Below are positions 1 through 64,000 of a stretch of DNA of 64,000 bases, one piece after another. Under the pieces are notes generated by a model. That model did not search any database. It was not told the DNA's origin and was given only the letters and a program-made list of their open reading frames with translations. Each line of letters starts with the position of its first letter. Positions within the stretch are counted from its first letter, which is position 1. The DNA is taken from positions 248,001 to 312,000 of the forward strand of contig JAPNXP010000003.1 in the NCBI GenBank assembly GCA_028753945.1, in the 5' to 3' direction. Both the position numbers and the translations under genes were made by a program. This DNA is from Hexactinellida sp. DTS-2022 (taxonomy: Eukaryota > Porifera > Hexactinellida).

Positions 1-78
1 TTTGATCCGTCGTCTCGGGGGGCAGAAACAATAAATATTGATATTGCTTTCTGCACTTCTTAGTAGCTCAATTAATGA
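1..78 (+). repeat. Inverted partial copy of the Helitron gene 3' end
   Basis: The words TTTGATCC (1-8) and CTTAGTAGCTCAATTA (about 59-74) occur in the same order on the coding strand of the neighbouring Helitron, where they encode its last residues (minus strand, about 420-450). Here they lie on the plus strand and are separated by about 50 extra bases that contain a small hairpin (GCAGAAA ... TTTCTGC). The window edge therefore probably cuts the tail of another Helitron copy lying tail-to-tail with the first, or a foldback fragment of it. Confidence 0.55.
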
Positions 79-332
79 AGTAACACTGGGATGAGTGAAT
101 CCTCTCACAATATACCTGTATACATATACTGTAATCATCACTATGCTGGGATAGCTTACATTGAAGGAAGCAAAGCTTCTGGCTGTCAATAAATACATAT
201 TGGACAGCTGCTCACCAATAGAGAATCACTCTTGGCATGATATGGGTATCATTTGCCAAAAGTGTTCCATCCCTCAGCGGAATCACGCTTCATTCAGTAA
301 GCAGTAAACTTCTTCTGTTGACTAAGGTTATG

Positions 333-378
333 TTGAATACAGTTAGTCATGCCATTTGAATACAGTTAGTCATGCCAC
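333..378. repeat. Tandem duplication of 23 bp at the Helitron 3' end
   Basis: Two consecutive copies of a 23-bp unit (TTGAATACAGTTAGTCATGC plus three bases) cover 333-355 and 356-378. The second copy overlaps the stop codon region of the Helitron gene. Simple replication slippage explains it. Confidence 0.85.
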
Positions 379-3300
379 GCCATTTTGAATAGCAGGGGGG
401 ATTTCGACGCTGTTGTTACTTAATTGAGCTACTAAGTAAAAGGGATCAAAGCGTTCAGAACCTACATGGTGGTCTATGCAATGATACACTATTCCCAAAA
501 TTTGACCATTGTAGATTGGATCACATACCATTGGACTTGTTAGTAGACCATGGATATACACATGGTCTAGTCTCCACTTATTGCAATCACTATCGGTTGC
601 AATAATGGAGACGACGTATATGCCAGCTAAAGCTCCTAGCATCCTTAATTCTACGTCAGTACCCCATGCATGAGGAGCGAAAATGCGTTGTACGTGCTCT
701 TGCAATTCCTCCTCAGAGTACAAACCTGATTTCTCCATAACATTAGGAAAGTGTTGTGGGCTCGACATGAATCTACCAATCAGATTCTGCTTTAGCATTT
801 CAAATTTCGATTCAGTACCAAATATAATATGGGATAATGCTCGATACAAACAATTACCATCGGCAAATACTGGTACTAAAGAAATATTCATGTGAAATGT
901 ATTTGTCAATCTATTTTCCAGTGAACAGTAGTATTGCTTGTAATTATTAATAAGAGGGCGAAGTAATGGTTCTCTAGTCATTAAAATTGGTTCGACATCT
1001 AACCCAATACTACTGGCAGTCCTCCTTTGCATAAGGGGAGTCAAGTTATTTATGGAACAATTGAGCAAATTAATATCCATAGTATGTACCGGGCCTGTGA
1101 TAATACCATCAAACATCAAATCAGGCAAATCAGTACTCATGGGAGATTGAGTAGATTGGGAATCCAGGAATGGACTGTGGATATTATCACTGAATTCAGT
1201 TAGCTTAGGTTTCTTACTGAGTGGCTCAGAATCACCTGGTACAGATACCCTTTTCGCAGGACTAAAGACCGGGTCTTCGGAATCAGACTGCGAAAGGGGA
1301 GAGGATGGAAGAGACACATCCATGGTACATGTATCCTGAGTGGAGTGCACTACATTACCCAAATGATTCTGGAATACCTCACGATATACTACATTCTTAA
1401 CCAAGGCTCCGCCGGATGAGGAGGGGGTGCCGCCACAAACCATAATTTTTAAGCCTGCAGGGTTTTGAACTCGGCTCAATGCAACATATAGTTGGCCATG
1501 GCTGAAAATAGCATTCGGAGATGGTAGGAATATGCCCACATTTTCTAAACTCTGTCCTTGCCCTTTGTTAATGGTAATACAAAAGGCAGGACGAATAGGG
1601 AACTGCCTCCTTCTGAGCACAAACGGAAAGTCTGAGTCAGATGGAGTCATGGGAATTCGGGGAATAAAAACCCGTTTACCCTTATGAACACCTGTAGAAA
1701 TTTCGGCGTCAATCATGCGATTCAGGAATGCTTTTACAGTTAACCGAGTGCCGTTACACATTCCTTGAGTCGGGTCAAGACTACGCAATAAAATTATAGA
1801 AGCGTGAAGTCGATGAGGAGGCAAACCATTTGGTGTAATAGAATTTAGGAACTCAGTGGGGTATATACCTGCCTGCTCCTCACCGACCGTGTCTGCGCTT
1901 AATAACGTGCTCGCTTCCCCAGGTATCAGGTCCATAACGTATTGATTTATAAACTCAGTGGTGTCATTCTTAGGACACATCAAACTACGGCGAGAAATAT
2001 AATCTGGATTATTATAGTTAACTTTAATATCGCCGTAAGTAGCAGCAACCAAATCAGAAACTGACTCGCCTGCTACTACGAATTTGTGGTCTACGTGAAT
2101 CATATGATTCTCATCCTCGGGCTCAGTGCCTTCTCCAACTCTCAAAAGGAATTTGGAGAAGTCACTAACTTGGGATGAGTCACCTGAAGATAAATTACGG
2201 AGTCGCATGTTTATAGAGAGTTTAAGAACCTTAACATGACTCCAGAGAGGCGATCTGTTCAGACAGGCTGACACAACATCAGCTTCGGTCCCATGTCTGA
2301 TTACAGGCAGAATTTGACGGAAATCACCTCCAAACACAATAACTTTGCCACCGAATGGGATATCGCATGAACAGAGATCTCTCAATGTACGGTCGATACA
2401 CTCTGCAGCATGTCTATGTGTCATAGGAGCCTCGTCCCAAACAAACAGTTTCGTGCGCTGAATTAACCTAGCTAAGGCGCTCTGTTTGGAAATACTGCAG
2501 ACAGAGATTTCATTCAAATGGATAGGGACCTTCATCCTAGAGTGAACAGTCCTACCACCCTGTAGGAGCAGAGCTGCTATACCGGATGAAGCCATGGCTA
2601 ATGCTATATTACCCTGTGAACGGACCATGGATAACAGCGTGTTATAAAGGAACGTTTTTCCGGTCCCTCCAGGTCCATCGATAAAGAATGCATTAGAGCA
2701 CGAATTAGTATCGTTAACAGCTGCAATTATAATGTTATAAATACTCAACTGGTCAGCATTAAGTAGAGGCAAGTTTTCACTCACAATATCATTCTGTTCA
2801 CTAACATTATAATCAAGCTCATCCATAATGATACGCGATTCCTCATACGGATTCCTCACATTAGTAGGGATCGGCATTCCTGGGTAGTCAGCTAAGGACT
2901 TTCCATGTTTCTGCAGTCGGTACTCAAGATCAAGCAATACACTATTTAAGATATGCTCGTCGAGTTCCACATTAGGAAATACAGTTCTGGCACGACACAG
3001 GAAGTCCTCAGCGAAAGAGGGTTTGTACTTATCCCAGAGAGCGAGTGGAATAGATGGCTCAACAAACAGGAGAATAGTCACGAATAGCTGACGCAACTGT
3101 GCTGGCATAGAACAGGTAGCTGCCTCAGCCAAACACTGATCAACTTCCTGATCATCCTCCAGCAGACCTCGTCTCAGACATGCCTCCTTATAGGTGTCAC
3201 AGACGGTGCCATCAGGGAGATTACGGACGTCCTGAAAGCTCGTGCAACCTGTGACATGGTTCAGCAGTATCCTTAGGTAATAACGTGGTCCCTCCCCTGG

Positions 3301-6300
3301 ATGAGCTGAGTACATACGGGCTATCACTTTACCATGCCCCTTAACTCTAAGTTTCCATTCACGCTTATTTTTGTCCCACACAAACATGTCAGCGAAATTC
3401 GTGTAAGTGAGTTCTAGCCCTGCATGGAATTTCTTATTAGCTTCGAACCAAGCAGTTAGTGTGGTATGCTTCTGTCTGCTCAGAACATCTCCTATGTCCG
3501 CGTCCGCAGAAAAGACCACAGACTGCTCATTCTCAAGATGGAGAGCTAGCCTGACCACTTTGGGGAATTTACCATGAAGGTCAAAGGCGAATATACGGTA
3601 GCAAGCTTCCGTGGCAGAGACGTATCGACCTTCGACGTAATTAGCGACCTCGTCCTTACGCTTAGGTACGCTAGTATTCGCATTTTCACCGGAACTGAAC
3701 TCTACAATGGCTCTATCATGACCCTTGTACACATATTTGAAGAGGTACTTAACAGCAGTAACTGTGGTACAAAGCTCTAAATTAATGTGCGCATTGTACT
3801 TCAACAGCAAATAGGGATTGTGTGCGACTACCCACCGATTGTCAAGAAGTGCTTTCCTTACTCGCACGCTACGGCCATCATCCCTGCGGCGGTAATTACG
3901 GTACCCATTATTAGCAGTGCTGGTCACGGAAGAAAATTCTTTCGGGAATCTCTTAGAGCAGTTACCATCACGCATGCAAGCGGCGCTTTTGTTAGACAAA
4001 CCACATGGACCATGCATCATACAGTGCTTCACAATGTTATATAGCCTCGGTTTAAGAACTGGGTCCGGGATCTCAGCACACACTATCTTATCATACGCAG
4101 ACGGGTCTCGCGGCTTATCCTCATCAGTAAGTATAATTAGAATATGAGCATGGGGTAGGCCCCGCTTTTGGAACTCTATGGTATACACATAAGCAAGAGG
4201 CTTACCAAAAATGTGCTTTATGGTAATATCCCTCAGTAATTCACGCAGTTTAAGGCGAAAGACTCGAACTATTAAATCAGGGCGATCGCTCGCTTTCTGA
4301 TTTAATAGCAGTGCGGACGTAATCTCCTCCCATTGTGGATTACAGGTAAATGTAATGAATAAGTCTGGCTTACCATATTTCCTGACTATAGCCATAGAGT
4401 CCTGATAGAGTTCAAACATTTGTCTGGGACTACCTGTGTAAGAGGAGGGGAGTATAATACTGCGTCCCAGCTCACCGGCGTCCGTGTCGCCTGAGGACAG
4501 AGCGTCAGCCAGACCGCTGTAGAGATCACTCCTGATCTGCCTCTGGTTGAACTTTATGTAGTTCAGTCTCTGCTGCTCTATCTTAGCGTACATATCCACC
4601 AGGTACTGATGGAACAGTCTCCCGAACACGTGCAGGTAGCTCAGGCTGCTCCGGACCATCAGTCTGTAGGAGTAGTACTCCATCGGAGTGACGCAGCCCT
4701 TTCCTCTGCTGTGAGGGAATTTAAGTCGCCAGCCATCCTCACCTAAGAGAAGCAGTATAAACAGTGCACACTAATACATATGTAAATCAATCAGCAGTAC
4801 TTACCTCGAGGGAATAGGAGCACATAGTGCAGGGGATCGTAGGCGCGGTGGATCTCTGTGATGCGCTGCAAGTCCCCACTCCGCGCGTGCAGGACAATGT
4901 CTCTGCTGGCTTCCAGCTCGTTATATCCGTCTCCAGGCATGATAACGGCGATCTCAGGTGCAGTGGGGGCGTTGTACCGACGGGGATCAGAGGCCACGTC
5001 AGATCTAATCGTCATCCTCACGTCTGCACCTCCATGCTCTCGCATAACGTCTATTCCGTGTCTGAAGAAGGAGACGTACGGATTGACCTCATGCAGCATA
5101 GCCTGTAGACACGGGAGCTCGGGTAGGGACGCCCCGCCCAGACCCTGCTGGCGATACTCCGATTCAGCCTCAGGGGTACCGTCATGGATGTATATCTGGG
5201 CAAATGCCGGGGCCTGTCCCTCTCTCGGCATGAGCTGTCCAATGTAATGGTGTACAGTCCCGTGAATACGGAATGTGTACACTCCTCTCTTAGCATTGGC
5301 GAGCTGCTTATCCAGATTAACTCCGAGCGAGGCGAAGGCAGGAGCAGAGTTGTACGCTCGGATGTTATCTCTGAAAGCTCTCCCTCTGGTGTCACCCGCT
5401 GTCAGCAAGTGAGCAAGCAGGTCAGGCAGCGTAGCTAAAGAGGGGAGAACAACCTTGGCCTGCCCACAACAGAGTGGAAACTTGGGTAATAATTTGGTGC
5501 TAGTGGATAATTTCTCACTTTCCCAGAATTTCGCTTCACAAAAAGTGCAGGAAAAAGTCATACTGCCAACTGAAAATTCAGTGCTAAAGTTATCAGCAAC
5601 TTCACAGGCAGATTGTGACCTAGCTAAGTTCAAGGCCGACTTAGAAATGAGGGAATTAGCATACAACTCAACCCTTTCCTGCACACGCTCAGCATGCTGC
5701 TCTGCTGTCTCTCCTGCTCTCAGCACGCTACGATATTCCCTCTGATCATCGAGGCGAGCAGCAGTTTGCTCGTCAGTCTGAGCCTCTAAGTAGGCAGACT
5801 GGTATTCCCTCTGATTATCGAGGCGCGCAGCAGTTTCCCCGTCAGTCTGAGACTCTAAATAGGCAGACTGGTATTCCCTCTGATCATCGAGGCGAGCAGC
5901 AGTTTGCTCGTCAGTCTGAGACTCTAAATAGGCAGACTGGTATTCCCTCTGATTATCGAGGCGCGCAGCAGTTTCCCCGTCAGTCTGAGACTCTAAATAG
6001 GCAGACTGGTATTCCCTCTGATTATCGAGGCGCGCAGCAGTTTCCCCGTCAGTCTGAGCCTCTAAAAAGGCCGACTGGTATTCCCTCTGATTATCGAGGC
6101 GCGCAGCAGTTTCCCCGTCAGTCTGAGACTCTAAATAGGCCGACTGGTATTCCCTCTGATTATCGAGGCGCGCAGCAGTTTGCTCGTCAGTCTGAGAGCC
6201 TAAATAGGCAAACTGGTATTCTCTCTGATTATCGAGGCGCGCAGCAGTTTCCCCGTCAGTCTGAGACTCTCTGTAAGAGGACTGGATCTGCTTTTGCGTT

Positions 6301-6486
6301 TGGCGCCTAGCTGCATTTTCACTCTCCGTCTCTCCATCTCGTCTAGAAGACTGAAGCTGTCTTTGCGTGTCGAGACGGAGTCGGGTCTGCTCTGGAGTCT
6401 CGTTGGCTCGCTCCCAACGCTTCCGATCAGCCGGAGTTTTAAATTTGTTCCCCCCCCTGAATCCCTGGCTTCCGTTTTGGAGGCAT
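370..6486 (-). CDS. Helitron transposase: zinc finger, HUH Rep nuclease, PIF1-like helicase and OTU protease, two exons
   Basis: Rolling-circle transposon protein that nicks and unwinds DNA. Exon 1 is 6486-4805 and exon 2 is 4742-370. Exon 1 holds a basic start (MPPKRK), eight 23-residue repeats, a CxxC...CC zinc-binding region and the Helitron motif YDPLHYVLLFPRG. Splicing joins this to EDGWRLKFP, as expected for the family. Exon 2, counted from the internal Met at 4683, has the HUH motif HAHILIIL near residue 178 and the tyrosine motif YLFKYVYKG. The helicase follows, with Walker A GPGGTGKT near 670, Walker B FVWDEAP, GGDFRQILPV and ALSRVQNP. A C-terminal OTU cysteine-protease domain has DGNCLYRAL near 1275 and a terminal histidine region HCIDHH. 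Total length is about 2,017 residues if one G of the run at 6450-6457 is surplus. As printed, the ATG frame closes just after that run. The rest is open, so this is a young or very recently broken copy. Confidence 0.93.
4743..4804 (-). other. 62-bp spliceosomal intron in the Helitron gene
   Basis: On the minus strand the donor reads CGAG/GTAAGT and the acceptor CTTCTCTTAG/GTGAGG. Removing 4804-4743 joins LLFPRG to EDGWRLKFPHSRGKGCVTPMEYY in one frame (phase 1, splitting the Gly codon). This restores the block that connects the N-terminal and Rep parts in other Helitrons. Without splicing, exon 1 ends six bases into the intron region with a stop. The consensus donor and restored homology make the call strong. 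Confidence 0.93.
5728..6280 (-). repeat. Coding tandem repeat, eight 69-bp units (23 residues each)
   Basis: The marker GACTGG/GTATTCCCTCTGA recurs exactly every 69 bp at 5797, 5866, 5935, 6004, 6073, 6142, 6211 and 6280, with a degenerate first unit at 5728. On the minus strand each unit encodes a charged, Gln-rich 23-residue segment with core SQTDGETAARLDNQREYQSA. Units differ at GET/EQT and at D/N, so they are not a fresh identical expansion. The period is a multiple of three and all units are in frame. Helix-forming residues dominate, which would suit a coiled or extended linker before the zinc finger. Confidence 0.95.
6450..6457 (-). other. Homopolymer of eight G that closes the Helitron start frame
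   Basis: The candidate initiator ATG is at 6486-6484 and reads MPPKRKPGIQGG before the G8 run (C8 on the plus strand). With eight G the frame reaches TAA four codons later. With seven it would continue through the repeats to the splice site. The two parts are offset by exactly one base, so either this copy has one extra G or the assembly miscounts the run. Confidence 0.85.
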
Positions 6487-6964
6487 AATAAGAATCGAAT
6501 CTAATTCAACAATGTAAAAAAAAAATGTAGGTTCTGATGAAATGTAAGTATTTATAGTCAGGCATACTAAAAGAAATACATGCAATGTGTTAGAGGCACA
6601 AATGATTGGTTATAAGAAAATATTTTCAATCAATTAGATTGCAGGCTCATTTATTATTGAATAAGTTAGCTAATCCAACAAACCCTCGAATTTAATTGGC
6701 TAACATATTTTAACACCTTCAAATGTGAATATTTCTCTTCAAAAACCAATAGATCGTTGTCGCAGTACAAAATTATCCCTGTATACAAATTTTCAGCTTT
6801 CTGGGACTCGTAGTCTTTCCAATTAATTCTGGACAAACAAACAAACAAACAAACAAACAAACAGACAACAATTCCTCTTTTAATTATAGATTGTTACTTG
6901 ATGCTAAATTATTCACTTCGATGTTTATAATAGCAAAATTACCACATAAAATAAGGTATTTAGA
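6487..6964. other. Helitron 5' flank; no gene, one (ACAA)n microsatellite
   Basis: No credible gene is visible. A tetranucleotide run of ACAA/AAAC repeats lies at about 6832-6869. The Helitron 5' terminus should lie in this stretch and would appear on the plus strand as a GA/T boundary, but I could not place it. The short minus-strand reading frame through the microsatellite looks random. Confidence 0.6.
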
Positions 6965-9001
6965 TTAATAGTGGTGAATTTTTTCATTAATTCGCTGGCG
7001 GGTCTTGAATTGCTTCAATTCATCATCTTTTCTTTTAGCGTCAATTTGTTTTTTTCGCGTGGTTTCAGAGAGACTCCTTGCTAGATTGGAGAAGTATACG
7101 TTAGAGATAGTAGTATTAATCATCGAGCGAAATTTACTTGAGTGTTCAGAGCAAATAAAATGAGCATCCCAATTCTGTGAGATTTCATTGAGCAACCTGT
7201 GACCCAAGATTTTCCATGGAACTTTAAAACTTCGAATTTGAGATTCATACGTGTCCAATATAGCGAAAGCTGTATAAGTGTAATGGTTGAGAGCAGATGG
7301 TGGTAATGTCAGGCCATGGTTTAGTGATTCTACATAGTTATTGGTCACAGGATCCTGCTTCAGCTTTCCGACACATTCAGTACAACTTACTTTTTTTAGC
7401 AAAGAATAGGAAATATATCCTGCAACATAAGTGATAACTTCTGCGGTATCGTTCGATAATAAAATATGGTCATGGTCCTCAAAGCGAGCTTCTGATATGA
7501 ATTTTGAGACCTGTTCGTCGTCCAATTCCTCAGAGGAGGTTAGTTCTTCTACTCTCAATTCATTCTTAAGAATAGTTTTTAAGGAAATTATCGACTCGGA
7601 GCGCATAACTTCAGTTAAACTAACCAGAAATCGACCACCGCTCATCTGTCTGTAATGAGAAAATCTCCTCTCTAGAGGATCGGTTTGAAATCTGCCTGTG
7701 AGTATATACTGATATCCAGCTGATAGTAGGTCAGAGCTTAAGTCAGCAATAGCACGATTAGTGAATGTAAAAGCTTTGAAAGTTTGCTTGGTAAGTCCGA
7801 TGAATTGACTGGAATTCCAAGTTTCAAGCCAATCACTAATTGCTCGAAGAAAATCTATTTTATCATTTGATACGAGAGCGTTTCCTATTCGCGTTGGGTG
7901 GAAGCGTTCCTTAGCATTAACTACTAACCACAATGCATGGATAAGTTCGAGGAAGGCGATAGTTGTGTACTCTTCGGGGAAATAACTACGAATCGCAGAA
8001 GGGGTAGTTGGTTCAAATACTGCGAGAGCAAGTGGCACTGATTGCTTATTGTTTCCTGCATGGAGAACAGAATAAGATAACTTTGGCGCTTTCTTTAGAT
8101 GAGCATTCAAGGTTAAATCATGGGTGTGTGCTTGGTGAAGATGAGACCAAATAACGAAGCCTGGAGGAATGTTGAAAACTGTATCTTGTAGGTTAAAGAT
8201 AAATTGTGGAACCTGGAAAAATCGGGAAGATATAAGATTATTTCGAATATTCTTAACTAAGTGTACTGTATCGAACATCAAGAAAATATGCTGAGCAGAA
8301 TTAGAAGGGTTCTTGATGCAATATTCTCTATTATCAAGAGGGAAGTTCTTTACTAAGACTCTATATGCTTTCACATTAGTTGAATGGTTGTCTGTAATTA
8401 CTCCTCGAACGTGAAATTTTCCTTCGTTTAGGATTGAAATACAGTTCAAGATTCCATTGTAAACATCAAGGAAAGTAAGCTTAACAATAGGTATTGCTTT
8501 TATAACATAAGGAATAGTTTTCTTCAACGAAACGACCATGAAGCACAATATACTCTTGAACATGTTTAGATCACCGTCACAACCGATTACACTTTTTTCA
8601 TTGAATTGGACTTGAGTTTGGAGGTACATCTCATCTAGTAGGATAACAACGTCATTTCCAATTAGTGATTTATTTCTATGTGTACAGAGAGCTTTACTGC
8701 TATCGATTGTGTGTGAGTTAAGCTTTTTGAGTAAACGTTCACTAGGCAAAGGTATAAATTTGTTGAGAAGTTTGTAAGCAGCATTAGAAGTATACCGGAG
8801 CAGTAAAGAAAATCTTAAAACTACTGAAGGATAGTGACGCCCACGGGGATGATAAAAACGTAACTTTATCAACTCTTCGATTACTTCGATATGGTAGTTG
8901 TGTGAGGCATTTCTACAGTAGTTTGGAAGGTTAGTGAGCATGTCTAACTTAGACATGCTCACATTGACTTCCTTAGACAGTCTAAGGAAGTCAATTTGCA
9001 T
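6965..9001 (-). CDS. P-element transposase catalytic core and C-terminus
   Basis: This 678-residue frame starts at ATG 9001, overlapping the end of the preceding segment. It carries the P-element/THAP9 core: a helical block with LRFYHPRG and LPSERLLKKL, then VILLDEMYLQ with a candidate first catalytic Asp. ITDNHSTNVKAY and LMFDTVHLVKNIRNNL carry further candidate acidic residues. TGRFQTDPLERRFSHYRQ carries the late Glu in a block shared with human THAP9. A Cys pair (CTECVGKL) lies near residue 540. The reading frame is otherwise intact, so the damage is limited to the N-terminal third. Confidence 0.88.
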   Translation of the reverse strand: MQIDFLRLSKEVNVSMSKLDMLTNLPNYCRNASHNYHIEVIEELIKLRFYHPRGRHYPSVVLRFSLLLRYTSNAAYKLLNKFIPLPSERLLKKLNSHTIDSSKALCTHRNKSLIGNDVVILLDEMYLQTQVQFNEKSVIGCDGDLNMFKSILCFMVVSLKKTIPYVIKAIPIVKLTFLDVYNGILNCISILNEGKFHVRGVITDNHSTNVKAYRVLVKNFPLDNREYCIKNPSNSAQHIFLMFDTVHLVKNIRNNLISSRFFQVPQFIFNLQDTVFNIPPGFVIWSHLHQAHTHDLTLNAHLKKAPKLSYSVLHAGNNKQSVPLALAVFEPTTPSAIRSYFPEEYTTIAFLELIHALWLVVNAKERFHPTRIGNALVSNDKIDFLRAISDWLETWNSSQFIGLTKQTFKAFTFTNRAIADLSSDLLSAGYQYILTGRFQTDPLERRFSHYRQMSGGRFLVSLTEVMRSESIISLKTILKNELRVEELTSSEELDDEQVSKFISEARFEDHDHILLSNDTAEVITYVAGYISYSLLKKVSCTECVGKLKQDPVTNNYVESLNHGLTLPPSALNHYTYTAFAILDTYESQIRSFKVPWKILGHRLLNEISQNWDAHFICSEHSSKFRSMINTTISNVYFSNLARSLSETTRKKQIDAKRKDDELKQFKTRQRINEKIHHY
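8934..8962. repeat. 29-bp near-perfect palindrome
   Basis: GTGAGCATGTCTAA and its exact complement TTAGACATGCTCAC are separated by a single C. It lies inside the P-like transposase frame and abuts a second palindrome with no gap. Confidence 0.95.
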
Positions 9002-9312
9002 CCAGCTGCTGTGGATATGTAGTCAGGAAGGGGAATAGGAGATGATTCAAAACTGAGTATAATGTGCAAATCATTTGTTACATGTACACACTCTTGAATC
9101 ACAGCTATTCCTGAGTCTATCTTGACTCGATATGCAGTAACTCCAAATTCTGAAACATCAACATGGAAGTTCCGGTATTCATCTGCTACTTTCATATAGG
9201 AGACAACACTTTCCTTGTTAACTACTGTATATTTATCTTTAAAGAGAGACAGCTCATCTTTTTGAAAAACACGTGGTTTGGGAGACTTTCGCACTCTGAT
9301 GGGAATAACTGA
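8959..9312 (-). CDS. Linker segment of the P-like transposase between stop and frame change
   Basis: Same frame as the THAP domain but after its TAA. It begins SVIPIRVRKSPKPRVF and runs about 110 residues to a TGA at 8961-8959. It has no ATG near its start, so it is unlikely to be made as a separate protein. In P elements this position holds a helical dimerisation region. No clear leucine zipper is visible here, so the assignment rests on position. Confidence 0.6.
   Translation of the reverse strand, partial: SVIPIRVRKSPKPRVFQKDELSLFKDKYTVVNKESVVSYMKVADEYRNFHVDVSEFGVTAYRVKIDSGIAVIQECVHVTNDLHIILSFESSPIPLPDYISTAAGCKLTSLDCLRKSM
8963..8995. repeat. 33-bp palindrome abutting the previous one
   Basis: Two 15-bp arms (ATTGACTTCCTTAGA and its complement) flank the loop CAG. 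The switch between the two transposase reading frames falls in this pair of palindromes. Confidence 0.95.
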
Positions 9313-9582
9313 TTAGCTTTTAACAATAGACGAAGGATGTATAGTTGGAATAGGGTTGAGGGAATAATTAAATCGAGCTCTTTCTTTACCAAGAGAAAGG
9401 TAAGTGCTTTCGAAGTGATCGATACAAATCCTTGAGCTCTCAGTTATGACGAAATCCTTACGGTTAACAAACTCAACCCACTTCGCACGTAGGGTATCTT
9501 TTTCTGGAAATTGAAATAAGGCTCTTCGAGGTCCTGAGAAGTATCCAGTCTTGCAACCAACAACTGCACATTTAAAACCCAT
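9313..9582 (-). CDS. THAP zinc-finger domain, N-terminal part of the P-like transposase
   Basis: This 89-residue segment has the C2CH signature of a THAP DNA-binding domain: C5-x4-C10, then C53-x2-H56. It also has the invariant Trp (W35), a conserved FP pair (25-26) and a closing NPIPTIHP segment resembling the family's AVPT box. In P elements this domain binds DNA near the transposon ends. The start ATG at 9582 is followed at once by GFKCAVVGC, as usual for THAP proteins. The frame stops with TAA but continues open beyond it into the next segment. Confidence 0.9.
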   Translation of the reverse strand: MGFKCAVVGCKTGYFSGPRRALFQFPEKDTLRAKWVEFVNRKDFVITESSRICIDHFESTYLSLGKERARFNYSLNPIPTIHPSSIVKS

Positions 9583-11218
9583 AATACAGCCGGGTCGATT
9601 AGTTTAGTTAATAACATACAAAATTAATTAAGAGAGGGTAAGATAACACAAGTTTTAGGATGAGATTGTACCAGCATTATAGTCCAGCAATATGGTGAAA
9701 GATTGTGCATTTTCGAGATAAAAGCACCAAATTTTGCACAATTGTAGTATTATATGTTCTGATCAACTTCAGCTATGGCACATAGCAGAATTTTTGGAAG
9801 AACAAATTTTTCAGGGGGTCAAAAATTGGTACCCAATCGAATCGCCGGAAGTATAAATACTGGATAGCTCATTCAAATGCATTCTTAACGACTTTATATT
9901 GTCAGATTCGTGCTCAGCACTTAATTTCCAGCATTTTGATAGGTATATTGACTATATTTGGTGAGAATATTTTTGGTTTCCATAGCAACGGTAAGAATGT
10001 GATAAACATTCCGATCTCCCAATTTTGAGTAACCATATCGAGTGACCCCTTGTTTTTCTCGGGTATGCGTACTGAGTGCGAATATACTATCAGAAACACT
10101 CTAAATATTAATTGTCAAGCCAAAAGTATGCGAGTAAAAAGAAACATTTGTTCAACTCCAATGGCAAGTAATAGTAGTAGTCAATAATATAAAAATATTT
10201 GTTGTGGTTTGGTATAAATAAAAGAACTGGCCTTCTATTTTGGCCTTGTATTCGGTAGGTTGCATAGCTGTATATATAGTAGGCTATGGGTATACGTATA
10301 ATACGTATTACATTATACGTATTATACGTAATACGTGACCAATAAAAGACTTATTAAACAACTTAGGTTTTTTCTGTTATATTTGCTGGGATCAATGTTT
10401 TTGATTTTTGTAGGCTACTTTTCATAACTCAGAAAAAACTAAACTAGAAAAGTTCATCATAATTAATTTGGTGACGTCACTGTTAGTTATAACACCAATA
10501 TAATGTTTGCTCCCTCTCGCAATTCTATGCCCCTCCCCCCCTAGACGGAAAATCCTGGCGACATCCCTGGCTGGTAGTGCATGTTTAATGTCAATTAATC
10601 CTATTTATTGATGTTTGACCCAGTTCAAACTATAGCGAAGTGTACTTATATTAAATGGATAAAATATATGTATACCAATACATCATTTATCTTTCCATCC
10701 ATTTATCAATACTTTAGTGAAACTTTTCCTTATCACGAAATATACAGACAAAATCCTCTTGGAATATGCAGACATTAAGAATGGCTATGTATCCATATCA
10801 TAAAATACACGGACAAATTATATATTTATATAAATAATTTTTTTTGATTTCTTAACCTAAAAGCCATTGATAATTTTATCAAAATTCCTAACATTAGTAA
10901 TGTTCTCTCTATGGATATAATTGTCAAACTCATTAAACGAATTTGTCTCATTATGGGGTGACTCATTGTTGCTACCAACGGTAAATTACGAATAAATATA
11001 TATACATAGTTTAAATTGATTTTTTCCGCCCCTTACAGTACACTACTGATCCGATCATCAGATTTTCTCGCTAATCCGATGAGTTTGAAGTGGCTAAACT
11101 TATAAATGTAGCGGTATAGAAAGTAGTACAGAGCTTGAAGCACGTCCAGCACTGGATGTTCTGCCACTGAATATGTACGTATTTATATGTGGGGTAAACT
11201 TAGTACTGAGTACTTACA
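9583..11218. other. Gene-free stretch with a possible MITE and a TACGTA-rich palindrome cluster
   Basis: No coding evidence. A possible small element lies at about 9905-10092, with imperfect inverted ends (ATTCGTGCTCAGCAC against a complement of GTACTGAGTGCGAAT, three mismatches). At 10290-10340 the words ATACGTAT, AATACGTATTAC and ATTATACG overlap to form an imperfect self-complementary cluster. The rest is AT-rich and unassigned. Confidence 0.5.
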
Positions 11219-11453
11219 GTCGTGTGACCTACTTTCATCCTGACAAAGTTTCTGCGCGCCTAGATTTAGTTTGAGCTCGTTCATTTTTCATTTTGTACGC
11301 CTAGTTTGCACATTTTGTATTAAGTCTATGGGAGTATCTCTCGATATTCTACGCCTAGACACGATTTTTGTACGTCTATATTAAAATCCATCCAAATTAC
11401 GCTCCTTTAGGAGCGCTCAATACGCCTGGATAACACCCTGGTCGTGTGACCTA
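11219..11453. mobile_element. Segment flanked by a 13-bp direct repeat, possible insertion
   Basis: GTCGTGTGACCTA occurs at 11219-11231 and again at 11441-11453. The 209 bp between them contain several CGCCTAG/ACGCCT words and a short hairpin (GCTCCTTTAGGAGC). No terminal inverted repeats or poly-A tail were recognised, so the class is unknown. A target duplication of a short retroposon, or a tandem duplication remnant, would fit. Confidence 0.45.
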
Positions 11454-11467
11454 TTTTATTTTCCGAA

Positions 11468-11850
11468 GGGGTACATTATAACCGAGTTTACTTTAGTTTT
11501 TGCAATCTAATCGAAGAATTTGTAAACATATACACGTATGTCAATTTAGCAATCTTATATATTAATTCACAATGGTTTTTTAATATGTCAATTAAGCAAT
11601 TATCGTTGAAACTCACCTGATCTGATTAACTGGAATGTTGATATTCGTTAATAAATCTATAGAATAGATTCGATATAATATTCTGTTTAAACAATGCAAA
11701 TAATAATCGTTTATAAATCTGAATAAATAGTTCTTTTTATATAAGCCTATACAGTCTAACAGATTCCCAACCAATGAAATTTCAGTCTCAGATCCATTAA
11801 AAATGTATGGGGAATAGCCTTAATCTGATTGGGCGATGCAAAAATAGTTT
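11468..11850 (+). repeat. Diverged direct repeat, copy 1
   Basis: Shares an ordered series of words with 14288-14640: GGGTACATTATAA, GAAACTCACYTG, TGGAATGTTGAT, AATAAATCT..AGAATA, GATATAATATTC, TATATAAGCCTAT and CCAATGAAATT/CCAATTACATT. Spacing is similar throughout. Neither copy codes for protein. They may be two old copies of one element or a segmental duplication. Confidence 0.65.
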
Positions 11851-12636
11851 ATATTTGAACAGACCTTAATTATTCATCAGACACATAAGTTCTGCGTGCA
11901 TTCAATTATTGTATTTGTTTCACATTGTCTGTGAGCTTCCTTTTGCTACATATCTCCTATACACTGCCCTACCAAAAGAATTCGTAAACTACCGTTTTCT
12001 TGAAACTATTAAATATTAAAATTAATGGTATTTATTTTTGCAGCACAAACACCAGTGTTAATGGTAATACTGTTTCAGCTCCACACGAAGTATATTTGAG
12101 GATGTGAGAATAATTACTGAAATGATAACAATTTCGATTGATATGATATCTGACCCGGGCGGTGGTTAACAAGATTCCTACTAACAGTGGCCTGCCTAAT
12201 AAGGCGTTGAATTAATTCAAACTGTATAACTATCAACGTTTAAATTATCAAAATATAGACCCAAACTCAAATTGAATGGTACCCTGAACCAAACTGGAAT
12301 TATCCTAGAATCCAATAAATAAGAGTATTATCTAATCTCCTATGTTAGAACATCAGTTGATTTGACAAGATGCTACTAGAATATTCGGAGATCGTAAAGA
12401 ATATGTGAATACACGTGTACATTTAGCTGCTCGGCCTTGTAATTTGGAACTTGTTCGTATCCTATTTGTATACCAAGTTTAATCCAATTAATAATTGGAA
12501 CAATTACTATTTAAACTATTCTGGATAAACTTAATTTTGCATGAAATATGTTACTTGCATTCAACAAAGTAACTGTAAACTTTAAGTGTAGATAATTATC
12601 AAAGTATAAAGCTATTAATGCACAACTGTTGCCAAA

Positions 12637-12828
12637 TACAGTAGAACCTCGTTTATAGTACGAACACGGTTAATACGAATTTATGGATAAGACGAACAAA
12701 CAGTTCGACAAAATCAGGTCCCTACTATAGCTATTCAATGGGTATTACTCCGGTTAATCAGAACTCCGGATAAAGCGAACAAATTTTTACCGTGACTTGG
12801 TGTTTGTAATAACGAGGTTCTACTGTAG
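12637..12828. mobile_element. pogo/Tc1-type MITE
   Basis: Ends are inverted: TACAGTAGAACCTCGTTTAT on the left and ATAACGAGGTTCTACTGTA on the right, with TA at both borders. Inside are degenerate CGGTTAATACGAA / GGTTAATCAGAAC words. The CAGTAGAACCTCG end and TA target fit the pogo/Tigger branch. No transposase. Confidence 0.75.
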
Positions 12829-12938
12829 GAATCATGAATGATTTTTAATTAAATTATTAACGAAAAATGTTCTGTGGATCTGTTCCCTTTAAATATTATT
12901 TACACTATTAATTCATTAGAATGATTTTCGGTAGATAA

Positions 12939-13117
12939 TACAGTGAACTCCCGTTATAACAAAGTCGAATATAACGAAATAATTGCTTAAATCCAAATGG
13001 AGATTTTTCCCCCAGAACACTCAATGTATTAATTATTATCCGTTTCTAACGAATGTCTGGATATAATGAAGGAATTTACAGGTCCCAAGCATTTCGTTAT
13101 AACGAGAGTTCACTGTA
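12939..13117. mobile_element. Second pogo-type MITE
   Basis: Inverted ends TACAGTGAACTCCCGTTATA and TATAACGAGAGTTCACTGTA with TA borders, 179 bp long. Interior AT-rich, non-coding. Its ends are of the same style as those of the preceding element but differ in sequence, so it is a separate family. Confidence 0.78.
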
Positions 13118-13383
13118 TATTAGTCCACATCAAAATAATCTTATTACGGTGTGGTTCATCGGAATGCACTAGTTCAGATACTAGTCAATGCAAATGCATT
13201 ATAGTATGGACCATTCTAGTGTTGTTTGTATAATTATCCTGTAAGCCGATATTGTTCAATGAGAATAAATTAGTTAACTCTAAGTTCAAATTATGTATTG
13301 TGAACATTCTGGAATTGTAAAGTTAACTACGTAGAATAATTTGAGACGAAGAGTGTATCGAATTTCTCACAAATTATTATCAC

Positions 13384-13765
13384 CTAGGGTGCGACCCATA
13401 AAGCCCGTGGCCCGTGGCCCGCTTATTGATTCCGCCAGCCCGCGATTTAGGAAATTTGTTTATTTTATGGCTCCGTTGGCTGAATTCGTGAAAATATTCT
13501 CTAAGAAATTAGATGATTTCCGCTTTATAAGATGCGGGATATCTTATGCGCAAAAGTATATAATTATATTAAACTGTTTATACCGGCAACCTTAGATAGT
13601 TTCGCTAATTATTTCCTTTTTCTTTCTATTAATGGTGGAAATTAGAAGCTTTAAAAATTAACAATTGATCTTTTTGACTCTTTTCGGCCCGTTTTGGGCC
13701 CGCGGCCTGTGGAAAAAGGCCGCATCCCGTGATTTACATTAAAGCCCGTACGGGTCGCACCCTAG
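13384..13765. mobile_element. MITE with 14-bp GC-rich inverted ends
   Basis: CTAGGGTGCGACCC on the left is matched by GGGTCGCACCCTAG on the right. Subterminal GGCCCGTGGCCCG and AAAGCCCGTA words are also partly mirrored. A small plus-strand frame starts just outside the left end and runs into the element, but it shows no protein similarity and is not called. The superfamily is unclear: hAT-like by end style, but no clear 8-bp duplication. Confidence 0.65.
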
Positions 13766-14287
13766 AAATTTATCACATTAAGTTGTATGACACGGGTATC
13801 ACCACGTATTAGAGGTCAAATAAGCCAAGATTAAGTTATTTTCATTACGAGCACTTCGGTGTCGGTCGCTTCACGACGGATAATTAAACCGCTTTTTTCA
13901 ATTAACAATAAATAATTACTCTCAAACTTTGAAAAAATTGAATTCGTGATCAACATACTTGTTTACATTATCTAGCATTTGGAAGTTACTCACTAGTATA
14001 TTTTGAATTATAACAGATTTGTTTACCTCGTTTTTTAAATAACAACAAAAAATATTTCGATTAGAAACTGTAAATGCGAAATTCGAAATCAGCCTATTAT
14101 ACCATTGGAATTGGAAGTCTCTATCGCAATTATAAATGCAGTTTCTATTTCCATATTTGTGTATATGTATTTCTATGTAGTGTAGGTAACTGGGTCAACT
14201 CGGTTACTAATAGCTACATAGCGATGCACTGATTAGCTAACACTCAAATAATTTGTACTTATTTTCTCATAGAACCTAGCGACTAGG
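13766..14287. other. Gene-free AT-rich stretch
   Basis: Nothing recognised beyond AT-rich unique sequence. Confidence 0.5.
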
Positions 14288-14640
14288 GAGGGTACGTTAT
14301 AATTCAACTGTAGTATTAAGAAATCAAATAGTAACAATTTGCATCTAAATAGGATAAATTATTCATGTTAATTTATGCAACTATCATAGAAACTCACTGG
14401 TATGATTCTTTGGAATGTTGATGTAAAAAGCTATTCAATAAATCTCTAGAATAAATCTGATATAATATTCCTTTTGCAAGTAACACAAATAATAATTAAT
14501 AATTAATAATTATGAATAACAAACTCTATTTATATAAGCCTATTATATTTTACAGAGTCTTAACCAATTACATTGGAGCCTCAAATGCCATTAATACTGT
14601 ATAATGATACCTTCTAATCTTATTGGTTAATAACCTGTTG
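14288..14640 (+). repeat. Diverged direct repeat, copy 2
   Basis: Partner of 11468-11850 in the same orientation. This copy has an extra short AATAATTAATAATTAATAAT stretch near 14492-14512 and is followed directly by a hAT element at 14654, which may have used this repeat's edge as its target. Confidence 0.65.
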
Positions 14641-14653
14641 TCAATGCGTATAA

Positions 14654-14978
14654 CAGTGGTCGGAAATTAGGGGTAAATTACCCCATTGGGGGTAATTTCA
14701 GGTTTCTGGGGGTAACGAGACCTTCCGGAAAGCGATATAAGATGTCAACTGTCAAAATACAGCCACAGTTTGCTGATATTATTTAGGGTAGCAAGTGCCA
14801 CTTAGACATTATACATGCTATGAACAGAATTAAATTCAGTAGTTTTACTCCGGTTGTCTCGTCTATAAATGAAACAGCTTGTTCTTTGTGTTTATCAATT
14901 TAGTTTCTGGATTCGGGGTAACAGTGATGTGCTGAGCACTGAAATGGGGTAATAGTGAAACATAATTGCCGACCCCTG
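14654..14978. mobile_element. hAT-type MITE with perfect 8-bp target duplication
   Basis: Ends CAGTGGTCGG and CCGACCCCTG are flanked on both sides by GCGTATAA (14646-14653 and 14979-14986). Inside, GGGGTAA recurs several times. 8-bp duplications with CAGNGG ends define the hAT superfamily. No transposase, so it is non-autonomous. The perfect duplication suggests a fairly recent insertion. Confidence 0.92.
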
Positions 14979-14986
14979 GCGTATAA

Positions 14987-15588
14987 CAATTAAATATTTA
15001 CTTTAGACATACAAACTAAACAAAATGTTTAATTATGAAAGTGGTAGAAAGGGAATGCTTTATTAAGGATATTCCATAACTCACCCGCTATGTTAACTGC
15101 TACGTAGTATGTCAATAGTTAATTGCTACACTTCAAATATGTCCGTATGTCTGTTCAATTGAGATGACTCATTAGTTTAATTTAGCTTAATTAATTAACA
15201 TAAGAACTATCATATACATTATCTATTAATTAACACACACATCTGCCTAAAGGAGCTGATCACTTTACCACAGATAGTGAATATATTCAATTGGATTATT
15301 TGAAAAGAATGACTCTGTATCAGATATTTTTCTCAATCATACGATAAGTAATATCGGAGAGAGACAGTTGTGTATAAATTATTACTAGTGCGACAGTTGT
15401 GTACAACTTTGGTACGACATCTATGTACAGTCATTTTTGTGTACAGCGACATTTGTGTGCAGGGACAGTCAACCCGGTAGGCGTAGAGGTTTCATCATTA
15501 AAATACAAGCAAATATAACTTGGTGATGGTCCAAGATGACCCAATCAATTACGCGCACATGAGACATTTGAGAAGATGTTATCACAAC
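14987..15588. other. Gene-free stretch with GACAGTTGTGTA words
   Basis: No coding evidence. Between 15360 and 15470 the phrase (C)GACA-TTGTGTACA is repeated about five times with variation, which may be a degenerate short tandem repeat. Confidence 0.5.
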
Positions 15589-15731
15589 CAGGGTTTCATA
15601 CAGGGGGTTTCAGGGAGGGCACCTTCCCTCTATAAAAACCACTACTCTAGGAAGTTGAATTTATTCCCCCCTTTGAGAATTTAAATAACCCAGATTGATC
15701 CCTTTGCATGCAAATCCTGTATGAAACACTG
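15589..15731. mobile_element. Small hAT-like MITE (143 bp)
   Basis: CAGGGTTTCATACAGG on the left is mirrored by CCTGTATGAAACACTG on the right. Flanks ATCACAAC and ACAACAAC are similar but not identical, as expected of an aged 8-bp duplication. Confidence 0.7.
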
Positions 15732-16023
15732 ACAACAACAACAACAACGAGATAGAGATTCACCACAGCAGTGACCTTCGATATATAAGGCCATACCACT
15801 GATTATACCATGGATAACTTAAAGTCCATTGATAAATACGGTATTTATATTTATCTCCATAACTAGTAATGATAGACGTCATAAATGTACTATAACTATA
15901 TAGGAACCTGGTATCAAGGTATACATAGCATCTTCAGAATTATGCTATTTCACCATATGATTACATAATCGCTATTCTGGGTGCGAATTCCGTGTTTAAT
16001 AACCTGCTTTTAACGCGTTAAAA

Positions 16024-16422
16024 CAGGGATGGAAACAGCCACTGGCTGTTAACAGCAAAGGAAAATCGAAGCTGTTAACAGCTAGATGCTGACCAATGCA
16101 ATAATTGAAATATTATTATATAATCATTTAGTTTCAAATTTCACTGTTATTTAAATACGATATACTATTCGAATTTAACATTTTTGAGTATAACTTTCTT
16201 TGCTTGTCCCTTTTCCTTAATTTTACTGATACAATTATTGGCTGTTAACAGCTTGAATTGGCAGTTAACAACTTAAAGGCGACTTAAATGCAGTTAAGGT
16301 TAATGTCAATTGGGGACGAATTCTTAGCTGTTAACAGCAAATAGTTAGCTGTTAACAGCAAATAGTTAGCTGTTAACAGCAAACAGCCAAAATGGCTGTT
16401 AACAGCAGATTCACCACCCCTG
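16024..16422. mobile_element. hAT-like MITE filled with a 12-bp palindrome
   Basis: Ends CAGGGATGG and CCACCCCTG match as inverted repeats with one mismatch. The perfect palindrome GCTGTTAACAGC occurs about seven times inside, close to both ends and once near the middle, including a tandem run of three at 16327-16382 spaced by AAATAGTTA. Flanks CGTTAAAA and GTTATAAA are only loosely alike. Confidence 0.72.
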
Positions 16423-16714
16423 GTTATAAATGTTCAAGATTGGAACATGATGATGCCCAGGACTTGTTAAAAGAAATATATTGAAATTATAGATGGAATG
16501 TAGACACATACTTCGGTTTCCAGGGAAATGTATATTTCCTAAAAGAACCATAACTCAAAGCCTATCAATTTTTTGTAAACTGGACTAGTTCTGATCTATC
16601 CGGAATAGATAACTTCCTATTCATTGATAATACATCATTTATGCTTAACTTCATTAACCTTTGAGATATTGAGATAGTAGCTATTTGCTAGCTACATAGA
16701 GAGAGAGTGCTAAC

Positions 16715-17163
16715 CAGAGTGGACCATGGGTCGATGGGTCGATGGGTCGATGGGTCATGGGTCACGGGTCAGATGGGTCACCTAAATCGATGGGTCAGAT
16801 GGGTCACCTAAATCGATGGGTCAGATAGGTCATGGGTCACGGCTCCTTGACCCATGGCCATGACCCATTTAGAACTTCAATGTATTCTTCAGTTAAAATA
16901 CGTTTCACTCATAATCATCATTATTATTATAACATTGATGTGCATTGAAATACTAAACAAATTCGACATGCAACAAGTAGGTTTGTTGAGGTAATTTAAA
17001 CGGCTATTCTGTTATTTTGTTAATGTTACATTATAGTATTTAGATATTTAAATTGTGTGATGGGTCAATGGGTCACTCGATGGGTCAATGGATCACTCGA
17101 TGGGTCATGGGTCAATGGGTCAATGGATCATGGGTCACCAATGTTGACCCATGGTCCACTCTG
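16715..17163. mobile_element. hAT-type MITE with satellite-like GGGTCA core and perfect target duplication
   Basis: Ends CAGAGTGGACCATGGGTC and GACCCATGGTCCACTCTG are a perfect 18-bp inverted repeat flanked by GTGCTAAC at 16707-16714 and 17164-17171. Both subterminal regions are arrays of GATGGGTCA/AATGGGTCA-type units with an AT-rich middle. A plus-strand frame rich in Met, Gly, Ser, Gln and Trp arises only from this array and is not a gene. Confidence 0.93.
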
Positions 17164-17171
17164 GTGCTAAC

Positions 17172-17859
17172 CGTATACAAGTACGTTAGTCAGACAAGTG
17201 AGCTTCTAGGCTGGCTGCATAATATTTGTTGTTCGGAAGAATTAAGACGGTTGGTACGAGGGGTCCTTAATGGACACAGGGGAGTGTTCCAGGGTATTAT
17301 GCGGAACTGGTTTAATCATATTTGTGTTGTGTTAGGGGAGTAGCTTGTTGTCTTGTTGTTGTATTAATTGATGTGTTGTTGTGTTGTTTATTTTCCACAT
17401 TTAAGATATTTTATAATGGAAATTTTCAAAATTATTACATCTATAAATATTAATTGTTGTTGTTGTTCATAGAATTAGAGAAGTAGGAATGAATATATAA
17501 AACAAACCCTTCGGTCTTTATTGATTCGCGACGGATCACTCAACCGCTATGCGGCTTGCTATGTTCATTAAGTAGATTGGGTAAATTAATTTATTTGTTA
17601 TTATTAGTTCATTCAACACAAGATCAACAAACATTATATGTCTCAATACAAACTATTATAATCCTCAAAGTCTGGTCTTATGTGAATTCTAACATATGAT
17701 AACTTGGTTGTTAGTTTTGTAAACAACAACAATAAGTATACAAAATAGAAATTTGTAATTAGCGTACTTCTCTACCAATAATACCCATTGGAAACTAGTC
17801 ACTTGGTTCAATTGAATTTTAACCACAAATCTGAGATTCTCAAAAGTGATGTCACAGAA
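17172..17859. other. Gene-free stretch, TTG-rich
   Basis: Contains GTTGTTGT runs (about 17343-17465) and otherwise AT-rich sequence without coding evidence. Confidence 0.5.
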
Positions 17860-18117
17860 ATTTTGGTCCCCTTGGGAAATTGGTCCAGGGGACCAAATTT
17901 TCATTGAAATTTGGTCCTTCTGGATAATTGGTCCCTCTGAGGTTTGTGTTTATTTTGTTACCATATTTACTAAAATAGAAGCCTAGGTGATTTTCGCCAT
18001 ATTGGGAGTAAAATTATTATGAATAAGCCTGTCCTAGGACTGGTTCTAGTCCTAGGACAATATTTTCCATGGAATTTTGGTCCCCCGGAACAATTCTTTC
18101 GGGGACCAATTTTCCAG
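17860..18117. repeat. Inverted TTGGTCCCC-type repeats, possible MITE
   Basis: The word TTGGTCC(CC) occurs repeatedly in both orientations (TTTTGGTCCCCTTGGG on the left; TTTCGGGGACCAATTTTCC on the right). A hairpin at 18031-18058 has arms GTCCTAGGAC. The style resembles the ACCAGTTTTG repeats at 52.3 kb. No clear target duplication. Confidence 0.5.
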
Positions 18118-18163
18118 GCCCTTATCAAACTAGGAGCCCAAATTAGGAACCCCCAAGGGGGCC

Positions 18164-18184
18164 CCAGCGGGGATTCCCCGCTGG
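18164..18184. repeat. 21-bp GC-rich palindrome
   Basis: Arms CCAGCGGGGA and TCCCCGCTGG sit around a central T, in otherwise AT-rich DNA. Not linked to any gene. Confidence 0.85.
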
Positions 18185-18228
18185 ATTGTATGAATAGGAC
18201 GCCCCTGGAAGTACCTTTGTTGAATAAT

Positions 18229-18767
18229 TCATACTCTTTTGTTGCCAGCGTGTTGAGTTAATCGATTCTCGATTAACACGCTGTCCCCAATCTCAAGTTT
18301 CCTAAAACTAGCTCGATTTAATTTCTTATCGTACTGCTGCTTCATGAGCATTTGTGAATGAGAAAGATTCTCTAAGGCTACAGTGTTGTTAGATTCTTGT
18401 GTATCTTGCATAAAGTTTATCAATTGTTCCATCTGCTCTTCTAATGCACACTCGCCTATACCTGTGTCTTCTGGGTATTGATAAGTCAGACTCTGTGCTT
18501 GAGTAGGTAGTCTCGGTTTCCGGGATCCGTCATTAGCTCGAAAGCAGAGAATGAAGTGGTTATTCTAGGCCTGATGATGATGGAAAACGTTATTTCTTCG
18601 AGAAAGAGCGACCAATTATCATTTTTCTCATTCAAAGACTTAACTAAAGATCCTTTGACAGATTTATGAGATGACTCGACCAATCCATTGGTTTGAGGAT
18701 GGTAGGGTGTCGAAGATATTAGCTCACAGTCATAAGCTTCGTGTAAGGCTTCGCGTCCCTAAGAAAT
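18229..18767 (-). mobile_element. Ty3/Gypsy-type LTR-retrotransposon fossil, integrase fragment
   Basis: Minus-strand segments resemble the downstream part of a Ty3/Gypsy integrase: the HPQTNGLVE block of the catalytic core, the following helical region and part of the C-terminal region. No gag, protease, reverse transcriptase or LTRs are recognised nearby. The copy is broken, with at least two breaks, and appears old. Its right edge coincides with the left copy of a 19-bp inverted match discussed in the findings. Confidence 0.8.
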
Positions 18768-19459
18768 GAATTTCCGAAAAAACTGAGTGTACTTTAATAA
18801 ATTCTAGTCAACTAATAGGGAGATCAGATGCACAGGGAATTTTCACATTTCGTCTGATTTAAATGCATTAATTTCGCACCTTGAGTGTATATTTTCAGCG
18901 AAAAATGCATTTTTCTGGAATTTTCAGTGGTTTCCAAGAGAATTTCTACTATTTCTTGCAAAATATGGTTTGTGTATGACCAATATTTGCTATGTTATAT
19001 CTTTGATAATTTAGAACTATCATATTGAAAGTATAGCATTAGAGTTACAATAATTTGCCTCTGTATTTCCATAACGAAATAAAATTGTAATGCATTTTGT
19101 ACTAAATTTGGAATTTCAAATTTTAGAGATGTAGCTAAATACAAAAGTTATCGCACGTTTGCTGTTCTATTTATGGATTTATTTCGCAATATTTATAAAA
19201 TAAATTACACGATTGTAATCAGAAATGTATATGATATATACAGTATCTGACTCCCATAGTAAATAAATTCCTGAATACTTTTAGAATTATATTTTTAGAA
19301 TTTATCTAATCTATAGATATTGTTTGTAACAAGTAGATTTAGCAAATCCGTTGTATTTCATCAAGACATCACTTTATTATTCGCTTCATCGTTTTTATTG
19401 ATAATCCAAATTCTAATAACTTAAACATCGCCTCATCTCTGAATTCAGCATCCAATCGA
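18768..19459. other. AT-rich 5' region of the PHD transposase gene
   Basis: No gene. It presumably contains the promoter of the transposase at 19460, but no convincing TATA box with spacing can be chosen among the many AT-rich words (for example TTTATAAAATAAA near 19194). Confidence 0.5.
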
Positions 19460-21853
19460 ATGGAATCTAGCAATTCCTCATATTCCCCCAGCAATCATTC
19501 CTCTTCTGAGGACAACTGTAGACACGATGTTTCCATCGTGTCCACACGCTCCCGCGGCTCACAGACGAGCGTCTCCTCCCAGGGTTCGGCATTGGACTTC
19601 AGTCCCGTTATTAGTAAGGGACATAGGAAACCTTTTGGTAAATTGCACAAACGTAAACAGTTGTGGATTGCTAGGAAAAATGTCAAACACACGAAACTGA
19701 AAGTAAACACTGGTCAGGTGGATTCTATTCCGGTCATCATAAATCCAGTGGTTGAGACATCTACATCCAATGTCATTTGTAATATCGGCACCCTGCAATC
19801 AGTACTGAACACAATGTCTCAGTGTGTAAAATGTGGGAAAGGCAAGCTGGAGATCAGTGCCACGGGAACGACTCAAGGTAGCGCATCATTTCTCTCCATA
19901 AAGTGTAACTTTTGCGACTCAAGTAATAAATTTTGGAGCTCTGGTACCCGCTTTCGCGAGAAGATTGTAGTAGGAGCTTCGACAATAACCAAGAGGAGCG
20001 ATCTAGTCTTCTCTTCTGTATTAGCTGCTCGACTAATGGGTGTTGGTTGGGCTAAATTGTACCTATACCATTCGTTTCTCAACATTCCGGGTCCAATAAC
20101 CAGTCGAAACTTTGGAATAGTTCAGGCTGACATTCTCCGTGCGTCTAGAGTAGTAGCAGATGAGAGCATGAGGTCTGCCGTAGAAGAGCTGAGAATCCTT
20201 CATAATACTCCGTACAATTCCACTTATGTGACAGCCGTAGGTACCTTTGACGGGGCATATCAGCAGCGATCGGGCAAATCTGGAGGTGGGTTCTCGCGCT
20301 ACTGCTTTGCCGCTGCAATCATAGCAGAGACGGGAAAAGTCGTTTCATACGGAGTTGCGTGCAATAGCTGCGCTCATTGCAGTAGGCTGAACAACAAATT
20401 GAGAGATTCGATTCTAACAATTGAAGAACATGAGGTTGAGGTTGCTATCCACGCTCCCACTTGTAGTGCGCAGTATGAGAACTATTCTTCTGTCCATCTC
20501 GAATCTGCTATCGCTCCTAAAGTCATTTCAGAAGCACTGGAACGCGGTATAATCTTTTCTGGAATTGTTTCGGACGGCGACAATAAGACGCACGATGTTC
20601 TCCATAAGTCTGGAATTTATAACCATCTCGACGATAACAAAACCATCGATCGGTTTGAGTGTATTGCCCATGTGGCGAAACGCATGAAGGCAAACCTCAA
20701 TAAGCGCCAAGAGAAAGTGCTGAAGCTTTCGCGTGCTAGTAAGGTTCCTAAGTCTCGCGATCTGAAGAAGAAAGGATTATCCAAACACAGTATCAGCAAA
20801 GAACACGATCCCGAATTTAGAGGAACCCTCCAACGCTCAAGCAAAGGGAGGGACGCTTGGCATAGTAAACCTGCAGAGGAGATACGCCATCTGTCTCTTG
20901 CTATGTGCGCCCAAGTAGCTTCATACTACAGGCTGGCTGTTCAGCGTAACGCTGGTGATATTCCAGCGATTATTAGAGCAATCAAGGCAATACCTCTACA
21001 CCTAAGCGCAACAGATGAAAACGCAGAAGTCAATCACAAGTTTTGTCCCTGTTCCTCTGATACCTGGTGTCGTTACCAGTTAGCAAAGTTGAAGTCGGAT
21101 AGCCCACCCTCTCACCCAAACTATCTTGGAGATGAAGCGACCTCACTTATCCAGAATCTCTTCGAAGATTTTGGCTACGATTCTGAAGAGTTTGTTTCGA
21201 AAATATCGGAAGGTCTGTCCTCTAACCATAATGAGGCAATCCATTCTCTACTCTTCACTATGGTTCACAAAACCGATGCAGTGGGAATGGACGTGATGGA
21301 GTTGGCTGCTGCCCTCGCAGTAATTAGATATAATGAGGGATTCGCGGGTATTGAGCGTCTCTGTGCCTATCTTGGTATAGAGGTTAGTCCGCGCTTGAAG
21401 AATGCGTTCGAAATCTTTAATGCTTCCCGGGCCCGAAAGAACTCCTGCATCGTCCGCGATCAACATAATCGCTTCTTGAAAAAGCAATCAAGAGGGAGAA
21501 AGACGTCCAAGCAAGTCTCCAAGATGTCAGACCCGTATTGTCCGGGGAAATATTCTGGTGCAAAGTCCAGTTATAATAGCGACCTCTCTTCCGACGAAGA
21601 CACGGATCTCATCATCCCTGCAGCCACTCAATCCGCCTCGACTTTGGAAGGTCATTGTAGAGTGTGCAACGGCAGTGAAGCTAACGACATCGTTGGGGTC
21701 GGTTTAGGTCTCCGTATAGTAGATGAGGTCGTAGAATGGGTCCAGTGTGACAAGTGCGACATCTGGTATCATCTCCTTTGTCTAGACATAGAAGACCCGG
21801 ATGATGTAGAAGGAGAATGGTCCTGTCCGGAGTGTAGTGAAACAGTTATCTGA
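19460..21853 (+). CDS. Mutator/Kolobok-like DDE transposase with C-terminal PHD finger
   Basis: Single intron-free 797-residue frame starting at ATG 19460. The first ~80 residues are Ser-rich and then basic. A zinc-binding CxxC...CxxC block (C122, C125, C149, C152) precedes the catalytic region. That region has FDGAYQQRSGKSGGG with D264, followed by ETGKVVSYGVACNSCAHC. VSDGDNKTH carries D372/D374, and LSSNHNEAIHS carries E592, the D, D and E pattern of the Mutator-type transposase domain found in many invertebrate genomes. Residues 733-792 form a PHD finger (CxxC, CDKCDIWYHLLC, WSCPEC), a module that usually reads histone H3 tails. The frame is undamaged, so the element may be young or the gene domesticated. 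The superfamily name is inferred from motifs. A large palindromic array begins about 430 bp downstream. Confidence 0.85.
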   Translation: MESSNSSYSPSNHSSSEDNCRHDVSIVSTRSRGSQTSVSSQGSALDFSPVISKGHRKPFGKLHKRKQLWIARKNVKHTKLKVNTGQVDSIPVIINPVVETSTSNVICNIGTLQSVLNTMSQCVKCGKGKLEISATGTTQGSASFLSIKCNFCDSSNKFWSSGTRFREKIVVGASTITKRSDLVFSSVLAARLMGVGWAKLYLYHSFLNIPGPITSRNFGIVQADILRASRVVADESMRSAVEELRILHNTPYNSTYVTAVGTFDGAYQQRSGKSGGGFSRYCFAAAIIAETGKVVSYGVACNSCAHCSRLNNKLRDSILTIEEHEVEVAIHAPTCSAQYENYSSVHLESAIAPKVISEALERGIIFSGIVSDGDNKTHDVLHKSGIYNHLDDNKTIDRFECIAHVAKRMKANLNKRQEKVLKLSRASKVPKSRDLKKKGLSKHSISKEHDPEFRGTLQRSSKGRDAWHSKPAEEIRHLSLAMCAQVASYYRLAVQRNAGDIPAIIRAIKAIPLHLSATDENAEVNHKFCPCSSDTWCRYQLAKLKSDSPPSHPNYLGDEATSLIQNLFEDFGYDSEEFVSKISEGLSSNHNEAIHSLLFTMVHKTDAVGMDVMELAAALAVIRYNEGFAGIERLCAYLGIEVSPRLKNAFEIFNASRARKNSCIVRDQHNRFLKKQSRGRKTSKQVSKMSDPYCPGKYSGAKSSYNSDLSSDEDTDLIIPAATQSASTLEGHCRVCNGSEANDIVGVGLGLRIVDEVVEWVQCDKCDIWYHLLCLDIEDPDDVEGEWSCPECSETVI

Positions 21854-22067
21854 TAGTTTATATCTGTATTACATTTGTAATAGTATTGTAACTCATAAAA
21901 CTTCTTGTCCTATATAATTAGTTCAATTTAGCACGATAAGGTTCAATAAATTAGAGAAAATCGCCGATTTTATGATTCCTGGACCTAAACCAATAAACCA
22001 TTTGAAAAATATTTGAATAACGAAGTGTTGTATTAGTGTTTGAATATATTCATTTATAAGTAGGCTA

Positions 22068-22221
22068 TTGCGTGACAGACTTCGATTAGCAATATTGACT
22101 TTGAAACCAATAGGAATGCTTATTTATTAATGAAATATGATGATTTTTCAAATATTCCTACTAGTCACTCCTGTAGTATTGAAAGTAAATATGAATTCAA
22201 CAAAAAAAGTCTGTCACGCAA
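22068..22221. mobile_element. MITE with 15-bp perfect inverted ends
   Basis: TTGCGTGACAGACTT and AAGTCTGTCACGCAA enclose about 125 bp of AT-rich sequence just downstream of the PHD transposase gene. Target duplication not clear. The ends were not found upstream of the transposase, so they are not evidently that gene's own termini. Confidence 0.7.
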
Positions 22222-22290
22222 TGTGTAATTGTATGTAGTGTACTAAATTAGTATAGGCTCAAATCGACTTGAAATCAACGCATTAAAAAA

Positions 22291-22416
22291 AAAAATCCAA
22301 AATTGCAGCTGTGCCGACGCATATTCCTTTGGTGGCACTATATTTTGGTGGTGTTTTATTGATAGTGCCTCCAAAGGAACATGCTGTCGGCACAGCTGCA
22401 ATTTTTGATTTTTTTT
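22291..22416 (-). repeat. P1 hairpin copy 1 (reversed)
   Basis: Left-edge copy. The arms end in AATTGCAGCTGTGCCGAC instead of GCAGCCTGTGCCGAC, and the GCATG/ATATTCC arm has a substitution. Followed by reversed spacer II. Confidence 0.9.
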
Positions 22417-23500
22417 CGCCATGTCATCATCACTATGAAGGTGTTAATTTATTTCAGAAAGGTGTTTCAAAAGGCAACGACCCTTAGTGAGTTGGTAGTT
22501 TCCATTTAGCTTAATCATGAGATATTCAAGTTTCAGTAGAATAATCATCACCTCAAGGTGTCAAGACCCATTTGTAGAGGTGTTACGTGGCATAAGGATC
22601 AATTGATAAATTGGAAGTTTGTTTCTATCTTGTATCATCTCTGAGATTTATGATATTTAATTAATTAGTATAAATAATTATTAATATATTTATAATATAA
22701 CACCAATATCAATGTCAACTTACAATTATTAATTTAAATTATTTTGTCATAAATAATTAATTAATTAATTTGGCTAGCAAATTTCAATTCCGCACACTCG
22801 ATAATTATCCCTTAATTAACCCTCGGCTGTCTTGGGGTAAAAGGTATAAATAGAAAAACCCCACTTTCACTTTCACTTTCAATTGAAATTCAATTAACTT
22901 TCAGTTTAAATTTTACATTCCTAGCCAGACGAGGGTTAATAAACAAATTGAAAGCATCTATATAAGTCATATACTGACTGAAATAATTATAATTAATTAC
23001 GTCATTATATTAACAGTGCAATAATAATCTCGCAGAATTAAATATAATCACATAATCTGTCGTTGTTATGAAATATATAATCTTAGTTTTCAATTAGAAA
23101 ATAGAAGCCTACTCGAACTCACAAGTGGAATCAATATAATTATCACAAGTTGAAACAATAGAATTAGATTTAACACTTTCAATTGAACTGAAGTGTTAGT
23201 AAACAAAGGAAATTTTCAACTGAATTGTGGCACAAACGAAGCCCAATTTGAAAATTCGTGCACTGTGACAAGGTGTAGAATTAAATTCTCCACCGAATGC
23301 ATATAATTTGAATATTTGCGCACAATTTATTGTCTTTTTCTAACATTAAACAGGTGCGAAAATGTGTCCAAAAAATCAAATAAAAATCGTGACGCCAGGT
23401 GCACATCTGTAACCCATGAGACACCTGTCCTGAAAATTTCAGTTATTATTTAATTAAACTCTATTCTGTGGATGAGCTACTACGGATAAATATTAATAAC

Positions 23501-23628
23501 AAAAAATCCAAAATTGCAGCCTGTGCCGACGCATGTTCCTTTGGTGGCACTATATTTTGTTGGTTGTTTATTGATAGTGCCTCCAAAGGACATGCTGTCG
23601 GCGCAGGCTGCAATTTTGGATTTTTTTT
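23501..23628 (-). repeat. P1 hairpin copy 2 (reversed)
   Basis: Loop TTTTGTTGGTTGTTTATTG. Followed by reversed spacer I (AACGCCCAAGGTGTGAAGAA). Confidence 0.92.
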
Positions 23629-24370
23629 CGCCAAGTCATCAACGCCCAAGGTGTGAAGAAACATTTGTTAATTGGTCCGAGTCACAAGGAACGGTAGATA
23701 AATTTGAAGTTTGTTTCTACCATAAACCATCTTGAGTTTAATGCCATTCATTCATTATGTATTGATAATAAATTCTATTATTAGTTATATATTTTAGCAA
23801 TATTATCCACGGTTGGTTGAGTTGAGTCAACAAATTCCTTATATTATATTATTTAATTTAATCCATTGTATAGTAATACTATAATTAAATAGAAGCCAGC
23901 TGGAATTTATAAGTTAAATCAATATAATTATCGCAAGTTGAATCACTAGAGTAGGATTTAACAAGTTAAATCAATATAATTATTACAAGTTGAAACAATG
24001 GAATTAGATTTCACAGTTTTACTGAAATTGAAATGTGAGTAAACAAAGAGATTTCAACCCACATTTATGGCAGAAATTGAACCCATTTTAAAAAGATTTC
24101 TTCGGCCATCAGACGCATAATTCTATGGTGAATCCAAATGTGAAATAAAATTTGGGGGTTTAGTAAAACATTTTTTGAGTTATGGATCAGACAAATTTTG
24201 AAAGGTGTTAAAGATGTGTCCAAAATTTGTTAATAAAAAATCGTAACCCCAGGTGCAAATTAGACGTCGACTCCGAACCTACATGCCAAGTTTCAGCCCT
24301 CTATGTATATAGGTGTGGCCAGGGCAGTGAGGGCACCGTCTACGGAGAAAAAATAATAAAAAAATAAATA

Positions 24371-24553
24371 AAGGCAGTGATTCCAATACTGGGCCACTAT
24401 ACTATAGTATAGTCGGCACAGTAAAAATAATAATAAAGGCAGTGATTCCAATACTGGGCCACTATACTATAGTATAGTCGGCACAGTAAAAAATAAAGGC
24501 AGTAATTCCAATACTGGGCCACTATACTATAGTATAGTCGGCACAGTAATAAT
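24371..24553 (-). repeat. P2 block a, three reversed units
   Basis: Three units of AAGGCAGTGATTCCAATACT plus GGGCCACTATACTATAGTAT, each ending GTCGGCACAGTA. The block directly precedes reversed P1 copy 3. Confidence 0.93.
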
Positions 24554-24683
24554 AAAAATCCCAAATTGCAGCCTGTGCCGACGCATGTTCCTTTGGTGGC
24601 ACTATATTTTGATGGTGGTTTATTGATAGTCCCTCCAATGGAACATGCTGTCGGCACAAGCTGCAATTTTGGATTTTTTTTTT
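24554..24683 (-). repeat. P1 hairpin copy 3 (reversed)
   Basis: Outer arm reads ATCCCAAATTGCAG (one change). Followed by reversed spacer II, which contains a perfect 22-bp P3 palindrome at 24847-24868 (arms GTGTTGGGTGA). Confidence 0.92.
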
Positions 24684-25137
24684 GCCTAGTCATCATCACT
24701 ATGAAGGTGTTAAATTATTTCAGAAAGGTGTTTCAGAAGGCAACGACCCTTAGAGTGGTGGAAGTTTCCATTTAGCTCACTTCATTTGAGAGATATTCAA
24801 GTTTCAGTAGAATATAATTAGTGATGAGTCAGCATTTTTTATGTGCGTGTTGGGTGATCACCCAACACCAACCAACCTATTCGCAAAGTAGAATTCACAA
24901 AATTGTAAAAACACATTTTTTTTACGATGTCATCATCACCTCAAGGTGTCAAGATCCAATTGGACAGGTGTTACGTGGCATAAGGAACAATTGATAAATT
25001 GGAAGTTTGTTTCTATCTCGTATAATCATTGAGATTTATGGTATTTATTTAATTAGTATAAATAATTATTAATTTATTAATAATTTAACACCATTATTAT
25101 GTACAGCAAAATAAATGAAGTTCAATTATTTGCAATT

Positions 25138-25455
25138 ATTACTGTGCCGACTATACTATAGTATAGTGGCCCAGTTCTAATCTCAGTGCCTTGGTTAGTT
25201 ATTACTGTGCCGACTATACTATAGTATAGTGGCCCAGTATTGGAATCACTGCCTTTATTATTACTGTGCCGACTATACTATAGTATAGTGGCCCAGTATT
25301 AGAATCACTGCCTTTATTATTATTATTACTGTGCCGACTATACTATAGTATAGTGGCCCAGTTCTAATCTTACTGCCTTGGTTAGTTATTACTGTGCCGA
25401 CTATACTATAGTATTGTGGCCCAGTTCTAATCTTAGTGCTTTGGTTAGTTATTAT
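25138..25455 (+). repeat. P2 block b, five forward units at the orientation switch
   Basis: First forward block. Units alternate two tails, TATTGGAATCACTGCC and TTCTAATCTCAGTGCCTTGG. It ends in TTATTAGTCCGTAG and spacer II-type sequence. No P1 hairpin precedes it. Confidence 0.93.
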
Positions 25456-26518
25456 TAGTCCGTAGCCTCTCTACTGAACAGAGTTTTACTAACTAAGAGC
25501 CCAAATTTTCACGATATGTGTCTCATGGGTTACAGATGTGCACCTGGGGTCACGATTGTTTACTACATTTTTTTGGACACATTTTTGCACCTGTTTAATA
25601 TTAGAAAAAGAACAATAAATAGTGCACAAATATTTAATTTATATGCATTCGATAGAGAATTAAATTGTACACCTTTTCACAGTGCACGAATTTTTAAATT
25701 GAGTTTCGTTTGTGCCACAATTGAGTTGCAAGTTTCCTTTGTTTACTAACACTTCAGTTCAATTGAAGTGTTAAATCGAATTCTATTGTTTCAACTTATG
25801 ATAATTACATTGATTCAACTTGTGAGATCGAGTAGGCTTCTATTTTCTAATTGAAAACTAAGATTTTACATTCCATAACAACAACAGATTATGTGATTAT
25901 ATTTATTTCTGCTCAGAATATTCTTGAACAATGGATACATGAGATATTTAATTCTAATTAATTCGCTCTGAGTTTAACTTAGAGAAACGGTTCCAATTAA
26001 ATTATTGGGGTATCGAGTGCGCTGAATTCAAATATGATAGTGAAATTAAATTTAAATTAATTATTTAGCAAATAATTGAACTTAATTTATTTTGATGTAA
26101 ATAATATTGGTGTTAAATTATCTTAGATTAATTAAATATTTATACTAATTATCTAAATTTCATTAATCTCAGAAATGATACAAGATAGAAACAAACTTTA
26201 AATTTATCAATTGGTCCTTATGGCACGTACCACCTATACAAGTGGATCTTGACACCTTGAGGTGATGATGACATCGTCAAAAAAATGTATTTTTACAATT
26301 TTGTGAATTATATTATTAAAATGGGTTAGTTGGAGTTGGGTGATGACCCAACACTCACATAAAAAATGCTGATTCATCACTTATTATATTCTACTGAAAC
26401 TTGAATATCTTTGAAACGAAGTGAGCAAAATGGAAACTTCCACCACTCTAAGGGTCGTAGCCTTCTGAAACACCTTTCTGAAATAATTTAACACCTTTAT
26501 AGTGATGATGACTTTGCG

Positions 26519-26650
26519 AAAAAAAATCCAAAATTGCAGCCTGTGCCGATAGCATGTTCCTTGGGAGGCACTATCAATAAACCACCACCAAAATATAGTG
26601 CCACCAAAGGAACATGCGTCGGCACAGGCTGCAATTTTGGATTTTTTTTT
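26519..26650 (+). repeat. P1 hairpin copy 4
   Basis: First forward P1. Left arm has CCGATAGCATG. Spacer II upstream, P2 block c downstream. Confidence 0.93.
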
Positions 26651-26652
26651 GT

Positions 26653-26833
26653 TTTTACTGTGCCGACTATACTATAGTATAGTGGCCCAGTTCTAATCTT
26701 ACTGCCTTTATTTTACTGTGCCGACTATACTATAGTATAGTGGCCCAGTTCTAATCTTACTGCCTTTATTTTTACTGTGCCGACTACACTATAGTATAGT
26801 GGCCCAGTATTGGAATCACTGCCTTTATTTTTG
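26653..26833 (+). repeat. P2 block c, three units
   Basis: Follows P1 copy 4 after a short GTTTTT joint. The third unit has one change in the palindrome (ACTACACTATAGTATAGT). Confidence 0.92.
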
Positions 26834-27545
26834 TTATTCTTTCTCCGTAGCAGGTGCCCTGGCCACACCTATATACATAGAGGGCTGAAACTTGGAATGT
26901 AGGTTCGGAGTCGACGTCTAATTTGCACCTGGGGTTACAATTTTTGATTAACAAATTTTTGACACATCTTTAACACCTTGAAAATTTGTCTGGTCCATAA
27001 CTCAAAATATGTTCTACTAAACCCCCAAATTTTATTTCATATTTGGATTCCTATTAAAATTCTGCGTCTGTTGGGAGAAGAAAATCTTCAATAAAGAGTT
27101 TTATTTATGCCATAAATGGGGGTTGAAATTTCTTTGTTTACTCACACTTCAGTTTCAGTATAACTGTTAAATCTAATTCCATTGTTTCAACTTGTAATAA
27201 TTATATTGATTTAACTTGTTAAATCTTACTCTATTGATTCAACTTGCGATAATTAAATTGATTTAACTTATAAATTGCAGCTGGCTTCTATTTAATTTAC
27301 CATACAATGGATTAAATAAAATAATATAATATAAGGAATTTGTTGACTTAATTCAACCCAACCGTGGATAACAATGCTAATATAAATAACTAATAATATA
27401 ATTTATTATCAATACATAATGAATGAATGGCATTAAACTCAAGATGGTTTTTGATAGAAACAAACTTCAAATTTATCTACCGTTCCTTGTGACTCGGACC
27501 AATTAACAAATGCTTCTTCACACCTTGGGCGTTGATGACTTGGCG

Positions 27546-27673
27546 AAAAAAATTCCAAAATTTGCACCTGCGCCGACAGCATGTTCCTTTGGAGGCACTA
27601 TCAATAAACAACCAACAAAATATAGTGCCACCAAAGGAACATGCGTCGGCACTGGGTGCAATTTTGGATTTTT
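27546..27673 (+). repeat. P1 hairpin copy 5
   Basis: Spacer I upstream. The outer left arm is changed (ATTCCAAAATTTGCACCTGC). CTCCGTAG follows with no P2 block. Confidence 0.92.
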
Positions 27674-28558
27674 ATTTTTTATTTTATTTTTTCTCCGTAG
27701 CAGGTGCCCTGGCCACACCTGTATTCATTGAGGGCTGAAACTTGGCATGTAGTTGCGGAGGGACCGTCTAATTTGCACCTAGGGTTACGAATTTTTGTTA
27801 AGAAATTTTTGAGACATCTTTAACACCTTTCAAAATTCGTCTGGTCCATAACTCAAAATATGTTTTAATAAACCCCAAAATTTTATTTCATATTTAGATT
27901 CATCTTAAAATTCTGCGTGTGATGGGAGAAGAAAATTTGTTAAAATTGATTTAATTTCTGCCATAAATGGGAGTTGAAATTCCTTTGTTTACTCAACACT
28001 TCAATTTCAATAAAACTGTGAAATCTAATTCCATTGTTTCAACTTGTAATAATTATATTGATTTAACTTGTTAAATCTTTCACTATTGTTTCAACTTGTA
28101 ATAATTAAATTGATTCATCTTATAAATTCCAGCTGGCTTCTATTTAATTGTAGTATTACTATACAATGGATTAAATAAAATAATATAATATAAGGAATTT
28201 GTTGACTCAACTCAACCAACCGTGGATAACATTGCTAAAATAAATAACTAATAATATAATTTAATATCAATACACAATGAATGCAGCTGGCTTCTATTTA
28301 ATTGTAGCATTACTATACAATGGATTAAATTAAATTAATTTATATAAGGAATTTGGTGACTTTACTCAACACACCGTGGATAACATTGCTAAAATATATA
28401 ACTAATAATATAATTTATTATCAATACATAATGAATGAATGGCATTAAACTCAAGATGGTTTATGATCGAAACAAACTTAAATTTATCTACCGTTCCTTG
28501 TGGCTCGGATCAATTAACAAATGGATCATGACACATTGAGGCGTTGATGACATGGCGT

Positions 28559-28681
28559 AAAAAATTCCAAAATTGCAGATGTGCTGACAGCATGTTCTTT
28601 TGGAGGCACTATCAATAACCCACCAACAAAATATAGTGCCACCAAAGGAACATGCGTCGGCACAGCTGCAATTTTGGATTA
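28559..28681 (+). repeat. P1 hairpin copy 6
   Basis: Short-arm variant, with AATTGCAGATGTGCTGAC on the left and GTCGGCACAGCTGCAATT on the right. Confidence 0.91.
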
Positions 28682-29423
28682 TTATTTTTATTTTTATTAT
28701 TTTTATTTCTCCGTAGCAGGTGCCCTGACCACACCTATATACATAGAGGGCTAAAACTTGGAATGTTGGTTCGGAGTCGACGTCTGATTTGCACCTGGGG
28801 TTACAATTTTGTATTAACAAATTTTTGACACATCTTTAACACCTTTCAAATTTTGTCTGGTCCATAACTCAAAAATTGTTTTACTAAACCCGCAAATTTT
28901 ATTTCACATTTGGATTCGCCATAAAATTCTGCGTCTGATGGGAAATAAATATTTCAATAAAGAGGTCAATTTCTGCCATAAATGGGGGTTGAAATTTCTT
29001 TGTTTACTCACACTTCAATTTCAGTAAAACTGTGAAATCTAATTCCATTGTTTCAACTTGTAATAATTATATTGATTTAACTTGTTAAATCCTACTCTAG
29101 TGATTCAACTTGCGATAATTATATTGATTTAACTTATAAATTCCAGCTGGCTTCTATTTAATTGTAGTATTACTATACAATGGATTAAATAAAATATTAT
29201 AATATAAGGAATTTGTTGACTTAATTAAACTTAACCGTGGATAACATTGCTAAAATAAATAACTAATAATATAATATATTATCGATATATGTATAATGAA
29301 TGAATGGCAGTAAACTATAGATGGTTTACGATAGAAACAAACTTCAAATTTATCTACCATTCCTTGTGACTCGGACCAATTAACAAATGGATTTTGACAC
29401 CTTGAGGCGTTGATGACTGGGCG

Positions 29424-29551
29424 AAAAAAAATCCAAAATTGCAGACTGTGCCGATAGCATGTTCCTTTGGAGGCACTATCAATAAACAAACAACAAAATA
29501 TAGTGCCACCAAAGGAACATGCCATCGGCACAGTCTGCAATTTTGGATTTT
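29424..29551 (+). repeat. P1 hairpin copy 7
   Basis: The only forward copy whose right arm reads GCCATCGGCAC. P2 block d follows. Confidence 0.92.
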
Positions 29552-29552
29552 A

Positions 29553-29765
29553 TTACTGTGCCGACTATACTACAGTATAGTGGCCCAGTAGTGGTCTTAG
29601 TGCTTTGGTATATTATTATTATTATTATTACTGTGCCGACTATACTATAGTATAGTGGCCCAGTTCTAATCTCAGTGCCTTGGTTAGTTATTACTGTGCC
29701 GACTATACTATAGTATAGTGGCCCAGTTCTAATCTCAGTGCCTTGGTTAGTTATTATTATTATTT
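29553..29765 (+). repeat. P2 block d, three units
   Basis: First unit palindrome is ACTATACTACAGTATAGT (one change) with tail AGTGGTCTTAGTGC. A (TAT)n spacer separates it from the second. Confidence 0.91.
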
Positions 29766-30729
29766 ATCCGTAGCCACTCCACAGAACAGAGTTTTATCAA
29801 CTAAGAGCCCAAATTTTAGGATGGGTGTCTCATGGGTTACAGATGTGCACCTGGGGTTACGATTTTTAATTAAGAAATTTTGGACACATGTTTAACACCT
29901 TTCAAAATTTGTCTGGTCCATAGCTCAAAAATTGTTTTACTAAACCCCCAAATTTTATTTCACATTTGGATTCGCCATAAAATTCTGCGTCTGATGGGAG
30001 AAGTAATTTTTCAATAAAGGGGTCAATTTCTGCCATAAATGGGGGTTGAAATTTCTTTGTTTACTCACACTTCAATTTCAGTAAAACTGTGAAATCTAAT
30101 TCCATTGTTTCAACTTGTAATAATTATATTGACACTGTTAATATACTGACGTAATTAATTATAATTAATTCAGTCAGTATATGACTTATATAGATGCTTC
30201 CAATTTGTTTATTAGGGGTTATCGAGTATGCTGAATTGAAATTTGATAGCCAAATTAATTAATTAATCATTTATGACAAAATAATTAAACTTAATAAATA
30301 TATGTTGACATTGAAATTGGTGTTAAATTATAAAAAATATTAATAATTATATATACTAATTAATTAAATATCATAAATCTCAGAGATCATAGAAGATAAA
30401 AACAAACTTTCAATTTATCAATTGGTCCTTATGGCACGTGCCACCTATACAAGTGGGTCTTGACACCTTGAGGTGATGATGACATCGTTAAAAAAATGTG
30501 TTTTTACAATTTTGTTAATTCAATATTAAAAATGGGTTAGTTCATGTTGGGTGATGACCCAACACTCACATAAAAAATGCTGAGTCATCAGTTGTTATAT
30601 TCTACTCAAACTTGAATATCGCTAAAAGGAAGTGAACTAAAACGAAACTTCCACCACTCTAAGGGTCGATGCCTTCTGTAACACCTTTTTGAAATGATTT
30701 AACACCTTTATAGTGATGATGACTTGGCG

Positions 30730-30865
30730 AAAAAAAAATCCAAAATTGCATCCTGTGCCGACAGCATGTTCCATTGGAGGCACTATCAATAAACCACCAA
30801 CAAAAACAAAATATAGTGCCACCAAAGGAACATGCGTCGGCACAGGATGCAATTTTGGATTTTTT
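30730..30865 (+). repeat. P1 hairpin copy 8
   Basis: Longest loop of the set (extra AAAACA). Spacer II with P3 upstream. Confidence 0.92.
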
Positions 30866-31584
30866 CTTTCTCCGTAGACGGTGCCCTGGCCAGAGCTTTA
30901 TAGTTGATGGGCTGAAACTTGTCATGTAGGTGCGATGGGACCGTCTAATTTGCACCTGGGGTTACGATTTTTGATTAACAAATTTTGGACACATCTTTAA
31001 CACCTTTCAAAATTTGTCTGGTCCATAACTCAAAATATGTTTTAATAAACCCCAAAATTTTATTTCATATTTGGATTCACCATAAAATTATGCGTCTGAT
31101 GGGAGAAGAAAATTTTCAATAAAGGGTTTAATTTCTGCCATAAATGGGGGCTGAAATCTCTTTGTTTACTCACACTTCATTTACTGTAAAACTGTGAAAT
31201 CTAATTCCATTGTTCAACTTGTTATATTTATATTGATTTAACTTGTTAAATCTTTCACTATTGTTTCAACTTGCAATAATTAAATTGATTTAACTTATAA
31301 ATTCCAGCTGGCTTCTATTTAATTGTAGTATTACTATACAATGGATTAAATATAATAATATAATATAATGAATTTGTTGACTCAACTCAACCAACCGTGG
31401 ATAACATTGCTAAAATAAATAACTAATAATATAATTTATTATCAATACATAATGAATGAATGGCATTAAACTCTAGAGTCTAGATGGTTTATGATAGAAA
31501 CAAACTTCAAATTTATGTACCGTTCCTTGTGACTCGGACCAAATAACAAATGCTTCTTCACACCTTGGACGTTGATGACTTGGC

Positions 31585-31677
31585 GAAAGAGGCACTATCA
31601 ATAAACAACACAAAAATATAGTGCCACTAAAGGAACATGCTGTCGGCGCAGGCTGCAATTTTGGATTTTTTTTTTTT
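31585..31677 (+). repeat. P1 hairpin copy 9, left arm mostly lost
   Basis: Spacer I runs straight into GAGGCACTATCAATAA. About 40 bp of the left arm are missing, while the right arm is complete and carries GCTGTCGGC, usually seen in the other arm. Confidence 0.88.
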
Positions 31678-32985
31678 AATTATTATTTTTTCTCCGTAGA
31701 CGGTGCCCTGGCCAGAGCTTTGGAGTTGATGGGCTAAAACTTGGCATGTAGGTGCGTATGGACCGTCTAATTTGCACCTAGGGTTACGATATTTTATTAA
31801 CACATTTTGGACACATTTTTAACACCTTTCAAAATTTGTCTGGTCCATAACTGAAAAAGGGTTTTACTAAACCCCCAAATTTTATTTCATATTTGGATTC
31901 ACCATAAAATTCTGCGTCTGATGGGAGAAGAAATCTTTGAATAAAGGGGTCAATTTCTGCCATAAATGGGGTTTGAAGTTTCTTTGTTTACTCACACTTC
32001 AATTTCAGTAAACTGTGAAATCTAATTCCATTGTTTCAACTTGTAATAATTATATTGATTTAACTTGTTAAATCCTACTCTAGTGATTCAACTTGCGATA
32101 ATTATATTGATTTAACTTAGAAATTCCAGCTGGCTTCTATTTAATTCTAATATTACTATACAATGGATTAAATAAATATTATAATATAAGGAATTTGTTG
32201 ACTAAATTCAACTTAACCGTGGATAACATTGCTAAAATAAATAACTAATACTATAATTTATTAACAATAAATATTGAATGATTGGCTTTAAACTCAAGAT
32301 GGTTTATGATAGAACTAACTGTTAAGATTTTACATTCCACAACAACGACAGATTAAGTGAATATATTTATTTCGGCGAGTATATTCTTGCACAATTAATG
32401 TACTGACGTAATTAATTATAATTAATTCCTTTTGTATTTAACTTATAGACGGTTCCAATTGGATTATTGGGGTTATCGAGTGCGTGGAATTCAAAAATTA
32501 TAGTGAAATTCAATTTAAATTAATAATAATTGCAAATAATTGAACTTAATTTATTTTGCTGTATATAATAATGGTGTTAAATAATTAATACATTAATTAC
32601 ATTTTTATACTAATTAGCTAAATTTCATTAATCTCAGAGATGATACAAGATAGAAACAAACTTTCAATTTATCAATTGGTCCTTATGCCACGTACCACCT
32701 ATACAAGTGGGTCTTGACACCTTGAGGTGATGATGACATCGTTAAAAAAATGTATTTTTACAATTTTTTTAATTCGACATTTAAAATGGGTTAGTTGGTG
32801 TTGGGTGATGACCCAACACTCACATAAAAAATTCTGGCTCATCACATATTATATTCTACTAAAACTTGAATATCTTTGAAACGAAGTGAGCAAAATGGAA
32901 ACTTCCACGACTCTAAGGGTCGTTGCCTTCTGAAACACCTTTCTGAAATAATATAACACCTTCATAGTGATGATGACATGGCGGG

Positions 32986-33112
32986 AAAAAAAATCCAAAA
33001 TTGCAGCCTGTGCCGACAGCATGTTCCATTGGAGGCACTATCAATAAACCACCAACAAAATATGGTGCCACCAAAGGAGCATGCGTCGGCACAGGCTGCA
33101 ATTTTGGATTTT
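32986..33112 (+). repeat. P1 hairpin copy 10
   Basis: Spacer II and P3 upstream. P2 block e is attached directly after ATTTTGGATTTT. Confidence 0.92.
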
Positions 33113-33352
33113 ATTACTGTGCCGACTATACTATAGTATAGTGGCCCAGTATTGGAATCACTGCCATTATTATTATTTATTTTTACTGTGCCGACTATAC
33201 TATAGTATAGTGGCCCAGTATTGGAATCACTGCCTTTATTACTGTGCCGACTATACTATAGTATAGTGGCCCAGTATTAGAATCACTGCCTTTATTACTG
33301 TGCCGACTATACTATAGTATAGTGGCCCAGTATTGGAATCACTGCCTTGGTA
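33113..33352 (+). repeat. P2 block e, four units
   Basis: Units at about 33116, 33184, 33240 and 33296, all with the TATTGGAATCACTGCC-type tail. Unit length is 56-57 bp for the last three. Confidence 0.93.
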
Positions 33353-34439
33353 TATTTTTTATCCGTATCCTCTCCACAGAACAGAGTTTTATTTATTAAG
33401 AGGCCAAATTTTCAGGATATGTGTCTCATGGGTTACAGATGTGCACCTGGGGTCACGATTTTTTTTATTACATTTTTTTGGACACATTTTTACACCTGTT
33501 TAATGTTGGGAAAATAACAATAAATGGTGCCCCAATATTCTATTTATATGCATTCGATAGAGAACTAAATTCTACACATTTTCACAGTGCACGAATTTTA
33601 AAATTGTACTTAGTTTGTGCCACAATTGAGTTTCAAGTTTCCTTTGTTTACTAACACTTCAGTTCAATTGAAAGTGTTAAATCCAATTCTATTGTTTCAA
33701 CTCGTATTATAATATTGATTCAACTTGTGAGATCGAGTAGGCTTCTATTTTCCAATTGAAAAAAAAGATTATATATTTCACAACAACGACAGATTATGTG
33801 ATTATATTTACTTCTGATAGAATATTATTGGACTGTTAATATACTGACGTAATTAATAATAATTAATTAAGTCAGTATATGACTTATATAGATGCTCCCA
33901 ATTTGTTTATTAGGGGTTATCGAGTATGCTGAATTGAAATTTGATAGCCAAATTAATTAATTAATCATTTATGACAAAATAATTAAACTTAATAAATATA
34001 AGTTGACATTGAAATTGGTGTTAAATAATAAATATTATTAATAATTATTTATACTAATTAATTAAATATCATAAATCTCAGAGATCATAGAAGATAGAAA
34101 CAAACTTTCAATTTATCAATTGGTCCTTATGGCACGTGCCACCTATACAAGTGGGTCTTGACACCTTTAGGTGATGATGACATCGTTAAAAAAATGTGTT
34201 TTTACAATTTTGCTAATTCGATATTTAAAATAGGTTAGTTGATGTTGGGTGATGAGTCACTGATGACCCAACACTCACATAAAATATGCTGAGTCATTAG
34301 CTATTATATTCTACTCAAACTTGAATATCTCTAAAATGAAGTGAACTAAATGGAAAATTCCACCACTCTAAGGGTCGTAGGATTCTGAAACACCTTTCTG
34401 AAATAATTTAACACCTTTATAGTGATGATGAATTGGCGC

Positions 34440-34568
34440 AAAAAAAAAAATCCAAAATTGCAGCTTGCGCCGACAGCATGTTCCTTTGGAGGCACTATCA
34501 ATAAACTACTACAAAATATAGTGCCCCCCAAGGAACATGCGTCGGCACAGGCTGCAATTTTGGATTTT
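34440..34568 (+). repeat. P1 hairpin copy 11
   Basis: Loop shortened (AATAAACTACTACAAAATAT). The P3 upstream at 34242-34271 is expanded by an inserted GTCACTGATGA-like stretch. Confidence 0.91.
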
Positions 34569-34579
34569 ATTTTTATTAT

Positions 34580-34870
34580 TTTTACTGTGCCGACTATACT
34601 ATAGTATAGTGGAATCACTGCCTTTATTATTACTGTGCCGACTATACTATAGTATAGTGGCCCAGTATTGGATTCACTGCCTTTATTATTTTTACTGTGC
34701 CGACTATACTATAGTATAGTGGCCCAGTATTGGAATCACTGCCTTTATTACTGTGCCGACTATACTATAGTATAGTGGCCCAGTATTGGAATCACTGCCT
34801 TTATTTTTACTGTGCCGACTATACTATAGTATAGTGGCCCAGTTCTAATCTTACTGCCTTGGTTAGTTAT
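34580..34870 (+). repeat. P2 block f, five units
   Basis: The first unit lacks the GGCCCAGTATT segment, running from the palindrome straight to GGAATCACTGCC. Confidence 0.92.
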
Positions 34871-35945
34871 TATTATTATTTTTGGTCCGTAGATCGTCCA
34901 CTGAACAGAGTTTAATTAACTAAGAACCCAAAATTTCAGGACAGGTGTCACATGGGTTACAGATGTGCACCTGGGGTCACGATTTTTTACTACATTTTTA
35001 GGGACACATTTTTGCACCTGTTTAATATTAGAAAAAGAACAATAAATAGTGCACAAATATTTAATTTATATGCATTCGATAGAGAATTAAATTCTACACC
35101 TTTTCACAGTGCACGAATTTTTAAATTGAGTTTCGTTTGTGCCACAATTGAGTTGCAAGTTTCCTTTGTTTACTAACACTTCAGTTCAATTGAAGTGTTA
35201 AATCGAATTCTATTGTTTCAACTTGTGATAATTACATTGATTCAACTTGTGAGAACGAGTAGGCTTCTATTTTCTAATTGAAAAATAAGATTTTACATTC
35301 CATAACAACAACCGATTATGTGATTATATTTATTTCTGCTCAGAATATTCTTGAACAATGGATACATGAGATATTTAATTCTAATTAATTCGCTCTGTGT
35401 TTAACTTAGAGAAACGGTTCCAATTAGATTATTAGGGCATCGAGTGCGCTGAATTCAAATATGATAGTGAAATTAAATTTAAATTAATTATTATAGCAAA
35501 TAATTGAACTTAATTTATTTTGATGTAAATAATATTGGTGTTAAATTATCTTAGATTAATTAAATATTTATACTAATTATCTAAATTTCATTAATCTCAG
35601 AGATGATACAAGATAGAAACAAACTTTAAATTTATCAATTGGTCCTTATGGCACGTACCACCTATACAAGTGGATCTTGACACCTTGAGGTGATGATGAC
35701 ATCGTCAAAAAAATGTATTTTTACAATTTTGTGAATTATATTATTAAAATGGGTTAGTTGGAGTTGGGTGATGACCCAACACTCACATAAAAAATGCTGA
35801 TTCATCACTTATTATATTCTACTGAAACTTGAATATCTTTGAAACGAAGTGAGCAAAATGGAAACTTCCACCACTCTAAGGGTCGTATCCTTCTGAAACA
35901 CCTTTCTGAAATAATTTAACACCTTTATAGTGATGATGACTTGGT

Positions 35946-36076
35946 GAAAAAAAAATCCAAAATTGCAGCCTGTGCCGACAGCATGTTCCATTGGAGGCAC
36001 TATCAATAGACCACCACCAAAATATAGTGCCACCAAATGAACATGCGTCGGCACAGGCTGCAATTTTGGATTTTTT
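35946..36076 (+). repeat. P1 hairpin copy 12
   Basis: Right arm has CCACCAAATGAACATGCG. The same change is in copy 21, suggesting these two share a recent ancestor. Confidence 0.92.
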
Positions 36077-37196
36077 ATTTTTTCTCCGTAGCAGGTAGCC
36101 TGGCCACACCTGTATACATTGAGGGCTGAAACTTGGCATGTAGTTTCGGAGTGACCGTCTAATTTGCACCTGGGGTTACGATTTTTTATCAAATGATTTC
36201 AACACCTATTTAAACTAATTATGGCTCATAACATGAAATAATTAATATTGAGCTTGATAAAATTTACATGTACAGATAGAGAATTAAATTCTACACCAAA
36301 TCACAGTGCACGTAATTTTAAATTGGGTTTCGTTAGTGTCACAATAGAGTTGCAAGTTTCCTTTGTTTACTAACACTTCAGTTCCAATGAAAGTGTTAAA
36401 TCTAATTCTATTGTTTCAAGTTGTAATATATTTATTGATTTAACTTGTTAAATCTTTCACTATTGTTTAACTTGCGATAATTACATTGATTTAACTTGTG
36501 AATTCGAGCTGGCTTCTATTTTCTATTTGAAAACTAAGATTTTACATTCCACAACAACGACTGATTATGTGATTATATTTACTTCTGCTTAGAATATTCT
36601 TGCACAATGGATACATGGCATATTTAATTCTAATTAATTCGCTGTGTGTTTAACTTATAGAGATGGTTCCAAATAGATTATTGGGGTTATCGAGTGCGCT
36701 TAATTCAAATATGATAGTGAAATTCAATTTAGATTAATAATTATTGCAAATAATTTAACTTAATTGATTTGATGTACATAATATTGGTGTTAAATTATTA
36801 ATAGATTATGTAAATATTTATACTAATTATCTAAATTTCATTTATCTCAGAGATTATACAAGATAGAGACAAACTTCCAATTTATCAATTGATCATTATG
36901 CCACGTAGCACCACTACAAATGTGTCTTGACACCTTGAGGAGTTGATGACATCGTAAAAAAAATGTGTTTTCACAATTTTGTGAATTATATAATTTAAAG
37001 GGGTCGGTTGGTTTTGGGTGATCACCCAACACGCACATAAAAAATGCTAACTCATCACCTATTACATTGACTGAAAACTTGAATAACTCTGAAATTAAGT
37101 GAGCTAAAACGAAACTTCCACCACTCTAAGGGAGGTTGTCTTCCGAAACACCTCTCTGAAATAATTTAACACCTACATAGTGATGATGACATGGCG

Positions 37197-37322
37197 AAAA
37201 AAATCCAAAATTGCAGCCTGTGCAGACAGCATGTTCCTTTAGAGGCACTATCAATAAACCACCACCAAAATATAGTGCTACCAAAGGAACATGTGTCGGC
37301 ACAGGCTGCAATTTTGGATTTT
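37197..37322 (+). repeat. P1 hairpin copy 13
   Basis: Left arm GTGCAGACAGC and right arm ATGTGTCGGCAC are individually mutated without compensation. Confidence 0.91.
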
Positions 37323-38647
37323 ATTTTTATTATTATTATTTTTTCTCCGTAGACGGTGCCCTGGCCTGAGCTTTATAGTTGATGGGCTGAAACTTGCATG
37401 TAGGTGCGTATGGACCGTCTAATTTGCACCTGGGATTACGATTTTTGATTAACGAATTTTTGACACATCTTTAACACCTTTCAAAATTTGTCTGGTCCAT
37501 AACTCAAAATATGTTTTACTAAACCCCCAAATTTTATTTCACATTTGGATTCACCATAAAATTCTGCGTCTGATGGGAGAAGAAATCTTTCAAAAAAGAG
37601 TTTTATTTCTGCCATAAATGGCGGTTAAAATTTACTTGTTTACTCACACTTCAATTTCAGTAAAGTGTTAAATCTAATTCTATTGTTTCAACTTGTAATA
37701 ATTATATTGATTTAACTTGTTAAATCTTACTCTATTGTTTCAACTTGAGATAAATATATTGATTCAACTTATAAATTCCAGCTGGCTTCTATTTAATTGT
37801 AGTATTACTATACAATGGATTAAATAAGATATAATGATATAAGGAATTTGTTGACTAAACTCAAATCACCGTGGATAACAATGCTAAAATAAATAACTAA
37901 TAAATTAATTTATTATCAATAAGTAATGAATGAATGGCATTAAACTAAAGATGGTTTATGATAGAACCGTTAAGATTTTACATTCCACAACAACGACAGA
38001 TTAAGTGATAATATTTATTTCGGCGAGAATATTCTTGCACAATTAATGACTGACTTAATTAATTATAATTAATTCATTTTGTATTTAACTTATAGACGGT
38101 TCCAAATAGATTATTGGGGTTATCGAGTGCGTGGAATTCAAATATTATAGTGAAATTCAATTTAAATTAATAATAATTTAAATTAATAATAATTGCAAAT
38201 AATTGAACTTAATTTATTTTGCTGTATATAATTATGGTGTTAAATAATAAATAAATAAATTAAATATTTATGCTAATTAGATAAATTTCATTAATCTCAG
38301 AGATGATACAAGATAGAAACAAACTTTCAATTTATCAATTGGTCCTTATGCCAGGTACCACCTATACAAGTGGGTCTTGACACCTTGAGGTGATTATGAC
38401 ATCGTCAAAAAAATGTATTTTTACAATTTTGTTAATTCGATATTTAAAATGGGTTAGTTGATGTTGGAGATTTGACCCAACACACACATAAAAAATGTTG
38501 AGTCATCAGCTATTATATTCTACTCAAACTTGAATATCTCTAAAATTATATGAACTAAATGGAAACTTCCACCACTCTAAGGGTCGATGCCTTCTGTAAC
38601 ACCTTTTTGAAATAATTTAACATCTTCATAGTGATGATGACATGACG

Positions 38648-38773
38648 AAAAAAAATCCAAAATTGCAGCCTGCGCCGACAGCATGTTCTTTTGGAGGCAC
38701 TATAAATAAACAACCAACAAAATATAGTGCCACCAAAGGAACATGCGTCGGCACAGGCTGCAATTTTGGATTT
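38648..38773 (+). repeat. P1 hairpin copy 14
   Basis: TTCTTTTGGAGGCACTATAA variant, shared with copy 20. Spacer II upstream with a degraded P3. Confidence 0.92.
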
Positions 38774-39815
38774 ATATTTTTTATTATTATTTTTATTATT
38801 ATTATTATTTTTATTTCTCCGTAGCAGGTGCCCTGGCCACACCTGTATACATTTAGGGCTGAAAATTGGCATGTAGTTGCGGAGGGACCGTCTAATTTGC
38901 ACCTGGGGTTACGATTTTTGATCAACAAATTTTGGACACATTTTTGACACCTTTCAAAATTTGTCTGGTCCATAACTAAAAAGATGTTTTACTAAACCCC
39001 CAAATTTTATTTCATATTTGGATTCGCCATAAAATTCTGCGTCTGATGGGAGAATAAATTTTCCAATAAAGGGGTCAATTTCTGCCATAAATGGGGGTTG
39101 AAATTTCTTTGTTTACTCACACTTCAATTTCAGTAAAGTGTTGAATCTAATTCTATTGTTTCAACTTGTAATAATTATATTGATTTAACTTGTTAAATAC
39201 TACTCTAGTGATTCAACTTGCGATAATTATATTGATTTAACTTGTTAAATCCTACTCTAGTGATTCAACTTGCGATAATTATATTGATTTAACTTATAAA
39301 TTCCAGCTGGCTTCTATTTAATTCTAGCATTTGATAGTGAAATTCGATTTAAATTAATAATAAGTGCAAATAATTGAACTTTATTTATTTTGCTGTACAT
39401 AATAATGGTGTTAAATTATTTATTAATTGATTAAATATTATACTAATTAGATAAATTTCATTAATCTCAGAGATGATACAAGATAAAAACAAACTTTCAA
39501 TTTATCAATTGGTCCTTATGCCACGTACCACCTATACAAGTGAGTCTTGACACCTTGAGGTGATTATGACATTGTCAAAAAAATGTATTTTTACAATAAT
39601 GTGAATTCGAGATTTAAAATGGGTTATTTGAAGTTGGGTGAAGACCCAACACTCACATAAAAAATGCTGAGTCATCAGCTATTATATTCTACTCAAACTT
39701 GAATATCTCTAAAATGAAGTGAACTAAATGGAAACTTCCGCCACTCTAAGGGTCGATGCCTTCTGTAACACCTTTTGATATATTTTAACACCTTCATAGT
39801 GATGATGACATGGCG

Positions 39816-39943
39816 AAAAAAAATCCAAAATTGCAGCTGTGCTGACAGCATGTCCCATTGGAGGCACTATCAATAAACCACCACCAAAATATAGTGCCAC
39901 CAAAGGAACATGCGTCGGCACAGCTGCAATTTTGGATTTTTTT
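39816..39943 (+). repeat. P1 hairpin copy 15
   Basis: Short-arm form (GCAGCTGTGCTGACAGC ... GCGTCGGCACAGCTGC), near identical to copy 18. Confidence 0.92.
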
Positions 39944-40658
39944 AAATTATCTTTTCTCCGTAGACGGTGCCCTGGCCAGAGCTTTATAGTTGATGGGCTT
40001 AAACTTTGCATGTAGGTGCGATGGGACCGTCTAATTTGCACCTGGGGTTACGATTTTTGATTAAGAAATTTTTGACACATCTTTAACACCTTTCAAAATT
40101 TGTCTGGTCCATAACACAAAATATGTTTTAATAAACCCCCAAATTTTATTTCACATTTGGATTCACCATAAAATTCCGCGTCTGATGGGAGAAGAAAACT
40201 TTCAATAAAGAGTTTTATTTCTGCCATAAATGGGAGTTGAAATTTCTTTGTTTACTCACACTTCAGTTTCAGTATAACTGTTAAATCTAATTCCATTGTT
40301 TCAACTTGTAATAATTATATTGATTTAACTTGTTAAATCTTACTCTATTGATTCAACTTGCGATAATTAAATTGATTTAACTTATAAATTGCAGCTGGCT
40401 TCTATTTAATTTACCATACAATGGATTAAATAATATAATATAATATAAGGAATTTGTTGACTTAATTCAACTCAACCGTGGATAACAATGCTAAGATAAA
40501 TAACTAATAATATAATTTATTATCAATACATAATGAATGAATGGCATCAAACTCAAGATGGTATAAGATAGAAACAAACTTCAAATTTATCTACCGTTCC
40601 TTGTGACTCGGACCAATTAACAAATGCTTCTTCACACCTTGGGCGTTGATGACTTGGC

Positions 40659-40786
40659 AAAAAAAATCCAAAATTGCAGCCTGCGCCGACAGCATGTTCC
40701 TTTGGAGGCACTATCAATAAACAACCAACAAAATATAGTGCCACCAAAGGAACATGCGTCGGCACAGGGTGCAATTTTGGATTTTT
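40659..40786 (+). repeat. P1 hairpin copy 16
   Basis: Spacer I upstream. Left arm GCCTGCGCCGAC is opposite GTCGGCACAGGGTGC. Confidence 0.92.
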
Positions 40787-41863
40787 CTTTTCTCCGTAGA
40801 CGGTGCCCTGGCCAGAGCTTTAGAGTTGATGGGCTAAAACTTGGCATGTAGGTGCGATAGGACCGTCTAATTTGCACCAGGGGTTTCGATTTTTTATTGA
40901 CAAATTTTTTACACATCTTTAACACCTTTCAAAATTTGTCTGGTCCATAACTCAAAAATTGTTTTACTAAACCCCCACATTTTATTTTTTATTTGGATTC
41001 ACCATAAAATTCTGCGTCAGATGGGAGAAGAAACCTTTCAATAAAGGGGTCAAATTAAATTAATTTATATAAGGAATTGGTTGACTTGACTCAACTCACC
41101 GTGGATAACATTGCTAAAATAAATAACTAATAATTTAATATATTATCAATAAGTAATGAATGAATGGCATTAAACTAAAGATGGTTTATGATAGAACCGT
41201 TAAGATTTTACATTCCACAACAACGACAGATTAAGTGATTATATTTATTTCGGCGAGAATATTCTTTTTGCACAATTAATGTACTGACGTAATTTATTAT
41301 AATTAATTCCTTTTGTATTTAACTTATAGAATTTTCCAATTGGATTATTGGGGTTATCGAGTCCGCTGAATTCAAATATGATAGTGAAATTCGATTTAAA
41401 TTAATAATAAGTGCAAATAATTGAACTTTATTTATTTTGCTGTACATAATAATGGTGTTAAATTATTAATTTAATAATTAAATATTTATACTAATTAGGT
41501 AAATTTCATTAATCTCAGAGATGATACAAGATAGAAACAAACTTTCAATTTATCAATTGGTCCTTATGCCAGGTACCACACATACAAGTGGGTCTTGACA
41601 CCTTGAGGTAATGATGACATCGTCAAAAAATGTATTTTTACAATTTTGTGAATTAAATAATTCGCATGGGTTGGTTGGAGTTGGGTGAATACCCAACACG
41701 CACTTTAAAAATGCTGAGTCATCACAGATTATATTCTACTGAAACTTGAATATCTCTCAAATGAAGTGAGCTAAATGGAAACTTCCACCACTCTAAGGGT
41801 CGTTGCATACTGAAACACCTTTCTGAAATAATTTAACACCTTCATAGTGATGATGACTAGGCG

Positions 41864-41994
41864 AAAAAAAATCCAAAATTGCAGCTAGTGCCGACAGCAT
41901 GTTCCTTTGGAGGCACTATCAGTAAACCACCACCAAAATATAGTGTCACCAAAGGAACATGCGTCGGCACAGGGTGCAATTTTGGATTTTTTTT
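41864..41994 (+). repeat. P1 hairpin copy 17
   Basis: Spacer II upstream. Left arm GCTAGTGCCGAC. Leads into the largest P2 block. Confidence 0.92.
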
Positions 41995-42452
41995 ATTGTG
42001 CCGACTATACTATAGTATAGTGGCCCAGTATTGGAATCACTGCCTTTATTATTACTGTGCCGACTATACTATAGTATAGTGGCCCAGTATTGGATCACTG
42101 CCTTTATTATTACTGTGCCGACTATACTATAGTATAGTAGCCCAGTTCTAATCTTACTGCCTTTATTACTGTGCCGACTATACTATAGTATAGTGGCCCA
42201 GTATTGGAATCACTGCCTTTATAACTGTGCCGACTATACTATAGTATAGTGGCCCAGTATTGGATCACTGCCTTTATTATTACTGTGCCGACTATACTAT
42301 AGTATAGTAGCCCAGTTCTAATCTTACTGCCTTTATTACTGTGCCGACTATACTATAGTATAGTGGCCCAGTATTGGAATCACTGCCTTTATTACTGTGC
42401 CGACTATACTATAGTATAGTGGCCCAGTTCTAATCTCACTGCCTTTATTATT
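41995..42452 (+). repeat. P2 block g, eight units
   Basis: Largest P2 block, with units about 57 bp apart from 41997 to 42450. A run of three units (about 42055-42222) is repeated almost exactly at 42224-42395, so the block grew by duplicating groups of units. One unit type has GTATAGTAGCCCAG. Confidence 0.93.
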
Positions 42453-43185
42453 TTTTTTTTTTTCTTTTTCTCCGTAGACGGTGCCCTGGCCTGAGCTTTA
42501 TAGTTGATGGGCTGAAACTTGGCATGTAGGTGCGATGGGACCGTCTAATTTGCACCTGGGGTTACGATTTTGTATTAACAAATTTTTGACACATCTTTAA
42601 CACCTTTCAAAATTTGTCTGGTCCATAACTCAAAAGATGTCTTAATAAACCCCAAAATTTTATTTCATATTTAGATTCATCTTAAAATTCTGCGTCTGAT
42701 GGGAGAAGAAAATTTGTTAAAATTAGTTTAATTTCTGCCATAAATGGGAGTTGAAATTCCTTTGTTTACTCAACACTTCAATTTCAATAAAACTGTGAAA
42801 TCCAATTCCATTGTTTCAACTTGTAATAATTATATTGATTTAACTTGTTAAATCTTTCACTATTGTTTCAACTTGCGATAATTAAATTGATTCAACTTAT
42901 AAATTCCAGCTGGCTTCTATTTAATTCTAGTATTACTATACAATGGATTAAATATAATATAATAATATAAGGAAATTGTTGACTAAACTCAACTCACCGT
43001 GGATAACATTGCTAAAATAAATAACTAATAAAATAATTTATTATCAAACAATACATAATGAATGAATGCCATTAAACTCAAGATGGTTTATGTTAGAAAC
43101 AAACTTCAAATTTATCTACCGTTCCTTGTGACTCGGACCACTTAACAAATGGTTTTTGACACATTGAGGCGTTGATGACTTGGCG

Positions 43186-43316
43186 AAAAAAAAATCCAAA
43201 ATTGCAGCTGTGCTGACAGCATGTCCCATTGGAGGCACTATCAATAAACCACCACCAAAATATAGTGCCACCAAAGGAACATGCGTCGGCACAGCTGCAA
43301 TTTTGGATTTTTTTTT
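43186..43316 (+). repeat. P1 hairpin copy 18
   Basis: Short-arm form like copy 15, but preceded by spacer I. The same hairpin variant sits beside different spacers. Confidence 0.92.
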
Positions 43317-44039
43317 ATTATTATTTTTATTTTTTCTCCGTAGACGGTGCCCTGGCCTGAGCTTTATAGTTGATGGGCTGAAACTTGGCATGTAGGTGCG
43401 TATGGACCGTCTAATTTGCACCTGGGGTTACGATTTTTTATTAACAAATTTTTGACACATCTTTAACACCTTTCAAAATTTGTCTGGTCCATAGCTAGAA
43501 AAATGTTTACTAAACCCCCAAATTTTATTTCACATTTGGATTCACCATAAAATTCTGCGTCTGATGGGGGAAGAAAACTTTCAATAAAGAGTTTTATTTC
43601 TGCCATAAATGGGGGTTAGAATTTCGTTGTTTACTCACACTTCAGTTTCAGTATAACTGTTAAATCTAATTCCATTGTTTCAACTTGTAATAATTATATT
43701 GATTTAACTTGTTAAATCTTACTCTATTGATTCAACTTTCGATAATTAAATTGATTTAACTTATAAATTGCAGCTGGCTTCTATTTAATTTACCATACAA
43801 TTGATTAAATAAAATAATATAATATAAGGAATTTGTTGACTTAATTCAACTCAACCGTGGATAACAATGCTAATATAAATAACTAATAATATAATTTATT
43901 ATATCATACATAATGAATGAATGGCATGAAACTCAAGATGGTTTAAGATATAAACAAACTTCAAATTTATCTACCGTTCCTTGTGACTCGGACCAATTAA
44001 CAAATGCTTCTTCACACCTTGGGCCTTGATGACTTGGCG

Positions 44040-44171
44040 AAAAAAAATCCAAAATTGCAGCCTGCGCCGACAGCATGTTCCTTTGGAGGCACTATCAATA
44101 AACAACCAACAAAATATAGTGCCACCAAAGGAACATGCGTCGGCACAGGGTGCAATTTTGGATTTTTTTTT
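44040..44171 (+). repeat. P1 hairpin copy 19
   Basis: Same GGGTGCAATTTTGG right arm as copy 16. P2 block h follows. Confidence 0.92.
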
Positions 44172-44352
44172 ACTGTGCCGACTATACTATAGTATAGTGG
44201 CCCAGTATTGGAATCACTGCCTTTATTTTTACTGTTCCGACTATACTATAGTATAGTGGCCCAGTTCTAATCTTACTGCCTTGGTTAGTTATTACTGTGC
44301 CGACTATACCATAGTATAGTGGCCCAGTATTAGAATCACTGCCTTTATTTAT
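44172..44352 (+). repeat. P2 block h, three units
   Basis: Second unit starts CTGTTCCGAC and third has ACTATACCATAGTATAGT, each a single change. Confidence 0.91.
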
Positions 44353-45651
44353 ATTATTATTATTTCTCCGTAGCAGGTGCCCTGGCCACACCTGTATACA
44401 TAGAGGGCTGAAACTTGGCATGTAGATTCGGAGTCGACGTCTAATTTGCACCTGGGGTTACGATTTTGTATTAACAAATTTTTGACACATCTTTAACACC
44501 TTTCAAAATTTGTCTGGTCCATAACTCAAAAAATGTTTTACTAAACCCCAAATTTTATTTCACATTTGGATTCGCCATAAAATTCTGCGTCTGATGGGAG
44601 AAGAGATTTTTCAATAAAGGGGTCAATTTCTGCCATAAATGGGGGTTGAAATTTCTTTGTTTACTGACACTTCAATTTCAGTAAAGTGTTAAATCTAATT
44701 CTATTGTTTCAACTTGTAATAATTATATTGATTTAACTTGTTAAATCATACTCTAGTGATTCAACTTGCGATAATTATATTGATTTAACTTATAAATTCC
44801 AGCTGGCTTCTATTTAATTTTAGTATTACTATACAATTGATTAAATTAAATAATATAATATAAGGAATTTGTTGACTCAACTCAACCAACCATGGATAAC
44901 ATTGCTAAAATAAATAACTAATAATATAATTTATTATCAATACATAATGAATGAATGGCATTAAACTAAAGATGGTTTATGATAGAACCGTTAAGATTTT
45001 ACATTCCAGAACAACGACAGATTAAGTGATTATATTTATTTCGGCGAGAATATTCTTGCACAATTAATGACTGACTTAATTAATTATAATTAATTCATTT
45101 TGTATTTAACTTATAGACGGTTCCAAATAGATTATTGGGGTTATCGAGTGCGTGGAATTCAAATATTATAGTGAAATTCAATTTAAATTAATAATAATTG
45201 CAAATAATTGAACTTAATTTATTTTGCTGTATATAATAATGGTGTTAAATAATAAATAAATAAATTAAATATTTATACTAACTAGATAAATTTCATTAAT
45301 CTCAGAGATGATACAAGATAGAAACAAACTTTCAATTTATCAATTGGTCCTTATGCCAGGTACCACCTATACAAGTGGGTCTTGACACCTTGAGGTGATT
45401 ATGACATCGTCAAAAAAATGTACTTTTACAATTTTTTTAATTCGATATTTAAAATGGGTTAGTTGATGTTGGGTGATGACCCAACACACACATAAAAAAT
45501 GCTGAGTCATCAGCTATTATATTTTACTCAAAATTGAATATCTCTAAAATTAGATGAACTAAATGGAAACTTCCACCACTCTAAGGGTCGATGCCTTCTG
45601 TAACACCTTTTTGAAATAATTTAACACCTTCATAGTGATGATGACATGGCG

Positions 45652-45784
45652 AAAAAAAATCCAAAATTGCAGCATGCGCCGACAGAATGTTCTTTTGGAG
45701 GCACTATAAATAAACAACCAACAAAATGTAGTGCCACCAAAGGAACATGCGTCGGCACAGGCTGAAATTTTGGATTTTTTTTTT
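45652..45784 (+). repeat. P1 hairpin copy 20
   Basis: Spacer II upstream. Followed by the TCCGTAGATCGTCC spacer, nearly identical to that at 34.9 kb. Confidence 0.91.
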
Positions 45785-46860
45785 ATTATTATTATTTTTG
45801 GTCCGTAGATCGTCCACTGAACAGAGTTTAATTAACTAAGAACCCAAAATTTCAGGACAGGTGTCTCATGGGTTACAGATGTGCACCTGGGGTCACGATT
45901 TTTTACTACATTTTTTTGGACACATTTTTGCACCTGTTTAATATTAGAAAAAGAACAATAAATAGTGCACAAATATTTAATTTATATGCATTCGATAGAG
46001 AATTAAATTCTACACCTTTTCACAGTGCATGAATTTTTAAATTGAGTTTCGTTTGTGCCACAATTGAGTTGCAAGTTTCCTTTGTTTACTAACACTTCAG
46101 TTCAATTGAAGTGTTAAATCGAATTCTATTGTTTCAACTTGTGATAATTACATTGATTCAACTTGTGAGATAGAGTAGGCTTCTATTTTCTAATTGAAAA
46201 CTAAGATTTTACATTCCATAACAACAACAGATTATGTGATTATATTTTTTTCTGCTCAGAATATTCTTGAACAATGGATACATGAGATATTTAATTCTAA
46301 TTAATTCGCTCTGTGTTTAACTTAGAGAAACGGTTCCAATTAGATTATTGGGGTATCGAGTGCGCTGAATTCAAATATGATGGTGAAATTAAATTTAAAT
46401 TAATTATTTAGCAAATAATTGAACTTAATTTATTTTGATGTAAATAATATTGGTGTTAAATTATCTTAGATTAATTAAATATTTATACTAATTATCTAAA
46501 TTTCATTAATCTCAGAAATGATACAAGATAGAAACAAACTTTAAATTTATCAATTGGTCCTTATGGCACGTACCACCTATACAAGTGGATCTTGACACCT
46601 TGAGGTGATGATGACATCGTCAAAAAAATGTATTTTTACAATTTTGTGAATTATATTATTAAAATGGGTTAAAGGAGTTGGGTGATGACCCAACACTCAC
46701 ATAAAAAATGCTGATTCATCACTTATTATATTCTACTGAAACTTGAATATCTTTGAAACGAAGTGAGCAAAATGGAAACTTCCACCACTCTAAGGGTCGT
46801 AGCCTTCTGAAACACCTTTCTGAAATAATTTAACACCTTTATAGTGATGATGACTTGGTG

Positions 46861-46977
46861 AAAAAAAAATCCAAAATTGCAGCCTGTGCCGACAGCATGT
46901 TCCATTGGAGGCACTACCACCAAAATATAGTGCCACCAAATGAACATGCGTCGGCACAGGCTGCAATTTTGGATTTA
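46861..46977 (+). repeat. P1 hairpin copy 21
   Basis: Loop reduced to GGCACTACCACCAAAATATA. Otherwise like copy 12. Confidence 0.91.
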
Positions 46978-47699
46978 TTTTTATTATTTTTATTTCTCCG
47001 TAGCAAGTGCCCTGGCCACACCTGTATACAAAGAGGGCTGAAACTTGGCATGTAGGTTCGGAGTCGAAGTCTAATTTGCACCTGGGGTTACGATTGTTGA
47101 TTAACAAAATTTGGAAACATGTTTAACACCTTTCAAAATTTGTCTGGTCCATAACTAAAAAGATGTTTTACTAAATCCCCAAATTTTATTTCATATTTGG
47201 ATTCACCATAAAATTCTGCGTCTGATGGGGGAAGAAATCTTTCAATAAAGGGGTCAATTTCTGCCATAAATGGGGGTTGAAATTTCTTTGTTTACTCACA
47301 CTTCAATTTCAGTAAAGTGTTAAATCTATCTATTGTTTCAACTTGTAATAATTATATTGATTTAACTTGTTGAATCCTACTCTAGTGATTCAACTTGCGA
47401 TAATTAGATTGATTTAACTTATAAATTCCTGCTGGCTTCTATTTAATTTACCATACATTGGATTAAATAAAATAATATAATATAAGGAATTTGTTGACTT
47501 AATTCAACTCAACCGTGGATAACAATGCTAATATAAATAACTAATTATATAATTTATTATCAATACATAATGAATGAATGGCATCAAACTCAAGATGGTT
47601 TAAGATAGAAACAAACTTCAAATTTATCTACCGTTCCTTGTGACTCGGACCAATTAACAAATGCTTCTTCACACCTTAGGCGTTGATGACTTGGCGAAA

Positions 47700-47821
47700 G
47701 AAAATCCAAAATTGCAGCCTGCGCCGACAGCATGTTCCTTTGGAGGCACTATCAATAAACAACACAAAAATATAGTGCCACCAAAGGAACATGCGTCGGC
47801 ACAGCTGCAATTTTGGATTTT
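47700..47821 (+). repeat. P1 hairpin copy 22
   Basis: Asymmetric arms: GCAGCCTGCGCCGAC left, GTCGGCACAGCTGC right. Spacer I upstream. Confidence 0.91.
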
Positions 47822-48529
47822 ATTTCTCCGTAGCAGGTGCCCTAACCACACCTATATACATAGAGGGCTGAAACTTGGAATGTAGGTTCGGAGTCGACGT
47901 TTAATTTGCACCTGGGGTTACAATTTTTGATTAACAAATCTTTGACACATCTTTAACACCTTGCAAAATTTGTCTGGTCCATAACTCAAAATATGTTCTA
48001 CTAAACGCCCAAATTTTATTTCATATTTGGATTCCTATTAAAATTCTGCGTCTGTTGGGAGAAGGAAATTTTCAATAAAGAGTTTTATTTATGCCATAAA
48101 TGGGGGTTGAAATTTCTTTGTTTACTCACACTTCAGTTTCAGTATAACTGTTAAATCTAATTCCATTGTTTCAACTTGTAATAATTATATTGATTTAACT
48201 TGTTAAATCTTACTCTATTGATTCAACTTGCGATAATTAAATTGATTTAACTTATACATTGCAGCTGGCTTCTATTTAATTTACCATACAATGGATTAAA
48301 TAAAATAATATAATATAAGGAATTTGTTGACTTAATTCAACCCAACCGTGGATAACAATGCTAATATAAATAACTAATAATATAATTTATTATCAATACA
48401 TAATGAATGAATGGCATTAAACTCAAGATGGTTTATGATAGAAACTAACTTCAAATTTATCTACCGTTCCTTGTGACTCGGACCAATTAACAAATGCTTC
48501 TTCACACCTTGGGCGTTGATGACTTGGCG

Positions 48530-48657
48530 AAAAAAATCCAAAATTGCAACCTGCGCCGACAGCATGTTCCTTTGGATACACTATCAATAAACCACCAACA
48601 AAATATAGTGCCACCAAACGAACATGCGTCGGCACAGGCTGCAATTTTGGATTTTTT
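48530..48657 (+). repeat. P1 hairpin copy 23
   Basis: Spacer I upstream. Left arm has TTTGGATACACTATC in place of TTTGGAGGCACTATC. Confidence 0.91.
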
Positions 48658-49393
48658 ATATTTATTATTATTATTATTTTCTCCGTAGACGGTGCCCTGG
48701 CCAGACCTTTATAGTTGATGGGCTGAAACTTGGCATGTAGGTGCGATGGGACCGTCTAATTTGCACCTGAGGTTACGATTTTTAATTAACACATTTTGGA
48801 CACATCTTTAACACCTTTCAAAATTTGTCTGGTCCTTAACTAAAAGAATGTTTTACTAAACCCCCAATTTTTATTTCATATTTGGATTCACCATAAAATT
48901 CTGCATCTGATGGGAGAAGAAAACCTTCAATAAAGAGTTTTATTTCTTCCATAAATGGGGGTTGAAATTTCTTTGTTTACTCACACTTCAATTTCAGTAA
49001 AACTGTGAAATCTAATTCCATTGTTTCAACTTGGAATAATTATATTGATTTAACTTGTTGAATCTTACTCTATTGTTTCTACTTGAGATAATTATATTGA
49101 TTTAACTAATAAATTCCAGCTGGCTTCTATTTAATTGTAGTATTACTATACAATGGATTAAATTAAATAATATAATATAAGGAATTTGTTCACTCAACTC
49201 AACCAACCGTGGATAACAATGCTAAAATAAATTACTAAAAATAATATATTTTATTATCAATACATAATGAATGAATGGCATTAAACACTTGATGGTTTAT
49301 GATAGAAACAAACTTCAAATTCAACAATCGTTCCTTGTGACTCCGACCAATAAACAAATGGTTCTTCACACCTTGGGCGTTGATGACTTGCCG

Positions 49394-49520
49394 AAAAAAA
49401 AATCCAAAATTGCAGCCTTAGCCGACAGCATGTTCCTTTGGAGGCACTATCAATAAACAACCAACAAATATAGTGCCACCAAAGGAACATGCGTCGGCAC
49501 AGGCTGCAATTTTGGATTTT
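49394..49520 (+). repeat. P1 hairpin copy 24, last forward copy
   Basis: Left arm GCAGCCTTAGCCGAC. About 100 bp further on, spacer sequence turns to reverse orientation (TTTCAATTGGAAAATAGAAG at 49629). Confidence 0.91.
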
Positions 49521-50036
49521 GATTTTTCTCCGTAGACGGTGCCCTTGCCAGAGATTTATAGTTGATGGTCTGAAACTTGGCATGTAGGTGCGATGGGACC
49601 GTCTAATTTGCACCTGGGGTTACGATTTCTTTTCAATTGGAAAATAGAAGCCTACTCGATCTCACAAGTGGAATCAATATAATAATAGCGAGTTGAAACA
49701 ATAGATTTAGATTAACACTTTCAATTGAACTGAAGTGTTAGTAAACAAAGGAAACTTGCAACTCAATTGTGGCACAAACGAAGCTCAATTTGAAAATTCG
49801 TGCACTGTGAAAAGGTGTAAAATTTAATTCTCTATCGAATGCATATAAATTAAATATTCGGGTACTTTTTATTGTTCCTGTTTCAATATTAAACAGGTGC
49901 AAAAATGTGTCCAAAAAAATGTAATAAAAAATCGTGACCCCAGGTACACATCTGTAACCCATGAGACACATATCCTGAAAATTTGGGCTCTTAGTTAATT
50001 AAACTCTGTTCTGGGGAGAGAATACGGACCAATAAT

Positions 50037-50167
50037 ATACCAAAGCACTAAGATTAGAACTGGGCCACTATACTATAGTATAGTCGGCACAGTAATAATA
50101 ATTGGCAACCAAAGCTCTAAGACCAATACTGGGCCACTATACTATAGTATAGTCGGCACAGTAAAAA
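50037..50167 (-). repeat. P2 block i, two reversed units at the right edge
   Basis: Two units with tails AGTGCTTTGG and AGAGCTTTGG-like in reverse orientation. They close the array; no P1 follows. Confidence 0.91.
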
Positions 50168-50843
50168 TATTGCATTGATCTATACTATTCACCTGATTTT
50201 CAGGTAATATGGTTTCTCATAGAATAATTTTGGTTCCAATACCACAATAATTGCTGAAATAAGGCAAAGTACGATAGCTAGAAACAAGTTCTTTGTTTTA
50301 TATGATAGCTAATATGTTAGAATAGATAAATCACTATTAAATAGAAATTTTTTATTAGGGGTCCTGTAGCCTATTCTTGGGGACGCGAAGCCATTTGGCC
50401 TGTTTCGTAAAAATATGTCCGGGTGTAATGAAATGTCCGGATATATATACGGACATTCAATTACAGACCATATCACTGTAATAAAATGTCCAGTTGTAAA
50501 ATAATGTCTGGGATAACCTTTTTCTGGTCTTTTGTAATCTGTTCACAATAAGATTTGGAGTTGGACACAAGGTATTCGTAAATAGAAGCAAATTCTTTAC
50601 AATCCATAAAGCTTTGTGAATGAGTATAGGTAGCTATAACATCAGTAGTATACCAGATAAAAGAAAGGGGGAAATACACTAATAAGATAAAAACTGTACT
50701 AGTTCTAAGTATGGGAGTGACAGTACTTATGTAACTAGGATTCGAAGATGCCTAATGAAATAAACACTAAGTGGGTGGTCTGAGTAGTAGACGCACTGAC
50801 TAGGGACGGCTATAAACTCACAAATATAATTAGTGTTACATAA
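50168..50843. other. Gene-free stretch right of the array
   Basis: No credible gene. It holds a short palindrome ACCTGATTTTCAGGT (50191-50205), the right copy of a 19-bp inverted match (50374-50392), and several AAATGTCCGG-like words at 50415-50515. A 68-residue minus-strand frame at 50473-50679 shows no recognised motif. Confidence 0.5.
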
Positions 50844-52310
50844 TCTATACTATTAATAGAGCAGTGTCTGTGTGTGTGTGTGTCCGCAACCGATCTCAAA
50901 TCGCATTTTGATTGGCCCAATTCAACCACTAATATTTATCTCCTAATATGGATTGTTGACATTCATTTTTTGAATAAATACCACATACGGAAACAAAAAT
51001 CACTTTGTTATATATTTAATGGAAGTTTTTACAAACCCGGGCAACTCATCGAAAATACCACATAGACCTAAGGCAATGTGTGCAGGGGCGGCCTTAGGGG
51101 GGGGGCGAGTAGGGCGACCGCCCGGGGCGCCACTGCTTGGGGGGCGCTTAAAACCTATTGTAGCCGCCATATGCGCCGAGCCCGAAGAAAATTTGGGCCG
51201 CTAGAGCACCACCTGGTAGGTTGCGATCTCATATAGTTAATAGAAAATATAGATGTGGCACCCCTCAACAATGTATGAACTGATTGAGTTCCTGGTACGT
51301 TGAAGATTTTACAAAGTTTGGCGCACCTGGTTGGCTCGAGTTGAAAAGATCGTGATTCATGAAAAGCCTGCAATTTTGATCATTCATATTGTGATTATAA
51401 AGAGAAGGAATTTTCAAATTTACTGTCAATAAAGTGTAAAAGAATAATGTCTTGTATGTGAAATACAAGACATTAATCTTTTATATGGGGCATAAATCAC
51501 ATCAGAATTTACTCGGGGTGTGCTGTCCCGAAATCCCGCGAGCTTTGCGGCACATTGGCCCGCAACAAACCCACAACAGTCCTGCACAATATGTACTACT
51601 CAACGACTGCGAGGACAGTCAGGTAGGTCAATAACCAATTAACAGAACATATTGTTAAACTGTAACGATTTACCGCCATTTACTGTAATTTTAGTACTTG
51701 CAATTTTCACTCGTGCCGTGCGGGCCGCGGCCCAGTTTAACTTATAATTTCGGCCCTCGTTTAACACTGGATTACATATACTACTACAGCAAGGTGTTCA
51801 AATTCAATTCACAACTATTAACAAGCTATTATTAGTAAATATGAGCTGTTATATACATGAATTATGAGTTGTCAACAGCAACTCACTAGCTTCTAAGAGC
51901 TGATAACAGTGTGGTAGAGTAGGAACTTGGAAAGATTCAAATTCCGTTCTTAGGGGGGCGCGGAAGGTTGTACTCGGCCGAGGCGCCAATTTGGCTAAGG
52001 CCGGCCCTGAATGTGTGCCATAAAGCGTTTATGGCACAATAAAATGTTGAAATGATAAACACGCCTTAATCCCGAAGTTCGCGCAGCTGAAAATGTCTCA
52101 GATAGGGAGCACTATTGTAAAATACACCCGAAATGTAGTATACAAAGAGGTTTTGTAGGTGGGCTTGCTATAATGACTGATATATATAAATTATCAGTAA
52201 TCTGTACATTGCCACCTCTTAGTATATATTCCCGCTATATAATATCCATATCAAATGTATCATGAAAATATTAACATATTACGTTAGCGAAGCGACGGGC
52301 AATTGACTAG
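50844..52310 (+). mobile_element. Non-autonomous Helitron, interrupted by a hAT element
   Basis: Starts TCTATACTATTAATAGAGCA directly after an A and ends GGGCAATTGACTAG directly before a T, which matches Helitron insertion between A and T with a 5' TC and a 3' CTAG. The phrase GCGAAGCGACGGGC near the 3' end is typical of many Helitron tails. A (TG)n run lies at 50867-50883. Without the nested insert it is about 530 bp and has no gene. Confidence 0.8.
51083..52009. mobile_element. hAT element nested in the Helitron, perfect target duplication
   Basis: Inverted ends CAGGGGCGGCCTTAG and CTAAGGCCGGCCCTG (one mismatch) with AATGTGTG duplicated at 51075-51082 and 52010-52017. Subterminal GC-rich GGGGGGCGC tracts face an AT-rich middle. 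927 bp without a credible transposase, so non-autonomous. It inserted after the surrounding Helitron. Confidence 0.93.
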
Positions 52311-52335
52311 TATTTATTATTAAGTAATCAATAGT

Positions 52336-52585
52336 GGGGACCAGTTTTGTCAAAATATTACAATATTATGACAAATACGTAGAAAATACCAAATAAAAGT
52401 AGGAAACAGCCATAATATTTACTATTAAGTAATCACTAATACATAACAATTACTATTAAGTAATTAGTAGTAGGGGGGACCACTTTTGCAGGGGGGACCA
52501 GTTTTGTTCAGTACCATGGATATTTGACAAAACTGGTCCCCCCCGGACCAGTTTTGTAGGGGGACCATTTTTGTCAAAACATTTT
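52336..52585. repeat. GGGGACCAGTTTTG repeats in both orientations
   Basis: The word GGGGGACCA(G/C)TTTTG occurs about four times forward and once reversed (CAAAACTGGTCCCCCC at 52541-52556), with TACTATTAAGTAAT repeats between. It could be a decayed foldback element. No target duplication found. Confidence 0.6.
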
Positions 52586-52587
52586 AA

Positions 52588-52662
52588 CAGTGCAAGAGGA
52601 TTCTTGCAGAAGGAAATATAATCACATAATCTGTCGTTGTTATGGAATATATATAATCTTAA
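52588..52662 (-). repeat. Isolated fragment of the 28-kb array's spacer
   Basis: AACAGTGCAA and ATAATCACATAATCTGTCGT through ATATATAATCTTA match 23010-23085 in the array over about 75 bp with small differences. It lies 2.4 kb beyond the array's right edge and lacks P1 and P2. Confidence 0.8.
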
Positions 52663-52689
52663 GGGGCCACTATACTCAAGATTGAAATC

Positions 52690-54175
52690 AAGATTGAGAG
52701 AAGATAGTGGAGTCGATGGCGATGCGATTCTCCGGCTACGATACTGGGTCATACGCGTTACAGGAAGACGAGATACAGCAGCAGAAGCTCTTGTCGGATA
52801 ACCACAGTAAAACCTCGTTAGTAGGAACACCAGGGGCCATCAAAATGCTTTTGCCTCAACCGGAATTCGTATTAACCAATACCATTGATTTGTATTGGAA
52901 ATGCTTTGAAGGGACTGACGTAGTTTGCGTTTTAACCTTGTTTCAAGTTTACACAGTTGTTCCCAACCTGGGGTAGGTAGGTCCACAAGATCTTAAATTT
53001 GTATTACTGGCAATGGGAGGGGTACACAGAATGTTTGGTATTTGCTATATGGGTCCACGATTAAGAAAGGATGGGAATCGCCGTGTAACACAAAAACATA
53101 TGACAGAGATTGATTGGTTATTTATAGGTGTGAAGGACCCCAATCTCTGGATGGTAAGTGCCGGCTCAGCTGTGAGAAGAGACCGCCTTCAATCTTTTGA
53201 GAAAATTCATTTTCCTATACGACACCAAGCCCCTCCTCATCAGGTCTGCTGTAGCGCCGGAAGGTGTGAAGAAGTACATATACGTGGACTTACAAACAGT
53301 CGCACGTAAAGCAGGCCATAGAGGGAACAGCAACCTAACCTAACTATAACTACCTAACTATGGGACTGCACAACCAGAAGATGGTCCCCATCCAGGAGAT
53401 GACTGACATGCTTAAGGTAGTTTGGGACCCAACTGTCGTTAGGAAGGGATCCTGGGTGCGGCTTAAGAAAGGGTTCTACCGAGACGACATAGTCCAGGTT
53501 GTGTACGTGGATAACTGTCAAAACACGCTCTATCTTAAGTTAATCCCCGACCCGATATGAAGAGGATAGCTGTCAAGTGCGATTCAAAGCTTAACAACAG
53601 ACCCATTCCCAAAGATAAGGGCTTCAAGAGGCCGGAACAGAATCTATTTGACGATGACGCTGTTAAGACTGCGGGGCGGGTCTCCAACGAGAGGGGCTAC
53701 CAGATATGCGAAGGCGAGAGCTACCAGGCCGGGTTCCTGTACAAGTATTTCCGAAGAACGCAGTCCTCATGGACAGAGTTACCTACGCTTAAGGAGCTGT
53801 AGAAGTTCCAAACTCACCCGGAGGACAGCAATCTTAATCTGAGCAACACCTCCAGGGAGATGAAGCTGGTCCCGGGATAGCTCAAGAACCTCCTGGAGAA
53901 GGTGACAAGCCTCGACGGGAAGACTAACCATTCTGCCGAACCACGAGGAGGTCCATGCTCCAGTCGGAGATAGAGTTCCCGATCAACGAACTTAGGAAGT
54001 TCTTCCAGATGGGGCACCACGTGAAGGCTGTGGGCGGACTGTTCCTGGGCGCGTGGAGGAAACATAGCCATTATCTTCAGGACATTTCTAGGGACGAAAT
54101 GAAGGCGCGTCCCAAATAGCTGCAACTGTGCATGGAGACGAGCAGAGCTATAGACTCGCAGGGACAATATTGTAC
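52690..54175 (+). pseudogene. SPT5 (DSIF large subunit) processed pseudogene, broken
   Basis: Transcription elongation factor SPT5 acts with SPT4 on RNA polymerase II. Ordered matches are seen in several frames: EDEIQQQKLLSD, then after an insertion VKDPNLWMV, RKFIFLYDTKPLLIRSAVAP and EGVKKYIYVD (NGN domain). [20 protein letters not shown] leads into [20 protein letters not shown] (first KOW region). Then come FKRPEQNLFDDD, LTILPNHEEVHA, FPINELRKFFQMGHHVKAV and LQLCMETSRAIDSQGQY. Many lesions are present: frame changes, for example near 53555, stops such as TAG at 53800 and after VPG, and a CCTAA-type insertion near 53331. No introns interrupt the matched blocks, which suggests retroposition. 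Both gene ends are missing. The parent gene is not in this window. Confidence 0.9.
52796..53128. mobile_element. Insertion splitting the SPT5 pseudogene
   Basis: SPT5 homology stops after QQQKLLSD and resumes at VKDPNLWMV about 330 bp later; in SPT5 proteins these blocks are adjacent. The insert begins near ACAGTAAAACCTCGTTAGTA, the style of a pogo-type end. A matching right end was not found, so it is a damaged or composite element. Confidence 0.6.
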
Positions 54176-54187
54176 AGTATAATAGCA

Positions 54188-54490
54188 TACACTCAAACCT
54201 CGAGATCCGGACCTCTCAGATACGGGCACCCTTATTGGTATAGAGCCAAACTAAATATGCATTCTTGACCAATAATGGAGGTTAATTACAAAAAATTATA
54301 CTACAGACACACATCATAAATTTTCCACAACCCATTAAAAACATCATTAGTAATCTTTGAATGAATCTAGAAAATGTGGATCAGACCCTTTGCGATTGCA
54401 TATATGCCAGCCATTGTATTTCTGAGATCCGGCAAATCCCAGTGACGGGCACCCTCCGACGACAGTGTCCGAAAGGGAGGTTTGAGTGCA
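54188..54490. mobile_element. pogo/Tc1-like MITE
   Basis: CACTCAAACCTCGAGATCCGGAC on the left is mirrored by GTCCGAAAGGGAGGTTTGAG on the right (imperfect), with TA near both borders. Inside, GAGATCCGG and GACGGGCACC words recur. It sits directly after the SPT5 pseudogene and may have removed its 3' end. Confidence 0.7.
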
Positions 54491-54527
54491 TAGTGAGCAT
54501 TGCAGTGAACACGACACTAGTTTGGAC

Positions 54528-55021
54528 CAGAGTTGGAATCGGGTTCGGGTTTCTCGGGTCAGGTCGGGTTCGGGTCGGGTCGGGTTCGGGTCGGGTTCGG
54601 GTCGGGTTCGGGTTCAGATTCGGATTTAGAATCGGGTTCGGGTCGGGTTCGGGTTCGAAGTTGATCAGTTCGAACTTTGTGCGTAATTTTTTTAAATTCA
54701 ATGATTTAATTCTATTTTTTGAAAGATTATATTTACAATAGAAACAATATATGGAACTTTAATGAAATTGCCTCATAAGGACATTTATGGGATAAATATT
54801 ATTAACCCATACTTGTTTGACTAATATTAGTTGAAATGTCAACATAACATATATTTTAGAGGAATTTCAGTTAATATCCACACTTATATACACTTCGGGT
54901 TCGGGTTCGGGTTCGGGTCGGGTTCGGGTTGAAGATCGTCGGGTTCGGGTCGGGTTCGGGTTGAATATCGTCGGGTTCGGGTCGGGTCGGGTTCTGAAAA
55001 GTGGACCCGATTCCAACTCTG
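54528..55021. mobile_element. hAT-type MITE with GGGTTC satellite core
   Basis: Ends CAGAGTTGGAATCGGG and CCCGATTCCAACTCTG are a perfect 16-bp inverted repeat. Flanks GTTTGGAC and GTTTTGAC are an 8-bp duplication with one change. Two tracts of GGGTTC/GGGTC units (54544-54655 and 54896-54995) face an AT-rich middle, the same plan as the element at 16715. Confidence 0.9.
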
Positions 55022-55223
55022 GTTTTGACAGGCTAAAAGGTCACTATATTCGATACGTAACTAAATCCCAAGTTGTTTCAAATACTGCTACGGACCTCTG
55101 GTGTATATTTATGTATTTTCGTTGCCTAGACGACCTTCTGGGATCTTGCTCTGGTATCGGAACGCTTTCGTCGCTTCAAAGGTAGTCCCAACTTCTTCAG
55201 TGTCCGAGTGTGAGCCCTAAATG

Positions 55224-56340
55224 TCACTCTCGAGCTGGGGTTATCCAGGTTATATGGCCTGTACTGCCCCCATTCTCATTCGCAGGTGGTGGGGAGTATT
55301 TGCACCTATTCAAATGTACCACGCGAGCTATCTCTACACCCGGGACCTTGAGTAGTACGTTAACTCCGCTTCTCTTCAGTACTTTCAAAGGTCCGCGGTA
55401 AACGGGCCATAGTGAATCGGTTCGCGCTTCGTCTTTACGAGTACCCAATTCCCGGATGAGATTTCGGATACTTCTGTCCCCTTTCGTAGCTCTCTTTCAT
55501 TTCTCCCTAGCTGAATCCGTGTTCGCAGCCACTCTCTCGAAAGGAGGCTGTCTCTCTCTCCTTAGATACCTCACAATACTCCCGCGGGCTCGTGAAGTAT
55601 CGGTTTCCCCAGAGGGAGGGTGACATCAACCTTTGTTGCAAACGCGTTCCGAACATGACCTCGTTAGGTGTAACACCGGTACTAGCGCTTAACTGTGCAT
55701 TGTGGATGGAACTGGTTTCCTGGAGTAATTTTGGCCAATCGGTACGGCGCATTCCTTTCTCGCGAGCTGACAACGCAAGGATTGTTTGCAAGACTGAATG
55801 CTCACCATCCCTTGGGGGTGATATGGTGTGGAATGATACTTCTGGATACCAAGCTGCTGACATGACTGTCGTGCTATATGCCCATACACGTTAGGGCGCT
55901 GGTACGAAAGAATCGTGACAGGATACCCATGCCACAAAACCACCCGAAATCTAAGGTTTTTACAATGCTCTGGCGGTTTGGTTCCTCATCGGAATAGCAT
56001 AGCCTCGATGTATTTGGAGAATAGATCTACAATATACGTCCTTTGTCCACGGTTAGTTTCGCGATGTCAAAAGCAATCGTAGCTTGGGGAAGCTCGCAAC
56101 TCAACTTGATGGGATTAAGTGGTGGTTGTTCTGGGAGTACGATCTCTTCTTCTTTAAACAAACAATATATGTACCGCTTGCACACACTCTCGGTGTCCGT
56201 ATACATGCCACGCCAATAAAATCTCATTTGAGCTCGTGAATTGTGCGTTGCATTTCTTCATAGTTTGAGCGATTAACAATTTCGGAAATCTCATCGCAAA
56301 GGAAGCTGGTATTACTATCCATTTTCGTCTAAACAAGATT
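55224..56340 (-). mobile_element. Ty3/Gypsy-like LTR-retrotransposon fossil, integrase region
   Basis: Minus-strand segments resemble, in order, an integrase zinc-binding/linker region, the catalytic core with a YHPQG-type block, and the C-terminal region ahead of the 3' end. No LTR pair was identified. The copy is broken with several breaks and looks old. It is a different copy from the fossil at 18.2 kb. Confidence 0.8.
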
Positions 56341-56739
56341 TCATTTCTAATCTTAAGGCCGAAAAACTTCTTAAGTGGCCGGAACCAACTATACCGTGAG
56401 TCTGTAGTTGCATAATTGCTTCTGCCGTCATCTCGTCGTGCCTATGTTCTTCCAATATATTCTTTGCTAAATCCGGGAACTCACTACCTTAGCCATAAAA
56501 ATATTCCCTATTCAACGTACAAACATTCCCTACAAAGTACTTACGTCGTCGTTAACCACGTTGTCTCACCTGTCAGACATCTGCTTAGCTGATGGAATGC
56601 GAGGTTCTCAGCACCCTTCCGGTACTCACTTCGTAGTTATGGGTTCGAGTTCCAGAATCCACCGGCATACTTGCTTTAGGTATCCTTCTGTTTCCTCATC
56701 CACGCAAGTGGGTTGTGTCAGTCCTAACTACGATATCCA
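56341..56739. other. Gene-free stretch between LTR fossil and Helitron relic
   Basis: Probably more decayed LTR-element sequence on the left and Helitron sequence on the right, but nothing is clear enough to assign. Confidence 0.4.
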
Positions 56740-56878
56740 CTGCTGCTAGCAAATACTTGTGGGCGCATTTATGACTAGCAGCTACATCGCAGCTATAGAC
56801 AACGGCTGCTTGACTAGCTTCGGCCGCCAGGATGCCTCCGCACAGGGCTGGAACCCCAGCTTCAGGATTCAAGGCCAG

Positions 56879-56926
56879 GTACGATCATACGTCACGTTCG
56901 CGAACATGATTACTATTATTTTGCAG
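56879..56926 (+). other. Candidate 48-bp intron in the second Helitron
   Basis: GGCCAG/GTACGATC ... TTATTTTGCAG/GAGTTTCACC. Removing it joins SFRIQGQ to FHRIGSFHPPEEAQPKF, matching FRIHGTVHHYIGQL of the first Helitron. The length is a multiple of three and the frame is open through it, so only the homology gap supports splicing. Confidence 0.6.
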
Positions 56927-57570
56927 GAGTTTCACCGTATTGGCAGCTTTCATCCACCTGAGGAAGCTCAACCAAAGTTTCCGCAGGTCTACTTTCGGGA
57001 CACCTTCACAGAACAGGCTTCAGTTAGGGGCGGACGAGGCCTCAGTCAAGAGATCATCAGAAACCTCACCCATTGTTTCCACCACAAGTTCGTGAGCTCA
57101 AGACGTCAAAGGAAATATTCTATGAGGGAAACATCGAAGAGGGAAATATCTCTACCCGGAGTTTACCCGGAATTTACCTGGAAAGCCCGGGCGGCCCGAA
57201 GGGTGTACTTTTGAATTCACGACGCCTATGCCCCGGGGAGAACACGATCGACGCTACAAACCCAGAAGGCTGCATAAGAGCCAATCCTCATAGCTAATGA
57301 GCCAACAGAGAACAGAGAATCGCTTTTCGCCTCAAGGATGGCCACCTCAAACGTATCTCCAGCTGCACCCAGGATACGACCCGCTGCAATACCCGCTGCT
57401 GTTCCCATATGGCACTGATGGCTACCACATCTACATGCAGGGGAGAAACGGGTGTAAGTAGCACAGCAGCAGTATTACTGCTTACATATGATGGTCAGGG
57501 ACGGCAACTACCTGCTACAGGGTGCGTCTCTTCCAGCAGTACTTGGTCGATGCCTGCTGCAAGATCGCGA

Positions 57571-57745
57571 GCAGCAGACCCTCAGGACCAGAGATGCAAA
57601 TGGGTCGTGACCCATGGGTCAATGGGTCATTTAGGTCACGTTTTTGGGATGGGTCAATGGGTCATGGGTCACTCCTTCGATGGGTCACATGGGTCATGGC
57701 TCATGGGTCACTGCTCGTGACCCATTTGCAGCAGACCCTCAGGAC
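57571..57745. mobile_element. GGGTCA-type MITE flanked by an 18-bp direct repeat
   Basis: GCAGCAGACCCTCAGGAC occurs at 57571-57588 and 57728-57745. Between them lie 139 bp with inverted ends (GCAAATGGGTC ... GACCCATTTG) and an array of ATGGGTCA units, closely resembling the element at 16715. It interrupts the Rep region of the second Helitron. An 18-bp flank is longer than the 8 bp expected for hAT. Confidence 0.75.
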
Positions 57746-57978
57746 GGAAGCTAGCGAGGCTCCGAGACAGGCAGCTGGCAGCAGATGGAGATTATGGCCA
57801 AGTCGTCAGAGGGTGGTGCTCCCAGCTACACACACAGGTGGGCCGAGGTACATGCATGAGAAACAGTGCGATGCCATGGCCTACGTCCGACGCATGGGAG
57901 GGCTGACTTATACATCACAATGACATGCAACCCCAAGTGGCCCGAAATTGTGGATAACCTGCTGCCAAGCAAGGAGCC

Positions 57979-58151
57979 CAGGGCCGGACTTAAGGAACTT
58001 ATGCAGGATATTTGCACCGGGACCCACACACATAAGGTCCCCCACAATAGTAATAATACTACCAATACATTCAAATTAGTATACAATAACGAAATTTCAG
58101 GACCCCCACAGATTGATTGCCCCGGGGCCCACAGATATAAATCCGGCCCTG
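57979..58151. mobile_element. hAT-type MITE in the second Helitron (173 bp)
   Basis: Perfect 10-bp inverted ends CAGGGCCGGA and TCCGGCCCTG. Flanks AAGGAGCC and AAAGATCT agree at five of eight positions, consistent with an old 8-bp duplication. Helitron homology stops before it (LLPSKEP) and resumes after it (DLQDQSELVIRGFLRNLNK). Confidence 0.8.
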
Positions 58152-58327
58152 AAAGATCTCCAGGACCAGTCAGAATTAGTTATTAGGGGTTTCCTCAGAA
58201 ACTTAAATAAATGAAATTCTTGATTAATTAAGACGCAATCGGCATCTCTGTACTCAATCGAGTACCAGAAACGTGGTATCCCTCAAGCTCACATCCTCAT
58301 CTGGCTGGACCCGGAGGATAAGATTAG

Positions 58328-58398
58328 GTGTATTCATAAAGCAAATTATCAAAACCCAACCTTTGTGATGTTAATTCCATATGCATTTCTATGTGCAG
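58328..58398 (+). other. Candidate 71-bp intron in the second Helitron
   Basis: AAGATTAG/GTGTATTC ... TTTCTATGTGCAG/GCCTTAAG separates the HUH block ending LDPEDKI from the block EIDLIISAEIPDK, which are nearly adjacent in the first Helitron. The interval is AT-rich with a pyrimidine-rich 3' end. The donor GTGTAT is weaker than consensus. Confidence 0.65.
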
Positions 58399-59021
58399 GC
58401 CTTAAGAAATTGACCTGATCATCTCTGCAGAGATCCCCGACAAGACCAATGACATGACGCTCCACAAACTGGTCCTATCTCATATGATTCACGGTCCATG
58501 CGGCACTCTAAATAGGAACTCTCCCTGCATGGTCGACGGTCAGTGTACCAAGGGTTTCCCCAATCAGTTCTCCCAATGCACAGAGCAAGGAAACGACAGC
58601 TACCCAATATACCGCCGCCGCAAACAAGATTACGGCCGCAAAACAGGCACTATAAATATGCGCCAGTATGGCCAGCAGATAGACAGGAGGTCACCAACCA
58701 GTGGGTAGTGCCATACAATCCCTTCCTGCTGCGTCAGTTCAACTGTCACATCAGCGTGGAGATTTGCAGCAGCATCAAAAGCATCTAGTCCGCACTGAAA
58801 TACGCTACGAAGGGAACGGACCCAGTAGTGTTCAACTGCAGCGCACAGAGCAGGGAGACACCAAGAGGTGTGTAGTAGCAAAGGACCACCATACAGGAAA
58901 GTACCATAGAGAGGTGGACTACGACCATGAGGAGTTAGCTATCCAGGCTGGATACCAACGACCAGCGCTAGGTGTACAAAGCATTTCTTGAAATGCTTGA
59001 GAAGGACAAGGACTCCAATAA

Positions 59022-59055
<34 letters not shown>

Positions 59056-59056
<1 letters not shown>

Positions 59057-61930
59057 CAACGGGCCAATCCTCTCCACCTCCTCGCGATTTCCCGTGGATA
59101 CACGAAGGAGAGGAACTCAGCACCACCGGCCGCTACTCCAAAAGAGGATTCAAGCTCTATAAGCCATCCAACAGAGACCCACCCAGCACCAAGCAAGCAA
59201 CCAAGCAAGCAAGAATCCCAGAAAATAATGTGTCACAACAACATAGAAAGAATTACAGACATGATTAAAGCCAACGCTTTCATCACCCATTACGCATGAA
59301 TTAGCTCTTTGAAAGAAAACAGAGATGACAGATTTCTACACAAAGACAACTGCAAATTCCTTCGCACCCCAACAGTTGAGGGGATCGAAAGCCACGACTT
59401 CATAGGAACTGAACTGGAACAAGCTGTTAGCAAACAAAAGTTACCAAGGCAGGCGGTCCTGATGAGATAGCTCCGAGATTTATCACCTTCCTCCCCACAA
59501 CAGAACGAGAAAGATTATTGGTGATAATCAACTCCTCCTGGAACCAGGGATACACACCAACATTTTGGATGAGAGCAACCATCATTCGATTCATTCTTAC
59601 ACTTGAGAAGAATAAGGATGCTGAGAAGATAGAGTCATACAGACCTGTCAGCTTAACATCATGTCTGGGAAAAGTGATGGAGAGGATGGTGGTCATGAGA
59701 CTTATGCACATTATGGTGAAGAACGGCAAACTAAGTCCGAACCAAGGCAGGCTTCAGACCCCTACACTCCACAGAAGACCAAAGTCACCAAATTGTCACA
59801 ACTGGTACACAGTGGCTTTGAAATAAACCTTCTCGGAGAACTGTCCTGGCACTGCTGGACTTCAGCAAGGCTTTCGACAAGGTTTGGAGATCTGGCTTGA
59901 TTAACAAGCTAAGAAAGCTCGGAATCCCGAACAGGATGACAACCTGGATAAGAGGGTTCCTTAGAGACCGGAAAGCCTAGTGAGAGTCGGCAATAGCTTA
60001 AGCAAGTCAAGGAAATTTGCCCAAGGAGTACAACAGGGAGCAGTGCTCAGCCCACTACTATTTATTGATTCATAAACGACGTTACAGAAAACATAGTAGG
60101 AAATGGAGGCAACACGTCAGTATGTTCGCAGAAGACATCGCGTGCTGGGCCGCGCACAGAGAGACAAAACATTAGCCACCAGTAAGGTCCAGCATGCAAT
60201 TGACAAGGTGGCAGAATGGAGCATCAGATGGAAAATGAAACTAAACCCCGACAAATGCGAATCCATACTTCTTACCCAGGACCCGGGAGAGGTGGCTGGA
60301 AGCCGAATCTCCAGATTAATGGGAAATGCCTAACGTGGAACCAAACCCTTCCTTCCGAGGAGTGACTTACGACAGGTCACTAACCTTCACCGAACATACA
60401 AAGAGAGTCACAGAAAAGATAAGAGAAGAAACAGTACTTAGTTAGCTATCCGGCACTGGCTGGGGGTGGAAACTTGCCGAGCTCAGGACGGTGTAACAGA
60501 CAATGTGCAGGCAGATCCTCGGATATTGTAGTTCTGCGTGGCAGCCTTGGCTCTCTGAAACTAACTGCGACAAACTAGAAAGAGCACAGAGGGACGCAGC
60601 TCGAGAATGTCAGGACTTCTACTGACTACCTCGGTAGAAGCGTTACAAATCGAGGCAGACCTCACATCGGTGGAGACACTCGGAATAAGAGCTCATGCAA
60701 TTGCCTGGGAGAATCCGTGAGATTAAGCGCGAACAACCCAAGGGACACTTGACTGAAAATAATCCTAGAAACAGATTAAGAAAGAAGGCCGGGTGGGCAA
60801 ACGACAGCAGAGAACGCGCAAAGGAAATGAACATCAATAAATGCAACAAGGAGGAATTAATGCTAGCGATAACTCATCCACCTTGGCTTACAGACTCCAA
60901 CCTCGCCAACGTTAACATCAACACCGATTTCGTAAAGAGAGAAACCCAGAGCTACAGGGAGAGGAGCACCGAGATCGAGAATAGTCACTTCCCATTAGAC
61001 TATCTAATATATACAGATGGCTCTGCACGCAACGGATCCACTAGGGGTGGCAGCGACTCAGTGATATGCAATGGAAACCGGGAGGAAGTGACAGTGCTAA
61101 AGATCCCGATGGACAAGCCACTGTACCTTTTACAAGGGAATTCCAAGGAATCTCTCAACTCAACATCATGCTCCAACAAACTGAAGGCCATCTCTACCTG
61201 AAGTGGATACCCGGACATACAGGAATTAAAGGAAACAGGAGGGCACATGTGGCAGCGATAGAAGCAAGTGAACTACCACAACAAGAAGTACCGGTCCCCT
61301 TCCTAGCGTGAAAAACCTCATCACCAAGAAGATTCTACACCCCAAATATGTCATCCGATCTTACATAGAGTATTCAGAACAAGAATAGACAGAAGTACTG
61401 AAAGGACATTGACAAAGAGGGAACAGACTACCATTAGACAACTCAGAACAGGTCACTGTATCAAATAGCAGAGTTACCTCCACAAAATTGGGAAAGCAGA
61501 CAGTCCGTTATGCTAGGTCTGCAAGAGCTGTCCTGATAAAGACAATCTACACTGGGCATTCTGTCCACTCATTTCACATCACTGGGTACGGTCCGCCAAG
61601 TCCAGAATCACTATGGAAGACTCAGAAAAGGTGGTAGCCTTCCTGAGAAAGGCATACCCAAACTGGATTACCTACAGGGGAGGCACTTCCTTTCGAAAAG
61701 TAGTACGGCGGAGAATTTTTCAGTATTCTAATGTGGTCCGGCGGTTCACTACCAGGTATTTGAGTGTGGTCCAACGATCATAAAATCATTAATTGGATAA
61801 GTTGTCAATTAATTGTCTGAATTCGAACAGATAGAGGTATTATAACAAAGCTGGCCATCCTTAAGTGGTACGATGTTCGCCGCACCAGCCGTACCGGGTG
61901 TGCCACCCCTGACCTAGATCAAACGCTGAC
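59056..61930 (+). mobile_element. LINE fragment with reverse transcriptase and RNase H, inserted in an (AAC)n run
   Basis: 5'-truncated non-LTR retrotransposon. Blocks in order: PDEIAPRFITFLPTTERERL with WNQGYTPTFW (59440-59570), RPVSLTSCLGKVMERMV (59640), LDFSKAFDKVW (59860), FAQGVQQGAVLSPLLF (60015), a MFAEDIACW box (60118) where active copies have FADD, and KMKLNPDKCESILLT (60235). The RNase H domain has YLIYTDGSARNGS (61000) and LKWIPGHTGIKGNRRAH (61200). A CxxC-x6-H-x3-C knuckle lies at about 61522-61570. RNase H points to the I/R1/LOA group rather than L1 or CR1. Frame changes and stops are frequent. Both flanks are AAC/CAA repeats belonging to an Asn stretch of the Helitron or to the LINE tail. 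Confidence 0.85.
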
Positions 61931-62886
61931 TCTGCAGCAACAACAACAACATGTTTCTCGATGCTCCGGGCGGCTCCGGCAAGATGTACCTCATCAACCT
62001 CATCCTCTCCAAGATCAGGTCTCAAGGAAAATCGTGCTGGCACCAGCCTCTAGCGGTATTGCTGCCACCCTCCTACAAGGCGGAAGAACTCTCCACAGCA
62101 CATTCAAGGTGCCCTGGACACACACAGGATGCACCAGCCCACCTGCCGCATTACTAGCAACTCACCCTTGGCAAAGGTCATCCGTGTGCAGCTGCCATCA
62201 TCGTGGCGAGGCGCCATGACACACAGATCAGCATTTGAGGCTGTCGATCGGATCCTGCAGGACATCACCAGTCTCAATAAACCAATGGGCGGCATTGCAA
62301 CCCTTCTCTGCGGTGACTTCAGGCAAATCTTCCTGTTGTCAAGAATGGAACAAGGGATAACATCGTCATTGCCAGTCTCAAAAACTCTCACCTGTGGAGC
62401 CAAATCAGGTAATGAGACTCAACACCAACATGAGGGCTCACCTAAGCGGCGACGAAGCAGCTACTGATTTTGCCAACCTGTGCCGCACTATCGGCGACGG
62501 CCGGATTCCATTCTCTGCAGATCCGGAAATCATCAACATCCCAACAGAACTGGGAACGTGTGTAGGCAACCTGGAGGAACTCAAGGCCGAGGTCTACCCG
62601 AACCTGGCTGCCAACAGTACCAGGCCAGAGTGGCTGGCTGAGCGAGCGTCATCTCTCCAACCAACACAAATGTCAACAGACTAGATAATAGCAATTATTC
62701 ATGTTAGTGCAAATTCCACAGATAATTGGCAATTATTTGTATAACTAATAGGTAGCAAATGGTATCGAACTAGAAAATAGTATGTGAAGAGAGCTTTTGC
62801 AAAGCTATTTATTAATTTATAGCATAAAATCATAAAATCATCACTTTTGGTGAGTAAGATAATATATAAACATTGAAGTTTATAAT

Positions 62887-63386
62887 CAAGGTTGAAACCG
62901 GCTCAACCTGATATCAGTATTCGTGAAAATGTCTGTCTTACCTGATATCAGTATTCGTGAATAGTTCTCTCACCGAATATTTATACTTGGTCAACCGAAT
63001 ATATTTGGTATTAATCACAGGCATAAAGTAAACTAATAATAGTAATACAGTAGACTCCGCTTAATCGAACACCGATTAATTGGGTCAACCAGGTTATTCG
63101 GGTCAATTGGCCAGAAACAGAACCATACAACTAGTGTATAATTACTCCGGTTAATCGGGTCAACAACTTTATTCCGCTTAATCGGGCCAAAATGACCTGA
63201 TCCCGAAGTGACCCAATTAAGCGGAGTCGACTGTTTATAAATACTTATAATATTACTCCGTTGACGAAATATATTCGTTTGCTAACCGAATTCCAAATAC
63301 TGATATTCGGAAAATAACCAAATATTGAAATATTTGGCGAATATATTTGGTCAAACCGAATATTGAACTATTCGATTGCAACCTTG
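62887..63386. mobile_element. hAT-like MITE with a nested pogo-type MITE
   Basis: Outer ends CAAGGTTGAAACCGG and GATTGCAACCTTG form an inverted repeat. Flanks TTTATAAT and GTTATAAC are alike but not identical. Inside, CGAATATATTTGGT and GATATCAGTATTCGTGAA words are repeated. Confidence 0.7.
63046..63236. mobile_element. pogo-type MITE nested in the hAT-like element
   Basis: Ends ACAGTAGACTCCGCTTAAT and ATTAAGCGGAGTCGACTGT are inverted with one mismatch. Internal TTAATCGGGTCAAC words face both ways. No transposase. Confidence 0.78.
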
Positions 63387-63654
63387 GTTATAACCAATAT
63401 TTTTGAGTGGCATAAATAATTTCACGGGCAGCCATTTGTGGAGCTCTGATCTCGCTATATAGGTTTAGTATTGGTTGATTAAAATTGCTATTAAAGTGGT
63501 TTCGATTGGAAATGTGTTCTTATTTATACCTAAGCACCCTGAGCTAGGAGCGGGAGCAAGCACCTTAACTGAGTAGCGCTCAATGCTCTGAATATTGAGA
63601 AGGTACTGTCTATTAGTTGGTTTAACTTCTGTAACATAACCATAGTACACTACT

Positions 63655-63819
63655 CAGGAGCGTAGACAAGGAATGTGGATTGGTAGGGCCCTTGGGGCCA
63701 TGCTGACAGGATTGGTAGGGCAATTCTTATATTTTTGTATTAGCTTATATGGAAAGAGTAATATTATTGGTAGGGCCATAGCCCCACCAACCCCACCGGT
63801 GCCTACACCCATGCTACTG
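63655..63819. mobile_element. Possible hAT-like MITE
   Basis: CAGGAGCGTAGACAAGG on the left and CGGTGCCTACACCCATGCTACTG on the right are loosely inverted. ATTGGTAGGGC is repeated three times inside. No clear 8-bp duplication. Confidence 0.5.
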
Positions 63820-64000
63820 AATAAGACTCTGTTCTATTAAGAAGCCTCATGGACAGTAAACATACAAATTTCGTACTTTAGGTAACATAGTATAGTACAC
63901 GCACGCTAATCCGAACCCTCTATATTCCGAACGAAAGATCCAACAATTATTATGGTTCATTAAAAAAGCTGATGATTTTCAATTGGAATTGGAATTTCTT
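63820..64000. other. Window end, nothing recognised
   Basis: AT-rich sequence. GCTAATCCGAACCCTCTATA at about 63906 resembles the interior of pogo-type MITEs, but any partner end lies outside the window. Confidence 0.4.

Follow-up and report, generated by a model that had tools for sequence, protein, structure and literature searches.

The closest described relatives of the repeat array analyzed here are the HINE/DINE-1 elements, which are moved by Helentrons (PMC4067079). According to the parts of that paper that we draw on, these elements are, like the array, non-coding and inserted at T-tracts, with a partner that encodes an endonuclease. Palindromic ends are a further likeness, as are the tandem repeats of some copies; a short motif close to the 5' end also has an inverted counterpart toward the 3' end, though at a different distance than here. 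The published 3' palindromes of mite HINEs are 5-10 bp long. Portions of the other papers describe further likenesses. In the Pacific oyster, Cg_HINE (PMC7492417) forms satellite-like tandem repeats in Helentron derivatives across the genome, with T-rich insertion sites and empty sites. The Helitron2-type elements FoHeli1/2 of Fusarium (PMC5148889) have an inverted repeat within a hairpin, a 3' ATTTT, and insertion before T; PCR suggests that they form joined-end circles, and tandem copies are occasional. Head-to-tail copies are found for maize and bat Helitrons (PMC2267711, PMC5876387), where they were attributed to rolling circles or to consecutive insertion, and the 3' hairpin of Helraiser is a terminator. 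In plants, there are tandem truncated Helitrons (Xiong et al. 2016, as cited in PMC12628747).

Our array lies in a 64,000-nucleotide stretch of DNA from Hexactinellida sp. DTS-2022, the whole of which we call the window. A preliminary description of this DNA reported three palindromes (P1, P2, and P3) that recur in a fixed order, without a gene, beside an intact transposase. We find that the array is a transposable element, not a satellite with a grammar of its own. With a probability of about 0.87, it consists of head-to-tail copies of a rolling-circle transposon of the Helentron type, which form a non-autonomous multimer similar to HINEs.

Composition of the array

BLAST places the edges of the array at 22282 and 50169, and its features are listed in Table 1. 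We recovered all 24 of the P1 hairpins that had been counted (22285-50168) as well as the 36 copies of P2 in 9 blocks; a 25th, fuzzy match to P1, at 12249, is outside the array. P3 does recur, with 10 sites at up to 3 mismatches instead of the 12 or so reported. The longest internal ORF has 126 amino acids.

The order of the elements is real. Downstream of the 24 P1 hairpins there is only P2 (within 75 nt, 7 cases), a body start of the CCGTAG type (16 cases), or the outer end of the array (1 case). Seven of the nine P2 blocks follow P1, and the other two sit at 5' ends (25136 and 50168). The unit is (P2)n - body - P1, where the body measures ~1.1-1.3 kb if it contains P3 and 0.7-0.8 kb if it does not (10th-90th percentile). 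P2 runs reach 40 copies among the loci that we saw.

Two features were absent from the preliminary description. P1 and P2 have a motif in common, CTGTGCCGAC, which occurs 60 times in the window (0.01 expected from shuffling). Also, the orientation flips within the array at ~25136 and ~49636.

Table 1. Features of the array, in window coordinates
Feature	Position	Strand	Basis
Whole inserted element, 5' end (P2) at 50168, 3' end (P1) at 22285	22285..50168	-	BLAST edges; four empty sites
Outer element, 3' part	22285..25135	-	edge analysis
Inner nested array, 5' end at P2, 3' end truncated inside body	25136..49635	+	BLAST edges 25125, 49639
Outer element, 5' part; ~205 bp of body missing at nesting site	49636..50168	-	
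P2 block, 3 copies, after P1	24388..24546	-	
P2 block, 5 copies, 5' end of inner array	25142..25425	+	
P2 block, 3 copies, after P1	26658..26808	+	
P2 block, 3 copies, after P1	29556..29727	+	
P2 block, 4 copies, after P1	33117..33331	+	
P2 block, 5 copies, after P1	34585..34843	+	
P2 block, 8 copies, after P1	41996..42428	+	
P2 block, 3 copies, after P1	44173..44328	+	
P2 block, 2 copies, 5' end of outer element	50059..50161	-	
P1 hairpin, 3' end of outer element	22296..22408	-	
P1 hairpin	23507..23620	-	
P1 hairpin	24559..24673	-	
P1 hairpin	26527..26641	+	
P1 hairpin, arms diverged	27555..27670	+	ends by eye
P1 hairpin	28566..28678	+	
P1 hairpin	29432..29547	+	
P1 hairpin	30739..30859	+	
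P1 hairpin without outer part of 5' arm	31590..31667	+	ends by eye
P1 hairpin	32994..33108	+	
P1 hairpin	34451..34564	+	
P1 hairpin	35956..36070	+	
P1 hairpin	37204..37318	+	
P1 hairpin	38656..38770	+	
P1 hairpin	39824..39936	+	
P1 hairpin	40667..40781	+	
P1 hairpin	41872..41986	+	
P1 hairpin	43195..43307	+	
P1 hairpin	44048..44162	+	
P1 hairpin	45660..45774	+	
P1 hairpin	46870..46973	+	
P1 hairpin	47705..47817	+	
P1 hairpin	48537..48651	+	
P1 hairpin	49403..49516	+	
P3 palindrome	24850..24865	not assigned	
Further P3 sites (starts)	26336, 30547, 32801, 35764, 37014, 39634, 41681, 45469, 46678		

P2 and P1 as the probable ends of a transposon

P2 is best read as the 5' terminus, and P1 as the 3' terminus, of a Helentron-type rolling-circle transposon. 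We tallied the edges of array blocks in 21 sequences (the window and 20 other loci); two of these edges (22820 and 22937) border a short stretch within the array of the window that gave no match. P2 is at 15 of 24 5' edges, as compared to ~9% of random internal positions; because the loci were chosen with a probe that contains P2, such edges are favored in the tally. P1 is at 9 of 19 3' edges, as compared to ~11% of random internal positions. The edges that lie away from P2 or P1 (9/24 and 10/19, respectively) are likely due to truncation, and the inner array of the window has no intact 3' end.

ACTG is preceded by TT at 15 of the 17 edges listed; two of these 15 (both from locus L016) are linkers inside a P2 block. 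The ends of the element are 5' T-ACTG and 3' GGATTTT, at a T-rich site. This does not fit a canonical Helitron, which has 5' TC and 3' CTRR and inserts between A and T. The junction of joined P1 and P2 ends, GGATTTT-ACTGTGCC, is present inside arrays, and neighboring P1 hairpins have the same orientation in 101 of 106 pairs.

P1 is a 115-nt hairpin with 46 base pairs in its consensus, and so the element has a palindrome near its 3' end, as Helentrons and HINEs do. CTGTGCCGAC is found near both ends; its 3' occurrence stops ~18-25 nt from the end, as compared to 38-60 nt in Helentrons and HINEs (2-4 nt at their 5' ends). The base pairing of P1 shows conservation more than compensation: among 98 distinct copies and 46 pairs, covariation is weak, with 4274 of 4457 cells paired (4258 in shuffles) and 9 changes on both sides of a pair (vs. 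1.5).

Empty sites and nesting

Joining the flanks of the window array gives a sequence that occurs without interruption at four other places (identity 81-83%); the array therefore sits where one insertion entered a T-rich site. These empty sites have an extra GA beside the T-tract, without a counterpart at the occupied site, and at L044, which is one of them, the T-tract is not clear. Empty sites were found for two of the four elements tested: the window array, for which all four were aligned, and L012, for which 33 rows span the join and seven sites were aligned. The joined flanks of L015 and L023 gave no empty site. The element enters TT or T-rich sequence without target duplication, with some ambiguity, as L012 shares three bases (ATT) and the window misses two.

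The insertion in the window is itself composite: the minus-strand element encloses a 24.5-kb array on the plus strand and lacks ~205 bp of its own sequence. An assembly artefact is unlikely because the same make-up is seen at 20 other loci and because of the empty sites.

Spread across the genome

Matches to the unit are present on all 18 contigs, and we estimate that the genome contains ~4,100 P1 hairpins. P1, P2, and P3 do not behave as independent repeats, as they occur together at 20 of 20 other loci (all chosen by a match to an array probe).

It is improbable that the array is a structured satellite, expanded on the spot through local duplication or unequal crossing-over, with its transposon pieces being secondary. 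We compared units across loci (127 true P1 hairpins and 97 units, none dropped). For 18 of the 22 units from the window, the nearest relative is in another locus (87-99% identical), which implies that local growth of a satellite is not their main source. Only 4 of the 22 are nearest to a unit of the same array, while the repeats of classical satellite DNA are most alike within an array. The preferred ends, the empty sites, and the presence of units on all contigs also argue against in-place growth. Some local copying has occurred: the unit that begins at 26644 shares 98.5% identity with the one at 47820, and 13 of the 97 nearest neighbors are from the same locus, which is somewhat above chance (7.7 expected). 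The arrays on C8 and C11 are collinear over 5.4 kb (92.7% identical). The earlier suggestion of a new class of structured satellite is not supported, as the units appear to be mobile and to come from a large pool, and the arrays are mosaics across loci.

Still less probable is that P1 and P2 are each a miniature transposon in its own right and that both entered a host repeat time and again, which would make the grammar only apparent. P1 alone does resemble a miniature transposon (in one copy, it has 53-nt arms that are 85% complementary), but in the units that we read, P1 is at the end of the body with similar flanks, and within the window, P2 either begins an element or follows P1.

Helentron genes lie among the same units

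The array shares units with an autonomous Helentron. The 1675-amino-acid ORF at L029, which is the one copy that we scanned for domains, contains Helitron_like_N, PIF1, and Exo_endo_phos, that is, the Rep, the PIF1 helicase, and the C-terminal endonuclease of a Helentron or HINE partner. All four of the endonuclease-type Helentron genes that we examined (of 20 similar rows) have array units on both sides. At L029, the P1 and P2 motifs are absent from its 9001 bases at up to 2 mismatches; only the surrounding units carry them. Of 44 rows, 8 cover the 5' junction from array to gene over its whole length, and 3 of 45 rows cover the 3' junction from gene to array, with the query's own place included in each count. 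In C2 and C18, the 5' end of the Helentron is at P2. None of the gene copies was followed as far as a 3' end where an intact P1 borders unique DNA: C18 is truncated, and C1, C2, and C11 continue beyond the examined sequence.

A different Helitron, at 370-4683 of the window (PIF1 and OTU, with no endonuclease match), does not seem to be the partner: its 5' side has no array match up to 22284 (E 1e-5), and its 3' side is outside the window. Two further genes from its group (L038-L041) likewise lack an array match in their 3-kb flanks at E 1e-5.

As for the transposase next to the array, the ORF at 19460-21853 is open, with 797 amino acids, and encodes a Mutator-like transposase with a PHD finger. 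(There are 73 Mutator matches elsewhere.) Although the array begins just ~430 bp from this open ORF, it is most improbable that it is the regulatory or terminal region of the transposase, given that the empty sites mark the array as its own insertion, that Helentrons are what we found as genes within arrays of this kind, and that 4684-22284 has no array match at E 1e-5. In place of the shared terminal repeats of a Mutator (MULE) family, the surroundings of the gene and the array ends have in common, in either orientation, words of 8-11 nt at most, a length also reached in shuffles. Because the surroundings of the Mutator gene share no word above the shuffle level with the array ends, this gene is not the partner. 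The proposal that the array is a transposon's regulatory or replication region comes close, as P2 and P1 are consistent with the 5' and 3' termini of a rolling-circle element; its partner, however, is a Helentron at other places in this genome.

How the arrays might form

We propose that nicking by the Helentron protein takes place at P2, at its T-ACTGTGCCGAC end, and that one strand is then unwound, ending at a P1 hairpin. Either read-through of P1 or the entry of further copies into the T-rich linkers that separate units would lead to arrays with one orientation. P2 blocks may expand, contract, or disappear via TTATT linkers; if a block vanishes, P1 becomes joined directly to the next body. 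The window shows a plus-strand array of this kind within a minus-strand element that lacks ~205 bp.

More tentatively, and at less than even odds, the autonomous element and the derivatives of this Helentron lineage might both bear arrays of signals, P2 for the start and P1 for the stop, and nearly every stretch from a P2 to a P1 would then be mobile. Insertion directed by the T strand into the lineage's own T-rich linkers would then build head-to-tail mosaic arrays from a genome-wide pool, as a self-assembling modular repeat that makes up ~4% of the genome.

The satellite-like "grammar" is explained by the signals at which a rolling-circle transposon likely starts and stops. Since the ends, the empty sites, and the gene-bearing partner are all within one genome, the formation of tandem arrays by Helitron-type elements (by read-through of the terminator or by insertion into their own T-rich ends) can be tested.

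Comparison with known systems

The array is a variant of HINE/DINE-1. What is new is that both ends are arrayed and that the 3' hairpin is very long. Among the papers listed by literature searches, most of them judged from the listing alone, we recognized no description of a Helentron that has 2A motifs or in which both ends are arrayed.

The differences below refer to the same portions of the cited papers. In HINE/DINE-1 elements (PMC4067079), the palindromes are far shorter than the 115-nt 3' hairpin that contains the motif here; also, each terminus of our element recurs in many copies, and its units are found with the partner genes as well. In Cg_HINE (PMC7492417), the repeats lie between the left and right flanks, whereas the repeated unit of our array includes the ends themselves. 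FoHeli1/2 (PMC5148889) are elements of ~5-6 kb with one short hairpin per end, unlike the window array. The head-to-tail Helitrons of maize and bats (PMC2267711, PMC5876387) also differ from it in being canonical, with A/T sites. Finally, the plant arrays combine numerous 5' ends with just one 3' end (via PMC12628747), while the window array has 24 P1 hairpins and 9 P2 blocks.

Structure of the array

The array at positions 22285-50168 of the window contains 24 P1 hairpins, 36 copies of P2 in 9 blocks, and 10 P3 sites, and the longest open reading frame within it is 126 amino acids. The preliminary description had given the same P1 and P2 counts and noted that the array contains no gene; for P3 it had given about 12 sites, versus the 10 counted here with up to 3 mismatches allowed. 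The P1 consensus folds into a hairpin of 115 nt that contains 46 base pairs, a one-base bulge, and, closer to the loop, an unpaired A opposite A. As we read the sequence, P2 is an 18-bp palindrome within an imperfect 35-bp palindrome. P1 and P2 share CTGTGCCGAC, which occurs 60 times in the window (0.01 expected).

P1 is followed by P2 in 7 of 24 cases and by a body that starts near CCGTAG in 16; the remaining copy is the end of the array. Of the nine P2 blocks, seven follow P1 and two form 5' ends. The order is therefore 3' end (P1), 5' end (P2), body, and the array consists of [P2]n - body - P1 units joined head to tail, many of which lack P2. Across the window and 20 fetched loci, P2 is missing at 67/97 junctions. 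What had been described as two types of spacer are two classes of body, with P3 (60/97 units) or without it (37/97). Adjacent P1 copies have the same orientation in 101 of 106 pairs. One array is nested within another element (see table), and ~205 bp of the outer body is absent at the nesting site.

Features of the window
Feature	Position	Strand	Observation
Helitron	370-4683		PIF1 and OTU domains; separate group from the array's probable partner; domain search gave no endonuclease match
678-aa ORF	6965-9001		TNP-like RNase H domain; we take it to be, probably, a P-element-type transposase
Mutator-like transposase	19460-21853		Open; PHD finger at C-terminus; 73 genome matches, many on contig C11
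Inverted repeat	22067-22222		Perfect, 16 bp, ATTGCGTGACAGACTT; adjoins the array, within the repeat that also makes empty sites
Outer element	broken at 25136	minus	Break is in the body
Inner array	25136-49635	plus	5' end at 25136; without 3' end
Array fragment	52581-52661		81-bp piece of array sequence beyond the array, 86% identity
Gene fragments	53100-54000		Resemble remnants of a disrupted SPT5-type gene (by eye only)

Distribution across the genome

We searched the 112.4-Mb genome (18 contigs), in which the window lies at C12:248001-312000. A 1-kb probe had at least 221 matches. If its matches are combined with those of two queries over array-gene junctions (see below), units are present on all 18 contigs. 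There are 4909 exact P2 cores, 2164 exact P1 3' ends, and 8259 P1 arms with up to 3 mismatches, or ~4,100 hairpins at two arms per hairpin; reversed-pattern controls for these counts gave 0. At ~1.2 kb per unit, we estimate that units make up ~4% of the genome.

Ends and empty sites

With the window and the 20 fetched loci taken together, P2 lies at 15/24 5' edges, versus 9% of random internal positions, although this figure is favored because the probe that chose the loci contains P2. P1 lies at 9/19 3' edges, versus 11% of random internal positions. ACTG is preceded by TT at 15 of the 17 edges listed (two of these 15 are linkers within a P2 block).

To find empty sites, we joined the flanks of four elements: the window array and those at loci L012, L015, and L023. 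The genome contains empty sites for the window array and L012, and the search found none for L015 or L023. For L012, 33 rows span the join; in most of the 7 that we aligned, the site is TATATTATTAAAA, and ATT flanks the element on both sides. The window array has four empty sites (C11:5097688, C11:11749317, C12:909786, and C11:12809530; 81-83% identity; all aligned), each adjoined by a partial inverted second match. Three of the four have a T-tract, then GA, two bases that are absent from the occupied site. No longer duplication was seen in the aligned empty sites (7 rows for L012 and 4 for the window array). The empty sites of the window array imply that the 28-kb array arrived as a single insertion, or expanded after one.

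Potential partners

The preliminary description noted an intact transposase beside the array, here the Mutator-type gene, and proposed checking whether the palindromes always occur near it. We rejected a link: neither this gene nor its surroundings (16000-19459 and 21854-22284) shares a word of more than 11 nt with the outermost 200 bases on each side of the array, as in shuffles. Judging by sequence, we take the gene to be an unrelated neighbor.

We counted 151 matches to the Helitron domain in the genome; by our count, those listed include at least 20 rows with frames of 1652-1709 amino acids and E near 1e-28. One gene copy (L029) has Rep, PIF1, and endonuclease domains, a combination that excerpts of PMC4067079 give as the mark of Helentrons. 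We inspected four hand-picked Helentron genes, on C11 (picked for a nearby array match), C2, C18, and C1. All four have array units on both sides, and the P1 copies seen around them point in the direction of the gene. A query over a 5' array-gene junction aligned along its full length in 8/44 rows, and one over a 3' junction did so in 3/45; each count includes the locus from which the query was taken. At their 5' ends, the gene copies on C2 and C18 start as P2 in non-array DNA, and on C2 (L053 and L032, about 895600-898050) there are 40 P2 copies upstream of the gene. As a control, the flanks of two Helitrons from the other group (that of the window's Helitron), and the 5' side of the window's own Helitron, had no array match. 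The endonuclease-type Helentron is the probable partner of the array, with the C2 and C18 gene copies traced as far as a 5' P2 end.

In 4/4 copies examined (L034, L036, L032, and L030), a short ORF that starts with MISIEL(Y/W)RARI and reaches GG(I/V)E(I/L)NPGP lies ahead of the Helentron gene. We take the latter to be a 2A/StopGo-like motif; our literature search found no recognized description of such an ORF in Helentrons.

How the arrays might form

Over 5.4 kb, arrays on C8 and C11 align collinearly (92.7% identity). We compared units within a set made up of the window and the 20 fetched loci. For 18 of the 22 window units, the nearest relative lies in a different locus (87-99% identity); overall, 13/97 units have it in their own locus, versus 7.7 by chance. 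This fits blocks that are mobile and drawn from a broad pool, plus slight local duplication.

Head-to-tail arrays might form by read-through or loss of the terminator, as passages of PMC12628747 report for plant Helitrons, or by consecutive insertion, which an excerpt of PMC2267711 favors for two adjacent maize Helitrons. If new copies entered the T-rich linkers, we infer that they would retain their orientation, because the target strand would be the T strand. Both mechanisms agree with the array data, and we prefer neither.

Comparison with known elements

The array element behaves as a HINE-type derivative of Helentrons and, on most of the features tested, is one. It departs from the HINE pattern in three respects: how far the 3' motif lies from the end, how large the 3' hairpin is, and the fact that both ends are repeated. 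In the oyster Cg_HINE, by contrast, the repeats sit between the left and right flanks, according to the portion of PMC7492417 that describes them.
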